Of a stretch of 45,267 nt of DNA, positions 1 through 45,267 are shown piece by piece. The translations under genes and the position numbers were made by a program. The notes under the pieces were generated by a model. The model was not told the DNA's origin and searched no databases. It saw only the letters and a program-made list of their open reading frames with translations. The DNA comes from an uncultured Oscillospiraceae bacterium (lineage in GTDB: Bacteria > Bacillota > Clostridia > Oscillospirales > Oscillospiraceae): assembly GCA_947632005.1 (NCBI GenBank), contig CANRNU010000017.1, forward strand, positions 1-45,267, written 5' to 3'. Numbering within the stretch: the first letter of the stretch is position 1; each line of letters starts with the position of its first letter.

Positions 1-35
1 TTTACCTTCTTGCGGATTCTCTTCCTTTCGCCCAT
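1..35 (-). CDS. Possible 5' end of a leftward gene (partial)
   Basis: An ATG at 35 reading left opens a frame that stays open to the window edge and encodes MGERKRIRKKV. A purine-rich stretch (AAGGGA) lies just upstream, and a good leftward promoter lies at 101-129. Only 11 codons are visible, so no function can be given. The position behind a two-operator promoter would suit a regulator or a regulated operon. The start codon is uncertain. Confidence 0.3.
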   Translation of the reverse strand, partial: MGERKRIRKKV

Positions 36-85
36 TTCCCTTAATTCAGGCTTGACATCTAATAGTTAGTCTTTCACATTTCGTT

Positions 86-93
86 AGGTACCT
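86..93. promoter_or_regulatory. AGGTACCT operator copy 1
   Basis: An 8-bp palindrome AGGTACCT sits at the predicted +1 region of the leftward promoter. Read on the minus strand the wider site is CTCAAGGTACCTAAC, which resembles the second copy at 129-136 (GTCAAGGTACCTTTA on the plus strand), so the two sites form an inverted pair. The cognate repressor is unknown; a dimeric winged-helix regulator is a guess. Confidence 0.45.
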
Positions 94-100
94 TGAGCAT

Positions 101-129
101 TTTATACCACACCCGTTTTTGTTTGTCAA
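101..129 (-). promoter_or_regulatory. Leftward sigma-A promoter
   Basis: On the minus strand a perfect -35 TTGACA (129-124), a 17-bp spacer and a -10 TATAAA (106-101) form a strong vegetative promoter with a predicted start near 94. It drives a gene lying to the left of the window. Its -35 box overlaps one AGGTACCT palindrome and its start region covers the other. Confidence 0.7.
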
Positions 130-136
130 GGTACCT
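129..136. promoter_or_regulatory. AGGTACCT operator copy 2
   Basis: This is the second AGGTACCT palindrome, within a ten-base AAGGTACCTT (128-137). It touches the -35 box of the leftward promoter. Its centre lies 43 bp from that of copy 1, about four helical turns, so one protein could bind both sites on the same DNA face. Confidence 0.45.
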
Positions 137-161
137 TTATAATTTTTTTGAAAAAATTTTT

Positions 162-190
162 CCTCCCGCCCCGGGACCGGGGGCCGGAGG
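162..190. other. GC-rich inverted repeat
   Basis: CCTCC at 162-166 pairs with GGAGG at 186-190, and most of the G/C-only sequence between them can also pair. It stands in otherwise AT-rich intergenic DNA. No T run follows directly on either strand, so it is not a standard terminator. It may insulate the leftward promoter from the rightward one at 201-229. The rest of 36-306 holds only the promoters and operators listed here. Confidence 0.4.
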
Positions 191-200
191 CATTTTGCTG

Positions 201-229
201 TTGAAAAATTGCTTAAAATCCGTTATAGT
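201..229 (+). promoter_or_regulatory. Promoter of the activase-thioesterase operon
   Basis: TTGAAA (201-206), a 17-bp spacer and TATAGT (224-229) fit a sigma-A promoter with a start near 236. This leaves a leader of about 70 nt before the ATG at 307. It also argues against the in-frame ATG at 238, which would lie almost at the transcript start with no room for a ribosome-binding site. Confidence 0.6.
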
Positions 230-306
230 ATGGGGTAATGAGCCGTCGTTTTCTGTCTTATCCTGTCGGAGTTCACAAGCAAAGCACATCACGAGAGGGA
301 GATCCC

Positions 307-3300
307 ATGCCCCAAGCAGCAAATCCTTATACCCTGGGAATCGACATCGGTTCCACCACTGTCAAGATCGCCATATTGCGGCCGGAAGACCGCGATATGG
401 TCTTTTCCGATTATGAGCGCCACCACGCCAACATCCAGCAGACGCTGTCCGGGCTCCTGCGGAAGGCGGAGCGCGCGCTGGGCGACATAGAGCTCGCGCC
501 CGTCATTACCGGCTCCGGCGGTCTGACGCTGGCAGGGCTCCTGGACATCCCCTTCACCCAGGAAGTGGTGGCCGTCGCAACGAGTCTGCGGGCCTATGCG
601 CCCCAGACGGATGTGGCCATCGAGCTGGGCGGCGAGGACGCCAAGATCATCTATTTCACCGGCGGCATCGACCAGCGGATGAATGGCATCTGCGCCGGCG
701 GCACCGGTTCCTTCATCGACCAGATGGCCGCCCTGCTGCAGACAGACGCTGCGGGGCTGAACGCCTATGCCGCCCATTACAAGGCCATCTACCCCATCGC
801 CGCCCGGTGCGGCGTGTTCGCCAAGAGCGACATCCAGCCCCTCATCAACGATGGCGCCACCCGGGAGGACCTGGCGGCGTCCATCTTCCAGGCGGTGGTC
901 AATCAGACCATCAGCGGTCTGGCCTGCGGCAAGCCCATCCGGGGCAACGTCGCCTTTCTGGGCGGACCGCTGCACTTTTTGCCGGAGCTGAAAAACGCCT
1001 TCGTCCGCACCCTGCACCTGACGGCGGAGCAGACCATCGCCCCGGAAAACGCCCACCTGTTCGCCGCCGTCGGCGCGGCCATGACGGCGGGCGCAGATGC
1101 CCACGCCCGTCCCCTCTCCGTCCTGCGGAGCACGCTGGAGGCGGAAAAGCGGGTGCGCTTTGAGATTAAGCGCATGGAGCCGCTGTTCACCTCCCGGGAG
1201 GAGTACGAGGCCTTCCGGGCCCGGCACAGCCGTCACAAGGTCCGCACGGGAAAGCTGACCTCCTACCGGGGAAACTGCTTCCTGGGCATCGACGCCGGGT
1301 CCACCACCACCAAGGCGGCCCTGGTGGGGGACGACGGGAGCCTCCTGTACTCCTTCTACAGCAACAACAACGGCAGCCCCCTGGCCACGGCCATCCGGGC
1401 CCTGGGGGAGATCCGGGAACAGCTGCCTGCCACGGCCCGCATCGTCTACTCCTGCGCCACCGGCTACGGTGAAGCACTCATCAAGGCCGCCTTCATGCTG
1501 GATGAGGGCGAGGTGGAGACCATCGCCCACTACACCGCCGCCAGCTTTTTTGACCCGGAGGTGGACTGTATCCTGGACATCGGCGGGCAGGACATGAAAT
1601 GCATCCGCATCCGGGACCGGGCGGTGGACAGCGTCCAGCTGAACGAGGCCTGCTCCTCCGGCTGCGGCTCGTTCATCGAGACCTTTGCCGTATCGATGGG
1701 CTATACCGCCCCGGAATTTGCCCAAGAGGCGCTGTTCGCCGAAAACCCCATCGATCTGGGCACCCGCTGCACCGTGTTCATGAACTCCAACGTGAAGCAG
1801 GCCCAGAAAGAAGGCGCGCCCGTATCCGACATCTCCGCGGGGCTGGCCTATTCCGTCATCAAGAACGCCCTTTACAAGGTCATGAAGATCGCGGGGCCGG
1901 AGGACCTGGGCGCCCACACGGTGGTCCAGGGGGGCACGTTCTACAACGACGCGGTGCTGCGCAGCTTTGAGCGCATCAGCGGCTGCGAGGCGGTGCGGCC
2001 GGACATCGCCGGCATCATGGGCGCCTTTGGGGCGGCCCTGATCGCCCGGGACCGCTGGCAGTGGAAGAAGACCTCCATGATGAGTCTGGACGACATCGCG
2101 GCCCTGCACTACGACACCCGCATGACCCGCTGCCAGGGCTGCGTGAACCACTGCATGCTCACCGTCAACATCTTCGACGGCGGCCGCCGCCGCTACATAT
2201 CCGGCAACCGGTGCGAGCGTGGTCTGGGCGGAGATAGAAAGCCCGGCGACGCCATCCCGAACCTGTTCGCCTATAAGCTCCGGCGGGTGTTCGACTATCG
2301 GCCCCTGCCTCCGGAAAAGGCGCCCCGGGGCACGGTGGGCATCCCCCGGGTGCTCAACATGTATGAGAATTACCCGTTCTGGGCCACCTTCTTCCGGGAG
2401 CTGGGCTACCGGGTGCTGCTCTCTCCCCAGTCCAGCCGGCAGATCTACGAACTGGGCATTGAGTCCATCCCCAGCGAGTCGGAGTGCTATCCGGCAAAGC
2501 TGGCCCACGGTCATGTGCAGTGGCTGCTGCAGCAGGGGGTGAAGTTCATCTTCTACCCCTGCCTGCCCTATGAGCGCAACGAGACCCCGGACGCCAACAA
2601 CCACTACAACTGCCCCATCGTCACCTCCTATCCGGAGAACATCAAAAACAACGTGGAGGAGCTGGCGGACCCCTCCATCCTGTTCCTGCACCCATTTTTG
2701 CCCTTCGACGACGGCAACGTCCTGGCCCGGCAGCTCATCCGGGAGCTGAGCGGCCCTCTCTCCATTCCGGTGGACGACATCATCGAGGCCACCCACAAGG
2801 CATGGGCCGAGCTGGAACGCGCCCGCCGGGACATCCAGCATCAGGGCGAGGAGACCCTGCGCTATATGGACCTGACCGGCCGCCGGGGCATCGTACTGGC
2901 GGGCCGGCCCTACCACATCGACCCGGAGATCAACCACGGCATCCCGGAAATGATCGCCTCTTACGGCCTGTGTGTGCTGACGGAGGACTCCGTGTCCCAT
3001 CTGGCGGAACCGGACCGGCCCCTGATCGCGGTGGACCAGTGGATGTACCACTCCCGCCTGTACCGGGCGGCGGAGCTGGTGAAGAGCCGAAACGACCTGG
3101 ACCTGGTACAGCTCAACTCCTTCGGCTGCGGCCTGGACGCCATCACCACCGACCAGGTCAGCGATATCCTGACCCGCTCCGGCAAGCTCTATACCGTGCT
3201 GAAGATCGACGAGATGAACAACCTGGGGGCAGCCCGCATCCGCATCCGCTCGCTGATCGCCGCCCTGCGCCTGCGGGAGAAGAGCCCCGTGCCCCGGCAT

Positions 3301-4554
3301 GTGGTCTCCTCCGGCTACCACCGGGCCGAGTTCACCCAACAGATGAAGCAGGAGGGCTATACCATCCTGTGTCCCCAGATGTCCCCCATCCACTTCACCA
3401 TGATCAAGGCCGCCATCGGCTCCTTCGGCTACAACATCGAGCTGCTGGACAGCCCCCGCCAGAGCGCCGTGGATGTGGGCCTGAAATACGTCAACAACGA
3501 CGCCTGCTATCCCTCCATGCTGGTGGTGGGCCAGGTGATGGAGGCGCTACTGTCCGGCCGGTACGACCCCCACCGGACCGCCGTGTTCATCACCCAGACC
3601 GGCGGCGGCTGCCGGGCCACCAACTACATCGGCTTCATCCGCCGGGCCCTGGAAAAAGCCGGCATGGGCCAGGTTCCCGTCATCTCCGTCAGCGTCCAGG
3701 GGCTGGAATCCAACGGGGGCTTTCACATCACCCCCGCCATGCTCATCAAGGCCCTGCAGGCCATCGTCTACGGGGACCTGTTCATGCGGGTGCTGTATCG
3801 CATGCGCCCCTATGAGCTCACCCCCGGCTCCGCCGACGCCCTACACCAGAAGTGGGAGCAGACGTGCATCGAGGCGCTGAAGGCCCCCCTCTCCATGGGC
3901 CGGTTCAACAAAAACGTGGAGGGCATCGTCCGGGAATTCGACGCGCTTCCCATCCGGGAGGACCGCACAAAGCCCCGGGTGGGCGTCGTGGGCGAGATCC
4001 TGGTAAAGTTCGACCCGGAGGCCAACAACCACCTGGTAGAGCTGCTGGAGAGCGAGGGCGCAGAGGCAGTCGTGCCCGATCTGATGGACTTTCTGCTGTA
4101 CTGCTTTTACAACACCAACTTCAAGGCCGAACACTTGGGCGGCAAAGCCCGGACGGCACGGCTGTTCAACCTGGGCATCGACGCCTGCGAGCACTTCCGG
4201 CGCCACGCCCGGCGCGCTTTGGAGCAAAGCCGCCACTTCAGCCATCTGTCCACCATCGGCGAGCTGGCGGGCTACGCCCGGGACTATGTATCCCTGGGCA
4301 ATCAGACCGGCGAGGGATGGTTCCTCACCGGGGAGATGCTGGAGCTCATCCACAGCGGCACCACCAACATCATCTGTACCCAGCCCTTTGCCTGCCTGCC
4401 CAACCACATCGTGGGAAAGGGCGTCATCAAGCAGCTGCGGGCCAGCTATCCGGACGCCAACATCATCGCCGTGGACTATGACCCCGGCGCCAGCGAGGTC
4501 AACCAGCTCAACCGCATCAAGCTCATGCTGGCCTCCGCCCAGCAGAAGCTGTGA
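307..4554 (+). CDS. Large acyl-CoA dehydratase activase (BcrA/BadF ATPase with DUF2229 and HgdB-like regions)
   Basis: This 1415-residue protein belongs to the large form of CoA-substrate-specific enzyme activases. Two ASKHA ATPase modules are visible. The first starts with [10 protein letters not shown] (about residue 12), then [16 protein letters not shown] and CGVFAKSD. The second starts with [10 protein letters not shown] (about 328), then [16 protein letters not shown] and CTVFMNSN; the Cys residues of these motifs normally hold a bridging [4Fe-4S] cluster. A DUF2229-like region follows (about 630-860), then regions resembling the dehydratase D component. Small activases of about 260 residues drive ATP-dependent electron injection into 2-hydroxyacyl-CoA dehydratases; the partner of this giant form is unknown to me. 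Start chosen at 307 because GAGAGGGAG precedes it. It is probably cotranscribed with the thioesterase gene 52 bp downstream. Confidence 0.88.
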
Positions 4555-4606
4555 GCCGTCCACACACCCGGCGGCACAAAACTGTTTGGAAAGGAACAAG
4601 ATCCAT

Positions 4607-4993
4607 ATGCAGGTAGCAGGGATAAAGGGACATCTGGAATCGACCGTCACGGAGGCCGACACCGCGAAGGCCATGGGCAGCGGCGAGCTGGAGGTGTTTG
4701 CCACCCCGGCCATGCTCGCGCTGATCGAGCAGACAGCCTGGCGGAGCGTGGCCCCGGCCCTGGCCCCGGGCGAGGGGACCGTGGGCACAAAACTGGACGT
4801 CACCCACACCGCGGCCACGCCGGTGGGCATGAAGGTCCGCTGTGAGACCGAGCTCATCCAGGCTGACCGCCGGCGGCTGGTCTTCCGGGCCCAGGTATTC
4901 GATGAGACGGGGCTGATCGGCGAGGGGACCCATGAGCGGTTCATCGTGCAAAACGAGCGGTTTTTCCAAAAAGCCCAGGCAAAACGGGCCTGA
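4607..4993 (+). CDS. FlK-like hotdog-fold thioesterase
   Basis: This 128-residue single-domain protein matches the fluoroacetyl-CoA thioesterase (FlK) branch of the hotdog fold. Thr33, Glu41 and His67 have exactly the spacing of the FlK triad Thr42/Glu50/His76, within FATPAMLALIE and DVTHTAATPVG. Hydrolysis of a small acyl-CoA thioester in the cytoplasm is therefore likely. Residue context alone does not identify the acyl group, and most family members do not act on fluoroacetyl-CoA. AAGGA precedes the ATG. The tight link to the dehydratase activase suggests a role in acyl-CoA metabolism or in clearing a dead-end CoA ester. Confidence 0.85.
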   Translation: MQVAGIKGHLESTVTEADTAKAMGSGELEVFATPAMLALIEQTAWRSVAPALAPGEGTVGTKLDVTHTAATPVGMKVRCETELIQADRRRLVFRAQVFDETGLIGEGTHERFIVQNERFFQKAQAKRA

Positions 4994-5109
4994 CCGCCGC
5001 CATATCCCCGCACCTTCCAAACCATCCGGAAGTCGTCCCGAGCCCGGCAGACGCCCGGCAGGGATAAATTTTATGTAAACCTTATCTGCGCTCGGAAAGA
5101 GCGCAGCAG

Positions 5110-5144
5110 ACGACAGGAGCCGGTCCCGGCCCCTGTCGTTTTTT
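5110..5144 (+). terminator. Rho-independent terminator of the activase operon
   Basis: ACGACAGG (5110-5117) pairs with CCTGTCGT (5132-5139), with a partly self-paired GC-rich loop. A run of six T begins at 5139. It ends transcription of the activase-thioesterase unit. Confidence 0.85.
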
Positions 5145-5225
5145 GCCCCCGGCGCAAAGACCTCCCCTGGGGCCGAGACACCGCAAAAATTTTTCGGAAT
5201 TTCTGTCTGTCAGGGGCCGCAAAGT

Positions 5226-5255
5226 TTGACAAAACAACCCATAATCAGGTATAAT
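5226..5255 (+). promoter_or_regulatory. Consensus sigma-A promoter of the deacetylase gene
   Basis: TTGACA (5226-5231) and TATAAT (5250-5255) are both perfect hexamers, separated by 18 bp. Transcription would start near 5262. The promoter shows that translation cannot begin at the TTG overlapping the -35 box, and fixes the start at the ATG at 5295. Confidence 0.85.
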
Positions 5256-5294
5256 TTTAAAGAATCGGGTCGTCTACAGAAAAGAGGTTGCAGC

Positions 5295-6848
5295 ATGACA
5301 CCGGACGGGGAAAACTATTCTGACAGCGACATCTCGGAATACAGCGATTTTTCAGCGGTTTGGGAGGCTCTGGAGCGCCGTGCCGACGCCGAGGCGCGCC
5401 AGTCCCGAAACGCGGACAGGGAGGTCCGCCCTCAGCGGGGGGATGCGGCTTCCCATACCCGGCAGCGCCAGACGGCCGGTCGCCATGCGACCCAGGCCCA
5501 CAGCGCGGAACGGCGGCATTCCCCGCCGGAGCGGATCACCGCAGCGCCGCCCCCGCAGTCAGGCCGCCGCCCGGTCAGCAGAAAAAGGCGGCGCAGGAAG
5601 ATCACGATCTTTCTCGTCCTGGCCGTTCTCCTCAGCGCGGGTTTCATCGCGTTCAACGTGGTGGTTTCCGGCGTTGAGGGCTTCCAGGTAGCCTCCCTCA
5701 CCCCGGATCAGCAGATGCTCTCCTGGGAGGCAAATCGGCGCGCGGACGGCTACGACATCTATACCGGCGACGGAACGCTTCTCGCGGAGATCGGTGCGGA
5801 CGCCGGCACCCAGTACGTCGTGACCGGCCTGCAGGGCGGCACGCGGTACACCTACACCATCGCCGCCGTGAGGAACTTTCTCGGAAAGCATTCCGGCAAG
5901 GCCGTCGAGTGCTCCGCGTATACCCTGCCGGAGGCCGTGAACGGCCTGACCGCGACGAATTCCGGCACAGGCGCGCTTCTCAGCTGGGAGAACAGCAGCG
6001 CCAGCGGCTATGAAGTGCAATACATCGACGTGTCCGGCGAGACGAAAACAGTGGAGGCGCAAACGACCGATGCCGAAGGACTCAACATTCCCGACCTGCA
6101 GGAGGGCACCCAGTACACGTTCCAGATCCGCGGCTTTGTACAGGACGGCGAGTCCCGCATCTATTCCGAGTGGCGCTCTGCCGAGCCGCTCCTGTCGATA
6201 CACACAGCGGACATGACCGGGGTCGATATCACAAAGCCCATGGTCGCCCTCACCTTCGACGACGGTCCGGATTATGTCGACTATACCGAGCGGATCCTCG
6301 ATATTCTGAAGGAGTATGGCGGACATGCCTCGTTCTTCCAGGAGGGAGCGAGCGCGGCGGACCTTCCCGAAAAGATCACCCGCATCGTGAACGAGGGGCA
6401 CCAGATCGCCTGCCACACCTATGACCACTCCCATTACGGTACGGACGTCACGGCGGAAGACATCCTCAAGGCCGACGACCTGATCGAGCAGGCGTGCGGC
6501 CAGAGGCCCAGCGCGTTCCGCTCGCCGGGCGGCATGACCACAGACCTGATCCGGGAGGTCTGCGTGTCCGAAAATATGCCGATCTTCTACTGGAGCATCG
6601 ACACGGAGGACTGGAAATCCCGGGACGCCGACGCCGTATGTGACGTAGTCATGAACAACGTCTCGGACGGTGACATCATCCTGATGCACAACGTCTATGA
6701 ATCCACCGTGCAGGCTGTGGAGCGCATCGTGCCGTTCCTGGTGGACAAGGGATATCAGCTCGTCACGGTCAGCCAGCTCGTACAGGCAAAGACCGGCAAT
6801 CCGCCTGTGCCCGGCGTACAGTACTACACCGCGACAGAGACGGACTGA
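5295..6848 (+). CDS. Membrane-anchored polysaccharide deacetylase with two fibronectin III domains
   Basis: The 517-residue product has a charged, Arg/Gln-rich cytoplasmic segment (about 1-100), one membrane helix (about 103-125), two fibronectin type III-like repeats (about 130-305) and a C-terminal NodB domain. NodB motifs are intact: TFDDGPD (catalytic base and metal Asp), H-x3-H in CHTYDHSH, RSPGG, WSIDTEDW and ILMHN. Such carbohydrate esterase family 4 enzymes remove N- or O-acetyl groups from peptidoglycan or extracellular glycans; the anchor places this one outside the membrane. Start fixed by promoter and AAAGAGG. Codon choice (more CTC, GTC, GCG) looks different from its CTG/GTG-rich neighbours, possibly a sign of transfer. 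Probably cotranscribed with the next gene, 45 bp away. Confidence 0.88.
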   Translation: MTPDGENYSDSDISEYSDFSAVWEALERRADAEARQSRNADREVRPQRGDAASHTRQRQTAGRHATQAHSAERRHSPPERITAAPPPQSGRRPVSRKRRRRKITIFLVLAVLLSAGFIAFNVVVSGVEGFQVASLTPDQQMLSWEANRRADGYDIYTGDGTLLAEIGADAGTQYVVTGLQGGTRYTYTIAAVRNFLGKHSGKAVECSAYTLPEAVNGLTATNSGTGALLSWENSSASGYEVQYIDVSGETKTVEAQTTDAEGLNIPDLQEGTQYTFQIRGFVQDGESRIYSEWRSAEPLLSIHTADMTGVDITKPMVALTFDDGPDYVDYTERILDILKEYGGHASFFQEGASAADLPEKITRIVNEGHQIACHTYDHSHYGTDVTAEDILKADDLIEQACGQRPSAFRSPGGMTTDLIREVCVSENMPIFYWSIDTEDWKSRDADAVCDVVMNNVSDGDIILMHNVYESTVQAVERIVPFLVDKGYQLVTVSQLVQAKTGNPPVPGVQYYTATETD

Positions 6849-6893
6849 CCTCTGTCCCCCGGCAAAAGCAGAGGGACCGAACAGGAGGCCCCG

Positions 6894-8009
6894 ATGGGAA
6901 ACGTCACGTTTTTGGTCAAACCCGCGTCCGGCCTGTGCGACATGCGATGCCGGTACTGCTTTTATGAGGACGTGTCCGACAACCGGCAGGTCAAGAGCCT
7001 GGGCCTGATGCGCACAGACACGGCGGAGGCCCTTATCCGCGCAGGTTTTTCCTACGCAGGCCCCGGCGGCAGCGTCCACTTCCTGTTTCAGGGCGGCGAG
7101 CCCACCCTGGCGGGCCTCGCCTTTTACCGGGACTTCCTCAGCGCTGCCCGGGCGGCCTGTCCTGCCGGAACGGATGTGTCCTTTGCCATCCAGACCAACG
7201 GCCAATCCCTGGACAGGGACTGGGCCCGATCGTTCCGGGAAAACGGCTTTCTGGTGGGTCTGTCCCTGGACGGGACCCGAACGCTCCACGACCGCTTCCG
7301 CCGGGACGCCGCCGGAGACGGGACCTGGGCCCGGACCGTCCAGGCCCTGGAACTGCTGACAGACGAAGGCGTGGAGACGAACCTCCTGTGCGTGGTCACC
7401 GGCGACGCCGCCAAGGCGCCCCGGCAAGTCTGGCAGTCCCTGCGAAAGCTGGGCGATCACCCCCTGCAGTTCATCCCCTGCCTGGACCCCCTGGAGACGC
7501 CCCGGGGCAGTATGCCCTGGTCTCTGACGCCGGAGGCATACGGCGGGTTTTTGAAGGGCCTTTTCGACTGCTGGTTCCAGGAGCTGTCCCGCGGCACATA
7601 CGTCAGCGTCCGCTTCTTTGATGACCTTCTGCGGCTCATGGCGGGCATGGCTCCCGGCTCCTGCGCCGCCTCTGGCCGCTGCGGCGGGTATCTGGCGGTG
7701 GAGGCGGACGGCAGCCTCTATCCCTGTGATTTTTACGTTCTGGACCGGTGGCGCATCGGCTCCATCCGGGAGATGACCGTGTCTGAGGCCCTGAACTCAG
7801 CCGTGATGGAACGATTTCTGGCCGAGGGGGCCCAGCGGCCTGCGGCCTGCGGTGGGTGCCCTTACGCCCTCCTGTGCCGGGGCGGCTGCCGCCGGGACTT
7901 TACCGAGGGCCCGGCAGGCCGGTCGAACTATTACTGCCCCTCCCTGCTGGCCTTTTTCCCCTATGTCCTGCCCCGGCTCCGGGCCGCGGCCCGAAGCCTG
8001 TTTGGCTGA
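6894..8009 (+). CDS. Anaerobic sulfatase-maturating enzyme (radical SAM/SPASM)
   Basis: The 371-residue protein carries the radical SAM cluster motif C15-x3-C19-x2-C22 and the FQGGEPTLAG signature typical of anaerobic sulfatase-maturating enzymes. The C-terminal SPASM region has the full Cys ladder for two auxiliary [4Fe-4S] clusters: C-x5-C, the Cys of YPCDFY, C-x2-C-x5-C-x3-C, and a last YYC. The Asp of CDFY corresponds to the proposed catalytic base of the Clostridium perfringens enzyme. The reaction turns an active-site Cys or Ser of a sulfatase into formylglycine. The likely client is the Cys-type sulfatase at 9168-10520, encoded convergently about 1.2 kb away. GGAGG lies just upstream of the ATG. 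Confidence 0.92.
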   Translation: MGNVTFLVKPASGLCDMRCRYCFYEDVSDNRQVKSLGLMRTDTAEALIRAGFSYAGPGGSVHFLFQGGEPTLAGLAFYRDFLSAARAACPAGTDVSFAIQTNGQSLDRDWARSFRENGFLVGLSLDGTRTLHDRFRRDAAGDGTWARTVQALELLTDEGVETNLLCVVTGDAAKAPRQVWQSLRKLGDHPLQFIPCLDPLETPRGSMPWSLTPEAYGGFLKGLFDCWFQELSRGTYVSVRFFDDLLRLMAGMAPGSCAASGRCGGYLAVEADGSLYPCDFYVLDRWRIGSIREMTVSEALNSAVMERFLAEGAQRPAACGGCPYALLCRGGCRRDFTEGPAGRSNYYCPSLLAFFPYVLPRLRAAARSLFG

Positions 8010-8020
8010 TTTTTCAGGCA

Positions 8021-8052
8021 AAAACCGCCTCTCCCCACGGAGAGGCGGTTTT
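8021..8052. terminator. Bidirectional terminator between convergent genes
   Basis: AAAACCGCCTCT (8021-8032) pairs perfectly with AGAGGCGGTTTT (8041-8052). The A/T-ended arms give a T run on both strands, so the hairpin can end both the maturase transcript and the leftward regulator transcript. Confidence 0.85.
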
Positions 8053-8060
8053 GTCGCCCG

Positions 8061-9161
8061 TCACAGCGTCTGTATCGAGTTGCCAACGTATATCTTCGGC
8101 TTCATCACATGGGAATAACCCCTGTCCTCGCAGTCCCGTCGGTCGATCATCCGAAGGAGCCTTGTGGCAACCTGCCGGCCCATCTCATAGCCCTGATAGA
8201 CCGAGCAGGTGATGCCGGCAGCCTCCCAATCGCCGCCGGAGTAGTCGAAGCAGACCAGGGAGCAGTCCTCCGGCACCCGCCGGTCCATCCGGTCCAGGGC
8301 CTTCCGGACCAGCCGGTAGATGATGGCGTTGCAGCACACCACCGCCGTGCACCGGGGGATGCCCTTCAAAAACCGCTCGATGGTGCGCACAAAGCTCTCG
8401 TCATGAGCCTCGTTGGAGATGCACCACTTGATGTAATCGTCCTGATACTCCACCCCATGGCGCTGGAGGGCCGCGGTCATGCCCTGGAATTTTTCGATGC
8501 TCTGATAGTTGTCATAGACGAAGATGCCCGCAATGTGGCGGTGCCCCGCGGCCACCAGCAGGTCTATGAGCTCGCCGGCACACTGCCGGTCGTTGACGAT
8601 GACCCGGGGATAACGGAGGTCCTTGTAATAGTTGTTGTAGAACACCACCGGGATATGCCGCCGGTATAGCTCCTGGTAGCAGTCCAGATTGGGGTTGAGA
8701 AGGCTCGCCTTCACGCCGTCCACGATAAAGCCGCTGAAGTTCTGATGGACCACGGTCTGCAGACACCGGCGCTCATTGGCGAATTTGTTGTCCGTGAGAA
8801 ACACGCTCAGGTCGGCCTGGCTCTCCGCCAGCACGCTTTTGACGCCCTCGATGAGGGCGGAATTGGCGTCGGCGTCCTGTCCCTGGAGGATGAGTCCGAT
8901 GTGCCTGGGCGCGCTGCCGGCGCTCATTTCCCGGGACAGGGCCAGTTCCTTGTTGAAGTAGGTACCGCTACCCCTGATCTTATACACGACCCCGTCCTGC
9001 ACCAGGCGGTCAAAGGCCGCCCGCACCGTCTCCCGGCTGACCGAGAGACGGCGCCGCAGGGCGTTTTCCGAGGGCAGCTTCTGACTGCCGGCGAATTTGT
9101 TCTCGTCGATGTAGGCCAGCAGCCAGCGATAGACCTGCTCCGTTTTCTTCTCGGAGGCCAC
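8061..9161 (-). CDS. GntR-type transcriptional regulator with LacI-like ligand domain
   Basis: The 366-residue protein has an N-terminal GntR winged helix (about 1-70; LPSENALRRRLSVSRETVRAA as the core) joined to a periplasmic-binding-protein-like sensor domain (about 85-360), the architecture of the arabinose repressor AraR. It probably represses the tct-sulfatase operon of which it is the last gene and is relieved by a sugar or related ligand. The start is GTG: the sulfatase stop codon lies in the same frame only 6 bp upstream, so no earlier start exists. There is no good ribosome-binding site, so translation is probably coupled to the sulfatase gene. Confidence 0.87.
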   Translation of the reverse strand: MASEKKTEQVYRWLLAYIDENKFAGSQKLPSENALRRRLSVSRETVRAAFDRLVQDGVVYKIRGSGTYFNKELALSREMSAGSAPRHIGLILQGQDADANSALIEGVKSVLAESQADLSVFLTDNKFANERRCLQTVVHQNFSGFIVDGVKASLLNPNLDCYQELYRRHIPVVFYNNYYKDLRYPRVIVNDRQCAGELIDLLVAAGHRHIAGIFVYDNYQSIEKFQGMTAALQRHGVEYQDDYIKWCISNEAHDESFVRTIERFLKGIPRCTAVVCCNAIIYRLVRKALDRMDRRVPEDCSLVCFDYSGGDWEAAGITCSVYQGYEMGRQVATRLLRMIDRRDCEDRGYSHVMKPKIYVGNSIQTL

Positions 9162-9167
9162 GGCCGT

Positions 9168-10520
9168 TCAATCGGTGATCGCGGGCCGGACGCCCTCCGC
9201 CCGTTCGATCCAGGCCAGCAGCTTTTCCCGCAGCATGGCCTTGGCCCCGGCATAGGCCGGGTCGGCGACCAGGTTGTTCAGCTGCCAGGGGTCCGCCTGC
9301 AGGTCATACAGGAAGTCGTCGGCATACACATCCGCCGCTGCCGCCTCGCCGCCGTTGACGCCGGGGGCATAGACGGAGTAGAGCCAATCGGCCGTGCGCA
9401 CGCACCGGCCTACCCGGCTCTCGGAGATCTGGGCAAACACCTCGTTGGGCCGGTCCGGGTCCCGGTGCTCCACCACATCCAGCAGGTTTTCGCCGATCAT
9501 GGCGTCCCCCACGTCCACCCCGGCGATGGCCAGGATGGTCTTGGGCAGGCTCTCGGTGCTCACCAGCTCCTGCACCGCCTTGCCGCCCTTGTAGGGCCCG
9601 CCGGCGATGACCAGGGGCACATGCAGGCACCCGTCGTGGCAGGAACGCTTATAGTCGTCATAGCCGTTCAGATGTTCGTCCCGGTTGCGGGTCATGAAGT
9701 GGCTGCCGTGGTCGGAGGCGAAGATGATGACCGTATCATCGTACAGCCCCTCCTTCTTCAGCCGCTCTATGAGCCGGCCCAGGTTCTCGTCCAGCGCGGC
9801 GCACTGCCCCAGATAGTCCGGGTACTCCTCCGCCGCGTTGCCCTTCAGCACCTCCAGGTCGTGGGGCAGCACGAAGTTTTTGAACCGCTCCTTGGACCCC
9901 TCCGGCCCCTCGTAGTGCTTATGGTCGTTCTGGTGGTGGGGCTCGATCTGGGAGATGGTCATGAAGAAGGGCTTTTTCCGGTCATAGGTGTCGAAGAACT
10001 CCAGGGCCATGTCGTTGATGCAGTCGGCCCGGTAGCCCTTGAAGTCGATGCGGTTGTCGTTCTCGTCGAAGACAAAGCCGTCGTAGCCGTGAGAGGTGAA
10101 CTCCAGCACGTCGGCGGTCCGCCAGTAGCCGGTGTAGCCGCCCCGCAGCTGTCTGGGGATGGCGGTAACGGTATGGTCGATGACCGGGGGCTTTTCCAGC
10201 TCCCCGTCGCTGGCCAGGTGCCACTTGCCGATGTAGGCGGTCTCATAGCCCGCCTCCTCTATGTACTGGCCCAGGGTCTTGACATCGGGGGGCAGCATGA
10301 TGTTGTTGCGGAAGCAGCCGGTCTCCGTGGGATACCGGCCTGTCTGGAACAGGGCCCGGCAGGGGCCGCACACCGGCTGGGGTGAGAAGGCGTTGGGGAA
10401 CTTTACGCCCTCTGCCGCCAGCTTATCCAGGTTTGGCGTGATATCCAGGGGCTGGCCAAAGCAGCCGCAGGTATCCCAGCGCTGCTGGTCGGTAAAGTAG
10501 AAGATGATATTGTAAGGCAT
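9168..10520 (-). CDS. Cytoplasmic Cys-type sulfatase
   Basis: This 450-residue type I sulfatase begins almost directly with the metal-binding FTDQQRWD segment and has no signal peptide, so it should act inside the cell. The active-site motif is C51-G-P-C54-R55 followed by ALFQTGRY. Cys51 is the residue converted to formylglycine, and Arg55 is conserved, but the usual Ser of C-x-P-S-R is Cys here. DHGSHF supplies further metal ligands. Its maturase is probably the anSME at 6894-8009. It starts 1 bp after the tctA stop with AAGGAGG inside tctA, so it is cotranslated with the transporter. I infer that a sulfated compound is imported intact and desulfated in the cytoplasm. The substrate is not readable from sequence. 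Confidence 0.9.
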   Translation of the reverse strand: MPYNIIFYFTDQQRWDTCGCFGQPLDITPNLDKLAAEGVKFPNAFSPQPVCGPCRALFQTGRYPTETGCFRNNIMLPPDVKTLGQYIEEAGYETAYIGKWHLASDGELEKPPVIDHTVTAIPRQLRGGYTGYWRTADVLEFTSHGYDGFVFDENDNRIDFKGYRADCINDMALEFFDTYDRKKPFFMTISQIEPHHQNDHKHYEGPEGSKERFKNFVLPHDLEVLKGNAAEEYPDYLGQCAALDENLGRLIERLKKEGLYDDTVIIFASDHGSHFMTRNRDEHLNGYDDYKRSCHDGCLHVPLVIAGGPYKGGKAVQELVSTESLPKTILAIAGVDVGDAMIGENLLDVVEHRDPDRPNEVFAQISESRVGRCVRTADWLYSVYAPGVNGGEAAAADVYADDFLYDLQADPWQLNNLVADPAYAGAKAMLREKLLAWIERAEGVRPAITD

Positions 10521-10521
10521 G

Positions 10522-12033
10522 TCATTCCTCCTTGGGAGCAGGCGCGGCCTGGGGCTTTTTCTCCTTGAACTTGCCGCGGAGGATGGTGAAGACCGCCACC
10601 GCGATCAGGGCGATGAAGACCCAGCAGTACACGCTGCTGATGAAGATCTTCGGGCTGCCGTTGGAGATGAGCAGGGCCCGGCGGAAGTTGGTCTCTGTCA
10701 TCTTGCCCAGCACCAGACCCAGCAGGATCGGCACCGGCGGCATATCCAGCTTCCTGAGCAGCCACGCCAGCATGCAGAACACCAGCGCCACGGCCACGTC
10801 GAAGTAGTTCTTATTCACCGAGTAGGCCCCGGCGAAACAGAAGATAACGATGATGGGGGTCAGGATCTCCTGGGGGATGGACACCACCTTGGCGAAGAGC
10901 GGCGTCAGAACCTTGCCCTGGATGAGCATGAAAAGGTTCACCAGGATGAGGCCCAACATGATGGCGTACATGATGTCGCCCTGGGTGGTGAACAGGCTCA
11001 GGCCCGGGTTCAGGCCGTTGATCATCAGCGCGGAGAGCATGATGGCCACCGTGCCGTCGCCGGGGATGCCCAGGGTCAGCAGGGGGATCAGGGTGGCGCC
11101 GGTGACGGCGTTGTTGGCCGATTCCGCCGCGGCGATGCCCTCCACGGAGCCGTGGCCGAATTCCTCCGGCTTCTTGGACATGTTCCTGGCCTGGCTGTAG
11201 CTGAACCAGGATGCCTCGGAGGCGCCTGTGCCGGGGATGATGCCCACGATCACGCCGATGAGCGAGCCCAGGATCGTGGGCCGCGCCATGCGTTTGTACT
11301 CATCCTTGGTGATGACGCCGTTGTCGTGCATCTTGGCGGTGTCCATGTGCAGCTCCTCGGGCTTTTTCTCCGCCCGGCTCACGATCTCCACCAGGGCGAA
11401 CAGGCCGATGAGGCACACCGCCAGGTCCAGGCCCAGATACAGCCGGTTGATGCCGAAGGTGAACCGGTCATAGCTGGTCATGGGGTCGGAGCCGATGCAG
11501 GCGATGAGCAGGCCCAGGCAGGCGGCGATGATGCCGCGGATCATGCTTTTGCCGGACACGCCCGCGATGATGGTCAGGCCGAACACGCAGACCATGAAGC
11601 ACTCCGGCGTACCCAGCTGGGCGGCGAATTTTGCCACCTGGGGCCCCAGAAACAGCAAGGCCAGGGCGGAGAAGATGCCGCCGAAGGTGGATGCGTACAG
11701 GGCGATCTTCAGCGCCGCCTTGGTGCGTCCCTGCTTGGACAGGGGATGGCCGTCCAGCATGGTTGCGGCGGCGTGAGGGGTGCCCGGAGTGTTGATCAGA
11801 ATGGCTGACACGCTGCCTCCATAGCCGCCGGCGCAATAGATGCCCAGCAGGAACATCATGCCGGGGATGGCCGACATGGAGTATGTGACCGGCAGGAACA
11901 GGATGACGCATAAAATGACCGTCAGGCCAGGAATGGCGGCAAACACCGCGCCGATGAACACGCCGATGTTGATCCAGAGGATGTTCTGCAGCGTGAACAG
12001 CAGACCGCTGGCCGGGATAATATGTTGCAGCAT
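10522..12033 (-). CDS. tctA: Tripartite tricarboxylate transporter large permease TctA
   Basis: The 503-residue, highly hydrophobic protein contains the two TctA signature repeats: GGYGGSVSAILINTPGTP with a following DGHP, and PGTGASEASWFSYSQARN with NNAVTGATLIPLLTLGIPG. It is the ion-coupled main channel of the three-part TTT importer and works with TctB and TctC. The C-terminal tail is charged (EKKPQAAPAPKEE). GGAGGGAGG precedes the ATG. TTT systems import citrate, aromatic acids, sugar acids and other carboxylates. The link to a sulfatase here suggests an anionic sulfated ligand, by inference only. Confidence 0.93.
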   Translation of the reverse strand: MLQHIIPASGLLFTLQNILWINIGVFIGAVFAAIPGLTVILCVILFLPVTYSMSAIPGMMFLLGIYCAGGYGGSVSAILINTPGTPHAAATMLDGHPLSKQGRTKAALKIALYASTFGGIFSALALLFLGPQVAKFAAQLGTPECFMVCVFGLTIIAGVSGKSMIRGIIAACLGLLIACIGSDPMTSYDRFTFGINRLYLGLDLAVCLIGLFALVEIVSRAEKKPEELHMDTAKMHDNGVITKDEYKRMARPTILGSLIGVIVGIIPGTGASEASWFSYSQARNMSKKPEEFGHGSVEGIAAAESANNAVTGATLIPLLTLGIPGDGTVAIMLSALMINGLNPGLSLFTTQGDIMYAIMLGLILVNLFMLIQGKVLTPLFAKVVSIPQEILTPIIVIFCFAGAYSVNKNYFDVAVALVFCMLAWLLRKLDMPPVPILLGLVLGKMTETNFRRALLISNGSPKIFISSVYCWVFIALIAVAVFTILRGKFKEKKPQAAPAPKEE

Positions 12034-12048
12034 ATGGTTCCTCCCTCC

Positions 12049-12543
12049 TTAAAAGCGCACGTTCAGCAAGAAGCGGAACACGGCCCAGATGCCCACGGCC
12101 ATCCCCACGGTGATGGCGTAATAGCTGGGTTTTCTGCACCGGAAGTAGATCAGGAACGCCAGCGCGCAGAACACCGCCCCTATCACGAACAGATCCGTCC
12201 ACTTGGCCAGCAGGTAGCTGATGACGAGGATGGCCAGGATGATGAGGGCCTTGACCTCCACCAGCAGGTTCACGGTCTTGTATTCCAGGGGCTGTTTTTT
12301 GGCGATCTTATAAATCTCCTTGCCCACCAGCAGCGCGCAGCAGAACATCATGAGCACCATCAGCAGCGTGGGGAAGGCCCGGCCGTTGACCACGTCTCTT
12401 TCCGATATGGCCACCTGCTGGGGCATGATGAGCAGGATCACCCCTCCGAACAGGAAAAACAGTATGCCCACCGTCAGGTCTACCGGGATGCGTATCTCCT
12501 TTTGCTGGAGCTTGGCGCCAAGTCTATCCAATTTGTCTTTCAC
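12049..12543 (-). CDS. tctB: Tripartite tricarboxylate transporter small subunit TctB
   Basis: The 164-residue protein has a short charged N-terminus and four hydrophobic segments, the usual form of the poorly conserved TctB subunit. It lies between tctC and tctA. Translation starts at GTG with GGGAGG seven bases upstream. The gene follows the hairpin after tctC and ends 15 bp before tctA. Confidence 0.85.
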   Translation of the reverse strand: MKDKLDRLGAKLQQKEIRIPVDLTVGILFFLFGGVILLIMPQQVAISERDVVNGRAFPTLLMVLMMFCCALLVGKEIYKIAKKQPLEYKTVNLLVEVKALIILAILVISYLLAKWTDLFVIGAVFCALAFLIYFRCRKPSYYAITVGMAVGIWAVFRFLLNVRF

Positions 12544-12571
12544 GGTACGACCTCCCTTTCAGGAAAGACAA

Positions 12572-12602
12572 GGGGGAATGGGCTCACGTTGCCCATTCCC
12601 CC
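12572..12602 (-). other. Perfect hairpin between tctC and tctB
   Basis: GGGGGAATGGGC (12572-12583) and GCCCATTCCCCC (12591-12602) are a perfect 12-bp inverted repeat with a 7-nt loop, placed directly after the binding-protein gene. No strong T run follows on the minus strand. It is more likely a partial terminator or a 3'-end stabiliser that makes the binding-protein message more abundant than the permease message. Confidence 0.7.
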
Positions 12603-12653
12603 GAGACAGTTAAAATTGAATGGGAGCGAAGTCTTCTGCGACCGTTCCGTCCG

Positions 12654-13631
12654 TTATTCGGGCTGAACGATGTCGATGTACTCCTCCACGATGCCCTTCA
12701 CGTTGGCAACGTGCTCCTCAACGGCCTCCACATCCATGGTGTCCACTTCCAGGAGCATGGTGTCGTGCAGCCACTCCACCACTTCCTCGTCGGCCAGGAT
12801 GTCGTCATACAGGGCCTTCAGCTCGGCCACCTTCTCCTCGTCGGTGCCGGCGGGAGCCATGATGAAGCAGCGGTTGCGGAAGTAGGGATAGCCATACTGG
12901 CCCACGCCCTCGACGCCGGCGAAGGGGCCGTTCTCGATGGCGCCCTCATCAAAGGCGCACACGACCGTGACGCCGCCCTGGTTGTAGGTCTCCAGGATCT
13001 GGGACTGGTGGCTGACGGCGAAGTCGGTCTCGCCCCGGGAGACGGCCTGGGCAGCCTCGGCAGCGGACTGATAGGGGACCAGTTTCAGCGCGTCGCCGGC
13101 CTCCATGGAGCCGAACAGGGCTGCGGCCAGGAAGGCCTCGGAGCCGGTGGCGCCGTTGGTGGCCACGGTGATCTCATCGGCGTCGGCCACATAGGCCTGC
13201 AGGTCCTCGATGTTGTTGATCTCCAGCTTGGCGTCGGCGGACAGCACGAACACGGAGGAATACAGGTTCTCCACGAACGCGAAGTCCTCATAGTCGAACT
13301 GCATCTTGGCCGGGTCCATGGTGGCGGTGATGGACAGCAGGCCCTCGCCCACGAACACCAGACCGGGGTCGCCGGCCTCATTGTCCAGGACCCAGGTGTT
13401 GACGGTGGCGGCGTCGCCCTTGATGGCCTCGGCCACCAGGGTGATGTCCTCGGAATACTCGGTGCTCAGGGAGGCGGCCTTCTGGCTCACCAGGCTGGCC
13501 ACGCCGTCGGGCGCCCAGGGGCAGGTGACGGTCCAGGTCTCAGCGGCCAGGGCAGTGGTGCCGAAGGCGCAGCTCATGACCATGACCAGCGCCAACAGCA
13601 GGCAGATACGGCGGAACGTGTGTTTTTTCAT
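12654..13631 (-). CDS. tctC: Tripartite tricarboxylate transporter solute-binding protein TctC
   Basis: The 325-residue secreted protein has an N-terminal signal peptide ending near ALAAE, followed by a TctC/Bug fold; the PWAPDGVASLVSQKAA stretch matches the ligand-contacting first loop of the family, where a Gly-Gly pair is more usual. It captures the substrate outside the membrane and delivers it to TctAB. A Cys occurs in VMSC, so a lipoprotein form is possible but the motif is weak. It is the first gene of the operon, with a promoter at 13698-13727 and AGAAGGAGAG upstream of the ATG. Confidence 0.88.
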   Translation of the reverse strand: MKKHTFRRICLLLALVMVMSCAFGTTALAAETWTVTCPWAPDGVASLVSQKAASLSTEYSEDITLVAEAIKGDAATVNTWVLDNEAGDPGLVFVGEGLLSITATMDPAKMQFDYEDFAFVENLYSSVFVLSADAKLEINNIEDLQAYVADADEITVATNGATGSEAFLAAALFGSMEAGDALKLVPYQSAAEAAQAVSRGETDFAVSHQSQILETYNQGGVTVVCAFDEGAIENGPFAGVEGVGQYGYPYFRNRCFIMAPAGTDEEKVAELKALYDDILADEEVVEWLHDTMLLEVDTMDVEAVEEHVANVKGIVEEYIDIVQPE

Positions 13632-13697
13632 CGTAGTCTCTCCTTCTTAAAAAATAGATTTTACGTCATCATTTGGTGTCGTATGCTTCTTGATGCA

Positions 13698-13727
13698 ACT
13701 ATACCATTCGCTCTTCCCGCAATTCAA
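13698..13727 (-). promoter_or_regulatory. Promoter of the tctCBA-sulfatase-gntR operon
   Basis: On the minus strand TTGAAT (13727-13722), an 18-bp spacer and TATAGT (13703-13698) give a vegetative promoter with a start near 13691 and a leader of about 60 nt. The flanking 13632-13860 interval is AT-rich and non-coding. I could not define an operator for the GntR-type regulator with confidence. Confidence 0.65.
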
Positions 13728-13843
13728 TAACTTTTTGCAGAAAAAACATAAAGTTGTCTGTTTGTTGTTTGTTCTCCGAAAACTTGTATGATTTTTCCTC
13801 TTATAATTTGTTAAAATCGCAGTACATGTCACAGATAAAACGT

Positions 13844-13856
13844 CCTGGCTACCAGG
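13844..13856 (-). terminator. Weak terminator after the TauE/SafE gene
   Basis: CCTGG (13844-13848) and CCAGG (13852-13856) form a short stem just after the stop codon. On the minus strand it is followed by ACGTTTT. The stem is only 5 bp, so termination is probably partial. Confidence 0.35.
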
Positions 13857-13860
13857 GTCG

Positions 13861-14661
13861 TCACGCGCCGAGATAGTGCCAGGCGTTATAGACGCTGATG
13901 GCGATGATGACCGCCATCAGGACGGTGAAGAGCTTGTCCACCGCCCGGTTGTCCAGCCGCTTGTTGATCTTCCGGCCTGCCATGCCGCCGCCGATGCCTC
14001 CCAGTACCATCAGCACCAGGGTGTGGACCGTGAAGTCCGGCACGGTATGGGTGATGAGGGTGGCCAATAGGCTGGTGATCTGGCTGAAGAGGATGATGTA
14101 CAGGCTGTTGGCCGCCGCCGTCTTGGTATCCATGCTGAAAAAGTAGAACAGCACCACCAGATTGATGGGGCCGCCGCCGATGCCCAGGAAGCTGCTCATG
14201 ACGCCCAGGACCAGGCCGATGACCAGGCACAGGGCCGTGCTGTCGATCTTCTTCGTCCGGATGCCGGCCTTTTTCAGGGTGTACAGCAGGGTCATGAGCG
14301 TGATGAGCGCCAGGCAGACCGCCTGGACGCCGCCCACCATATCCGGGTCCGGGGAGGCGGCCCGCACCGCCGTGAACAGCTGCTTTCCCACCACGCCGCC
14401 CACGGCGGCGCCCACGGCCAGCGGCGTGCCGGTACGCAGGTCCACCGTCTTCTCCCCCGCCGCCATGGACCGGCCCACCGAGTAAAAGCTCATGGCCAGC
14501 ACCGTGCAGCCGGAGAGAAAGCTGATGGTGGACACACTGGCCCAGCCGAACAGGTCCAGCACCGGTTTGATGATGACGCCGCCGCCGATGCCGCAGATGG
14601 CCCCCACGATGGAGGCGAAAAAGCTGACCGCGAAAAACAGCAGCGATTGGATGATCGTCAT
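13861..14661 (-). CDS. TauE/SafE-type (TSUP) membrane exporter
   Basis: The 266-residue multi-spanning protein has the two half-repeats of the TSUP family, marked by AICGIGGGVI near the N-terminus and FLGIGGGPIN in the second half. TSUP proteins move sulfite, sulfoacetate, sulfolactate, thiosulfate and other small anions, usually outward. It is the last gene of the long leftward sugar cluster, 48 bp after the LarA-like gene. I infer that it exports the sulfur-containing or other anionic end product of that pathway. The ligand cannot be read from the sequence. Confidence 0.87.
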   Translation of the reverse strand: MTIIQSLLFFAVSFFASIVGAICGIGGGVIIKPVLDLFGWASVSTISFLSGCTVLAMSFYSVGRSMAAGEKTVDLRTGTPLAVGAAVGGVVGKQLFTAVRAASPDPDMVGGVQAVCLALITLMTLLYTLKKAGIRTKKIDSTALCLVIGLVLGVMSSFLGIGGGPINLVVLFYFFSMDTKTAAANSLYIILFSQITSLLATLITHTVPDFTVHTLVLMVLGGIGGGMAGRKINKRLDNRAVDKLFTVLMAVIIAISVYNAWHYLGA

Positions 14662-14709
14662 GTGGTGTCCTCTCTTTCAGGGCAGATAGGGCCGGGCCAG
14701 GCGGCCCGT

Positions 14710-16197
14710 TCAGCCGCCGCAGGGGTGGCCGGTGATGGGGGCGGCGTCCCGGGCGGGGTCCTTCATGCACAGATGGACCGCCGCGGTGGTGAAGGTCCTG
14801 GGCAAGGCCAGGATATTGGGCTCCGGGCCCACATATTTCTTCATGGCGTCGGCCAGGGCCTCCTCAAAGGTGGCCCGGGTCTTGAGACCCATGCTGCGGG
14901 CGATGCCGGGCTCCCGGGCGCCTACGATATAGATGGCGCTGGTGTTCATCTCCGCGATATGGCCGCAGCTCATCATGGAGAAACCGTGGAAGGGATGGAA
15001 GGCGTTGGCGAAGCGGTATTTGCGGATATAGTCCTCCCGGGTCGCAAAATACTCCCCGTACCGGTCCATGTCCGCAAGGGTATTCATGCTGTCGTGCTGG
15101 AACATCTCGTACAGCTCCCGCAGATAGGGCCAGCGCTCGTCGTGGAACCAGCCGTCGCAGATGCTGCTCACGATGAACACGCATCGGTCGCTCATCACCC
15201 GCTTGTGGCGGATGACCTGGGCAGAGAGGGCCTGCATCATCTGGATGGGGTTGGTGCCCATGCCCGGGCCGTAGTGGAAGTCAGTAGGCATGCCGAAGAC
15301 CACCACGTCGTACTTCTTCTCCGCCCAGTGGACGTATGTCCGCTTGTCCGCCGTCTTCCAGGCGATGGGCTGCATCTCTTTGGCCCAGCCGGAGTTGATC
15401 TCGATCTGGCGGCTCTTGGTGTCCAGCACCGCGTCGCAGCAGAAGAATTTCTTGCCCATCTTCTCTTCCATCCACATGCCCTGCTGGTCGAACTTGCTGC
15501 GCATGACGCTGGAGGTGGACACGGGCACGAAATCCGGCTGGTGCATGACCTTGGGCACATGGTGGGCGGCGATGCTCCGCCAGTGGCTGATGCCGGTGGC
15601 GCAGTGCTTGTAGCCGCCGGAATAGCCCCCGTAGGGGTTGCCCTGGGTGTGGCCGATGAGGATGGGCAGGTCCGCGTCGAAGACGTATTTGTTCATGATC
15701 ACGTGGTCCCCCTGGGGGGTATAGCCCAGGTCCACCAGGTGGTCATAGTCCTCGCTGTCATGGCTGGTGATCTGTCCGGAGGGATAGAACTCATGGAACA
15801 GCTCCTCTCCCAGGATGGTCCGCATCTCCGGCACGGTGGCCCGGGGATGCAGGCCGTTGGAGAACAGCAGCAAAATGTCCTTTTTCTCCACGCCCGCGGC
15901 GTACAGCTCGTCCAGGCAGGCCCGGATGGCCACCTTCCGGTGGCTGGTGGGCTGGTTGCCGCCCTTGACGATGTCGGGGATGACGAACACCGCCGTCTTG
16001 CCGGGCCCGGCAAGCTCCCGCAGGGGCGGCATGCCGATGGGATGGCGGATGCTCTCCAGGGTGGCGGCATACAGGCTGTCCCAGTCCTGGGGCAGGCAGG
16101 GCGGATCGGGCACGGTCTCGCCGGGGATGAAGACGTCGGTATAGTCCGGCAGCTCCGCGCGCATGGTGCCGTGACCGTATTCAAAGTCCAGTTTCAT
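14710..16197 (-). CDS. LarA-like (DUF2088) nickel-pincer racemase/epimerase homologue
   Basis: The 495-residue protein resembles nickel-dependent lactate racemase LarA. The segment GGYSGGYKHCATGISHW carries the Lys that ties the pincer cofactor in LarA, with a downstream AAHH at the place of the metal His. SNGLHPRATVPE resembles the LarA His-Arg substrate loop. Family members racemise or epimerise 2-hydroxy acids such as lactate, malate or sugar acids. The cofactor-making genes larB, larC and larE are not in this window, so they must lie elsewhere if the cofactor is used. AGGAGG precedes the ATG. Context suggests action on a hydroxy acid formed from, or feeding, the neighbouring sugar pathway. 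Confidence 0.8.
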   Translation of the reverse strand: MKLDFEYGHGTMRAELPDYTDVFIPGETVPDPPCLPQDWDSLYAATLESIRHPIGMPPLRELAGPGKTAVFVIPDIVKGGNQPTSHRKVAIRACLDELYAAGVEKKDILLLFSNGLHPRATVPEMRTILGEELFHEFYPSGQITSHDSEDYDHLVDLGYTPQGDHVIMNKYVFDADLPILIGHTQGNPYGGYSGGYKHCATGISHWRSIAAHHVPKVMHQPDFVPVSTSSVMRSKFDQQGMWMEEKMGKKFFCCDAVLDTKSRQIEINSGWAKEMQPIAWKTADKRTYVHWAEKKYDVVVFGMPTDFHYGPGMGTNPIQMMQALSAQVIRHKRVMSDRCVFIVSSICDGWFHDERWPYLRELYEMFQHDSMNTLADMDRYGEYFATREDYIRKYRFANAFHPFHGFSMMSCGHIAEMNTSAIYIVGAREPGIARSMGLKTRATFEEALADAMKKYVGPEPNILALPRTFTTAAVHLCMKDPARDAAPITGHPCGG

Positions 16198-16213
16198 AGA
16201 TGCAAACCTCCTG

Positions 16214-17047
16214 TCAATGGCCCAGATAGAGCCGGATGATCTCCAGATATTCCTCCGGATAGAAGCCGATCTCGCCCGTGAATCGGGTCAGGGCGATGAG
16301 CCCGCCGTCGATCTCCGGGATGGAGGCCAGCATGGCGGCGTTGTCGGTCTTGAGCCCCCCGCCGTAGACCACGCTCAGGCCGCCGGTCCGCTCCTTCACG
16401 AACCGGGCGATCTTGGTGATATAGGGCTTGTCCGCCGGGGTCTTGCCCGGGCCGATGGACCACACCGGCTCGTAGCCGATGACCACTCCCGCCGGATCCA
16501 GACCCTCCAGGCCGATGTCCAGCTGCTGGCCCAGGACCTGCTGCCACCGGTCCTGCTCCTCGCTCTTCTCCCCGATGCAGTAGAGGACCTTCAGCCCCGC
16601 AGCCTGGGCGCAGCGCATCTCCCGGTTCAGGAGCCTGCACACCGCCGCCGGGTCCGTGACGCCCGCCTCGGCCAGGATGCCCGCCTTGTCGTTTCGCTCC
16701 TCGCAGTGGCCCACGATGGTCCAGCCGCAGCCCAGAGCCGCCGCCGCGTGGGCGGGCCGGTTGGTGGTGAAGGCGCCGAAATTGCCGCCCACGGCCGTGT
16801 CCTCCCGGAACACCCCCTGGCAGCCGATCTGCACGGGGCTGTCCGACGTCCGGGCCGCCCCGGCGGAGAGCAGATGGGCCTCCGGGAAAAAGTCGGCAAA
16901 CACCGCCTCCCCCTCATAGGCCCGGAGCCCCTCCTGGGTCCCGGCCACGATGCGTCCGCCCCACTCCCCCAGCGGGGCCAGGCGGTTCACGCCCCCCAGC
17001 TCCGGCGGGATATCAAAGCGCTTCAGATTCAAAAAGAGATATTTCAT
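16214..17047 (-). CDS. Triose-phosphate isomerase homologue with altered phosphate site
   Basis: The 277-residue protein has a TIM barrel with the catalytic set kept: Asn7 and Lys9 in NLK, His114 in VGHCEER and Glu193 in YEPVWSIGPGK (loop 6). The phosphate-gripping part is different: the usual YGGS is YGGG (229-231), and the loop normally reading GGLVGGASL is GGLIALTRF (248-256), so the two phosphate-binding glycines are gone. It should still do an aldose-ketose type isomerisation, but perhaps on a triose or tetrose without a normal phosphate. I chose the ATG at 17047, 4 bp after the upstream stop; an earlier ATG at 17071 would overlap that gene. Confidence 0.85.
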   Translation of the reverse strand: MKYLFLNLKRFDIPPELGGVNRLAPLGEWGGRIVAGTQEGLRAYEGEAVFADFFPEAHLLSAGAARTSDSPVQIGCQGVFREDTAVGGNFGAFTTNRPAHAAAALGCGWTIVGHCEERNDKAGILAEAGVTDPAAVCRLLNREMRCAQAAGLKVLYCIGEKSEEQDRWQQVLGQQLDIGLEGLDPAGVVIGYEPVWSIGPGKTPADKPYITKIARFVKERTGGLSVVYGGGLKTDNAAMLASIPEIDGGLIALTRFTGEIGFYPEEYLEIIRLYLGH

Positions 17048-17051
17048 GGTC

Positions 17052-18341
17052 TCATGCCCCCGGCTTTCCAAGATTTTTGAACATATAACCCTTGTAGCCC
17101 TCCACGCCCGGCTGGTCGAAGGGGTTGACCCCCAGCAGCATGCAGGACAGATAACAGGCGAACAGGAAGAAATAATACAGCCGCCCCAAGGTATCCTCGT
17201 CGATGGCAGGAACGGTGAACTCCAGACAGGGGATGCCCCGCTCGCTGTGGGCGGCGATGGTAGCCCGGCGGGCCACGTCGTTCATGTCCCAGAAGTCCAT
17301 GCCGGTGAGGTAGTCGAAATAGTCCTTTTTCGTCTCCGCCGGCAGCACCACGGAGGCGTCCCGGGCCGCCACAGTCAGGAAGGTCTCAAAGAGGATGGGA
17401 CTCCCCTGCTGGACGAACTGACCGGTGGCATGCAGATCCTCGGAGTTGCTGGCCACCACCGGATAGAGGGCCGTATCCTCCTTCCCCTCGCTCTCGGCGA
17501 AGGTCTGGACCCACCACTTGGCGAAGTAGTCCAGCCTGGGCTCGAAAAACGCCAGCATCTCCAGATCGTAGCCCGCCTCCAGCAGCAGCTTGCGGATACA
17601 GGCATAGCGAAGGGCCATATTCTCCCCAGCCGGCGCGGCGAACAGCTCATCCCGCATGGCCCGCATGCCCCCCGTCAGGGCGGCGATGTCCACCCCCGCC
17701 ACGGCCATGGGGAACAGCCCCACGTCGGAGATCACGGAGAACCGGCCTCCCACCCGCTCGGGGAAGGTCAGGAAGGTATAGCCGTTGTCCCGGCAGAGGG
17801 CCTCCAGGGTGGAGCCCGGCGTGCCGGTGGCAAAGATCCGCCTGGCCGCGTCCTTTTCCCCATAGCGCCGCTCCAGATACTGCCGCAGCACCCGGAAAGC
17901 GATGCCCGGCTCCAGGGTCTCGAAATTCTTGGCGATGCAGTCGATATAGACGGATGCATATCCGTCCAGCTCCTTCAGCGTCCGGGCCATCTCCGCCGCG
18001 GAGATGGTGTTGCCCGCCCAGAGGATAGCGGGGCCGCCCGCAGGCCGCAGGGCCTTGATGGCCGCCCGGGAGGACTGGTTGGAGCCCCCGATGCCGATGA
18101 CCACGAAGGCGTCGGCATCGGCCCGGACCCGGGCGGCCTGCTGCTGCAAAAACGCCACCCGCTCCGGTCCGGCGGACTCATCCACCGTCCGCCAGCCCAG
18201 AAAGTCCCGGTAGACCGGGTCCCCCGCCACAGCCTTTTCCAGCAGCGGCGCGGCCTGGGCCATCCGCGCCTCCAGGGCCCCGGGGGCAATGACGCCCTTC
18301 CGGTCCGTCAGGGTCAGGGTGATCTTTCCTTCCACGGTCAC
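17052..18341 (-). CDS. Glucose-6-phosphate isomerase homologue with altered phosphate loop
   Basis: The 429-residue protein is of Bacillus PGI length. It keeps the family marks GIGGSN (83-88), VGGRFSV (197-203) and FDQPGVEGYK, whose Lys417 is the catalytic Lys. The phosphate-binding segment, SKTFTTQE in E. coli-type and SKSGTTTE in Bacillus-type enzymes, is AKNFETLE (137-144): most hydroxyl side chains are lost and a Glu is gained. The Glu of the Bacillus-type GQYxQEG motif is Gln312. It is probably a sugar isomerase for a substrate that is not glucose 6-phosphate. GTG at 18341 overlaps the aldolase stop; a second GTG at 18335 is better spaced from GGGGAGG and may be the true start. Confidence 0.83.
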   Translation of the reverse strand: MTVEGKITLTLTDRKGVIAPGALEARMAQAAPLLEKAVAGDPVYRDFLGWRTVDESAGPERVAFLQQQAARVRADADAFVVIGIGGSNQSSRAAIKALRPAGGPAILWAGNTISAAEMARTLKELDGYASVYIDCIAKNFETLEPGIAFRVLRQYLERRYGEKDAARRIFATGTPGSTLEALCRDNGYTFLTFPERVGGRFSVISDVGLFPMAVAGVDIAALTGGMRAMRDELFAAPAGENMALRYACIRKLLLEAGYDLEMLAFFEPRLDYFAKWWVQTFAESEGKEDTALYPVVASNSEDLHATGQFVQQGSPILFETFLTVAARDASVVLPAETKKDYFDYLTGMDFWDMNDVARRATIAAHSERGIPCLEFTVPAIDEDTLGRLYYFFLFACYLSCMLLGVNPFDQPGVEGYKGYMFKNLGKPGA

Positions 18342-19495
18342 ACCTCCCCGGCCTTATAGCGCCGGGCCATCTCCTCCAGGGAGACCTGCTCCACCAGAGG
18401 CGCCCGGCCCACGCTGCCGAACTCCACGATCAGGGTTCCTACGGCCTCCTTCACGCCCCGGCGCATGGCGTCGGTCACCAGCGCCACCGTGCCCTCGTCC
18501 CCGGTGCCGTACATGACCGTGTCCATGATGGGCGGCAGAAACACCCGGGGATCAAAGGCCTCCCGGCGGGCATCCAGCAGCTCCCACACCGGTCCGATGC
18601 GGCTGTCGGTCTTCAGCTCTGGCCTGTCCCGGAACAGCTCCCGGAGATTGCGGGTCACCGCCAGGCGGATGTCCGTATCCACGTTGATCTTCCGGATGCC
18701 GCAGGGGATGGCCGCCCGCAGCTCCTCCTTGGAGATGCCGTGGGCGTTTTGCACATCGCCCCCCAGGGCGTTGATCTCGTCCACGATGTACCGGGGCACG
18801 GTGGAGGAACCGTGGGACACCAGCGCGCCTTTGATGCCAGCGTGGTCCATGCACTCCCGGATGGCGATGGGGATCTCCCGGCGGAGCTTCACATCCTTGC
18901 CCTTGCTGGCGCCGTGCATGGTGCCGTAGCTGATGGCCAGGGCGTCCACGCCGGTCTTTTGGAAGAATTCCACCGCCGACAGGGGGTTGGTATAGGTCGA
19001 GTTGGCGGCAAACACATGGTCCTCCACCCCGGCCAGGATGCCGAGCTCTCCCTCCACGGAAACGCCCCGCTCGTGGGCGTAGCGCACCACCTCCCGGGTC
19101 AGCTCCACGTTCTGGTCGAAGGGCAGGCTGGACCCGTCGATCATCACCGAGGTATAACCCCCCTGGATGGCAGCCGCGCAGGCGTCGAAGTCCCGGCCGT
19201 GGTCCAGATGGAGCACCACCGGGATGGGGCTGTCCTGGGCAAAGCGCTTCACCGCGTCGGCGATGTTCTTCGCCCCGCGTTTTTTATCCTCCAATGTGCC
19301 GTTGGCAAAGTCCGTCCGGCCTCCCATGAAGGCGTTGGCCAGGTCCGCCCCCTGCAAAATGGCGGGGGAGCGAAACATCTCATGGACGGCGATGACCGCC
19401 TCGGCCTGGGCCACGGCATTCACGTTGAAGGCGCCCTGGGCATAGCCGTGGGCCTGGGCAGCGTCCAGCACGGGACGCAGCGGGATCAGTGACAT
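18338..19495 (-). CDS. Class II fructose-bisphosphate aldolase family protein
   Basis: The 385-residue protein has all zinc and catalytic residues of class II aldolases: Asp and His in LHLDHG, Glu in EGELG, His in SYGTMHGASKG and His in VSHGSSTVP, then KINVDTD near the C-terminus. The HGSS-VP form is that of the longer, Calvin-cycle-like (CbbA) subtype. It would cleave a ketose 1-phosphate derivative to dihydroxyacetone phosphate and an aldehyde. Unlike its neighbours it keeps its metal and DHAP-binding motifs, as expected if only the C6 end of the substrate is unusual. AGGAGA precedes the ATG. Its stop overlaps the start of the PGI-like gene. Confidence 0.88.
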   Translation of the reverse strand: MSLIPLRPVLDAAQAHGYAQGAFNVNAVAQAEAVIAVHEMFRSPAILQGADLANAFMGGRTDFANGTLEDKKRGAKNIADAVKRFAQDSPIPVVLHLDHGRDFDACAAAIQGGYTSVMIDGSSLPFDQNVELTREVVRYAHERGVSVEGELGILAGVEDHVFAANSTYTNPLSAVEFFQKTGVDALAISYGTMHGASKGKDVKLRREIPIAIRECMDHAGIKGALVSHGSSTVPRYIVDEINALGGDVQNAHGISKEELRAAIPCGIRKINVDTDIRLAVTRNLRELFRDRPELKTDSRIGPVWELLDARREAFDPRVFLPPIMDTVMYGTGDEGTVALVTDAMRRGVKEAVGTLIVEFGSVGRAPLVEQVSLEEMARRYKAGEV

Positions 19496-19530
19496 GACAG
19501 GATCTCCTTTCTATCAAAACATCTGTTCTC

Positions 19531-20670
19531 TCAGGCGGCGTAGACGATCCGGCCGCCCACGATGGTACAGCGCACCTGCAGGTCCCCGTCCAGCACGGTC
19601 AGATCCCCGTCCATGCCGGGGGAGATGACCCCTTTGCTCTTCCAGCCCATCAGGGCGGCGGGGTTGGCCGTCATGAGACGGCAGACCTCCCAGGGAGGCC
19701 GGCCAGTGAATTCTGCCAGATTGCGCAGGGCCCGGACCATGGTGAGGGTGCTCCCGGCCCGGGCGCCGCCCCCGGCCAGCTTGGCGTCCCCGTCCACCAC
19801 CTCCACATCGTTGACCCCCAGCTTGTACCGGCCATCCGGCAGACCTGCGGCCATGATGCTGTCCGTGATGGCCACCACTCTGTCCCAGCCCTTGGCCTTC
19901 AGGATGAGGCGCACCGACCCGGGATGCAGATGCAGCCCGTCGCAGATGGCCTCGCACCACACGTCCGTCTCCAGCGCCGCCCCGAAGATGGCGGGTTCGT
20001 GCTGATGGAAAAGCCGCATGGCGTTGGCGGTGTGGGTAGCGGCAGAGGCACCGGCCCGGATACAGGCCATGGCCTGGTCATACGTCGCGCCGCTGTGGCC
20101 GATGGCCACGGTGATGCCCATCTCCCGCAGAGCCGGGATCAGGGCCGCCGCCCCCTCCACCTCCGGGGAGAGCGTCACATAGGTGATGTGGCCCCCTGCC
20201 GCCTGCTGGTACCGGGCAAACAGCGCCGGGTCCGCCTTTTTCATCAAAAGCCGTTCCGGCATGGCCCCTTTGTATTCCGGGGACAGACAGGGCCCCTCCA
20301 GGTGGATGCCCAGCAGGGCCGCCCCGTCCGGCCGGCTCTCGATCACCTGCCGCGCCTGGCCGATGCACCAGAGGGTCTGCTCCGGCGTATCAGTGAGCAC
20401 GCTGCACTGCCAGCCGGTCACGCCCTGGCTGGCGAAGAACCGCCCGATGGTCCGAAGGCCGTCCGCGTCGGCAGCGTTCACGTCCACCCCGCCGCCCCCG
20501 TGGGTATGCAGGTCGATGAAGCCCGGCAGCACCAGGCACCCGGTCACATCCAGCCCCTCCGCAGGCGCGTCCTCCAGGGCGGCGATCTTCCCGTCCCGGA
20601 CGGTCAGGCCGGTGTCCCGGAGCCCCTCCGGGGTCAGCACCCGGCCTCCCCGCAGATGCAGCCCGCCCAT
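19531..20670 (-). CDS. nagA: N-acetylglucosamine-6-phosphate deacetylase family protein (NagA)
   Basis: The 379-residue amidohydrolase has the NagA metal and catalytic residues: HTH (55-57), Glu125 in HLEGP, His192 in IGHSGA, His213 in THTANAM and Asp270 in ITDS. His247 of DGLHLHP is also kept. The Arg of the family's REPG motif, which I recall as a phosphate contact in E. coli NagA, is His224 (QHEP). It should remove an acetyl group from a GlcNAc-type sugar, but the C6 substituent may not be phosphate. Its ATG shares one base with the NagB-like stop (TGATG), which points to translational coupling. No separate ribosome-binding site is obvious. Confidence 0.88.
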   Translation of the reverse strand: MGGLHLRGGRVLTPEGLRDTGLTVRDGKIAALEDAPAEGLDVTGCLVLPGFIDLHTHGGGGVDVNAADADGLRTIGRFFASQGVTGWQCSVLTDTPEQTLWCIGQARQVIESRPDGAALLGIHLEGPCLSPEYKGAMPERLLMKKADPALFARYQQAAGGHITYVTLSPEVEGAAALIPALREMGITVAIGHSGATYDQAMACIRAGASAATHTANAMRLFHQHEPAIFGAALETDVWCEAICDGLHLHPGSVRLILKAKGWDRVVAITDSIMAAGLPDGRYKLGVNDVEVVDGDAKLAGGGARAGSTLTMVRALRNLAEFTGRPPWEVCRLMTANPAALMGWKSKGVISPGMDGDLTVLDGDLQVRCTIVGGRIVYAA

Positions 20671-21491
20671 CAGAAGGGCTGCTCCGCGGCGATGTGGTTT
20701 ACATAAATCACCGCATCCGGGTGCTCCTGGGCCAAGGTCACGGGAAAGGCGCTGGTGATCTCCCCATAGGCCGCCCGGCGGCACACGGCCCTGTGCCAGT
20801 CCCGGAAGACGGCCAGGCGCAGCTTTTTCGCCCCCAGGATCTCCTTCATGCCCACGGTGACACACTTTTTGGGCATGGCCTCCAGGGCTCCTCCCAGGTC
20901 CCCCACGCAGTTGGTGGCCCGGGTCTCCGGGGCGATGTCCAATACCCGGGTGGTGAGGGCGGCGAACTGTGCCGGTGTCAGGTCCGGCTGCGGCTCGTTG
21001 AAGGCCAGGTGGCCCGTGATGCCCACGCCGCCGAAGCAGGCGTCCACACCCCCCAGCTTTTCGATGAGCGCTGGGACCTTATCCGGGTCTGCCGGGTCGG
21101 GGAATATCCGCTGCTCCGGGGGCATGACCAGCGCCGGGTCCAGCTTTCCGTAGACCTCCCGGTCCATAAAACCCCGGAAGGACAGGGGGCTGTCCTGGGG
21201 GATATACTCCCCCTCATCGGTCAGGTACTCGTCCATGTTGATGATCCAGCAGTTTTTCAGGTCCAGCCGCCGCTCGTTCACCATCCGGACGAAGTACGGG
21301 TACTGCCCCACCGGCCCCACCGGGCAGATGAGCACCGTACGGCGTCCCGCGGCGTTGTTCTCCCCGATGACGGCGCACATCTCCTCCGCCAGGGCCTCAA
21401 AGACCGCCTCGGAGCTGGGGAATCTCACGATGGGCAGCCGGGCGTTCTCCCCCAGATGCTCGGGGGGGATGTGATAATACTCCATTGACAT
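20670..21491 (-). CDS. Glucosamine-6-phosphate deaminase-like sugar isomerase (NagB family)
   Basis: The 273-residue protein keeps the NagB general-base motif NMDEY (Asp87) and His161 and Glu166 of GHLAFNEP. Two parts differ. The catalytic Asp of G-N-D-G-H is Thr159 (GITGH), and the LPTGGTP phosphate loop is replaced by CPVGPVGQYP (56-65). The allosteric-site Lys of E. coli NagB is also missing. It is therefore a diverged isomerase/deaminase, probably acting on a sugar other than glucosamine 6-phosphate. I chose the ATG at 21491 because GAGGAGG lies seven bases upstream; an ATG two codons further is also possible. It follows the response regulator by 17 bp. Confidence 0.82.
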   Translation of the reverse strand: MSMEYYHIPPEHLGENARLPIVRFPSSEAVFEALAEEMCAVIGENNAAGRRTVLICPVGPVGQYPYFVRMVNERRLDLKNCWIINMDEYLTDEGEYIPQDSPLSFRGFMDREVYGKLDPALVMPPEQRIFPDPADPDKVPALIEKLGGVDACFGGVGITGHLAFNEPQPDLTPAQFAALTTRVLDIAPETRATNCVGDLGGALEAMPKKCVTVGMKEILGAKKLRLAVFRDWHRAVCRRAAYGEITSAFPVTLAQEHPDAVIYVNHIAAEQPF

Positions 21492-21508
21492 GAATCGACC
21501 TCCTCGGT

Positions 21509-22195
21509 TTATTGGAACAGATCCTCCAGCCCCAGCCGGTGGATCATCTGTACGATCTCCTTGGTGCGGGAGCATCCGAACTTATTCAAAAGGCCCTTGA
21601 TCTGGGTCTTGACCGTGACCACCTCCACGCAGCGCAGACGGGCGATCTCCGGCACCTTATGGCCCTCCAGAAGATACTTGACCAAGGTCCGCTCCGCCGG
21701 GGTAAGGCGGGACACGTTGTTGATAAAAAACAGCAGCGACCGCTCATTCTGACGCAGACGGCTGTACTCCCGCAGCACCACCTGCCGGACCCGGGGGTCC
21801 ATGACGGTCCGGTCCTGATAGGCGCTGCGGATGTGGTCCAGGAGCACCTGGTCGTCGCAGCCCTTGACCACATAATCCACCGCGCCGCTGGCCATGGCGC
21901 TCACGATCATATCCTCCGTCTCGTGGGCGGTGAGGAAAATGATCTTCACCTGGGGCTTGGTGCGGTGGATGGTCTCCGCGGCCTCGATGCCGCTCTGCAT
22001 GGTCTCCATCTCGATGTCCATGAGGATCACGTCGCAGTCCCGCTCCAGCGCCAGCTCACAGATCTGCCGGCCGCTCCCGGCGGCGCCTGCCAGCTCCATA
22101 TCCGGCTGGGAGGAGATGATGTCGCACATGTCCTCCAGCAGCAGCGGCATGTCGTCCGCCGCCATGACCCGGATCTTTTCCGTCCCCTCGCTCAT
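21509..22195 (-). CDS. Response regulator with LuxR-like C-terminal HTH
   Basis: The 228-residue protein has a receiver domain (about 7-125) with acidic pocket Asp14-Asp15, phospho-acceptor Asp60 in VILMDIEME, Thr89 and the Lys of YVVKG. The C-terminal region (about 158-215, LTPAERTLVKYLLEGHKVPE) matches a LuxR/NarL-type helix-turn-helix, with a weaker second half than usual. It overlaps the sensor gene by 4 bp (ATGA) and leads directly into the catabolic genes, so it probably controls this cluster. The GTATGAA repeats at 26488-26515 are a candidate target. Confidence 0.9.
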   Translation of the reverse strand: MSEGTEKIRVMAADDMPLLLEDMCDIISSQPDMELAGAAGSGRQICELALERDCDVILMDIEMETMQSGIEAAETIHRTKPQVKIIFLTAHETEDMIVSAMASGAVDYVVKGCDDQVLLDHIRSAYQDRTVMDPRVRQVVLREYSRLRQNERSLLFFINNVSRLTPAERTLVKYLLEGHKVPEIARLRCVEVVTVKTQIKGLLNKFGCSRTKEIVQMIHRLGLEDLFQ

Positions 22196-23697
22196 GGTTC
22201 CGTATCCCCCTCGAACAGCGGCAGCAGGATATAAAAGCAGCTCCCCTCCCCCGGCTTCGTCTCCAGGCGGAGGATGCCCCAGTGGCTCTTGACGATCCTG
22301 CGCACATAGTAAAGGCCCATGCCCCAGTTATAGGCCGTGTTCTTGCTGGTGAAGAAGGGGTCATAGATATGGCCCATGGCCTCCTTGGAGATGCCGCCCC
22401 CGTTGTCCCGGACCTCCAGCACGGTCCAGAGCCGTTCGCTGCGGATGACCAGCTCCACCTCCGGCTCCCGGCCGTTCTGGACCGCGGCCTCATAGCCGTT
22501 GATGAGAAGGTTGTATACCGCCTCGCTGAGGGCCCCCAGGTCGGCCAGCACCAGCCGGTCGGTCTGCCGGGTGACGGTGACCTCCCCCTCCGGGTACTTG
22601 CCCCGGAAGCGCTTCACCGCCGAGTCAGCCACCTGGCCCGCCGGGACGGGCCGCAGGCTCAGGGCCTGGGTCTTGAAGGTCCGGTAAAGCTCCTCCATCC
22701 GGGTCAGCATGCCCTCGTTCAGGTCCCGGAGCAGGTCGGCGCAGGCCCGGACCTGTTCCAGATCGGGGGACTCCTTCTCCAGGGCCCGGGACAGCTTCTT
22801 GTGGGCCACCCGGCTGGACAGAAGCTGATTTTTGATGCCGTGGACGAACACGGACACACCCTCGCCGGCGGCGTCGAACCGCCGCTCCAGGATCATGTCG
22901 TCCTTGCTCTGGGCAAAGTCGATCTGGGTATAGCGGATCATGCCGTAGCCGCCCAGAACGACGAAAAACACCGTACAGGACCCCAGGATCAGCCAGCCCA
23001 CCCCGGACAGGTGGGGACTGATATAGCTGGTGATGCCCAGGCGGATGTATTCGCCGATGAACATGTTGTAGATCTGTGCCGGGTCCTTGGTGGCATAGAG
23101 CAGATACAGCGCGGAGATGCTGGCCACCGACAGCAGCAGGTAGCGGAAATTGCGCTTGAAGTACGGGATGGTGATGGCCCGGTATTCCAGTACCAGCAGC
23201 ACGGCGGCGATGCCCAGATAGATCAGTATCCACCCCATGGATACCGGCAGCATGGCCCGCAGCAGCCAGAACCGGTCCCGGACCAGCGCATGGAAAACGT
23301 CCGGCCAGAAGTAGACCAGAAACAGCGCCGGCAGCACGAGGGCCAGCGTCCTGAGCAGCTTCAGCCGCCGCCGGACAGCCGGGATCATGGTCACCTCCAG
23401 GGACAGCAGCAGCACGCTCAAAGGGAACAGCGTCCGGCCCACCGCCACCACATAGCCCAGGGGCTCCATGGGGATGGGCGCGAACTGGAGCCAGCGCTGG
23501 ATCCGCACGGATAAAAACAGAAAGACCGGTTCCTTCGCGGCCACACCGCCCATCTTGGCGATGTAGACCACGACGCCGGAGAGCATGAGCAGGTTGGACA
23601 CGCTCATGCCCAGCAGGTGCAGGGAAAAGACGTCCTTCCGGTGCAGGGCCACGAAGACCGACAGCGCCAGGCAGAGGAAGATGACGATGAGCAGCAC
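22192..23697 (-). CDS. Membrane sensor histidine kinase
   Basis: The 501-residue protein has about seven N-terminal membrane helices (to about residue 255), no clear extracellular or PAS domain, then a kinase core. The phospho-acceptor His lies in FVHGIKNQLLSS, the N-box is NLLINGYEAA, the ATP lid contains DNGGGI and GMGLYYVRRIV, and DPFFTSK is the F-box. The ligand is probably sensed in or near the membrane, or through the transporter encoded upstream. Translation starts at GTG with GGAGGGGAG ahead of it. It is paired with the response regulator by a 4-bp overlap. Confidence 0.9.
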   Translation of the reverse strand: MLLIVIFLCLALSVFVALHRKDVFSLHLLGMSVSNLLMLSGVVVYIAKMGGVAAKEPVFLFLSVRIQRWLQFAPIPMEPLGYVVAVGRTLFPLSVLLLSLEVTMIPAVRRRLKLLRTLALVLPALFLVYFWPDVFHALVRDRFWLLRAMLPVSMGWILIYLGIAAVLLVLEYRAITIPYFKRNFRYLLLSVASISALYLLYATKDPAQIYNMFIGEYIRLGITSYISPHLSGVGWLILGSCTVFFVVLGGYGMIRYTQIDFAQSKDDMILERRFDAAGEGVSVFVHGIKNQLLSSRVAHKKLSRALEKESPDLEQVRACADLLRDLNEGMLTRMEELYRTFKTQALSLRPVPAGQVADSAVKRFRGKYPEGEVTVTRQTDRLVLADLGALSEAVYNLLINGYEAAVQNGREPEVELVIRSERLWTVLEVRDNGGGISKEAMGHIYDPFFTSKNTAYNWGMGLYYVRRIVKSHWGILRLETKPGEGSCFYILLPLFEGDTEP

Positions 23698-23732
23698 CTC
23701 GCTCCCCTCCTTCCTGATTCAACGGAAAGCAG

Positions 23733-23767
23733 ACCGCCGGGGCCCGCCTCAGCGGAGCCCCGGCGGT
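23733..23767 (-). other. Hairpin after the ABC binding-protein gene
   Basis: ACCGCCGGGGC (23733-23743) pairs perfectly with GCCCCGGCGGT (23757-23767) across a 13-nt loop. It lies between the binding-protein stop and the kinase start. No T run follows on the minus strand, so it is a likely attenuator or mRNA-stabilising hairpin that lowers expression of the regulatory and enzyme genes relative to the binding protein. Confidence 0.65.
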
Positions 23768-23798
23768 AAAATGGTCCGGTGTTTTGCGCGGGTCGGTC

Positions 23799-24809
23799 TT
23801 ACTCGCCCTTCGCCTCGGCGTAGGCGTCATAGGCCTCCTGCATCACGTCGAACAGGACGTAGTCCTCCACGGGGACCAGCTGGTCCTCGGTGAGGCGGCC
23901 CGTGTTGACGAACACGTTCTGCTGGGTCTCATAGACGGTCTTCAGCGCGTCCATATCGCCGCAGACCTCGGTGATGGTCTCCCAGTCGGCCTCGCCCAGG
24001 GCGGCGATCTGGGTATCCAGGTCGGCGTCCACGTGGGTGGCCAGGCTCTTGGCCATATCCTCCTGGTTGGCCAGGCGGTAGTCATGGGCCTTGTTCAGGG
24101 CCTGCCCGAACTTCACCAGCACGTCGTGGTTCTCCTCGGCATACTCAGCGGTGGTGATGTAGCTGGAGGGGAAGATGGCGGTGTCCAGGAAGTCGGCGTT
24201 CTTGCCCAGGCAGATATAGTCGTCGCCCAGCTGCTCCTTCAGCACCACGGTGTTGGGGGACCAGGAGGCGCAGGCGTCCACCTGACCGGAGACCATAGCG
24301 GTGGTCATGGTGTCCACGGTCATCTCCACGGTCTTGATGTCGTCCACGGTCATGCCGGCGGCGGCCAGCGCGGAGTGCAGGATGACCTCAGAGGAGGTGC
24401 CGGAGGAGACCGCAACGGTCTTGCCCTTCAGATCCTCAATGGTCTCGATGCCGTGGGACTTGTTGCCGATGACCTCATCGGACAGGGAGGTGGTGTGGTC
24501 CATGGCGAAGATGACGGCCTGGCCCTCGATGCACAGGGCGTGGGCGCCGTGGCCGATCTGGGAGATGTCGATGTCCCCGGAGGCCATGGCCGCGATCTCG
24601 GCGGGGCCGCCCTGGAACTCATAGACCTGCACATCCAGGCCCACTTCCTCGAAGTAGCCCTGGTCGATGCCCACGAACAGGGAGCCTGCGGAGCCCAGGT
24701 TGGGCATGTACGCCACGCGGACGGTGGTCAGCTCGTCGTCGGCCAGGGCGAAGGTGCCCAGGCTCAGGACCATGGCCACAGCCAGGAGCAGGGAAAGAAG
24801 CTTTTTCAT
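23799..24809 (-). CDS. NitT/TauT-family ABC transporter substrate-binding protein
   Basis: The 336-residue protein has a signal peptide (MKKLLSLLLAVAMVLSLG, likely cut after ALA) and a NMT1/TauA-like fold beginning VRVAYMPNLGSAGSLFVGIDQGYFEE, with GDIDISQIGHG following. Relatives bind taurine, alkanesulfonates, nitrate or pyrimidine precursors. There is no lipobox Cys, unusual for a Gram-positive binding protein. GGAGGATCACT precedes the ATG. It works with the ATPase and permease encoded just upstream. The context of a TauE/SafE exporter and a sulfatase favours a sulfur-containing ligand, as inference. Confidence 0.88.
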   Translation of the reverse strand: MKKLLSLLLAVAMVLSLGTFALADDELTTVRVAYMPNLGSAGSLFVGIDQGYFEEVGLDVQVYEFQGGPAEIAAMASGDIDISQIGHGAHALCIEGQAVIFAMDHTTSLSDEVIGNKSHGIETIEDLKGKTVAVSSGTSSEVILHSALAAAGMTVDDIKTVEMTVDTMTTAMVSGQVDACASWSPNTVVLKEQLGDDYICLGKNADFLDTAIFPSSYITTAEYAEENHDVLVKFGQALNKAHDYRLANQEDMAKSLATHVDADLDTQIAALGEADWETITEVCGDMDALKTVYETQQNVFVNTGRLTEDQLVPVEDYVLFDVMQEAYDAYAEAKGE

Positions 24810-24873
24810 AGTGATCCTCCTAATAAATTTATTTTACCTTGGTTCATCCGGCGCTGCCGGTTCAGGTACGGTC

Positions 24874-25665
24874 TTACTTGCGGACGGCCAGATATTCCTG
24901 ATAGACCTGGCTCCAGATGTAGTTTTTCAGCTCCAGGAACCGGGGGCTCATCTTGGTCTCCTGGTCCCGGGGATAGGGGATGTCGATGTCCACGATCTCT
25001 TTGACCCGGCCGGGGCGGGCGCACATGATGACCACACGCTGGGCCAGGATGATGGCCTCGTCCACGTCGTGGGTGATGAAGAAGCAGGTCTTCTGCTCCT
25101 TCTCCCATGTCTCCAGAAGCTCGGTCTGCAGCTGGGTACGGGTCTGGGCGTCCAGGGCGCCGAAGGGCTCGTCCATCAGAAGGACCTTCGGGTTCACCGC
25201 GTAGGCCCGGGCGATGGCCACCCGCTGCTTCATGCCGCCGGACAGCTCCTTGGGGTAGCTCTTGGCGAACTGCTCCAGTTCCACCATCTTCAGATACTTG
25301 TGGGCGATCTCCTCGCACTCATCTTTGCTTTTTCCCTGGAGCTTCAGACCGAACTGGACGTTCTTCTCCACGGTGAGCCAGGGGAACAGGGCATACTGCT
25401 GGAACACGATGCCCCGCTCGGGGCTGGGGCCGTCCACTTCCTTGCCGTCCACCAGGATATGGCCGGAGGTGGGGGTGTCCAGGCCGCCGATGTTATTGAG
25501 CAGGGTGCTCTTGCCGCAGCCGGAGGGGCCTACCACGCAGACGAATTCGTTCTCGTAGATATCCATGGTCACGCCGTTCAGGGCAACTACCTCGCCGTTG
25601 CGTCCCTGGAACTTTTTGACCACGTTGTCGATATGGACCTTTACTGCTGGATCGTTTCCTGCCAT
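24874..25665 (-). CDS. NitT/TauT-family ABC transporter ATP-binding protein
   Basis: The 263-residue cytoplasmic ATPase has Walker A GPSGCGKST, signature LSGGMKQR and Walker B LLMDEPFGALD, followed by the switch His in FFITHDVDEA. It matches the SsuB/TauB/NrtD subfamily. The ATG lies inside the permease gene (25-bp overlap) with AAGGAGG eight bases upstream, so the two are translated together. Confidence 0.92.
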   Translation of the reverse strand: MAGNDPAVKVHIDNVVKKFQGRNGEVVALNGVTMDIYENEFVCVVGPSGCGKSTLLNNIGGLDTPTSGHILVDGKEVDGPSPERGIVFQQYALFPWLTVEKNVQFGLKLQGKSKDECEEIAHKYLKMVELEQFAKSYPKELSGGMKQRVAIARAYAVNPKVLLMDEPFGALDAQTRTQLQTELLETWEKEQKTCFFITHDVDEAIILAQRVVIMCARPGRVKEIVDIDIPYPRDQETKMSPRFLELKNYIWSQVYQEYLAVRK

Positions 25666-26423
25666 CCTGTGAACCTCCTTTCCAAAAACCGCACGATCTT
25701 CTCAAAGCAAATGCCGATCACGCCCAGAAGGATGATGCCCAGCAGCACCACGTCCATCTGGTAATAGCCGCTGGCCTTCTGGATCATCATGCCCAGGCCC
25801 CGGTCGCCGCCCACGATCTCCGAGGCCATCAGGGTGGTCAGGGAGGTGGACAGGCCCAGCCGGGCTGCCACCAGGATGAAGGGGGTGGTGGCGGGGATGG
25901 TGACCTTGAAGAAAATGTCGCTCTGCTTGGCGCCCAGGACCCGGGCCGCCTTGATGAGGGTCACGTCCACGCCCTTGACGCCCTGATAGATGGTGATGAC
26001 CATCACCAGGAAGGCGGCGATGAAGATGACCGTCACCTTCGGCACGGTGCCGATGCCCAGAGCCGCCACGATCAGGAACACATAGGCCAGGGGCGGGATG
26101 TTCCGCACGAACTGGATCCAGGGCTCCACGATGTGCTGGAAGGGCTCATACCAGGCCATCAGAAAGGCGATGGGGATGGACACGGCAAAGGCGATGCCAA
26201 AGCCGGTCAGCACACGCATCAGGCTCGCGCCGATGTGCTCCCAGAGGATGTGGTCCTCGATGCCCTTGGCGATGAACGCCCTGTACACCTTCACGGGGCT
26301 TGCAAAGATAGCGGGCCATGCATGAGAAGCGGCCAGCCACAGGGCGACGGCAGCCGCCAGGGAGATCAGCATCCAGACCCATTTGGGGATCTTGCTCCAT
26401 ACAGCGGATTTTTTAAGTTTCAA
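25641..26423 (-). CDS. NitT/TauT-family ABC transporter permease
   Basis: The 260-residue protein has six predicted membrane helices and the EAA-like loop (GVDVTLIKAARVLGAKQSDI) that contacts the ATPase. It resembles SsuC/TauC. Translation starts at TTG: AAAGGAGGCG stands seven bases upstream and no ATG is available nearby. It is the first of the three importer genes, after a promoter/operator region at 26469-26515. Confidence 0.9.
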   Translation of the reverse strand: MKLKKSAVWSKIPKWVWMLISLAAAVALWLAASHAWPAIFASPVKVYRAFIAKGIEDHILWEHIGASLMRVLTGFGIAFAVSIPIAFLMAWYEPFQHIVEPWIQFVRNIPPLAYVFLIVAALGIGTVPKVTVIFIAAFLVMVITIYQGVKGVDVTLIKAARVLGAKQSDIFFKVTIPATTPFILVAARLGLSTSLTTLMASEIVGGDRGLGMMIQKASGYYQMDVVLLGIILLGVIGICFEKIVRFLERRFTGWQETIQQ

Positions 26424-26468
26424 ATGTATGCGCCTCCTTTGCTTGTTTAATTCTCCCAGTATGTTACT

Positions 26469-26496
26469 ATTTTAGCACATTGATTTTGTATGAAAA
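26469..26496 (-). promoter_or_regulatory. Promoter of the importer-catabolic operon
   Basis: On the minus strand an extended -10 TGCTAAAAT (box at 26474-26469) is preceded by a weak -35 TTTTCA (26496-26491) at 16 bp. The weak -35 overlaps a GTATGAA repeat, which suits an activated or repressed promoter. It would drive the importer, the two-component genes and probably the enzymes below. Confidence 0.5.
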
Positions 26497-26515
26497 GTAT
26501 GAACTTTTTTCATAC
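26488..26515. promoter_or_regulatory. GTATGAA repeat cluster, candidate operator
   Basis: GTATGAA occurs as direct copies at 26488-26494 and 26497-26503. The second copy also forms an inverted repeat with TTCATAC at 26509-26515. The cluster spans the end of the PFK-like gene and the -35 region of the importer promoter. It is a candidate binding site for the response regulator encoded downstream or for another dimeric regulator. Confidence 0.5.
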
Positions 26516-27679
26516 CCCCGCCCCGTCCAGCCGGGCCATGGCCGGCAGCGGTCCCCCCAGCAGGGGCTCGCACCAGCGGACGAAGGCGTCGGTCACGTCC
26601 CCCTGGGGCACGTCCAGGTATTCCATGGGCATGGTCCGCTCTCCCAGCATGACCTGCTCCACCGGGACCAGGAAGGTCTCGCACCGGTAGGGCGCGGCGG
26701 ACAGGCGGCGGAAGGCGACCATCTGTCCCGTCTCCCCCGCCAGGGCCGCCCGGCAGGCCACCCGGCCCGCCTCCTCTGCCTCCGCGGCGTCCACCGGGGA
26801 CTGCCAGGCAATGGAAGCCCGGGCCAGGATGCCCGGCTTCTCACTGCGGGCCTTGATCCCCAGCCGCCGGACGATCATCTGGGCCAGATGGGAGGACACG
26901 TCTCCGAAATAGGTGGACCGGCCGGTCTGAAAGATGGGCGGCACGATGGGCGTCCCATCGGCAAAGCGGATCCCCTCGCTGGCCACCACGATCACGCCCC
27001 CCAGCCGGTCATAGAGCGTCTTCACCCGGTCCAGGAACTCCTCCTCCCGGAAAGGCACCTCCGGGGGCATGATGAGATGGGGCGCGTCCCCCGCCCGCTC
27101 CCGAGCCAGGGCCGCGGAAGCGGTGGTCCACCCCGCGTTCCGTCCCAAAGACTCCAGCACCACCACATGGATGGGCAGGCTGCGCACGTCCACTGCCAGC
27201 TCCCGCAGGGTCCCGGCCATATACCGGGCCACGCTGCCAAAGCCGGGGCAGTGGTCCGTGACGGCGATATCGTTGTCCATGGTCTTGGGGATGCCCATCA
27301 CCGCCACGCCCTTCCCGGCACAGGCCGCTGCCAGCTTGCCGCAGGCGTCCATGGTCCCGTTGCCGCCGTTCATGAGCACATAGGCGATGTCCCGCTCTGC
27401 CAGAATGTCCGCCATGCGGGCGTAATCCTCCGCTTCCAGGGGATCCCGGGAGGTACCGATGGCCGTGGCCGGGGTGTGGGGCAGCTTCTCCAGCTCCTCC
27501 GCCGGCAGGGCGCCGAAGTCCAGGAGCCGCCCCTTCATGAGGCCGCCGGTCCCGCCCACAGCGCCGTAAACATGGCCCACCTCGCCGCTGGTCAGCGCCT
27601 CCTTCACCGCCCCGTACAGGGAACAGTTCAAAACCGCCGTGGGTCCGCCGCCATGTATGATGACCATGTTCTTTTTCAT
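26510..27679 (-). CDS. Phosphofructokinase-family sugar kinase
   Basis: The 389-residue PfkA-type protein opens with MVIIHGGGPTAVLN, typical of the longer group that includes pyrophosphate-dependent enzymes. The catalytic base Asp135 is in PKTMDND. At the donor site the sequence is GGNGT (105-109): the first Asp of GGDG/GGDD is Asn and the next residue is Gly, as in ATP enzymes, while the Lys of PKTMDND is usual in pyrophosphate enzymes. Donor and acceptor are therefore uncertain. It may put a 1-phosphate on the pathway's ketose. I chose the ATG at 27679, after GGAGAGGGG; it has its own promoter at 27755-27784 and lies 86 bp ahead of the importer. Confidence 0.83.
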   Translation of the reverse strand: MKKNMVIIHGGGPTAVLNCSLYGAVKEALTSGEVGHVYGAVGGTGGLMKGRLLDFGALPAEELEKLPHTPATAIGTSRDPLEAEDYARMADILAERDIAYVLMNGGNGTMDACGKLAAACAGKGVAVMGIPKTMDNDIAVTDHCPGFGSVARYMAGTLRELAVDVRSLPIHVVVLESLGRNAGWTTASAALARERAGDAPHLIMPPEVPFREEEFLDRVKTLYDRLGGVIVVASEGIRFADGTPIVPPIFQTGRSTYFGDVSSHLAQMIVRRLGIKARSEKPGILARASIAWQSPVDAAEAEEAGRVACRAALAGETGQMVAFRRLSAAPYRCETFLVPVEQVMLGERTMPMEYLDVPQGDVTDAFVRWCEPLLGGPLPAMARLDGAGV

Positions 27680-27754
27680 AACAAGCCCCTCTCCGTATCG
27701 CGCCGCCAGCCGGGAACAAGGCGGCTTCCTGTCAGCGCATTCACATTTTTCACC

Positions 27755-27784
27755 ATTATACCATACCATTCGAGACTATTACAA
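27755..27784 (-). promoter_or_regulatory. Promoter of the PFK-like gene
   Basis: On the minus strand TTGTAA (27784-27779), an 18-bp spacer and an extended TGGTATAAT (-10 box at 27760-27755) form a good vegetative promoter with a start near 27748. It gives a leader of about 70 nt. Confidence 0.7.
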
Positions 27785-27843
27785 GGAAAATTGTGCTATT
27801 TTAACAACTTGTCATACTGCCGACCTGTCCGACCGATCTTGGA

Positions 27844-27883
27844 CGATAAAAAACGCGGCGGCAGAGAGGTTCTCTGCCGCCGC
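27844..27883 (-). terminator. Leftward rho-independent terminator
   Basis: GCGGCGGCAGAGA (27855-27867) and TCTCTGCCGCCGC (27871-27883) form a perfect 13-bp stem with a 3-nt loop. On the minus strand it is followed by GTTTTTTATC. It can only serve leftward transcripts, yet the nearest leftward gene to its right is the aldo/keto reductase, beyond the rightward spore-protein gene. Confidence 0.8.
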
Positions 27884-28075
27884 GCTCACCGGATATCCAT
27901 TCTTATTATATTGCCGCCTTCTCCGGCGGCGACAAAATTTGGATTTCATATCGGGCGGAAAAATGCAGACCATAATGCCGGACAAATCAATAGGGCGGCA
28001 TTGCAAAACGGCATCGTGCCGTCTTGCCCAGCCGATCCTCCTTTGTCCAATGCTACGGAAAGGAGTGCTACAACA

Positions 28076-28273
28076 ATGGCGAAGAATTCCAACCAGCTCG
28101 TGAACCCCAATGCCCGCGACGCGATGAACCGCTTCAAGATGGAAGCCGCCTCCGAGGTGGGCGTCAACCTGAAGCAGGGTTACAACGGCGACCTGACCAG
28201 CCGTCAGGCCGGTTCCGTCGGCGGCCAGATGGTCAAAAAGATGATCGAGGCCTACGAGAACGGCATGAAGTAA
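28076..28273 (+). CDS. Alpha/beta-type small acid-soluble spore protein
   Basis: The 65-residue protein matches alpha/beta-type SASPs: a short N-terminus, the protease (GPR) target region around RFKMEAASEVG, and the conserved DLTSRQAGSVGGQMVKKMIE helix. It coats and protects DNA in the dormant spore. AAGGAG precedes the ATG. Expression is expected in the forespore under sigma-G, encoded 1.4 kb away. A double hairpin follows the stop. Confidence 0.95.
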   Translation: MAKNSNQLVNPNARDAMNRFKMEAASEVGVNLKQGYNGDLTSRQAGSVGGQMVKKMIEAYENGMK

Positions 28274-28321
28274 CTCCTCTGTAAAGAGGAGCGGCGCGGC
28301 AGAACTGCCGCGCCGCTTTTT
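28274..28321 (+). terminator. Terminator of the spore-protein gene
   Basis: A small hairpin (CTCCTCT, 28274-28280, with AGAGGAG, 28285-28291) abuts a strong one: GCGGCGCGGCAG (28291-28302) with CTGCCGCGCCGC (28305-28316), followed by six T. The second is a standard terminator. The tandem arrangement may add mRNA stability. Confidence 0.9.
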
Positions 28322-28334
28322 TATATGTTCTCCC

Positions 28335-29462
28335 TCAGTCAGGCTCGTTTGAAAAGCACTTCGTCACCTTCCGGAGGTTTTCGATGATGGGCAGATGCTG
28401 GGGGCACACGCCCTCGCACTGGCCGCACTGGATGCAGTCTGCCGGTTTGCCGAACTCCCGGGTAAGCAGATCATAGGCGGTGAAGTTGCTGGACCAGCCC
28501 TTGTCCTCCGCCTCCCGCATCTGCTCGTTATACAGGGCAAAATACTTGGGGATGGCGATGTGCATGGGGCAGCCCTCCGTGCAGTAGGAGCAGCCCGTGC
28601 AGTCGATGGCGACCTTCTCCCGGATGAGCTCTGCCGCCCGCTCTACCAGCGCGCGTTCCTCCGCCGTGAAGGGGGCAGGGTCCGCCATATAGGAGGTGTT
28701 GTCCAGCATCTGCTCCATGCTGCTCATGCCGGAGAGCACCACCATCACCTCCGGCAGGGATGCGGCAAACCGCACAGCCCAGGAGGACAGGGACGCTTCC
28801 GGCGCATGTGCCTTCAAAAGCGCCTCCGCCGCCGGCGGGAGCTTGGCCAGGGTGCCGCCCTTCACCGGCTCCATGACCACGACCTTCTTTCCATGGCGGA
28901 CTGCCGTCTCATAGCACGCCCGGGACTGGACGCTGTCGCTCTCCCAGTCCAGATAGTTGATCTGCAGCTGCACGAACTCCATCTCCGGGTGCTTTGTCAA
29001 TATCTCGTCCAGCAGCTCCGGGCTGCTGTGGAACGAAAAGCCCGCGTGGCGCACAAGTCCCTGGGCCTTTTTCTCCAGCAGCCAGGAGAAGCAGTCCAGC
29101 TCCTCATATTTTGGATAGCTGCCGCTCTCGATGCCATGGAGCAGGTAGTAATCAAAGTACCCGGCGCCAGTCTTTCTGAGCTGTTCCTGAAAAACCTTGT
29201 CCCGGTCCTCCAGGGTATGGAAAAATTCCGAGTGGAGCTTGCTGGCCAGGGTAAAGCTGTCCCGGGGATGCCGGTCCACCAGGCACACCTTCGTGGCCTC
29301 CTCGCTCTTGAACCCGCAGTACATCCAGGCCGTGTCAAAGTATGTAAATCCCCGCTCCAAAAAGACATCCACCATCTTCTTGGTGGTCTCCAGGTCGATG
29401 CTGCCCGCGTCATTGGGGTCCAGCAGCGGCAGACGCATCAGACCAAATCCCAGTTTTTTCAA
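28335..29462 (-). CDS. Aldo/keto reductase with C-terminal 4Fe-4S ferredoxin domain
   Basis: The 375-residue cytoplasmic protein has an AKR barrel with catalytic Asp and Tyr in FDTAWMY, Lys in ASKLH and His in YYLLHGIE. The C-terminal domain carries two [4Fe-4S] motifs, CTGCSYCTEGCP and CIQCGQCEGVCP, so electrons can pass between a flavin- or NAD(P)-type donor and ferredoxin-like clusters. The substrate is unknown. Translation probably starts at TTG (29462): GGGAGGG stands seven bases upstream and the protein then begins KKLGFGLMRLP, as relatives do; a start at 29582 would add 40 unrelated residues. It is between sigG and the spore-protein gene, all leftward except the latter. Confidence 0.87.
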   Translation of the reverse strand: MKKLGFGLMRLPLLDPNDAGSIDLETTKKMVDVFLERGFTYFDTAWMYCGFKSEEATKVCLVDRHPRDSFTLASKLHSEFFHTLEDRDKVFQEQLRKTGAGYFDYYLLHGIESGSYPKYEELDCFSWLLEKKAQGLVRHAGFSFHSSPELLDEILTKHPEMEFVQLQINYLDWESDSVQSRACYETAVRHGKKVVVMEPVKGGTLAKLPPAAEALLKAHAPEASLSSWAVRFAASLPEVMVVLSGMSSMEQMLDNTSYMADPAPFTAEERALVERAAELIREKVAIDCTGCSYCTEGCPMHIAIPKYFALYNEQMREAEDKGWSSNFTAYDLLTREFGKPADCIQCGQCEGVCPQHLPIIENLRKVTKCFSNEPD

Positions 29463-29605
29463 ATCCTGTCCCTCCCATTGATATGCAGTTTCTGTTTTCC
29501 CGCCGGGGACTTCCCGGTCGCCGGTCGTGGCGTTTTCCTCTACGATCAGGATGGATGATAAATGATTGTACCAAAGTTTCACAGGGACCGCAATCCCCTC
29601 CGGCG

Positions 29606-29649
29606 AAAAAAACTCCCTAAAAGGAGAGGCCGCGGTGCGGCCTCTCCTT
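29606..29649 (-). terminator. Terminator of sigG
   Basis: AAGGAGAGGCCGC (29621-29633) and GCGGCCTCTCCTT (29637-29649) form a perfect 13-bp stem overlapping the sigG stop codon. A run of seven T follows on the minus strand after a short gap (complement of 29606-29612). Confidence 0.85.
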
Positions 29650-30427
29650 ACGGTTGAAACAGTGCCTTTTTGATCTGTCCCACGGCGTTTTTCTCCAGAC
29701 GGGACACCTGGGCCTGGCTGATGCCGATGGCGGCGGCCACCTCCATCTGGGTGCGGCCATCAAAAAAGCGCATGGACAGGATACGTTTCTCCCGCTCGCC
29801 CAGCTTGTCCACCGCCTCGGAAAGGGCGATGCGTTCCAGCCAGGCAGCGTCGGTGTTCTTGCTGTCGCCGATCTGGTCCATGACGGACATGCTCTCGCCC
29901 CCATCGGAATACACCGGGTCGAACAAGCTCACCGGGTCGGAAATGGCGTCCATGGCCATGACCACCTCGCTGACCTCCAGGTCCAGCGCCTTGGCGATGT
30001 CCTCCACCGAGGGCTCCCGCTGGTGCTCGTTCAGGTATGCCTCCTTGGCCTGGATGACCCGGTAGGCGGTGTCCCGCAGGGACCGGCTCACCCGCAGGGC
30101 GCTGTTGTCCCGCAGATACCGGCGTATCTCCCCGGATATCATGGGCACACCGTAGGTGGAAAATTTCACGTCCTGGGTCACGTCAAAGTTGTCGATGGCC
30201 TTGATCAGGCCGATGCACCCCACCTGGAACAGGTCGTCCACGTTCTCGCCCCGGCCGGAGAATTTCTGGATCACGCTCAGGACCAGCCGGAGATTCCCGC
30301 TGATGAGCTCCTCCCGCGCCTGCATGTCCCCTGCCTTGGCCCGGATGAGAAGCTCTCTCGTCTCCTCACTTTTCAGCACCTTCAGCCTGGCTGTGTTCAC
30401 GCCGCAGATCTCCACTTTGCATTGCAA
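29648..30427 (-). CDS. sigG: RNA polymerase sporulation sigma factor SigG
   Basis: The 259-residue protein is a sigma-70 factor closely matching Bacillus sigma-G. It opens with KVEICGVNTARLKVL, followed by region 2 (NLRLVLSVIQKF, VDDLFQVGCIGLIKAIDNFD, VKFSTYGVPMI), region 3 (RVSRSLRDTAYRV) and region 4 with the TQMEVAAAIGISQAQVSRLEK helix-turn-helix. It directs late forespore transcription, including genes for spore DNA-binding proteins. In Bacillus it follows spoIIGA and sigE; here it is flanked by a reductase and a radical SAM gene instead. A forespore-type promoter lies upstream. Confidence 0.96.
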   Translation of the reverse strand: MQCKVEICGVNTARLKVLKSEETRELLIRAKAGDMQAREELISGNLRLVLSVIQKFSGRGENVDDLFQVGCIGLIKAIDNFDVTQDVKFSTYGVPMISGEIRRYLRDNSALRVSRSLRDTAYRVIQAKEAYLNEHQREPSVEDIAKALDLEVSEVVMAMDAISDPVSLFDPVYSDGGESMSVMDQIGDSKNTDAAWLERIALSEAVDKLGEREKRILSMRFFDGRTQMEVAAAIGISQAQVSRLEKNAVGQIKKALFQP

Positions 30428-30465
30428 CGGACTATCCCCTCTCGTCTCATCTCGTCAGGCTAAGA

Positions 30466-30496
30466 TAGTGTTGCCAACTGTGGGAATTTTGATTCA
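30466..30496 (-). promoter_or_regulatory. Forespore-type promoter of sigG
   Basis: On the minus strand GGCAACACTA (30475-30466) fits the sigma-F -10 consensus GGnRAnAnTR in full. TGAATC (30496-30491) resembles a sigma-G -35. Read as sigma-G, AACACTA lies 18 bp behind it. The mixture suits a gene switched on by sigma-F and then by its own product, as known in Bacillus. Confidence 0.5.
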
Positions 30497-30621
30497 TGCC
30501 GCTGTCGGTGCAATTTTTATGGCAGAAAGCCGGGAAAAATCCTCTCATCCCCTTTCTTTTTTCCCGGGGATATGATAAAATATCGTGCCGATAATGTTAG
30601 AAAGCTCAGAGGACCGGACTT

Positions 30622-31500
30622 ATGCCCAACCCCTACAAGACAAGAGAAGGCGGCGCCACCGTCACCGTTTTCGTCCCCTACGACTGCCAGAATCACTGCC
30701 CGTTCTGCATCAACAAACAGGAATATGCAGACATGACCGGCTTCAGCCTGGAGAAGATCTGCGCCAGCATCCGGCGCATGGACGCCATCACCCCCCGGTG
30801 CGATTTCGTGTTCACCGGCGGCGAGCCCATGGCCAACCTGGACAGCCTCCAGATCATGCTGGACTGCATCCCCACCACCCACCGGGTGTTCATCAACACC
30901 ACCCTGCCCGTGTTCGAGAACCAGACCCAGGAGGACATCCTGGCCTTTTTTGCCCGCAACCGGGACAAGGTCACCTGCGTCAACATCTCCCGCCATATGC
31001 AGAAGTATGTGGAGGAGTCCCCGGACGAGCTCATCGGGAAGCTCCCCGTCCCCGCCCGGGTGAACTGTGTGCTGTGGAAGAACTATCCCGGCCAGGACCT
31101 GCCCGCCTTCGTGGAGCGCTGGAAGGGCCGGGGCGTGTCCATCCAGTTCCGCTACGACTACACCGACACCACCCCGGAGAACCTGTACCGGGAGGAGGAC
31201 GACAAGATCCTCCACGACCTGAAGCGATACTTCACCTACCGGGGCCTGGACGGCTGCCGGATGCGCAACGGCTATCACTTCGAGTACGACGGGGTGGAGA
31301 TCACCTACCACAAGACCCTGCCCTACAGCACCATCACCGAGACCGGCCCCGACGGCGTCACATATGACATCCTCTACGACGTCATCATCAAGCAGAACGG
31401 AGACATCCACTCCGACTGGACCGGCGTGATGATGGACGTGCCCGCCTACGAAAAGGTGGTCTTCGAGCCCGACGACCAGCACTGGATCGAGCGCTACTGA
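30622..31500 (+). CDS. Radical SAM protein of unknown function
   Basis: The 292-residue protein has the cluster motif C22-x3-C26-x2-C29 (DCQNHCPFCINKQEY) and the SAM-binding FTGGEPMANL segment at about 57-66. No SPASM Cys ladder or second cluster motif is visible. The C-terminal part, ending in an acidic stretch with TGVMMDVPAYEKVVFEPDDQ, gives no recognised domain. The AGAGGA site precedes the ATG; an AT-rich TATGATAAAAT at 30571 may be its -10. It is divergent from sigG, but I see no evidence that it is sporulation-specific. It could be an activating or modifying enzyme; I cannot name a substrate. Confidence 0.82.
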   Translation: MPNPYKTREGGATVTVFVPYDCQNHCPFCINKQEYADMTGFSLEKICASIRRMDAITPRCDFVFTGGEPMANLDSLQIMLDCIPTTHRVFINTTLPVFENQTQEDILAFFARNRDKVTCVNISRHMQKYVEESPDELIGKLPVPARVNCVLWKNYPGQDLPAFVERWKGRGVSIQFRYDYTDTTPENLYREEDDKILHDLKRYFTYRGLDGCRMRNGYHFEYDGVEITYHKTLPYSTITETGPDGVTYDILYDVIIKQNGDIHSDWTGVMMDVPAYEKVVFEPDDQHWIERY

Positions 31501-31506
31501 TGACAA

Positions 31507-31549
31507 AAAAGACCGTCCCCCGGACATTTGGTCCGGGGGACGGTCTTTT
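31507..31549. terminator. Bidirectional terminator, 19-bp stem
   Basis: The arms 31507-31525 and 31531-31549 are perfectly complementary over 19 bp (core GACCGTCCCCCGGAC) around an ATTTG loop. A and T runs at the ends let it stop both the radical SAM transcript and the leftward pepT operon. Confidence 0.92.
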
Positions 31550-31555
31550 GTTGTT

Positions 31556-32773
31556 TTACTTGCTGTAGAGCTTCACGATGTTCAGGAGTATCTCCACCAC
31601 TGCGTCCATGTCCTCCGCGGCGATACACTCCATGGGCCCGTGGAAATTATACCCGCCGGTGCCCAGGTTGGGACAGGGCAGGCCCATGAAGCTGAGCCGG
31701 GCCCCGTCGGTGCCGCCCCGGATGGGTTCCACCGTGGGTTCGACGCCCGCCAGCTCCGCCGCCTTCCTGGCGTTGTCCACCAGATGCATGCAGCCGGACA
31801 GCTTCTCCCGCATGTTGTAGTAGGTATCCTGCATGTCCAGCGTCACCTCTGCGGTGGGATGGGCCGTAGCCGCCCGGCCGCATATGTCCCGCAGCATGGT
31901 CTTTCGGGCCTCGAATCTCTCCCGGTCGTGGTCCCGGATGATATATCCCATCCGGGCAGCCGCGGCGGTGCCGCTCAGCCCGTCCAGATGGAAAAAGCCC
32001 TGATACCCCTCCGTTTTGGCAGGGATCTCCTCCGGCGGGAGGGCAGCGTTGATCTCCCCGGCGATGAGCAGGGCGTTTTCCATGACGCCCTTGGCCGAGC
32101 CGGGATGGACGGACACGCCGGTGATGCGCACCACCGCACTGGCGGCGTTGAAATTCTCATACTCCACCGACCCGGCGGCGCCTCCGTCCACCGTGTAGGC
32201 GTACTCCGCCCCGAAGGCGGACACGTCGAAATGGTCCGGGCCCTCGCCGATCTCCTCATCGGGGGTGAAGGCCACGCAGACCCTCCCGTGGGGGATATCC
32301 TCCGTCAGCAGCCGCTCGCACAGCGTCACGATCTCCGCCACACCGGCCTTGTCATCCGCCCCCAGCAGAGTGGAGCCGTCGGCGGTGATCAGGGTCTTTC
32401 CGGCAAGGCTTTTCAAAAACGGGAAATCCGCCGTCCGGATGACCCGCCCCTCCCGGGGCAGGGCCACGTCGCCCCCGTCATAGTCCGGGTGCAGCACCGG
32501 CCGCACGTCCTTTCCGGGAAAGTCCGGGGCCGTGTCCATGTGGGCCAGAAAGCCGATGGCCGGGTCGCCCTCATGGCCCGGCGAGGCCGGGAGCCAGGCC
32601 GTGACGATGCAGTTTTCATCCACCGCCGGCCTTTCCAGCCCCAGCTCCTGCAGCTCCTCCGCCAGCATTTTTGCCAGGTCCCACTGGCAGGCCGTGGAGG
32701 GCGTGACGCCCGACTGGGGGTCCGAGGCCGTGTGCACCTTCACATACCGCAAAAGCCGCTGGTATGCCCTCAT
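31556..32773 (-). CDS. pepT: Peptidase T (tripeptide aminopeptidase)
   Basis: The 405-residue M20B metallopeptidase has the dizinc ligands in order: His78 and Asp80 in FLAHMDTAPD, Asp in LLGADDKAGVAE, the Glu pair in TPDEEIGEGP, Asp in YTVDGGAAG and the C-terminal His in YNFHGPMECI. It removes N-terminal residues from tripeptides in the cytoplasm. Length and motif positions match E. coli PepT. I chose the ATG at 32773, which overlaps the esterase stop by 4 bp (ATGA). It is the last gene of a leftward operon. Confidence 0.93.
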   Translation of the reverse strand: MRAYQRLLRYVKVHTASDPQSGVTPSTACQWDLAKMLAEELQELGLERPAVDENCIVTAWLPASPGHEGDPAIGFLAHMDTAPDFPGKDVRPVLHPDYDGGDVALPREGRVIRTADFPFLKSLAGKTLITADGSTLLGADDKAGVAEIVTLCERLLTEDIPHGRVCVAFTPDEEIGEGPDHFDVSAFGAEYAYTVDGGAAGSVEYENFNAASAVVRITGVSVHPGSAKGVMENALLIAGEINAALPPEEIPAKTEGYQGFFHLDGLSGTAAAARMGYIIRDHDRERFEARKTMLRDICGRAATAHPTAEVTLDMQDTYYNMREKLSGCMHLVDNARKAAELAGVEPTVEPIRGGTDGARLSFMGLPCPNLGTGGYNFHGPMECIAAEDMDAVVEILLNIVKLYSK

Positions 32774-33510
32774 AGCGGCAGGTTGGAGAAGAAGTACGGC
32801 AGCTGCTTGCGCCACCAGGGCCAGTCATGGCACACATCCAGGCCCCAGTAATCCGCCCAGACAGGCACTCCCTTCACATGCAGGATGGACTCCAGCCGCC
32901 GCTCATGGGCCATCATCTCCTCATCCCAGGCGCCCTGGCCGGAGCAGATGACGATGTTCGACTGCCGGTACAGGTCCAGCCAGGGATGGTCGGCGGGCAT
33001 GTTGGGCAAAAACTGCAGAGGGGAGTTGGCATAGGTCAGGTCGTCGTGGTAGTTGCCGAAGAAGAAATTGGCGTCAAAAAGCCCGCTCAGGGACACCACC
33101 GTATCGAACAGGTCCGGCCGGCGGAAGAAGAAGTTGGCCGCGTGCAGGCCGCCCATGCTGCAGCCGGTGGTCATGGCCTTCACCGGCGTGGCACCCAGCT
33201 CGTACACCCGGGGCAGCAGCTCGTCCGTCACATAGGCGAACCACCGCTCCTGCAGCTCCAGCCGCTGGCGGGGGTCGGCATCGGTGTTGGACCAGGTCTC
33301 CCCGTCGATGGCATCCACGCCAACCACCATCACGCGGCCCTCCTCCACCCAGGGAGCGATGGTGTCCACCATGCCGTAGTTCTCAAAATCGAAGAACCGG
33401 CCGTTCTGGGGCGGGAAGGCAAAGCAGGGCTTGCCCCCGTCGCCGTAGAGCTTGAACTCCATGTCCCGGTCCAGGATGTGGCTGTATTCCTTGAAATAGC
33501 GCGTGTTCAT
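32770..33510 (-). CDS. Esterase-like alpha/beta hydrolase
   Basis: The 246-residue cytoplasmic protein has an esterase D/enterochelin esterase-like fold, with the nucleophile elbow G-C-S118-M-G (TTGCSMGGLH), and a C-terminal HDWPWWRKQLPYF carrying the likely catalytic His. No signal peptide is seen. The substrate is unknown. It sits 13 bp after the ATP-grasp gene and overlaps pepT by 4 bp, so it is probably coupled to both. GAAGGAG precedes the ATG. A role in processing a product of the ATP-grasp enzyme is an inference. Confidence 0.82.
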   Translation of the reverse strand: MNTRYFKEYSHILDRDMEFKLYGDGGKPCFAFPPQNGRFFDFENYGMVDTIAPWVEEGRVMVVGVDAIDGETWSNTDADPRQRLELQERWFAYVTDELLPRVYELGATPVKAMTTGCSMGGLHAANFFFRRPDLFDTVVSLSGLFDANFFFGNYHDDLTYANSPLQFLPNMPADHPWLDLYRQSNIVICSGQGAWDEEMMAHERRLESILHVKGVPVWADYWGLDVCHDWPWWRKQLPYFFSNLPL

Positions 33511-33523
33511 AACTTCACTCCTT

Positions 33524-34717
33524 CTATTGGACCCGCTCCAGGGCGAAGCGGATGAATTCCTTTGCCGCCTCCTCCGAGGGGGCGTGGATGGTATACATCT
33601 GGTTGCCCATGGCGTCCGAGAGGGCGTCCGGCATCCGCTCGCACATGGCCATCTGGCTGCCGTAGCGGGCCAGGACCTCCTCATGGCTGTGGACATAGCG
33701 GGCGCTGTCCCGGCGGCTGGCATAGGCGCAGAAGTGGTCCTCCCCACCGGGCTGTGTCCGCCGTTCGTCAAAGGCCGCCATGTCCGCCCAGATCTGATAC
33801 ACATCGATACAGTGGGCAAAGTTGATCATGTCCGGGGTATAGCCCCCCGCAGGGCGCATATTGACCTCCAGGCCCACGAAGTCCCCCACGTCCCCCAGGC
33901 CGGGCTTTGCCCGGGTGAGCTGGAAGAACTCCAGGTGCACGAACCGGCTGGCCGCGCCGAAGGCCTTGGCCGTCCGGCGGCCCATGGCCGCCAGCTTCTC
34001 CGGTACCTTGTCCACCACATAGTAGGCCAGGTCCCCCTGCTCGTTGACGATATCCGCGATGGAGGGCGGGAACAGGGCCGAGGACTCCATCAGCGGCTCG
34101 CAGCGGGAGTCCATGATGGCGTCATAGGAGCGGATGTTGCCGAAGATGAATTCCTCCATTACATAGGGCTCGTCGGGCTTTTCGGCGAAAAACCGCTCCA
34201 GGTCCTCATTGCTCTCCAGCTTCCAGGTGTGGGAGGCCCCCACGCCCACGTCCGGCTTGACGATGACGGGCCAGCCCACCTGGGCGATGAACGCCTCCGC
34301 CGCGGCCCGGTCCGTGACCTTGTGGCAGCGGGCGGTGGGCACCTGGGCCTGGGCATAGTACGCCTTCATACCGGACTTGCTCTTGAAGGCCGCCACGGCC
34401 TGGGTATCCACGCCGGTGGTGATATGGAAATCCGTCCGCAGCCGGGCGTCCTGCTCCAGCCAGTACTCGTTGTTCGACTCCAGCCAGTCGATCTTGCCGT
34501 ACCGGAAGGAAAAATAGGCCACCGCCCGGAACACCTGGTCGTAATCCTCCAGGGTGTCCACCCGGTAGTACTCGGTCAGAGCATCCTGCAATTCCCAGTC
34601 CAGCTGGTCATAGGGGCAGTCCCCCACCCCCAGTACGTTCACGCCGTTTCTATGGAGCCTGTCGCAGAAATTCCAATAGGTACGGGGGAAATTGGGGGAG
34701 ATAAACACAAAATTCAT
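33524..34717 (-). CDS. ATP-grasp carboxylate ligase
   Basis: The 397-residue protein has an N-terminal nucleotide-like domain (MNFVFISPNFPRTYWNF), then an ATP-grasp core: WPVIVKPDVGVGASHTWKL as the phosphate-loop region, YVMEEFI as the adenine-binding hinge, and VGLEVNMRPAGGYTPDM carrying the magnesium Glu and Asn. It probably activates a carboxylate as an acyl phosphate and joins it to an amine or thiol. The acceptor and donor are unknown. It lies 15 bp after the glyoxalase-like gene and just before the esterase. Confidence 0.85.
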   Translation of the reverse strand: MNFVFISPNFPRTYWNFCDRLHRNGVNVLGVGDCPYDQLDWELQDALTEYYRVDTLEDYDQVFRAVAYFSFRYGKIDWLESNNEYWLEQDARLRTDFHITTGVDTQAVAAFKSKSGMKAYYAQAQVPTARCHKVTDRAAAEAFIAQVGWPVIVKPDVGVGASHTWKLESNEDLERFFAEKPDEPYVMEEFIFGNIRSYDAIMDSRCEPLMESSALFPPSIADIVNEQGDLAYYVVDKVPEKLAAMGRRTAKAFGAASRFVHLEFFQLTRAKPGLGDVGDFVGLEVNMRPAGGYTPDMINFAHCIDVYQIWADMAAFDERRTQPGGEDHFCAYASRRDSARYVHSHEEVLARYGSQMAMCERMPDALSDAMGNQMYTIHAPSEEAAKEFIRFALERVQ

Positions 34718-34732
34718 GCCCCTCGCCTCCCC

Positions 34733-35104
34733 TTACTCCCGGACGGGGACGATCTCGATCCAGTAGCCGTCCGGGTCCTCCAGGAAGTAGATGCCCATGG
34801 CCGGGTTTTCATAGCAGATGCAGCCCATGGCCTCATGCTTGGCGTGCAGCGCGTCGTACTCGTCCGTCAGGAAGGCCAGATGGAACTCCTGCTCCCCCAG
34901 GTCATAGGGCTCGGTCCGTCCGGTCATGCAGGTCAGCTCCAGAAGGAAGGGGCTGTTCTCCTTATCCTTCAAAAACACGATGCGGAAGGAACCGTCCTCT
35001 GCGTTCTCCTCCTTGGCGGGGGTCAGGCCCAGGGTCTCCCGATAAAAGGCCAGGCTCTTTTCCAGGTCCAGAACGTTGAAGTTAAAATGGTTGAATGCTG
35101 TCAT
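34733..35104 (-). CDS. VOC-family glyoxalase I-like protein
   Basis: The 123-residue protein is a single vicinal-oxygen-chelate unit pair. Metal-ligand positions His6, Glu56, His75 and Glu117 parallel the E. coli glyoxalase I set His5/Glu56/His74/Glu122. It could be lactoylglutathione lyase-like, but Clostridia usually lack glutathione, so another thiol adduct or a different VOC reaction is more likely. Expected in the cytoplasm. It lies 45 bp after the CLC gene; the intervening DNA carries AAAAGGAG. Confidence 0.83.
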   Translation of the reverse strand: MTAFNHFNFNVLDLEKSLAFYRETLGLTPAKEENAEDGSFRIVFLKDKENSPFLLELTCMTGRTEPYDLGEQEFHLAFLTDEYDALHAKHEAMGCICYENPAMGIYFLEDPDGYWIEIVPVRE

Positions 35105-35149
35105 GGTGAAAACTCCTTTTTTGATTTTGATATTTTGAAGCCGGAAAGG

Positions 35150-36409
35150 TCAGTTCGCTTTTTTGTCGATCCACTCCGTGCGGAACTTGGAATACACGAT
35201 CTTCTGCTCGCTGTAGAGGCTGGAATAGCCGGAGAGCATATAGCTGACCGCGCTGCACAGGGCATACAGCACCATCCCCTCCCCGCCGAACAGCTCAAAA
35301 CTCAGCAGCAGGGATGTGACCGGGCAGTTGGTGGAGCCGCAGAACACCGCCGTCATGCCCAGGGCCCCGGAGAACCCGTGGGGCAGCCCCAGCAGCGGCC
35401 CCATCCAGGTGCCGAAGGCGCAGCCCACGCACAGGGCCGGCACGATCTCGCCGCCCCGCATGCCCGCCCCCATGGTCAGGGCCGTCAGGAGTATCTTCAC
35501 GAGGAACGCATACCAGATGGTCTGGCCCCCCAGGAGCTTTCGGATGAGCTCGTCTCCCGCGCCGCCGTAGAGCTGGGTGCCGAGAAGCAGCGTCAGGGCC
35601 AGCACGATGCATCCGCCCGCGGCGGCCCGGAGGATCGGGTCTTTTATGTATTTGGCATATAGCTTTTTGGACAGGTGCATGCACTCGCAAAAGAGCACCG
35701 ACACCGCCGCGCACAGCATCCCCAGCACCAGGGTCTGGGCCATGGACGCAGCGCTCAGGACCGCGGGGGCGCCCGCCGCGTAGCCCACCAGACCGTGCAG
35801 GCCCAGGGCCCGGGCCAGGAGGAACGCCGCCTCCGAGGACACCAGACAGGGCACGATGGCCGCGTAGTGCATCACGCCCACGCTGACCACCTCCATGGGG
35901 AATACCGCCGCGGTGATGGGGGTGCCGAACAGCGCCGAGAAGGCTCCCGCCATGCCGCACAGCACCATCACGCCCCGGTCCTTCTCATCCAGACCCAGCT
36001 TTTGCCCGGCAAAGGAGGCCATGGACCCGCCCAGCTGCAGCGCCGCGCCCTCCCGGCCGGCAGAGCCGCCCACCAGGTGGGTGATCACCGTGGAGACGAA
36101 GATCAGCGGGGCCATGCGCAGCTTTACGGGAGAGCCGTCCCGGGCGGAGAGGATGACCTGGTTGGTGCCCTTGTCCTCGGTCATGCGGGTGAGCTTATAG
36201 AGAAGGGCCGTCACCGCGCCGCCCGCCGGCAGCAGCCAGATCAGCCGGGGTTCCAGGGTGCGCAGGGCCGTCACCGTGCCGATGCACCAGTGAAAGGCAG
36301 TGGCAGCCGCTCCCACGGCCATGCCCGTGAGGCTGGCCAGGACCAGCCATTTCAGGAACACGCCGCAGGCCGACACGGCGTTTTTCAGTTTTTCATCCAG
36401 CTGGCCCAC
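35150..36409 (-). CDS. CLC-family chloride channel/antiporter
   Basis: The 419-residue integral membrane protein has the CLC signature GGSAGREGAALQ with the gating Glu120. The region corresponding to the usual GSGIP anion motif reads DKGTNQVI, and the inner proton Glu of antiporters (FIIEEM in E. coli) is Val in FPMEVV. These two departures recall the fluoride-type CLC branch, but this is uncertain and no fluoride riboswitch is seen upstream. Translation starts at GTG after AAGAGGAAG. An extended -10 TGCTATACT lies upstream. Likely first gene of the CLC-VOC-ATP-grasp-esterase-pepT operon. Confidence 0.87.
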   Translation of the reverse strand: MGQLDEKLKNAVSACGVFLKWLVLASLTGMAVGAAATAFHWCIGTVTALRTLEPRLIWLLPAGGAVTALLYKLTRMTEDKGTNQVILSARDGSPVKLRMAPLIFVSTVITHLVGGSAGREGAALQLGGSMASFAGQKLGLDEKDRGVMVLCGMAGAFSALFGTPITAAVFPMEVVSVGVMHYAAIVPCLVSSEAAFLLARALGLHGLVGYAAGAPAVLSAASMAQTLVLGMLCAAVSVLFCECMHLSKKLYAKYIKDPILRAAAGGCIVLALTLLLGTQLYGGAGDELIRKLLGGQTIWYAFLVKILLTALTMGAGMRGGEIVPALCVGCAFGTWMGPLLGLPHGFSGALGMTAVFCGSTNCPVTSLLLSFELFGGEGMVLYALCSAVSYMLSGYSSLYSEQKIVYSKFRTEWIDKKAN

Positions 36410-36529
36410 GGCACTTCCTCTTGTTTCATGGGATGTGCTTTAGAGTATAGCACACTCCCGGCGATTTTGCATCCGCATCCGGGAATTTTCTCCGCCCGCA
36501 CCAACGCGCCCGGACGCCGGGCGGGCGAT

Positions 36530-37129
36530 TCATTTTGCAAGCTCCGCCGCCAGGGCCCGGGCTTTCGCCTCCGCCGCCAGCAAAAGCTCCTCCGGGTCCG
36601 GGACCATGTCCAGCCCCTCCGCGGCGATGCACACATACTTCTCAAAGCCAAAAAATTCGCTCATGGCCTCCATATACCGGCTGCCCTGCTCCAGGCGGGC
36701 CCAGGGCACGCCGTCATACTGTCCGCCCCGGGTGGTGAGGAAGACGAGATGCTTTCCCCGGCACATGCCCCGCAGGCCGTCCTCCAGCGTCTCAAAGGTG
36801 ATGCCGGAGACGCTGATGTTCTCGATGTACACCTTCAAAATGGCGGGAAAGCTCAGATCCCAGAAGGGCGCGGCCACCGCCACCTCGTCCGCGGCGGCGA
36901 ACTGCCGGGCAAAGCGCAGCGAGGCGTCCCCCAGCTCCCCCCGGGCCAGGAGCCCGTCCCGAGCCGCGAGCCGCTCCGCCGTCAGGGGCGTCAGCCCCTC
37001 CGCGGCGGGGTCCACCACCGTCACGTGAAATGCCGCCGGGTCCAGCGCCCCCAGGAACGCCCGGGCCAGCCGGGCCGTCCGGGACGCCTCACCCCGCACG
37101 CAGCAGTCCACCAGCAGCACATTGCGCAT
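36530..37129 (-). CDS. FMN-dependent NADH-azoreductase / quinone reductase-like flavoprotein
   Basis: The 199-residue flavodoxin-fold protein matches AzoR. An FMN-phosphate loop region follows the first strand (DCCVRGEASRTARLA), PFWDLSFPAILKVYIENI matches the AzoR FMN-binding and dimer segment, and FLTTRGGQYD is the second FMN-binding loop. It is cytoplasmic and probably reduces quinones, azo compounds or other electrophiles with NAD(P)H. I chose the ATG at 37129 because GGAGGAG lies six to seven bases upstream. It has its own promoter, so it is separate from the BMP operon that diverges from it. Confidence 0.87.
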   Translation of the reverse strand: MRNVLLVDCCVRGEASRTARLARAFLGALDPAAFHVTVVDPAAEGLTPLTAERLAARDGLLARGELGDASLRFARQFAAADEVAVAAPFWDLSFPAILKVYIENISVSGITFETLEDGLRGMCRGKHLVFLTTRGGQYDGVPWARLEQGSRYMEAMSEFFGFEKYVCIAAEGLDMVPDPEELLLAAEAKARALAAELAK

Positions 37130-37166
37130 ATGTATCTCCTCCCTGCCTGTTCGTGTCTTTTCCCGA

Positions 37167-37195
37167 ATTATACCCTCTGCCGCCGTCCCTGACAA
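37167..37195 (-). promoter_or_regulatory. Promoter of the azoreductase gene
   Basis: On the minus strand TTGTCA (37195-37190), a 17-bp spacer and a perfect TATAAT (37172-37167) form a strong promoter with a start near 37160. Confidence 0.75.
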
Positions 37196-37220
37196 GTCCC
37201 CGCCGGCACACAGAAATATC

Positions 37221-37249
37221 TTGATTCACCGGACAGAAATTGTTATAAT
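37221..37249 (+). promoter_or_regulatory. Promoter of the BMP nucleoside importer operon
   Basis: TTGATT (37221-37226), a 17-bp spacer and TATAAT (37244-37249) with an extended TG form a strong promoter. The start near 37256 leaves a 60-nt leader. It is back to back with the azoreductase promoter. Confidence 0.8.
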
Positions 37250-37315
37250 TGACCACACAGGGGCGAAACGGCCCCATGACCTTTTGCAAATCAAATGAAT
37301 TGTGAGGTACATACC

Positions 37316-38302
37316 ATGAAAAAACGCGTATTGGCCCTTTTGATGGCGCTGGTCATGATGGCCGGCATGGTGAGCGTGGCCGCCTACGCCGCTGAAGACC
37401 CCCTGACGGTGGCCCTGGTGGTGGCGGACAAGTTCGGCGACCGCTCCTTCTACGACTCCTCCAAGGAGGGTCTGGACAAGCTGGTGGAGGACTTCGGCGT
37501 GGAGCCGAAAACCATCGAGTGCGGCGGCGAGAACCACACCGCCCAGATCCGCAACGCCGCCGACGTGGCGGACGTGGTGGTCTGCGTGGGCTGGGAGTTC
37601 TACGATGTGGAGACCGTGGCCCCCGAGTATCCCGACGTGAAGTTCATCTGGATCGACAACGCCACCTCCGCCCCGGTAGAGAACGTGCTGAACATCACCT
37701 ACGCCCAGAATGAGGGCTCCTTCCTGGCCGGCTACATCGCCGCGGCCATGAGCGAGAACGGCGTGGTGGGCGCCGTGGGCGGCGAGGACGCCGACACCAT
37801 CAACGACTTCATCGTGGGCTATGAGCAGGGCGCCAAGTACTTCAGCGAGGACATCGAGGTGGTCCACAACTACGCCAACACCTACACCGACCCCGCCGTG
37901 GGCAAGGAGTGCGCCATCGCCCTGAACGATGAGGGGGCCGACGTGATCTTCCAGATCGCCTCCGCCACCGGTGACGGCGTGTTTGAGGCCGCCAAGGAGA
38001 AGGGCTTTTACGCCATCGGCGTGGACTCCGACCAGAAGTACATCGACCCGGAGGTCATCATCTGCTCCATGAAGAAGGAAGTGGGCGACTCCATCTACGC
38101 CGCCATCTCCGAGCTCATAGACGGCGACGACTCCCGCTGGGGCACCACCTGGGTGGCCGACATGTCCACCGGCTACATCGGCATCGGCTACGGCGAGGAG
38201 GGTTCTGAGCAGCAGATCTCCGACGAGCTGAAGGAAGAGGTGGCCGACATCGCCGAGGCCATCATCTCCGGCGAGATCGTGGTGGACACCACCCGCAGCT
38301 GA
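37316..38302 (+). CDS. BMP-family (nucleoside) ABC transporter substrate-binding protein
   Basis: The 328-residue secreted protein has a signal peptide cut near AAYAAED and the BMP/PnrA fold, with markers DRSFYDSSKEGLDKL, FIWIDNAT, NEGSFLAGYIAA and GVDSDQKY. Characterised relatives bind purine and other nucleosides. No lipobox Cys is present. GAGGT precedes the ATG at 37316. A hairpin with a T run separates it from the ATPase gene. Confidence 0.9.
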   Translation: MKKRVLALLMALVMMAGMVSVAAYAAEDPLTVALVVADKFGDRSFYDSSKEGLDKLVEDFGVEPKTIECGGENHTAQIRNAADVADVVVCVGWEFYDVETVAPEYPDVKFIWIDNATSAPVENVLNITYAQNEGSFLAGYIAAAMSENGVVGAVGGEDADTINDFIVGYEQGAKYFSEDIEVVHNYANTYTDPAVGKECAIALNDEGADVIFQIASATGDGVFEAAKEKGFYAIGVDSDQKYIDPEVIICSMKKEVGDSIYAAISELIDGDDSRWGTTWVADMSTGYIGIGYGEEGSEQQISDELKEEVADIAEAIISGEIVVDTTRS

Positions 38303-38317
38303 CAGTCCGCAAAATGC

Positions 38318-38347
38318 AGGGGCGCGTTTCTCGACGCGCCCCTTTTT
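38318..38347 (+). terminator. Terminator-like hairpin after the BMP gene
   Basis: AGGGGCGCGT (38318-38327) pairs with ACGCGCCCCT (38334-38343) and a run of five T follows. It lies inside the importer operon, 37 bp before the ATPase gene. I infer partial termination that keeps the binding protein in excess over the membrane parts. Confidence 0.75.
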
Positions 38348-38383
38348 GACCTTTAGAGAATGACTTGAGCGAGAGGAGTTTAT

Positions 38384-39919
38384 ATGGACGAGATCGCTGT
38401 GCGGTTCCAGCACGTCAGCATGGCCTTTCCCGGGGTGCTGGCCAATGACGACGTGTCCCTGGACATCCGCCGGGGCGAGGTATTTGCCCTGGTGGGGGAA
38501 AACGGCGCGGGCAAGAGCACCCTCATGAACGTGCTGTACGGCATCCACGCCCCCACGGACGGGAAGGTCTTCATTAATGGCCGGGAGGTGACGGTCTTCG
38601 ACCCGAAGACGGCCATCTCCATGGGCGTGGGCATGGTCCACCAGCATTTCATGCTGGTGCCCTCCTTCACCGTGGCCCAGAACATCGTCCTGAGCCGGGA
38701 GCCCCGGAAGGGGCGCGTCTTCTTCGACAATGCTGCCGCGGAGAAAAAGACCCGGGCGCTGGTGGAGGAATACGGCTTGGAGGTGGACCCCGCCGTCCCC
38801 GTGGAGGAGCTGGGGGTGGGCCTGCAGCAGCGGGTGGAGATACTGAAGACCCTCTACCGGGGGGCAGAGATCCTCATTCTGGACGAGCCCACCGCCGTGC
38901 TGACCCCCCAGGAGACCGACGAGCTGTTCGCCGTCATCCGCCGGGTGGTCCGGGAAAAGGGCATGACCGTCATCATCATCACCCACAAGCTGTATGAGGT
39001 ACTGGCCATCTCCGACCGGGTGGGCGTGATGCGCAAGGGCCGGCTGGTAGGGGTGCGCAGCACCGCCGACGTGGATGAACAGACCCTGGCCTCCATGATG
39101 GTGGGCCGGCCGGTGCTCTATGACCACCTGGAAAAGACCGGCACGCCGGGAGATGTGATGATCGACGTGCGGGACCTGACCGTCCGGGACAACCGGGGGC
39201 TGACCGCCGTGGATGGGCTGAGCCTCTCGGTCCGGGCAGGCGAGGTGCTGGGCATCGCCGCCGTGGAGGGCAACGGCCAGAGCGAGCTTCTGGAGGCCAT
39301 CACCGGCATGCGGAAGGCCGAATCCGGCTCTGTGACCATCTGCGGCCATGACGCCACGGGCCTGGACCCCGGCGCCATCCGGGCCCTGGGCCTGGCCCAT
39401 GTGCCGGAGGACCGGCTGGCCACCGGCGTGAGCCGGGACGCCACCGTCACCGACAACCTGCTCACCGGCAAGCAGCGGGAAAAGCGCTTCAATCGCTTCG
39501 GCTTCCATCAGCGCACCAGCACCATCGAGCGCTACGCCAGGGAGCTCTATGAGAAGTTCGACATCCGGGGCGCGGGCACGGACGTGACCGTGGGGTCCAT
39601 GTCCGGCGGCAACATGCAGAAGGTGGTCATCGCCCGGGAGTTCTCCTTCGACTGCCCGGTGCTCATCATCGCCCAGCCCACCCGGGGCGTGGACGTGGGG
39701 GCCATCGAGTTCATCCACCGCCACATCATCGACCGGCGCAACGCCGGCTGCGCCATATTGCTCTGCTCAGCGGACCTGGACGAGGTGTTCCGGCTCAGCG
39801 ACCGGATCGTCACCCTATATGAGGGGCGGATCACCGGGGAATATGCCGGGGAGTTCTCCAAGGACGAGATCGGCCTGGGCATGACCGGCGGTTGCCGGGA
39901 GAAGGAGGCAGTATCGTGA
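38384..39919 (+). CDS. Nucleoside/simple-sugar ABC transporter ATP-binding protein (two ABC domains)
   Basis: The 511-residue protein has two fused nucleotide-binding domains as in RbsA/NupA. The first has Walker A GENGAGKST, Walker B LILDEPTAVL and a shortened signature VGLQQR. The second has a degenerate Walker A (VEGNGQSELL), a signature SGGNMQK and a Walker B ending LIIAQPTRGVD, where the catalytic Glu is Gln. This asymmetry is typical of the family. It energises uptake by the two permeases downstream; its stop overlaps the first permease GTG. Confidence 0.93.
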   Translation: MDEIAVRFQHVSMAFPGVLANDDVSLDIRRGEVFALVGENGAGKSTLMNVLYGIHAPTDGKVFINGREVTVFDPKTAISMGVGMVHQHFMLVPSFTVAQNIVLSREPRKGRVFFDNAAAEKKTRALVEEYGLEVDPAVPVEELGVGLQQRVEILKTLYRGAEILILDEPTAVLTPQETDELFAVIRRVVREKGMTVIIITHKLYEVLAISDRVGVMRKGRLVGVRSTADVDEQTLASMMVGRPVLYDHLEKTGTPGDVMIDVRDLTVRDNRGLTAVDGLSLSVRAGEVLGIAAVEGNGQSELLEAITGMRKAESGSVTICGHDATGLDPGAIRALGLAHVPEDRLATGVSRDATVTDNLLTGKQREKRFNRFGFHQRTSTIERYARELYEKFDIRGAGTDVTVGSMSGGNMQKVVIAREFSFDCPVLIIAQPTRGVDVGAIEFIHRHIIDRRNAGCAILLCSADLDEVFRLSDRIVTLYEGRITGEYAGEFSKDEIGLGMTGGCREKEAVS

Positions 39920-41004
39920 AAAAGAGATTCAACTGGGGGTACCTGGGCAGCCTCTGCATCAGCGTGCTGCTGGCCTTCGCCATCGGCGCGGTCATCCTCC
40001 TCATCGCCGGCTTCGACCCCCTGGAGGCCTACGCCGCCATGATCAGCGGCGCCTTCTCCAACGCCCGGCATGTGGGCGACTTTCTGGAATACGCCATGGT
40101 GCTGTGCCTGACGGGCCTGGCCTGCGTGCTGGGCTCCCGGGTGGGCATCTTCAACGTGGGCGGCGAGGGCCAGCTGCTGCTGGGCGCCGTGGTGGGCTGC
40201 CAGGTAGGGGTGTGGCTGAACGGATATTCCCCCTGGATCGTGCTCCCCGCCGCGGCCCTGGGGGCCATGGCCACCGGGGCGCTGTACGCTCTCATCCCCG
40301 GCTGGCTCAAGGTGAAGGTGAAGGTCAACGAGGTCATCACCACCATCATGCTCAACACCATCGCCGCCAGCCTCTGCCAGTATCTGGCCAAGGGGCCCTG
40401 GAAAAACCCCAACAAGAACATGGTGGCCGCCACCGCCCAGCTGGACGGCCGGTACTGGTTTTCAAAGCTCATCCCCAATTCCAACCTGTCCACCGCCATC
40501 ATCGCCGCCGTGGTCATCACCTTCCTGACCTGGTATGTCATGGAGAAGACCTCCACCGGCTATGAGATGAAGCTCACCGGCCAGAATCCCCGCTTCGCCT
40601 TCTTCTCCGGCATCAAGACGGACCGCATCGTCATCGTCTGCATGCTCATCTCCGGGGCCATGTGCGGCTTGGTGGGCATGTTCCGGGTCTACGGGGTGGA
40701 GCACCTGTACCGCAGCAGCATCAGCAACCAATACTACTTCGAGGGCCTGACCGTGGCCATGATCGCCCAGTACAATCCCGTGACGGTCATCTTCCTCAGC
40801 TTCTTTTTCGCCATATTGAAGATCGGCGCCCAGGGCATGGAGCTGTCCGCCGGGGTGCCCAACCAGATCTATCTCATCATCCAGACAGTCATCATCTTCT
40901 TCATGGCGGCGGAGAGCGGCATCTTCTCCTCCCTCCGGGCCGGCTCCCAGCGCCGGAAGGCCCAGGCAGACATCCGCAGAAAGGGGGCGGAAGACCATGC
41001 TTGA
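39916..41004 (+). CDS. Nucleoside ABC transporter permease 1
   Basis: The 362-residue membrane protein is of the BPD_transp_2 type (YufP/NupB-like), with about nine to ten helices and the marker GIFNVGGEGQLLLGAVVG. Translation starts at GTG within the overlapping GTGA of the ATPase stop, with AAGGAGG seven bases upstream. It forms the channel with the second permease, which it overlaps by 8 bp. Confidence 0.9.
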   Translation: MKKRFNWGYLGSLCISVLLAFAIGAVILLIAGFDPLEAYAAMISGAFSNARHVGDFLEYAMVLCLTGLACVLGSRVGIFNVGGEGQLLLGAVVGCQVGVWLNGYSPWIVLPAAALGAMATGALYALIPGWLKVKVKVNEVITTIMLNTIAASLCQYLAKGPWKNPNKNMVAATAQLDGRYWFSKLIPNSNLSTAIIAAVVITFLTWYVMEKTSTGYEMKLTGQNPRFAFFSGIKTDRIVIVCMLISGAMCGLVGMFRVYGVEHLYRSSISNQYYFEGLTVAMIAQYNPVTVIFLSFFFAILKIGAQGMELSAGVPNQIYLIIQTVIIFFMAAESGIFSSLRAGSQRRKAQADIRRKGAEDHA

Positions 41005-41935
41005 GGACATCCTGAAAAGCGTCTTCTCCGCCGGCACCTTCAACCAGATGCTCCGCTCCGCCACACCGGTGGCCCTGGCGGCCCTGGGGGGCGCCATGAC
41101 CGAGCACGCCGGCATCATGAACATCGGCATGGACGGCATGATCCTGATGGGCGCGTTCTTCGGCGTGCTGGGCAGCTTCCTCTTCGGCTCCGCCGCGGCA
41201 GGGGTGGCCCTGGTGCTGGCCATGGGCGTGGTGGTAGGGCTGTTCTTCGCCCTGTTCGTGGTGAAATTCAAGTCCGACGAATTCATCATCGGCACGGCCC
41301 TGAACACCTTCGCCCTGGGCCTGACCAGCTTCCTGTCCCGCTCCATCTTCGGCACCGCCGGCACCAAGGGCAATCCCGCCCTGCCCACGGTCCACATCCC
41401 CGGTCTGGACGCCATCCCCTTCCTGGGCCGGGTCCTGAACGACAACTCCCTGTTCATCTACGTGACGTGGTTTCTGGTGCTCATCATGTGGCTGTTCGTG
41501 TACAAGACCCCCTACGGCTTCTGGCTGCGGGCTTCCGGCGAAAAGCCCGAGACCCTGCGCACCGCGGGCATCGCCCCGGAGAAGATGAAGTGGCTGGCCA
41601 GCATCCTGTGCGGACTTCTCTGCGGCCTGGCCGGGGCCCATCTGTCCCTGGGGCAGCTGCAGGGCACCTTCGCCGAGGACATGGCCAACTCCCGGGGCTA
41701 CATTGCCTTCGCCTGCGTCATCTTCAGCAAGGCCAATCCCGCCGTGGCATACGGCGCAGCGCTGATGTTCGGCTTCTTCGACGCCATCGGACTGCGGCTG
41801 CAGGATTACATCAGCTCCGACCTGACCAACACCATCCCCTACATCATCACCATCGTGATGATGGTCTATGTGGTGGTCCGCTCCCAGCGCAAAAAGCGCC
41901 ACGCGGGGAAAAGACTGCCCCAGCGGCAGACCTGA
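40997..41935 (+). CDS. Nucleoside ABC transporter permease 2
   Basis: The 312-residue membrane protein is of the YufQ/NupC-like type, with the matching marker GIMNIGMDGMILMGAFFGV. It overlaps permease 1 by 8 bp and is the last gene of the importer operon, followed by a strong palindromic terminator. Confidence 0.9.
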   Translation: MLEDILKSVFSAGTFNQMLRSATPVALAALGGAMTEHAGIMNIGMDGMILMGAFFGVLGSFLFGSAAAGVALVLAMGVVVGLFFALFVVKFKSDEFIIGTALNTFALGLTSFLSRSIFGTAGTKGNPALPTVHIPGLDAIPFLGRVLNDNSLFIYVTWFLVLIMWLFVYKTPYGFWLRASGEKPETLRTAGIAPEKMKWLASILCGLLCGLAGAHLSLGQLQGTFAEDMANSRGYIAFACVIFSKANPAVAYGAALMFGFFDAIGLRLQDYISSDLTNTIPYIITIVMMVYVVVRSQRKKRHAGKRLPQRQT

Positions 41936-41948
41936 GAACACATACGAA

Positions 41949-41982
41949 AAACGGCCTGTGTCCCGTGGGACACAGGCCGTTT
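41949..41982. terminator. 34-bp perfect palindrome, copy 1 (terminator)
   Basis: Arms of 16 bp (41949-41964, 41967-41982; begins AAACGGCCTGTG) surround a GT loop and end in AAA/TTT. It lies between the convergent importer operon and the EF-Tu-like gene and can act as terminator in both directions, although the T tract is short. An identical copy lies at 43584-43617. Confidence 0.75.
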
Positions 41983-42030
41983 CAGTCTGTCAGATCGATC
42001 CACGTTTGCCGCTCTCTCAGGGAACGGGGC

Positions 42031-43428
42031 TCACTCCAATATCTCCAGCACCTGGCCGAAGCCCACCGTCCGCTCCCCGTCCCGGATGGGGAAGGTCTGC
42101 TCCTCCTCAAGATAGACGGGCTTTGCCAGCTTCACGGTGAGCCGACACTGGTCGCCGGGCATCAGGTACTCGGCGCCCCCGTCCAGGACGATCTGGCCCT
42201 CCACCGCCGCCGTGCGGAAATAGAAGATGGGGCGGTAGCCGCTGCTGATCCCGCTGCGGCGGCCTCCGTCCTCGGCCCGCAGCAGCCGCACCCGGGCCCG
42301 GAACGTCTGGGTGCAGGCGGCGCTGCCAGGCTCGGCCAGCACCTGCCCTCTCCGGATGAGGTCCGGCTCCGGGCACTGAAGGGCCACGCCGATCACGTCC
42401 GCCACATTGGCTATATCCGCGCTCTTATGGAAAATTTGTATATCCTGGACATTGCACGTCTGGGTGCTGCCCAGACCCGTCAGCTCCACACTGCTGCCCG
42501 GCCGCAGAGCGCCCTGCTCCACGCACCCGGTGACCACGGTGACGTCCTCCCGCCGGAAGACCTGGTGCACCCCCATGAGAAAGGGCTGATCCCCCGGTCT
42601 GTCGTAATCCGGCAGATACTCCTGGATCGCGTCCACCAGCTCTGTGATGGGCCCCCCGTATTCGTTGGGGTCATCGGCAGCCCGCCGGCAGTCGCCCACC
42701 ACGATGGGCATGTCTTCATAGCCGTTTTTCTCCAGCAGCCGGGCCACGTCCCCTTTCAGCTGCTCCGTGTCCGCGTCCGGCGATGCGTTCAAAAATCCCA
42801 CCACATAGGGCACGCCCATCTGCCGGGCCAGGAGCACATGCTCCCTGGTCTGCTCCATGATCCCCTCCCGGGCAGAGACGACCAGCACGGCCACGTCCAT
42901 CATGGGCATCATGGCGATGGCGTTTTTCACGTAAAACGGGTCCCCCGGGCAGTCCAGCAGGACGTAGTGCCGCCAGTCGCAGACCGCCTCCGCTATATTC
43001 CCGGCTATGGTGATGCCCCGCTCCCGCTCCTCCGGCAGGCTGTCCAGGTCGTACCGGGAGGTGGAGCCGTGGGGTCCCTTCCAGCAGGCCATGACCTGCA
43101 ATATGGCCGCCGCCAGGGTCGTCTTTCCCTGCTGGGACTGGCCGATGAGGCCGAGAACATAGTGGGGCATGATGTGGCCCAGGACCACCGACTCGTCCAG
43201 CTCCTCCTCTTCCTCGTCCTCTGACCGCCCGTCCTGTTCTTCTTCCTCTTCCTCGTCCTCCGGCTCCTCGCCCTCCTCCGGCTCGGACTCTATATCCAGA
43301 TCGAGATCGAGATCAAGCTCCTCCGGGACCGGGTCCTCCCGGTCGATGGGCTCCTCCGCCGGGCGCCGGACGGGCTCGGCCTGCTCCGCCTGCTGCTTCT
43401 TCTTTTTTCTGGACCCGAAAAGAAACAT
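42031..43428 (-). CDS. EF-Tu-like GTPase paralogue with acidic N-terminal extension
   Basis: The 465-residue protein is an EF-Tu homologue in all three domains; domain III still reads GYRPIFYFRTAAVEGQIVL and MPGDQCRLTV. It differs in three ways. A basic patch (RKKKKQQ) and a long Asp/Glu-rich segment (about 24-79) precede the GTPase. The P-loop is GQSQQGKT, and the G3 motif is DCPGD (159-163), where EF-Tu has the catalytic His84. The G4 motif NKxD has become NASPD (214-218). EERERGIT of switch I is kept. It may bind nucleotide without normal hydrolysis and is unlikely to be a working elongation factor. I chose the ATG at 43428, after GGAGG. Function unknown. Confidence 0.85.
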   Translation of the reverse strand: MFLFGSRKKKKQQAEQAEPVRRPAEEPIDREDPVPEELDLDLDLDIESEPEEGEEPEDEEEEEEQDGRSEDEEEEELDESVVLGHIMPHYVLGLIGQSQQGKTTLAAAILQVMACWKGPHGSTSRYDLDSLPEERERGITIAGNIAEAVCDWRHYVLLDCPGDPFYVKNAIAMMPMMDVAVLVVSAREGIMEQTREHVLLARQMGVPYVVGFLNASPDADTEQLKGDVARLLEKNGYEDMPIVVGDCRRAADDPNEYGGPITELVDAIQEYLPDYDRPGDQPFLMGVHQVFRREDVTVVTGCVEQGALRPGSSVELTGLGSTQTCNVQDIQIFHKSADIANVADVIGVALQCPEPDLIRRGQVLAEPGSAACTQTFRARVRLLRAEDGGRRSGISSGYRPIFYFRTAAVEGQIVLDGGAEYLMPGDQCRLTVKLAKPVYLEEEQTFPIRDGERTVGFGQVLEILE

Positions 43429-43478
43429 CTTCCTACCTCCTGGGATCAATGGGATATGATTTCATTGGGAATTTCTGT

Positions 43479-43507
43479 ATTTTATCCCCTTCGCCCGGCA
43501 AAGTCAA
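43479..43507 (-). promoter_or_regulatory. Promoter of the EF-Tu-like gene
   Basis: On the minus strand TTGACT (43507-43502), a 17-bp spacer and TAAAAT (43484-43479) give a good promoter starting near 43471. The EF-Tu-like gene is therefore an independent unit, not part of a translation operon. Confidence 0.7.
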
Positions 43508-43583
43508 GTCCGCCGGACGGGAGCGCAAGACGCCAAAAATGCGGCTGAGTCCGTAAGTCCCGCTGCCGTCTGCCGACAGGCGG

Positions 43584-43617
43584 AAACGGCCTGTGTCCCG
43601 TGGGACACAGGCCGTTT
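43584..43617. terminator. 34-bp perfect palindrome, copy 2 (terminator)
   Basis: This copy is identical over all 34 bp to the palindrome at 41949-41982. It lies 67 bp after the nicotinamidase stop, where it can end that leftward transcript. The same sequence in two places suggests a dispersed repeat used as a terminator, not two independent terminators. Confidence 0.75.
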
Positions 43618-43684
43618 GCTCTGGTGATAGCCCCTGTACGGGGCCTGTCTGCCGCCAGTTTACCGGCAGTCATGACGCATGCGG

Positions 43685-44206
43685 TCACTTCACCGCGATC
43701 TGGCACATCTTCATGGTCTCCAGGGCGGCGGCGTGGCTGGCCGGGGTCACCCCCGCGCAGGCCTCCGCGATCACATGCACCGGGGTCTCCGGCAGGAACG
43801 CCTTCACCAGCAGGGCGTTGGACACCACGCAGATGTCCGTGCACAGTCCCACCAGGGTGATATCCAGCTCCTCCTTCTCCGCCATGGCCGCCAGCTTCTC
43901 GGCCAGCGCCACGGACCCAAAGGTGGGCTTGTCGATGATCTGGGCGTCTCCCAGGGCGGCAGCGATCTTCTCGTCCAGCTCCCAGCCCGGCGTGCCCTTC
44001 ACACAGTGGACCACCGGCAGGTTCCGCCCCTCCTGGGTGTTCAGATAATCTGCCGGATGGGTGTCCCGGGTGGCAAACACGTCCGCCGCCGGGTATTTTT
44101 TGATCTCCTCCGCCACCCGGTCCACGATGGCGACGGCCTCCGGCGTGCCCAGGGCCCCGTCGATGAAATCCTTCTGCATGTCAATGACCAAAAGCAGTTT
44201 TCTCAT
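43685..44206 (-). CDS. Nicotinamidase-like cysteine hydrolase (isochorismatase fold)
   Basis: The 173-residue protein has the triad Asp9 (VIDMQKDF), Lys93 (IDKPTFGS) and Cys126 (LCTDICVVSNA), with Asp48 and His50 in TRDTHP placed as metal ligands of nicotinamidases. It probably deamidates nicotinamide to nicotinate for NAD salvage in the cytoplasm; other amidase activities of the fold are possible. It is a single gene with its own promoter and a terminator palindrome downstream. Confidence 0.88.
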   Translation of the reverse strand: MRKLLLVIDMQKDFIDGALGTPEAVAIVDRVAEEIKKYPAADVFATRDTHPADYLNTQEGRNLPVVHCVKGTPGWELDEKIAAALGDAQIIDKPTFGSVALAEKLAAMAEKEELDITLVGLCTDICVVSNALLVKAFLPETPVHVIAEACAGVTPASHAAALETMKMCQIAVK

Positions 44207-44242
44207 GATACGCTCTCCTTCCGCGCCCTTCGGCACAGGTAC

Positions 44243-44271
44243 AGGATACCAGATTTTCCGCCGGAATACAA
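44243..44271 (-). promoter_or_regulatory. Promoter of the nicotinamidase gene
   Basis: On the minus strand TTGTAT (44271-44266), a 17-bp spacer and TATCCT (44248-44243) with an extended TGG form a moderate promoter with a start near 44236. Confidence 0.5.
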
Positions 44272-44394
44272 GCACGCCGGCCTCCCGGCACGCTTTCCTG
44301 AAACTTGTGTAAACTACATAACATAACGCCGCCAGATCATACCAGAATATCGGATTGTTACAAAAATCACCTCTCGTTTTAGTGATAATTCCAC

Positions 44395-44424
44395 TTGCTT
44401 TTTTCTCCCGTTTTTTGTTAAAAT
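44395..44424 (+). promoter_or_regulatory. Promoter of the sugar-binding-protein gene
   Basis: TTGCTT (44395-44400), an 18-bp spacer and TAAAAT (44419-44424) with an extended TG form a plausible promoter. Just downstream GGTA (44433-44436) and TACC (44444-44447) make a small inverted repeat near the expected start, a possible operator. Confidence 0.5.
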
Positions 44425-44473
44425 TGCATAAAGGTATTTTGTGTACCAAATTTAAAAATGGAGGAAAAAAACG

Positions 44474-45267
44474 ATGAAGAAAATCCTTGCTCTTCTCTTG
44501 GCTCTGGCCATGGTCTTTTCCCTGGGCGCTGTGGCGTTCGCGGATGACGAGGTGGATGTGAGCGGCCTGAAGGTAGGCGTGTTCTGGTATGCGTTCAGCG
44601 ACGCCTTTCTGTCCACGGTCCGCGCTTCCCTGAATGAGCAGCTGGAGGATGCCGGCATCGAGTATCAGGACTTCGACGCCAACAATACCCAGGCCACCCA
44701 GCTGGAGCAGGTCCAGACCGCTGTCACCAACGGCTTCAATGTCCTGGTGGTCAACCTGGTCACCTCCGGCTCCGCTGACGCCGCCGAGCAGATCATCCAG
44801 GCCGCCGGCGACCTGCCCATCATCTTCTTCAACCGCGCCGTGGAAGGCGACGGAGAGGAGCACACCGTTCTGGACGCCCATGAGAACATCGCTTTCATCG
44901 GCACCGACGCCCCCGAGGCCGGCCACATGCAGGGCAAGATGATCGGCGAGTTCCTGGTGGAGAACTATGACGATGTGGACCTGAACGGTGACGGCGCGAT
45001 CTCCTATGCCATGTTCATGGGCGACGCCGCCAACGTGGAGGCCATCTACCGCACCCAGTACGGTGTGGAGGACGCCAACGCCGTCCTGGCCGAGAACGAC
45101 AAGCCCGAGCTGGTGTACTTCAACGAGAGCAACACCGATAAGTATCAGCTCGACCCCAACGGCGCGTGGTCTTCCGCTGCCGCCAACGAGTTCATGAGCA
45201 CCAACCTGGCTGAGTACAGCGAGGCCAACGGCAACATGATCGAGCTGGTCATCGCCAACAACGACGA
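44474..45267 (+). CDS. Galactose/methyl-galactoside-type ABC sugar-binding protein (partial, runs off the end)
   Basis: The first 264 codons are present. A signal peptide (MKKILALLLALAMVFSLG, likely cut after AFA) is followed by a periplasmic-binding fold resembling MglB: KVGVFWYAFSDAFLSTVRASL, NNTQATQLEQVQTAVTNGFNVLVVNLV, FFNRAVEG and the calcium-loop-like DLNGDGAIS. It should bind an aldohexose outside the membrane for an ABC importer encoded beyond the window. No lipobox Cys is present. GGAGG stands about ten bases before the ATG. The signal peptide is nearly the same as that of the protein at 23799-24809 although the mature folds differ. Confidence 0.9.
   Translation, partial: MKKILALLLALAMVFSLGAVAFADDEVDVSGLKVGVFWYAFSDAFLSTVRASLNEQLEDAGIEYQDFDANNTQATQLEQVQTAVTNGFNVLVVNLVTSGSADAAEQIIQAAGDLPIIFFNRAVEGDGEEHTVLDAHENIAFIGTDAPEAGHMQGKMIGEFLVENYDDVDLNGDGAISYAMFMGDAANVEAIYRTQYGVEDANAVLAENDKPELVYFNESNTDKYQLDPNGAWSSAAANEFMSTNLAEYSEANGNMIELVIANND

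Follow-up and report, generated by a model that had tools for sequence, protein, structure and literature searches.

Sulfoglycolysis of the sulfo-EMP type proceeds by isomerisation, phosphorylation at C1 and aldol cleavage to DHAP and a 3-sulfo-triose, and the gene cluster described here would resemble it in this sequence of steps. The sulfo-EMP2 variant (SqvD/SqiK/SqiA) likewise has a class II aldolase, according to the available part of PMC12890257. However, the present cluster would isomerise by a PGI-like enzyme or by NagA/NagB, its kinase is of the PfkA family, and TIM-like and LarA-like genes stand where a sulfolactaldehyde reductase or dehydrogenase would be expected, neither of which is evident. 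Searches with E. coli YihQ (sulfoquinovosidase), YihS (sulfo-sugar isomerase), YihT (SFP aldolase) and YihV (sulfofructose kinase) gave no homologue in 88 loci and the window (tblastn, E 1e-5), the window being the whole stretch of 45,267 nt that was analysed. An earlier note had described a sulfoglycolysis-like logic built from different enzyme families; a PfkA-type kinase and a class II aldolase do stand in place of YihV and YihT.

GlcNAc-6-phosphate catabolism by NagA and NagB is another close system. The cluster enzymes are alike in family, metal ligands and most catalytic residues but are without the phosphate-binding residues. Meanwhile, the LarA-like protein belongs to the same Asn-type subfamily as LarA Bw and LarA Sp, whose structures (PDB 9q3j, 9q2u and 9q3k) were published in 2025 (PMC12611868). 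In the available part of that paper, LarA enzymes are racemases/epimerases, both genes adjoin glycolysis-like genes, and a linear phosphorylated aldose was modelled into unexplained density, which the authors called "highly speculative", with a carbohydrate substrate suggested; this part gives neither the substrate nor a link to sulfo-sugars. A 316.5 Da adduct in LarA Sp (PMC12611868, available part) matched no intermediate of the pathway proposed below. The whole-pathway reading is new here: among the papers listed in searches of the open-licence PMC literature, judged by listings and passages, we recognised none that describes this cluster as a pathway.

Gene content of the cluster

In this gut-type bacterium, the cluster comprises 13 leftward genes separated by gaps of -25 to +101 bases, with a sulfatase operon next to it (Table 1). 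The earlier note had read a leftward run of these genes, and we found all of them on the - strand at the positions that it gave. Some large - strand ORFs (289-3393, 3841-5025 and 5559-7460) were taken as shadows: they have no Pfam match and overlap + strand genes, three of which (238-4554, 5226-6848 and 6894-8009) have family matches.

Table 1. Genes of the cluster and of the neighbouring operon in the window.
Feature	Position	Strand	Remarks
PFK-like	26510..27679	-	PF00365; best NCBIfam NF010675 PPi-PFK, 374 bits (cut-off 273); R162H, H249I; Gly104 with Lys124
NitT/TauT-type ABC permease	25641..26423	-	TauC model 142 bits, below its cut-off of 342
NitT/TauT-type ABC ATPase	24874..25665	-	–
Substrate-binding protein, SsuA/NMT1-like	23799..24809	-	SsuA_fam 140 bits, below cut-off of 163.5
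Sensor histidine kinase	22192..23697	-	HATPase_c
Response regulator, NarL-type	21509..22195	-	–
NagB-like deaminase/isomerase	20670..21491	-	phosphate loop 2 residues shorter, R172 lost, D141T
NagA-like deacetylase	19531..20670	-	metal ligands kept; phosphate-binding R227 to His
Class II aldolase	18338..19495	-	Zn and DHAP motifs kept; S61A
PGI-like isomerase	17052..18341	-	catalytic residues kept; phosphate loop SKTFTT (E. coli) to AKNFET
TIM-like protein	16214..17047	-	catalytic Asn-x-Lys, His, Glu kept; phosphate site S/G/G to G/A/L
LarA-like, Asn-type subfamily	14710..16197	-	Asn187, Lys197, His117
TauE/SafE-family exporter	13861..14661	-	no specific NCBIfam match
TctC-like binding protein, neighbouring operon	12654..13631	-	–
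Small protein between TctC and TctA	12049..12543	-	TctB by position only; no NCBIfam match
TctA transporter	10522..12033	-	–
Sulfatase	9168..10520	-	CxPxR motif CGPCR; signal peptide not evident by eye
GntR-type regulator with periplasmic-binding-like domain	8061..9161	-	–
Anaerobic sulfatase maturase-like radical SAM protein	6894..8009	+	best NCBIfam 366.5 bits, below cut-off of 441

Altered phosphate sites and kept catalytic residues

Residues were compared in alignments with E. coli references, which were the only control for NagA, NagB and PFK, and phosphate-site and catalytic residues are named by the roles usual for each family. After length and identity filters, 64 of 72 rows were left for TIM, 36 of 39 for NagB, 34 of 36 for NagA, 40 of 44 for PFK, 39 of 54 for FBA and 25 of 25 for PGI.

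The TIM-like proteins carry S212G, G233A and G234L (E. coli numbering, for the phosphate-site residues Ser211, Gly232 and Gly233) in 64/64, and they keep the catalytic His and Glu in 64/64 by alignment and Asn-x-Lys in 62/64 by motif search. In all six ordinary TIMs from this genome and related ones, S, G and G are intact (6/6). Similarly, S207A and T209N occur in 25/25 PGI-like proteins and T211E in 23/25, with T212 and the catalytic Arg, Glu, His and Lys kept (25/25); two of two ordinary PGIs have S, S and T at the altered positions. This genome also has ordinary PGI and TIM genes at other places, and so does the complete genome G078. In NagB-like proteins, the TGGT phosphate loop is two residues shorter and position 172 has no Arg (36/36), and D72, H143 and E148 are kept (36/36); the window member has no Pfam match, and its NCBIfam score of about 81 bits is below the cut-off. 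R227H was found in 33/34 NagA-like proteins, all 34 of which keep the metal ligands Glu131, His195 and His216 together with Asp273, and R162H was found in 40/40 PFK-like proteins.

These results confirm the cluster of altered paralogues observed in the earlier note. The loss of phosphate-holding residues is real, yet it affects five enzymes (TIM, PGI, NagB, NagA and PFK) and not four as had been counted. The accompanying claim that lost residues act in catalysis was for the most part not borne out: the catalytic residues are mostly kept, and only D141 of NagB is replaced (Asn in 22, Thr in 14; the solved NagB 2bkv likewise has Asn). The aldolase does keep its motifs. Its S61A change (39/39) is not distinctive, because one of the two ordinary aldolases of this genome shares the Ala.

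Conservation of the gene set

A cluster that was not conserved would have refuted the idea by the earlier note's own criterion, but the gene set recurs across loci with shuffled order, and the test did not refute it. The 80 loci that we compared are the best-scoring of 367 LarA-like relatives, from 540 matched stretches, so the locus counts describe close relatives and not independent samples. ORFs were chosen automatically for the grouping into gene families, and some genes, the window NagB among them, escaped this choice, so that the presence counts add tblastn; the Pfam/NCBIfam names of recurrent neighbour families (such as f12, f17, f22-f24 and f35) come from scans of one or two members per family. 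The cluster is present in many Clostridia MAGs and isolates, and relatives occur in records titled Chloroflexi and Spirochaetales. Among 150 genomes of the same family, NagB-like genes (at least 45% identity, leaving out two weaker hits of 29 and 34%) and LarA-like genes were each found in 9, of which 7 were shared (Fisher test, which ignores kinship, 4e-9).

The TIM-like and LarA-like genes are the most constant pair, a point absent from the earlier note. A TIM-like gene was found in 73 of the best 80 of 367 loci, and in 61 of the 80 it lies directly upstream of LarA, an arrangement that speaks for two successive reactions of a single compound. In a phmmer search the window LarA-like protein matches LarA Bw and LarA Sp best, at 853 and 805 bits and nearly full length, and it has the residues of the Asn-type subfamily: an Asn replacing the second catalytic His, a Lys for the cofactor and a conserved His. 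Among homologues longer than 450 aa, the Asn and Lys motif occurs in 82/86 and the His motif in 86/86. The nickel cofactor requires LarC and LarE. Both were found in 6/8 genomes tested, including this one, and were not found over the cut-off in two cluster genomes, the complete G078 and G133 (73% complete). LarC, present in 6/9 LarA-like genomes versus 78/150 overall, is not clearly commoner in the former. Both results count against the pathway reading given below.

Some loci differ in content. In 18 of the best 80 of 367 loci, some of which are short contigs, no upper or cleavage gene was seen close to LarA. In L036, L044 and L101, LarA lies beside a 3-hydroxyisobutyrate-dehydrogenase-type gene, without TIM, and families of transketolase type, identified by a scan in L088, are found again in L082, L083 and L097. 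Thus, LarA may also serve other routes. A DUF4838 protein (f12; 16 of the best 80 of 367 loci by clustering, one member scanned) had no convincing solved relative, and we do not call it a GlcNAc-releasing enzyme.

Transaldolase variant and sulfur context

In 11 of the best 80 of 367 loci, a transaldolase (f17) replaces PFK and aldolase: PFK or FBA is kept in 0/11 of these loci versus 49/69 of the others. Its best solved match is BmSF-TAL, a 6-deoxy-6-sulfofructose transaldolase (308.7 bits, 65.2% identity; next protein 145 bits), and W and R, which we take to be two residues of the "WAR" sulfonate motif, are present in 11/11, with the A not assigned. This is a likeness to the sulfo-TAL system (SftI/SftT). 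However, these loci differ from that system in pairing the transaldolase with NagA/NagB (9/11) and in having no SftI-like isomerase (f23), and both the transaldolase and f23 are absent from the window. The isomerase was found in six other loci, where its best NCBIfam match, by one representative, is SftI (sulfoquinovose isomerase; 229 bits, below the cut-off of 700). TIM is present in 11/11 transaldolase loci, and no DHAP would be expected there; because of this, TIM and LarA probably process a sulfo-triose.

Sulfatase and/or maturase genes adjoin the window cluster and five of the best 80 of 367 loci (L071, L078, L080, L086 and L090), and TauE was seen in 32 of the 80. The earlier note took the importer and exporter families and the sulfatase operon as favouring sulfate or sulfonate; the sulfatase part stands, but the transporter families are broad, with sulfonate-type models below their specific cut-offs and no specific NCBIfam match for the window TauE. 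No reductase or dehydrogenase family was found in more than four loci among the scanned neighbour families (f27, f41, f51 and f53, 3-4 loci each), and thus there is no clear sign of the usual ending in DHPS or sulfolactate. An aldo/keto reductase lies just upstream of the cluster in the window (28335-29582); it was rejected as the pathway reductase, having only one distant homologue (24%, L035) in 88 loci.

Proposed pathway and alternatives

Gene content, intact catalytic and altered phosphate sites, conservation, module swapping and transaldolase kinship are direct observations on the DNA. From them we propose, with moderate confidence, a sulfoglycolysis-like catabolic operon for C6-sulfo 2-acetamido-hexoses and hexoses, most likely GlcNAc-6-sulfate, with Glc- or Gal-6-sulfate entering via the PGI-like enzyme. 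The individual reactions, without exception, are what we infer, as are the substrate and the choice of sulfate over sulfonate. The charged monosaccharide would be taken up by the NitT/TauT-type importer, the NagA-like enzyme would remove acetate, and the NagB-like enzyme would remove ammonia to form a fructose-6-sulfo compound; the PGI-like enzyme would turn hexoses into the same kind of ketose. Phosphorylation at C1 by the PFK-like kinase and cleavage by the aldolase would give DHAP, which enters glycolysis, and 3-sulfo-glyceraldehyde; in other genomes a single sulfofructose-type transaldolase would take the place of both. The TIM-like and LarA-like proteins may then act on the 3-sulfo-triose, and TauE may export the sulfur product as sulfate, sulfite or an organosulfur acid. 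The earlier idea of a hexose or hexosamine pathway with a C6 group other than phosphate, probably a sulfo group, is independently supported by the transaldolase swap, the SftI-like isomerase and the sulfatase/maturase neighbours.

Since the sulfofructose transaldolase acts on a sulfonate in known pathways, a sulfate ester is not favoured by its presence. This kinship, the SftI-like isomerase and the sulfonate-type importer and exporter families (below specific cut-offs) would suit a sulfoquinovose-type variant, in which sulfoquinovose or a 6-sulfonated amino sugar yields sulfolactaldehyde for TIM and LarA. We consider this unlikely, although not strongly so: NagA and NagB imply an acetamido sugar, we know of no abundant natural 6-sulfonated GlcNAc, the search of the 88 loci and window with YihQ as the query sulfoquinovosidase found no homologue, and the sulfatase and maturase neighbours fit sulfate esters. 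A carboxylate at C6, as in a uronate-like substrate yielding tartronate semialdehyde, is most improbable. In three loci LarA has next to it a dehydrogenase (f53) that is as near to GarR as to YihU (about 31-33%), and for this reason it was also rejected as a marker of sulfolactaldehyde reductase; YihU-type homologues in 3/88 loci (31-32%) are equally close to GarR. However, none of the loci with f53 gave a TIM hit, the window showed no YihU-type match, and the context is one of sulfo-transaldolase, sulfatase and TauE. It is also very improbable that the cluster is just a second copy of ordinary glycolysis and GlcNAc-6-phosphate catabolism in which the phosphate sites have drifted. The enzymes do belong to those families, and the cut-offs are passed by the NagA-like protein (TIGR00221, 271 versus 226 bits), the aldolase (TIGR00167, 229 versus 216) and the PFK-like protein (NF010675, Table 1), but identical replacements are fixed across many genera with catalytic residues kept, and LarA, TauE and the sulfo-transaldolase would have no evident role.

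The last steps allow several readings. TIM and LarA might isomerise or epimerise the sulfo-triose without releasing sulfur, the whole C3 organosulfur compound being exported by TauE; this is possible but less likely than not. Known sulfoglycolysis exports C3 sulfonates (PMC12890257, available part), LarA enzymes are racemases/epimerases (see above), and TauE recurs, but no reductase or dehydrogenase among the scanned neighbour families is widespread, the window's aldo/keto reductase has one distant homologue in the 88 loci, and the second catalytic His of racemases is Asn here. It is quite unlikely that LarA works in the upper part of the route, as a nickel-dependent epimerase of sugars (e.g., turning Gal-type into Glc-type 6-sulfo sugars), with TIM merely supplying glyceraldehyde-3-phosphate. 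The transaldolase requires that acceptor, and the aldose modelled in the LarA density would fit, but the TIM-like phosphate site is lost in all 64, an ordinary TIM is present in the genome, and TIM mostly adjoins LarA. Returning to GlcNAc-6-sulfate as substrate, we put forward, as a speculation that we regard as rather unlikely, that it is taken from mucus and degraded without a prior sulfatase, by a parallel glycolysis on the sulfate ester. The TIM-like and nickel-pincer LarA-like proteins would expel sulfate from glyceraldehyde-3-sulfate by enediol elimination to methylglyoxal, which would become lactate by an internal hydride shift; six carbons would be gained and TauE would export the sulfate. 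Because that lactate step is an internal hydride shift, a single catalytic His would suffice.

If the proposed pathway is true, it would be a sulfoglycolysis-like amino-sugar route built from different enzyme families. Known sulfoglycosidases release GlcNAc-6-sulfate from glycans (PMC11659886, available part), and the cluster would provide a fate for the sugar set free. Furthermore, it would give a testable function to a nickel-enzyme subfamily with solved structures (PMC12611868), and would connect the sulfation of mucus with the movement of carbon and sulfur through the gut.

Organization and Conservation of the Cluster

The earlier note had described a run of glycolysis-like genes in the window, and this observation was confirmed, with the genes located on the minus strand. 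The intergenic distances within the cluster are -25 to 101 bases. The source genome (2.3 Mb in 90 contigs, estimated completeness 78%; the window is contig C17) has ordinary PGI and TIM genes on other contigs and three class II aldolase matches, the cluster copy counted. The complete genome G078 likewise encodes an ordinary PGI and an ordinary TIM away from the cluster. In addition, the aldo/keto reductase has one distant homologue among 88 loci, and DNA homologous to the activase-type region was found near LarA in one locus (L034).

Features of the window and of compared loci
Sequence	Position	Strand	Feature
Window	27679 down to 13861	-	In order: PFK-like, ABC permease, ATPase, binding protein, histidine kinase, response regulator, NagB-, NagA-, class II aldolase-, PGI-, TIM-, LarA-like, TauE
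Window		-	Downstream of cluster, in order: TctC, small protein, TctA, sulfatase, GntR regulator
Window		+	Anaerobic sulfatase-maturase-like gene, beyond the downstream operon
Window	28335-29582	-	Aldo/keto reductase carrying a 4Fe-4S domain, next to the PFK-like gene on its upstream side
Window	238-4554	+	Large protein of the acyl-CoA dehydratase activase type (TIGR00241, 224 bits)
L088	901-5189		Pair of transketolase-type genes near LarA, identified by Pfam
L083	12405-14218		Transketolase-type families (by clustering)
L066	14425-16287		DUF4838 protein, about 620 aa
L024	7292-13146		NagB-like (about 44-45%), NagA-like (31%), ABC permeases, YdjC-like and GFO/IDH-type genes

Among 150 genomes of the same family, a NagB-like gene (at least 45% identity, which excludes two weaker matches of 29 and 34%) was found in nine and a LarA-like gene in nine, and seven genomes were common to both (Fisher 4e-9). 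A scan of named genomes with the LarA alignment matched 540 stretches with 367 relatives among them, and the best 80 (80-91% identity by best segment) were kept. The record titles of these best 80 loci are mostly Oscillospiraceae, Lachnospiraceae, and other Clostridia, and include Chloroflexi, Flexilinea, and Spirochaetales; many carry gut or rumen sample names. The cluster or its LarA is also present in cultured commensals, namely Flavonifractor sp. An306 and An10 and Blautia wexlerae. The neighbourhoods retain the same genes, and their order varies. In 61 of the best 80 loci, TIM immediately precedes LarA (median gap 15 bases), and 73 have TIM within the locus. In L024, the other cluster genes (the PFK/TIM/LarA set) were not found within the stretch fetched, and its NagB/NagA pair perhaps belongs to a related but different amino-sugar route.

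Altered C6 Pockets of the Paralogues

The cluster homologues were aligned with E. coli references. In the TIM-like proteins, S212, G233, and G234 are replaced by G, A, and L in all 64 homologues; the ordinary TIMs of the source and related genomes have S, G, and G at the same positions (6/6). The catalytic His and Glu are retained in 64 of 64 and the Asn-x-Lys in 62 (by motif search, the alignment being unreliable at the N-terminus). The PGI-like proteins carry S207A and T209N (25/25) and T211E (23/25), and their four catalytic residues are retained. In all 36 NagB-like proteins, the TGGT loop has two fewer residues and position R172 holds no Arg; D72, H143, and E148 are retained, and the K208 column holds His, with an adjacent Arg taking the place of K208 in the phmmer alignment. 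NagA-like proteins show R227H in 33 of 34 and keep the metal ligands. The PFK-like proteins, aligned to a distant reference, have R162H (40/40) and Leu or Ile at H249, with R243 and R252 retained. Half of the 40 homologues (20) have Gly at position 104 and the other 20 have Asp, and Lys124 is present in all, so that ATP-type and PPi-type members may both exist, with a possible switch of donor. Finally, the aldolases retain R331 and the DHAP-side motifs. Their S61A change (39/39) says little, because one of the two ordinary aldolases of the source genome shares this Ala. Read from these alignments, the pattern is that of an altered C6 pocket with catalysis largely intact.

Module Swapping

The modules accompanying LarA varied among the best 80 loci. 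NagA/NagB occurred with PFK or aldolase in 14 loci, with PGI plus PFK or aldolase in 11, and with a transaldolase in nine. PGI with PFK or aldolase was found in eight, and an SftI-like isomerase with PFK or aldolase in six (three also with PGI). PFK or aldolase alone occurred in 10, PGI alone in two, transaldolase alone in two, and none of the modules in 18. PFK or aldolase was kept in 0 of 11 transaldolase loci versus 49 of 69 others (Fisher 8e-6, from related species that are not independent). The transaldolase family (f17) matched the solved BmSF-TAL with 308.7 bits (next protein, 145) and has 65.2% identity to it versus 45.2% to the T. maritima transaldolase. In BmSF-TAL, a WAR motif is reported to orient the sulfonate (PMC11659671). 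From the alignment, the W of SPFxGW (R in T. maritima) and the R of AAxR would be two letters of this motif, and both are retained in 11 of 11 members. The best NCBIfam model of the isomerase family is SftI (229 bits, well under the cut-off of 700). Sulfo-EMP and sulfo-TAL are a known pathway pair (PMC12890257), and this pair is mirrored by the PFK/aldolase and transaldolase variants of the cluster.

Other genes were seen in these neighbourhoods. The transketolase-type pair near LarA in L088 resembles sulfo-transketolase pathways, and such families also occur in L083, L082, and L097 (by clustering); L083 has a nucleoside hydrolase as well. The DUF4838 protein of L066 recurs in 15 further named loci, and 14 of its 16 loci have NagA/NagB. 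A search for a solved relative gave none convincing, and the protein is possibly a glycosidase. A GH3-type gene (identity from one representative, L078) adjoins PGI-variant clusters in L078, L081, L089, L091, and L095.

A Proposed TIM and LarA Step

TIM is present in all 11 transaldolase loci. Because it is retained where no DHAP is expected and its phosphate site is lost, we infer that TIM and LarA would act on the C4-C6 fragment, a sulfo-triose. Loss of sulfate or sulfite from the enediol of 3-sulfo-glyceraldehyde could yield methylglyoxal, which a hydride cofactor could turn into lactate. The LarA-like protein of the window matched 9q3j with 853 bits and 9q2u with 805 bits. In the sections considered of the paper on these structures, Asn replaces one catalytic His, LarA Sp does not racemise lactate, the neighbouring genes are glycolysis-like, and no known substrate is reported (PMC12611868).

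Some results count against this simple picture, namely missing LarC and LarE, loci with a dehydrogenase and without TIM, and the transketolase-type loci. No LarC or LarE was found over the cut-off in the complete genome G078 (two LarA-like copies; L016) or in G133 (73% complete; L018, L019), both with a LarA-like gene. In three loci (L036, L044, and L101), LarA is accompanied by a gene of the 3-hydroxyisobutyrate-dehydrogenase type, whereas TIM, PFK, and aldolase were not found; ABC importer genes follow in L044 and L101. These loci perhaps represent a route importing a C3 compound directly.

Sulfate or Sulfonate

Sulfatase or maturase neighbours were found in a minority of the best 80 loci (five). 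In L071, a sulfatase 70% identical to that of the window directly follows LarA; L078 has two sulfatases, L080 (Pfam) and L086 (tblastn) have a sulfatase and a maturase each, and L090 has a maturase. For sulfofucose degradation, a TauE homologue is the proposed exporter of sulfite (PMC12421959).

The C6 group could be a sulfonate rather than a sulfate ester, as the relatives of the transaldolase and the isomerase are sulfonate enzymes. However, the presence of NagA and NagB implies an acetamido sugar, and a sulfate ester agrees with the sulfatase neighbours. Mucins and glycosaminoglycans commonly carry GlcNAc-6-sulfate. Enzymes that release it, the 6-sulfo-GlcNAcases, are known (PMC11659886). 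We judge a sulfate ester to be clearly the more probable and a sulfonate rather improbable.

The proposed working of the cluster resembles sulfoglycolysis. However, a search of the 88 loci and the window gave no homologue of the E. coli isomerase, kinase, or aldolase (YihS, YihV, and YihT), and thus we do not class it as a member. The same search gave no YihQ homologue. The earlier note had read the cluster as a pathway for a hexose or hexosamine whose C6 group is not phosphate. The residue pattern, the conservation, and the module swapping support the outline of this reading, and the function of the cluster is putative.
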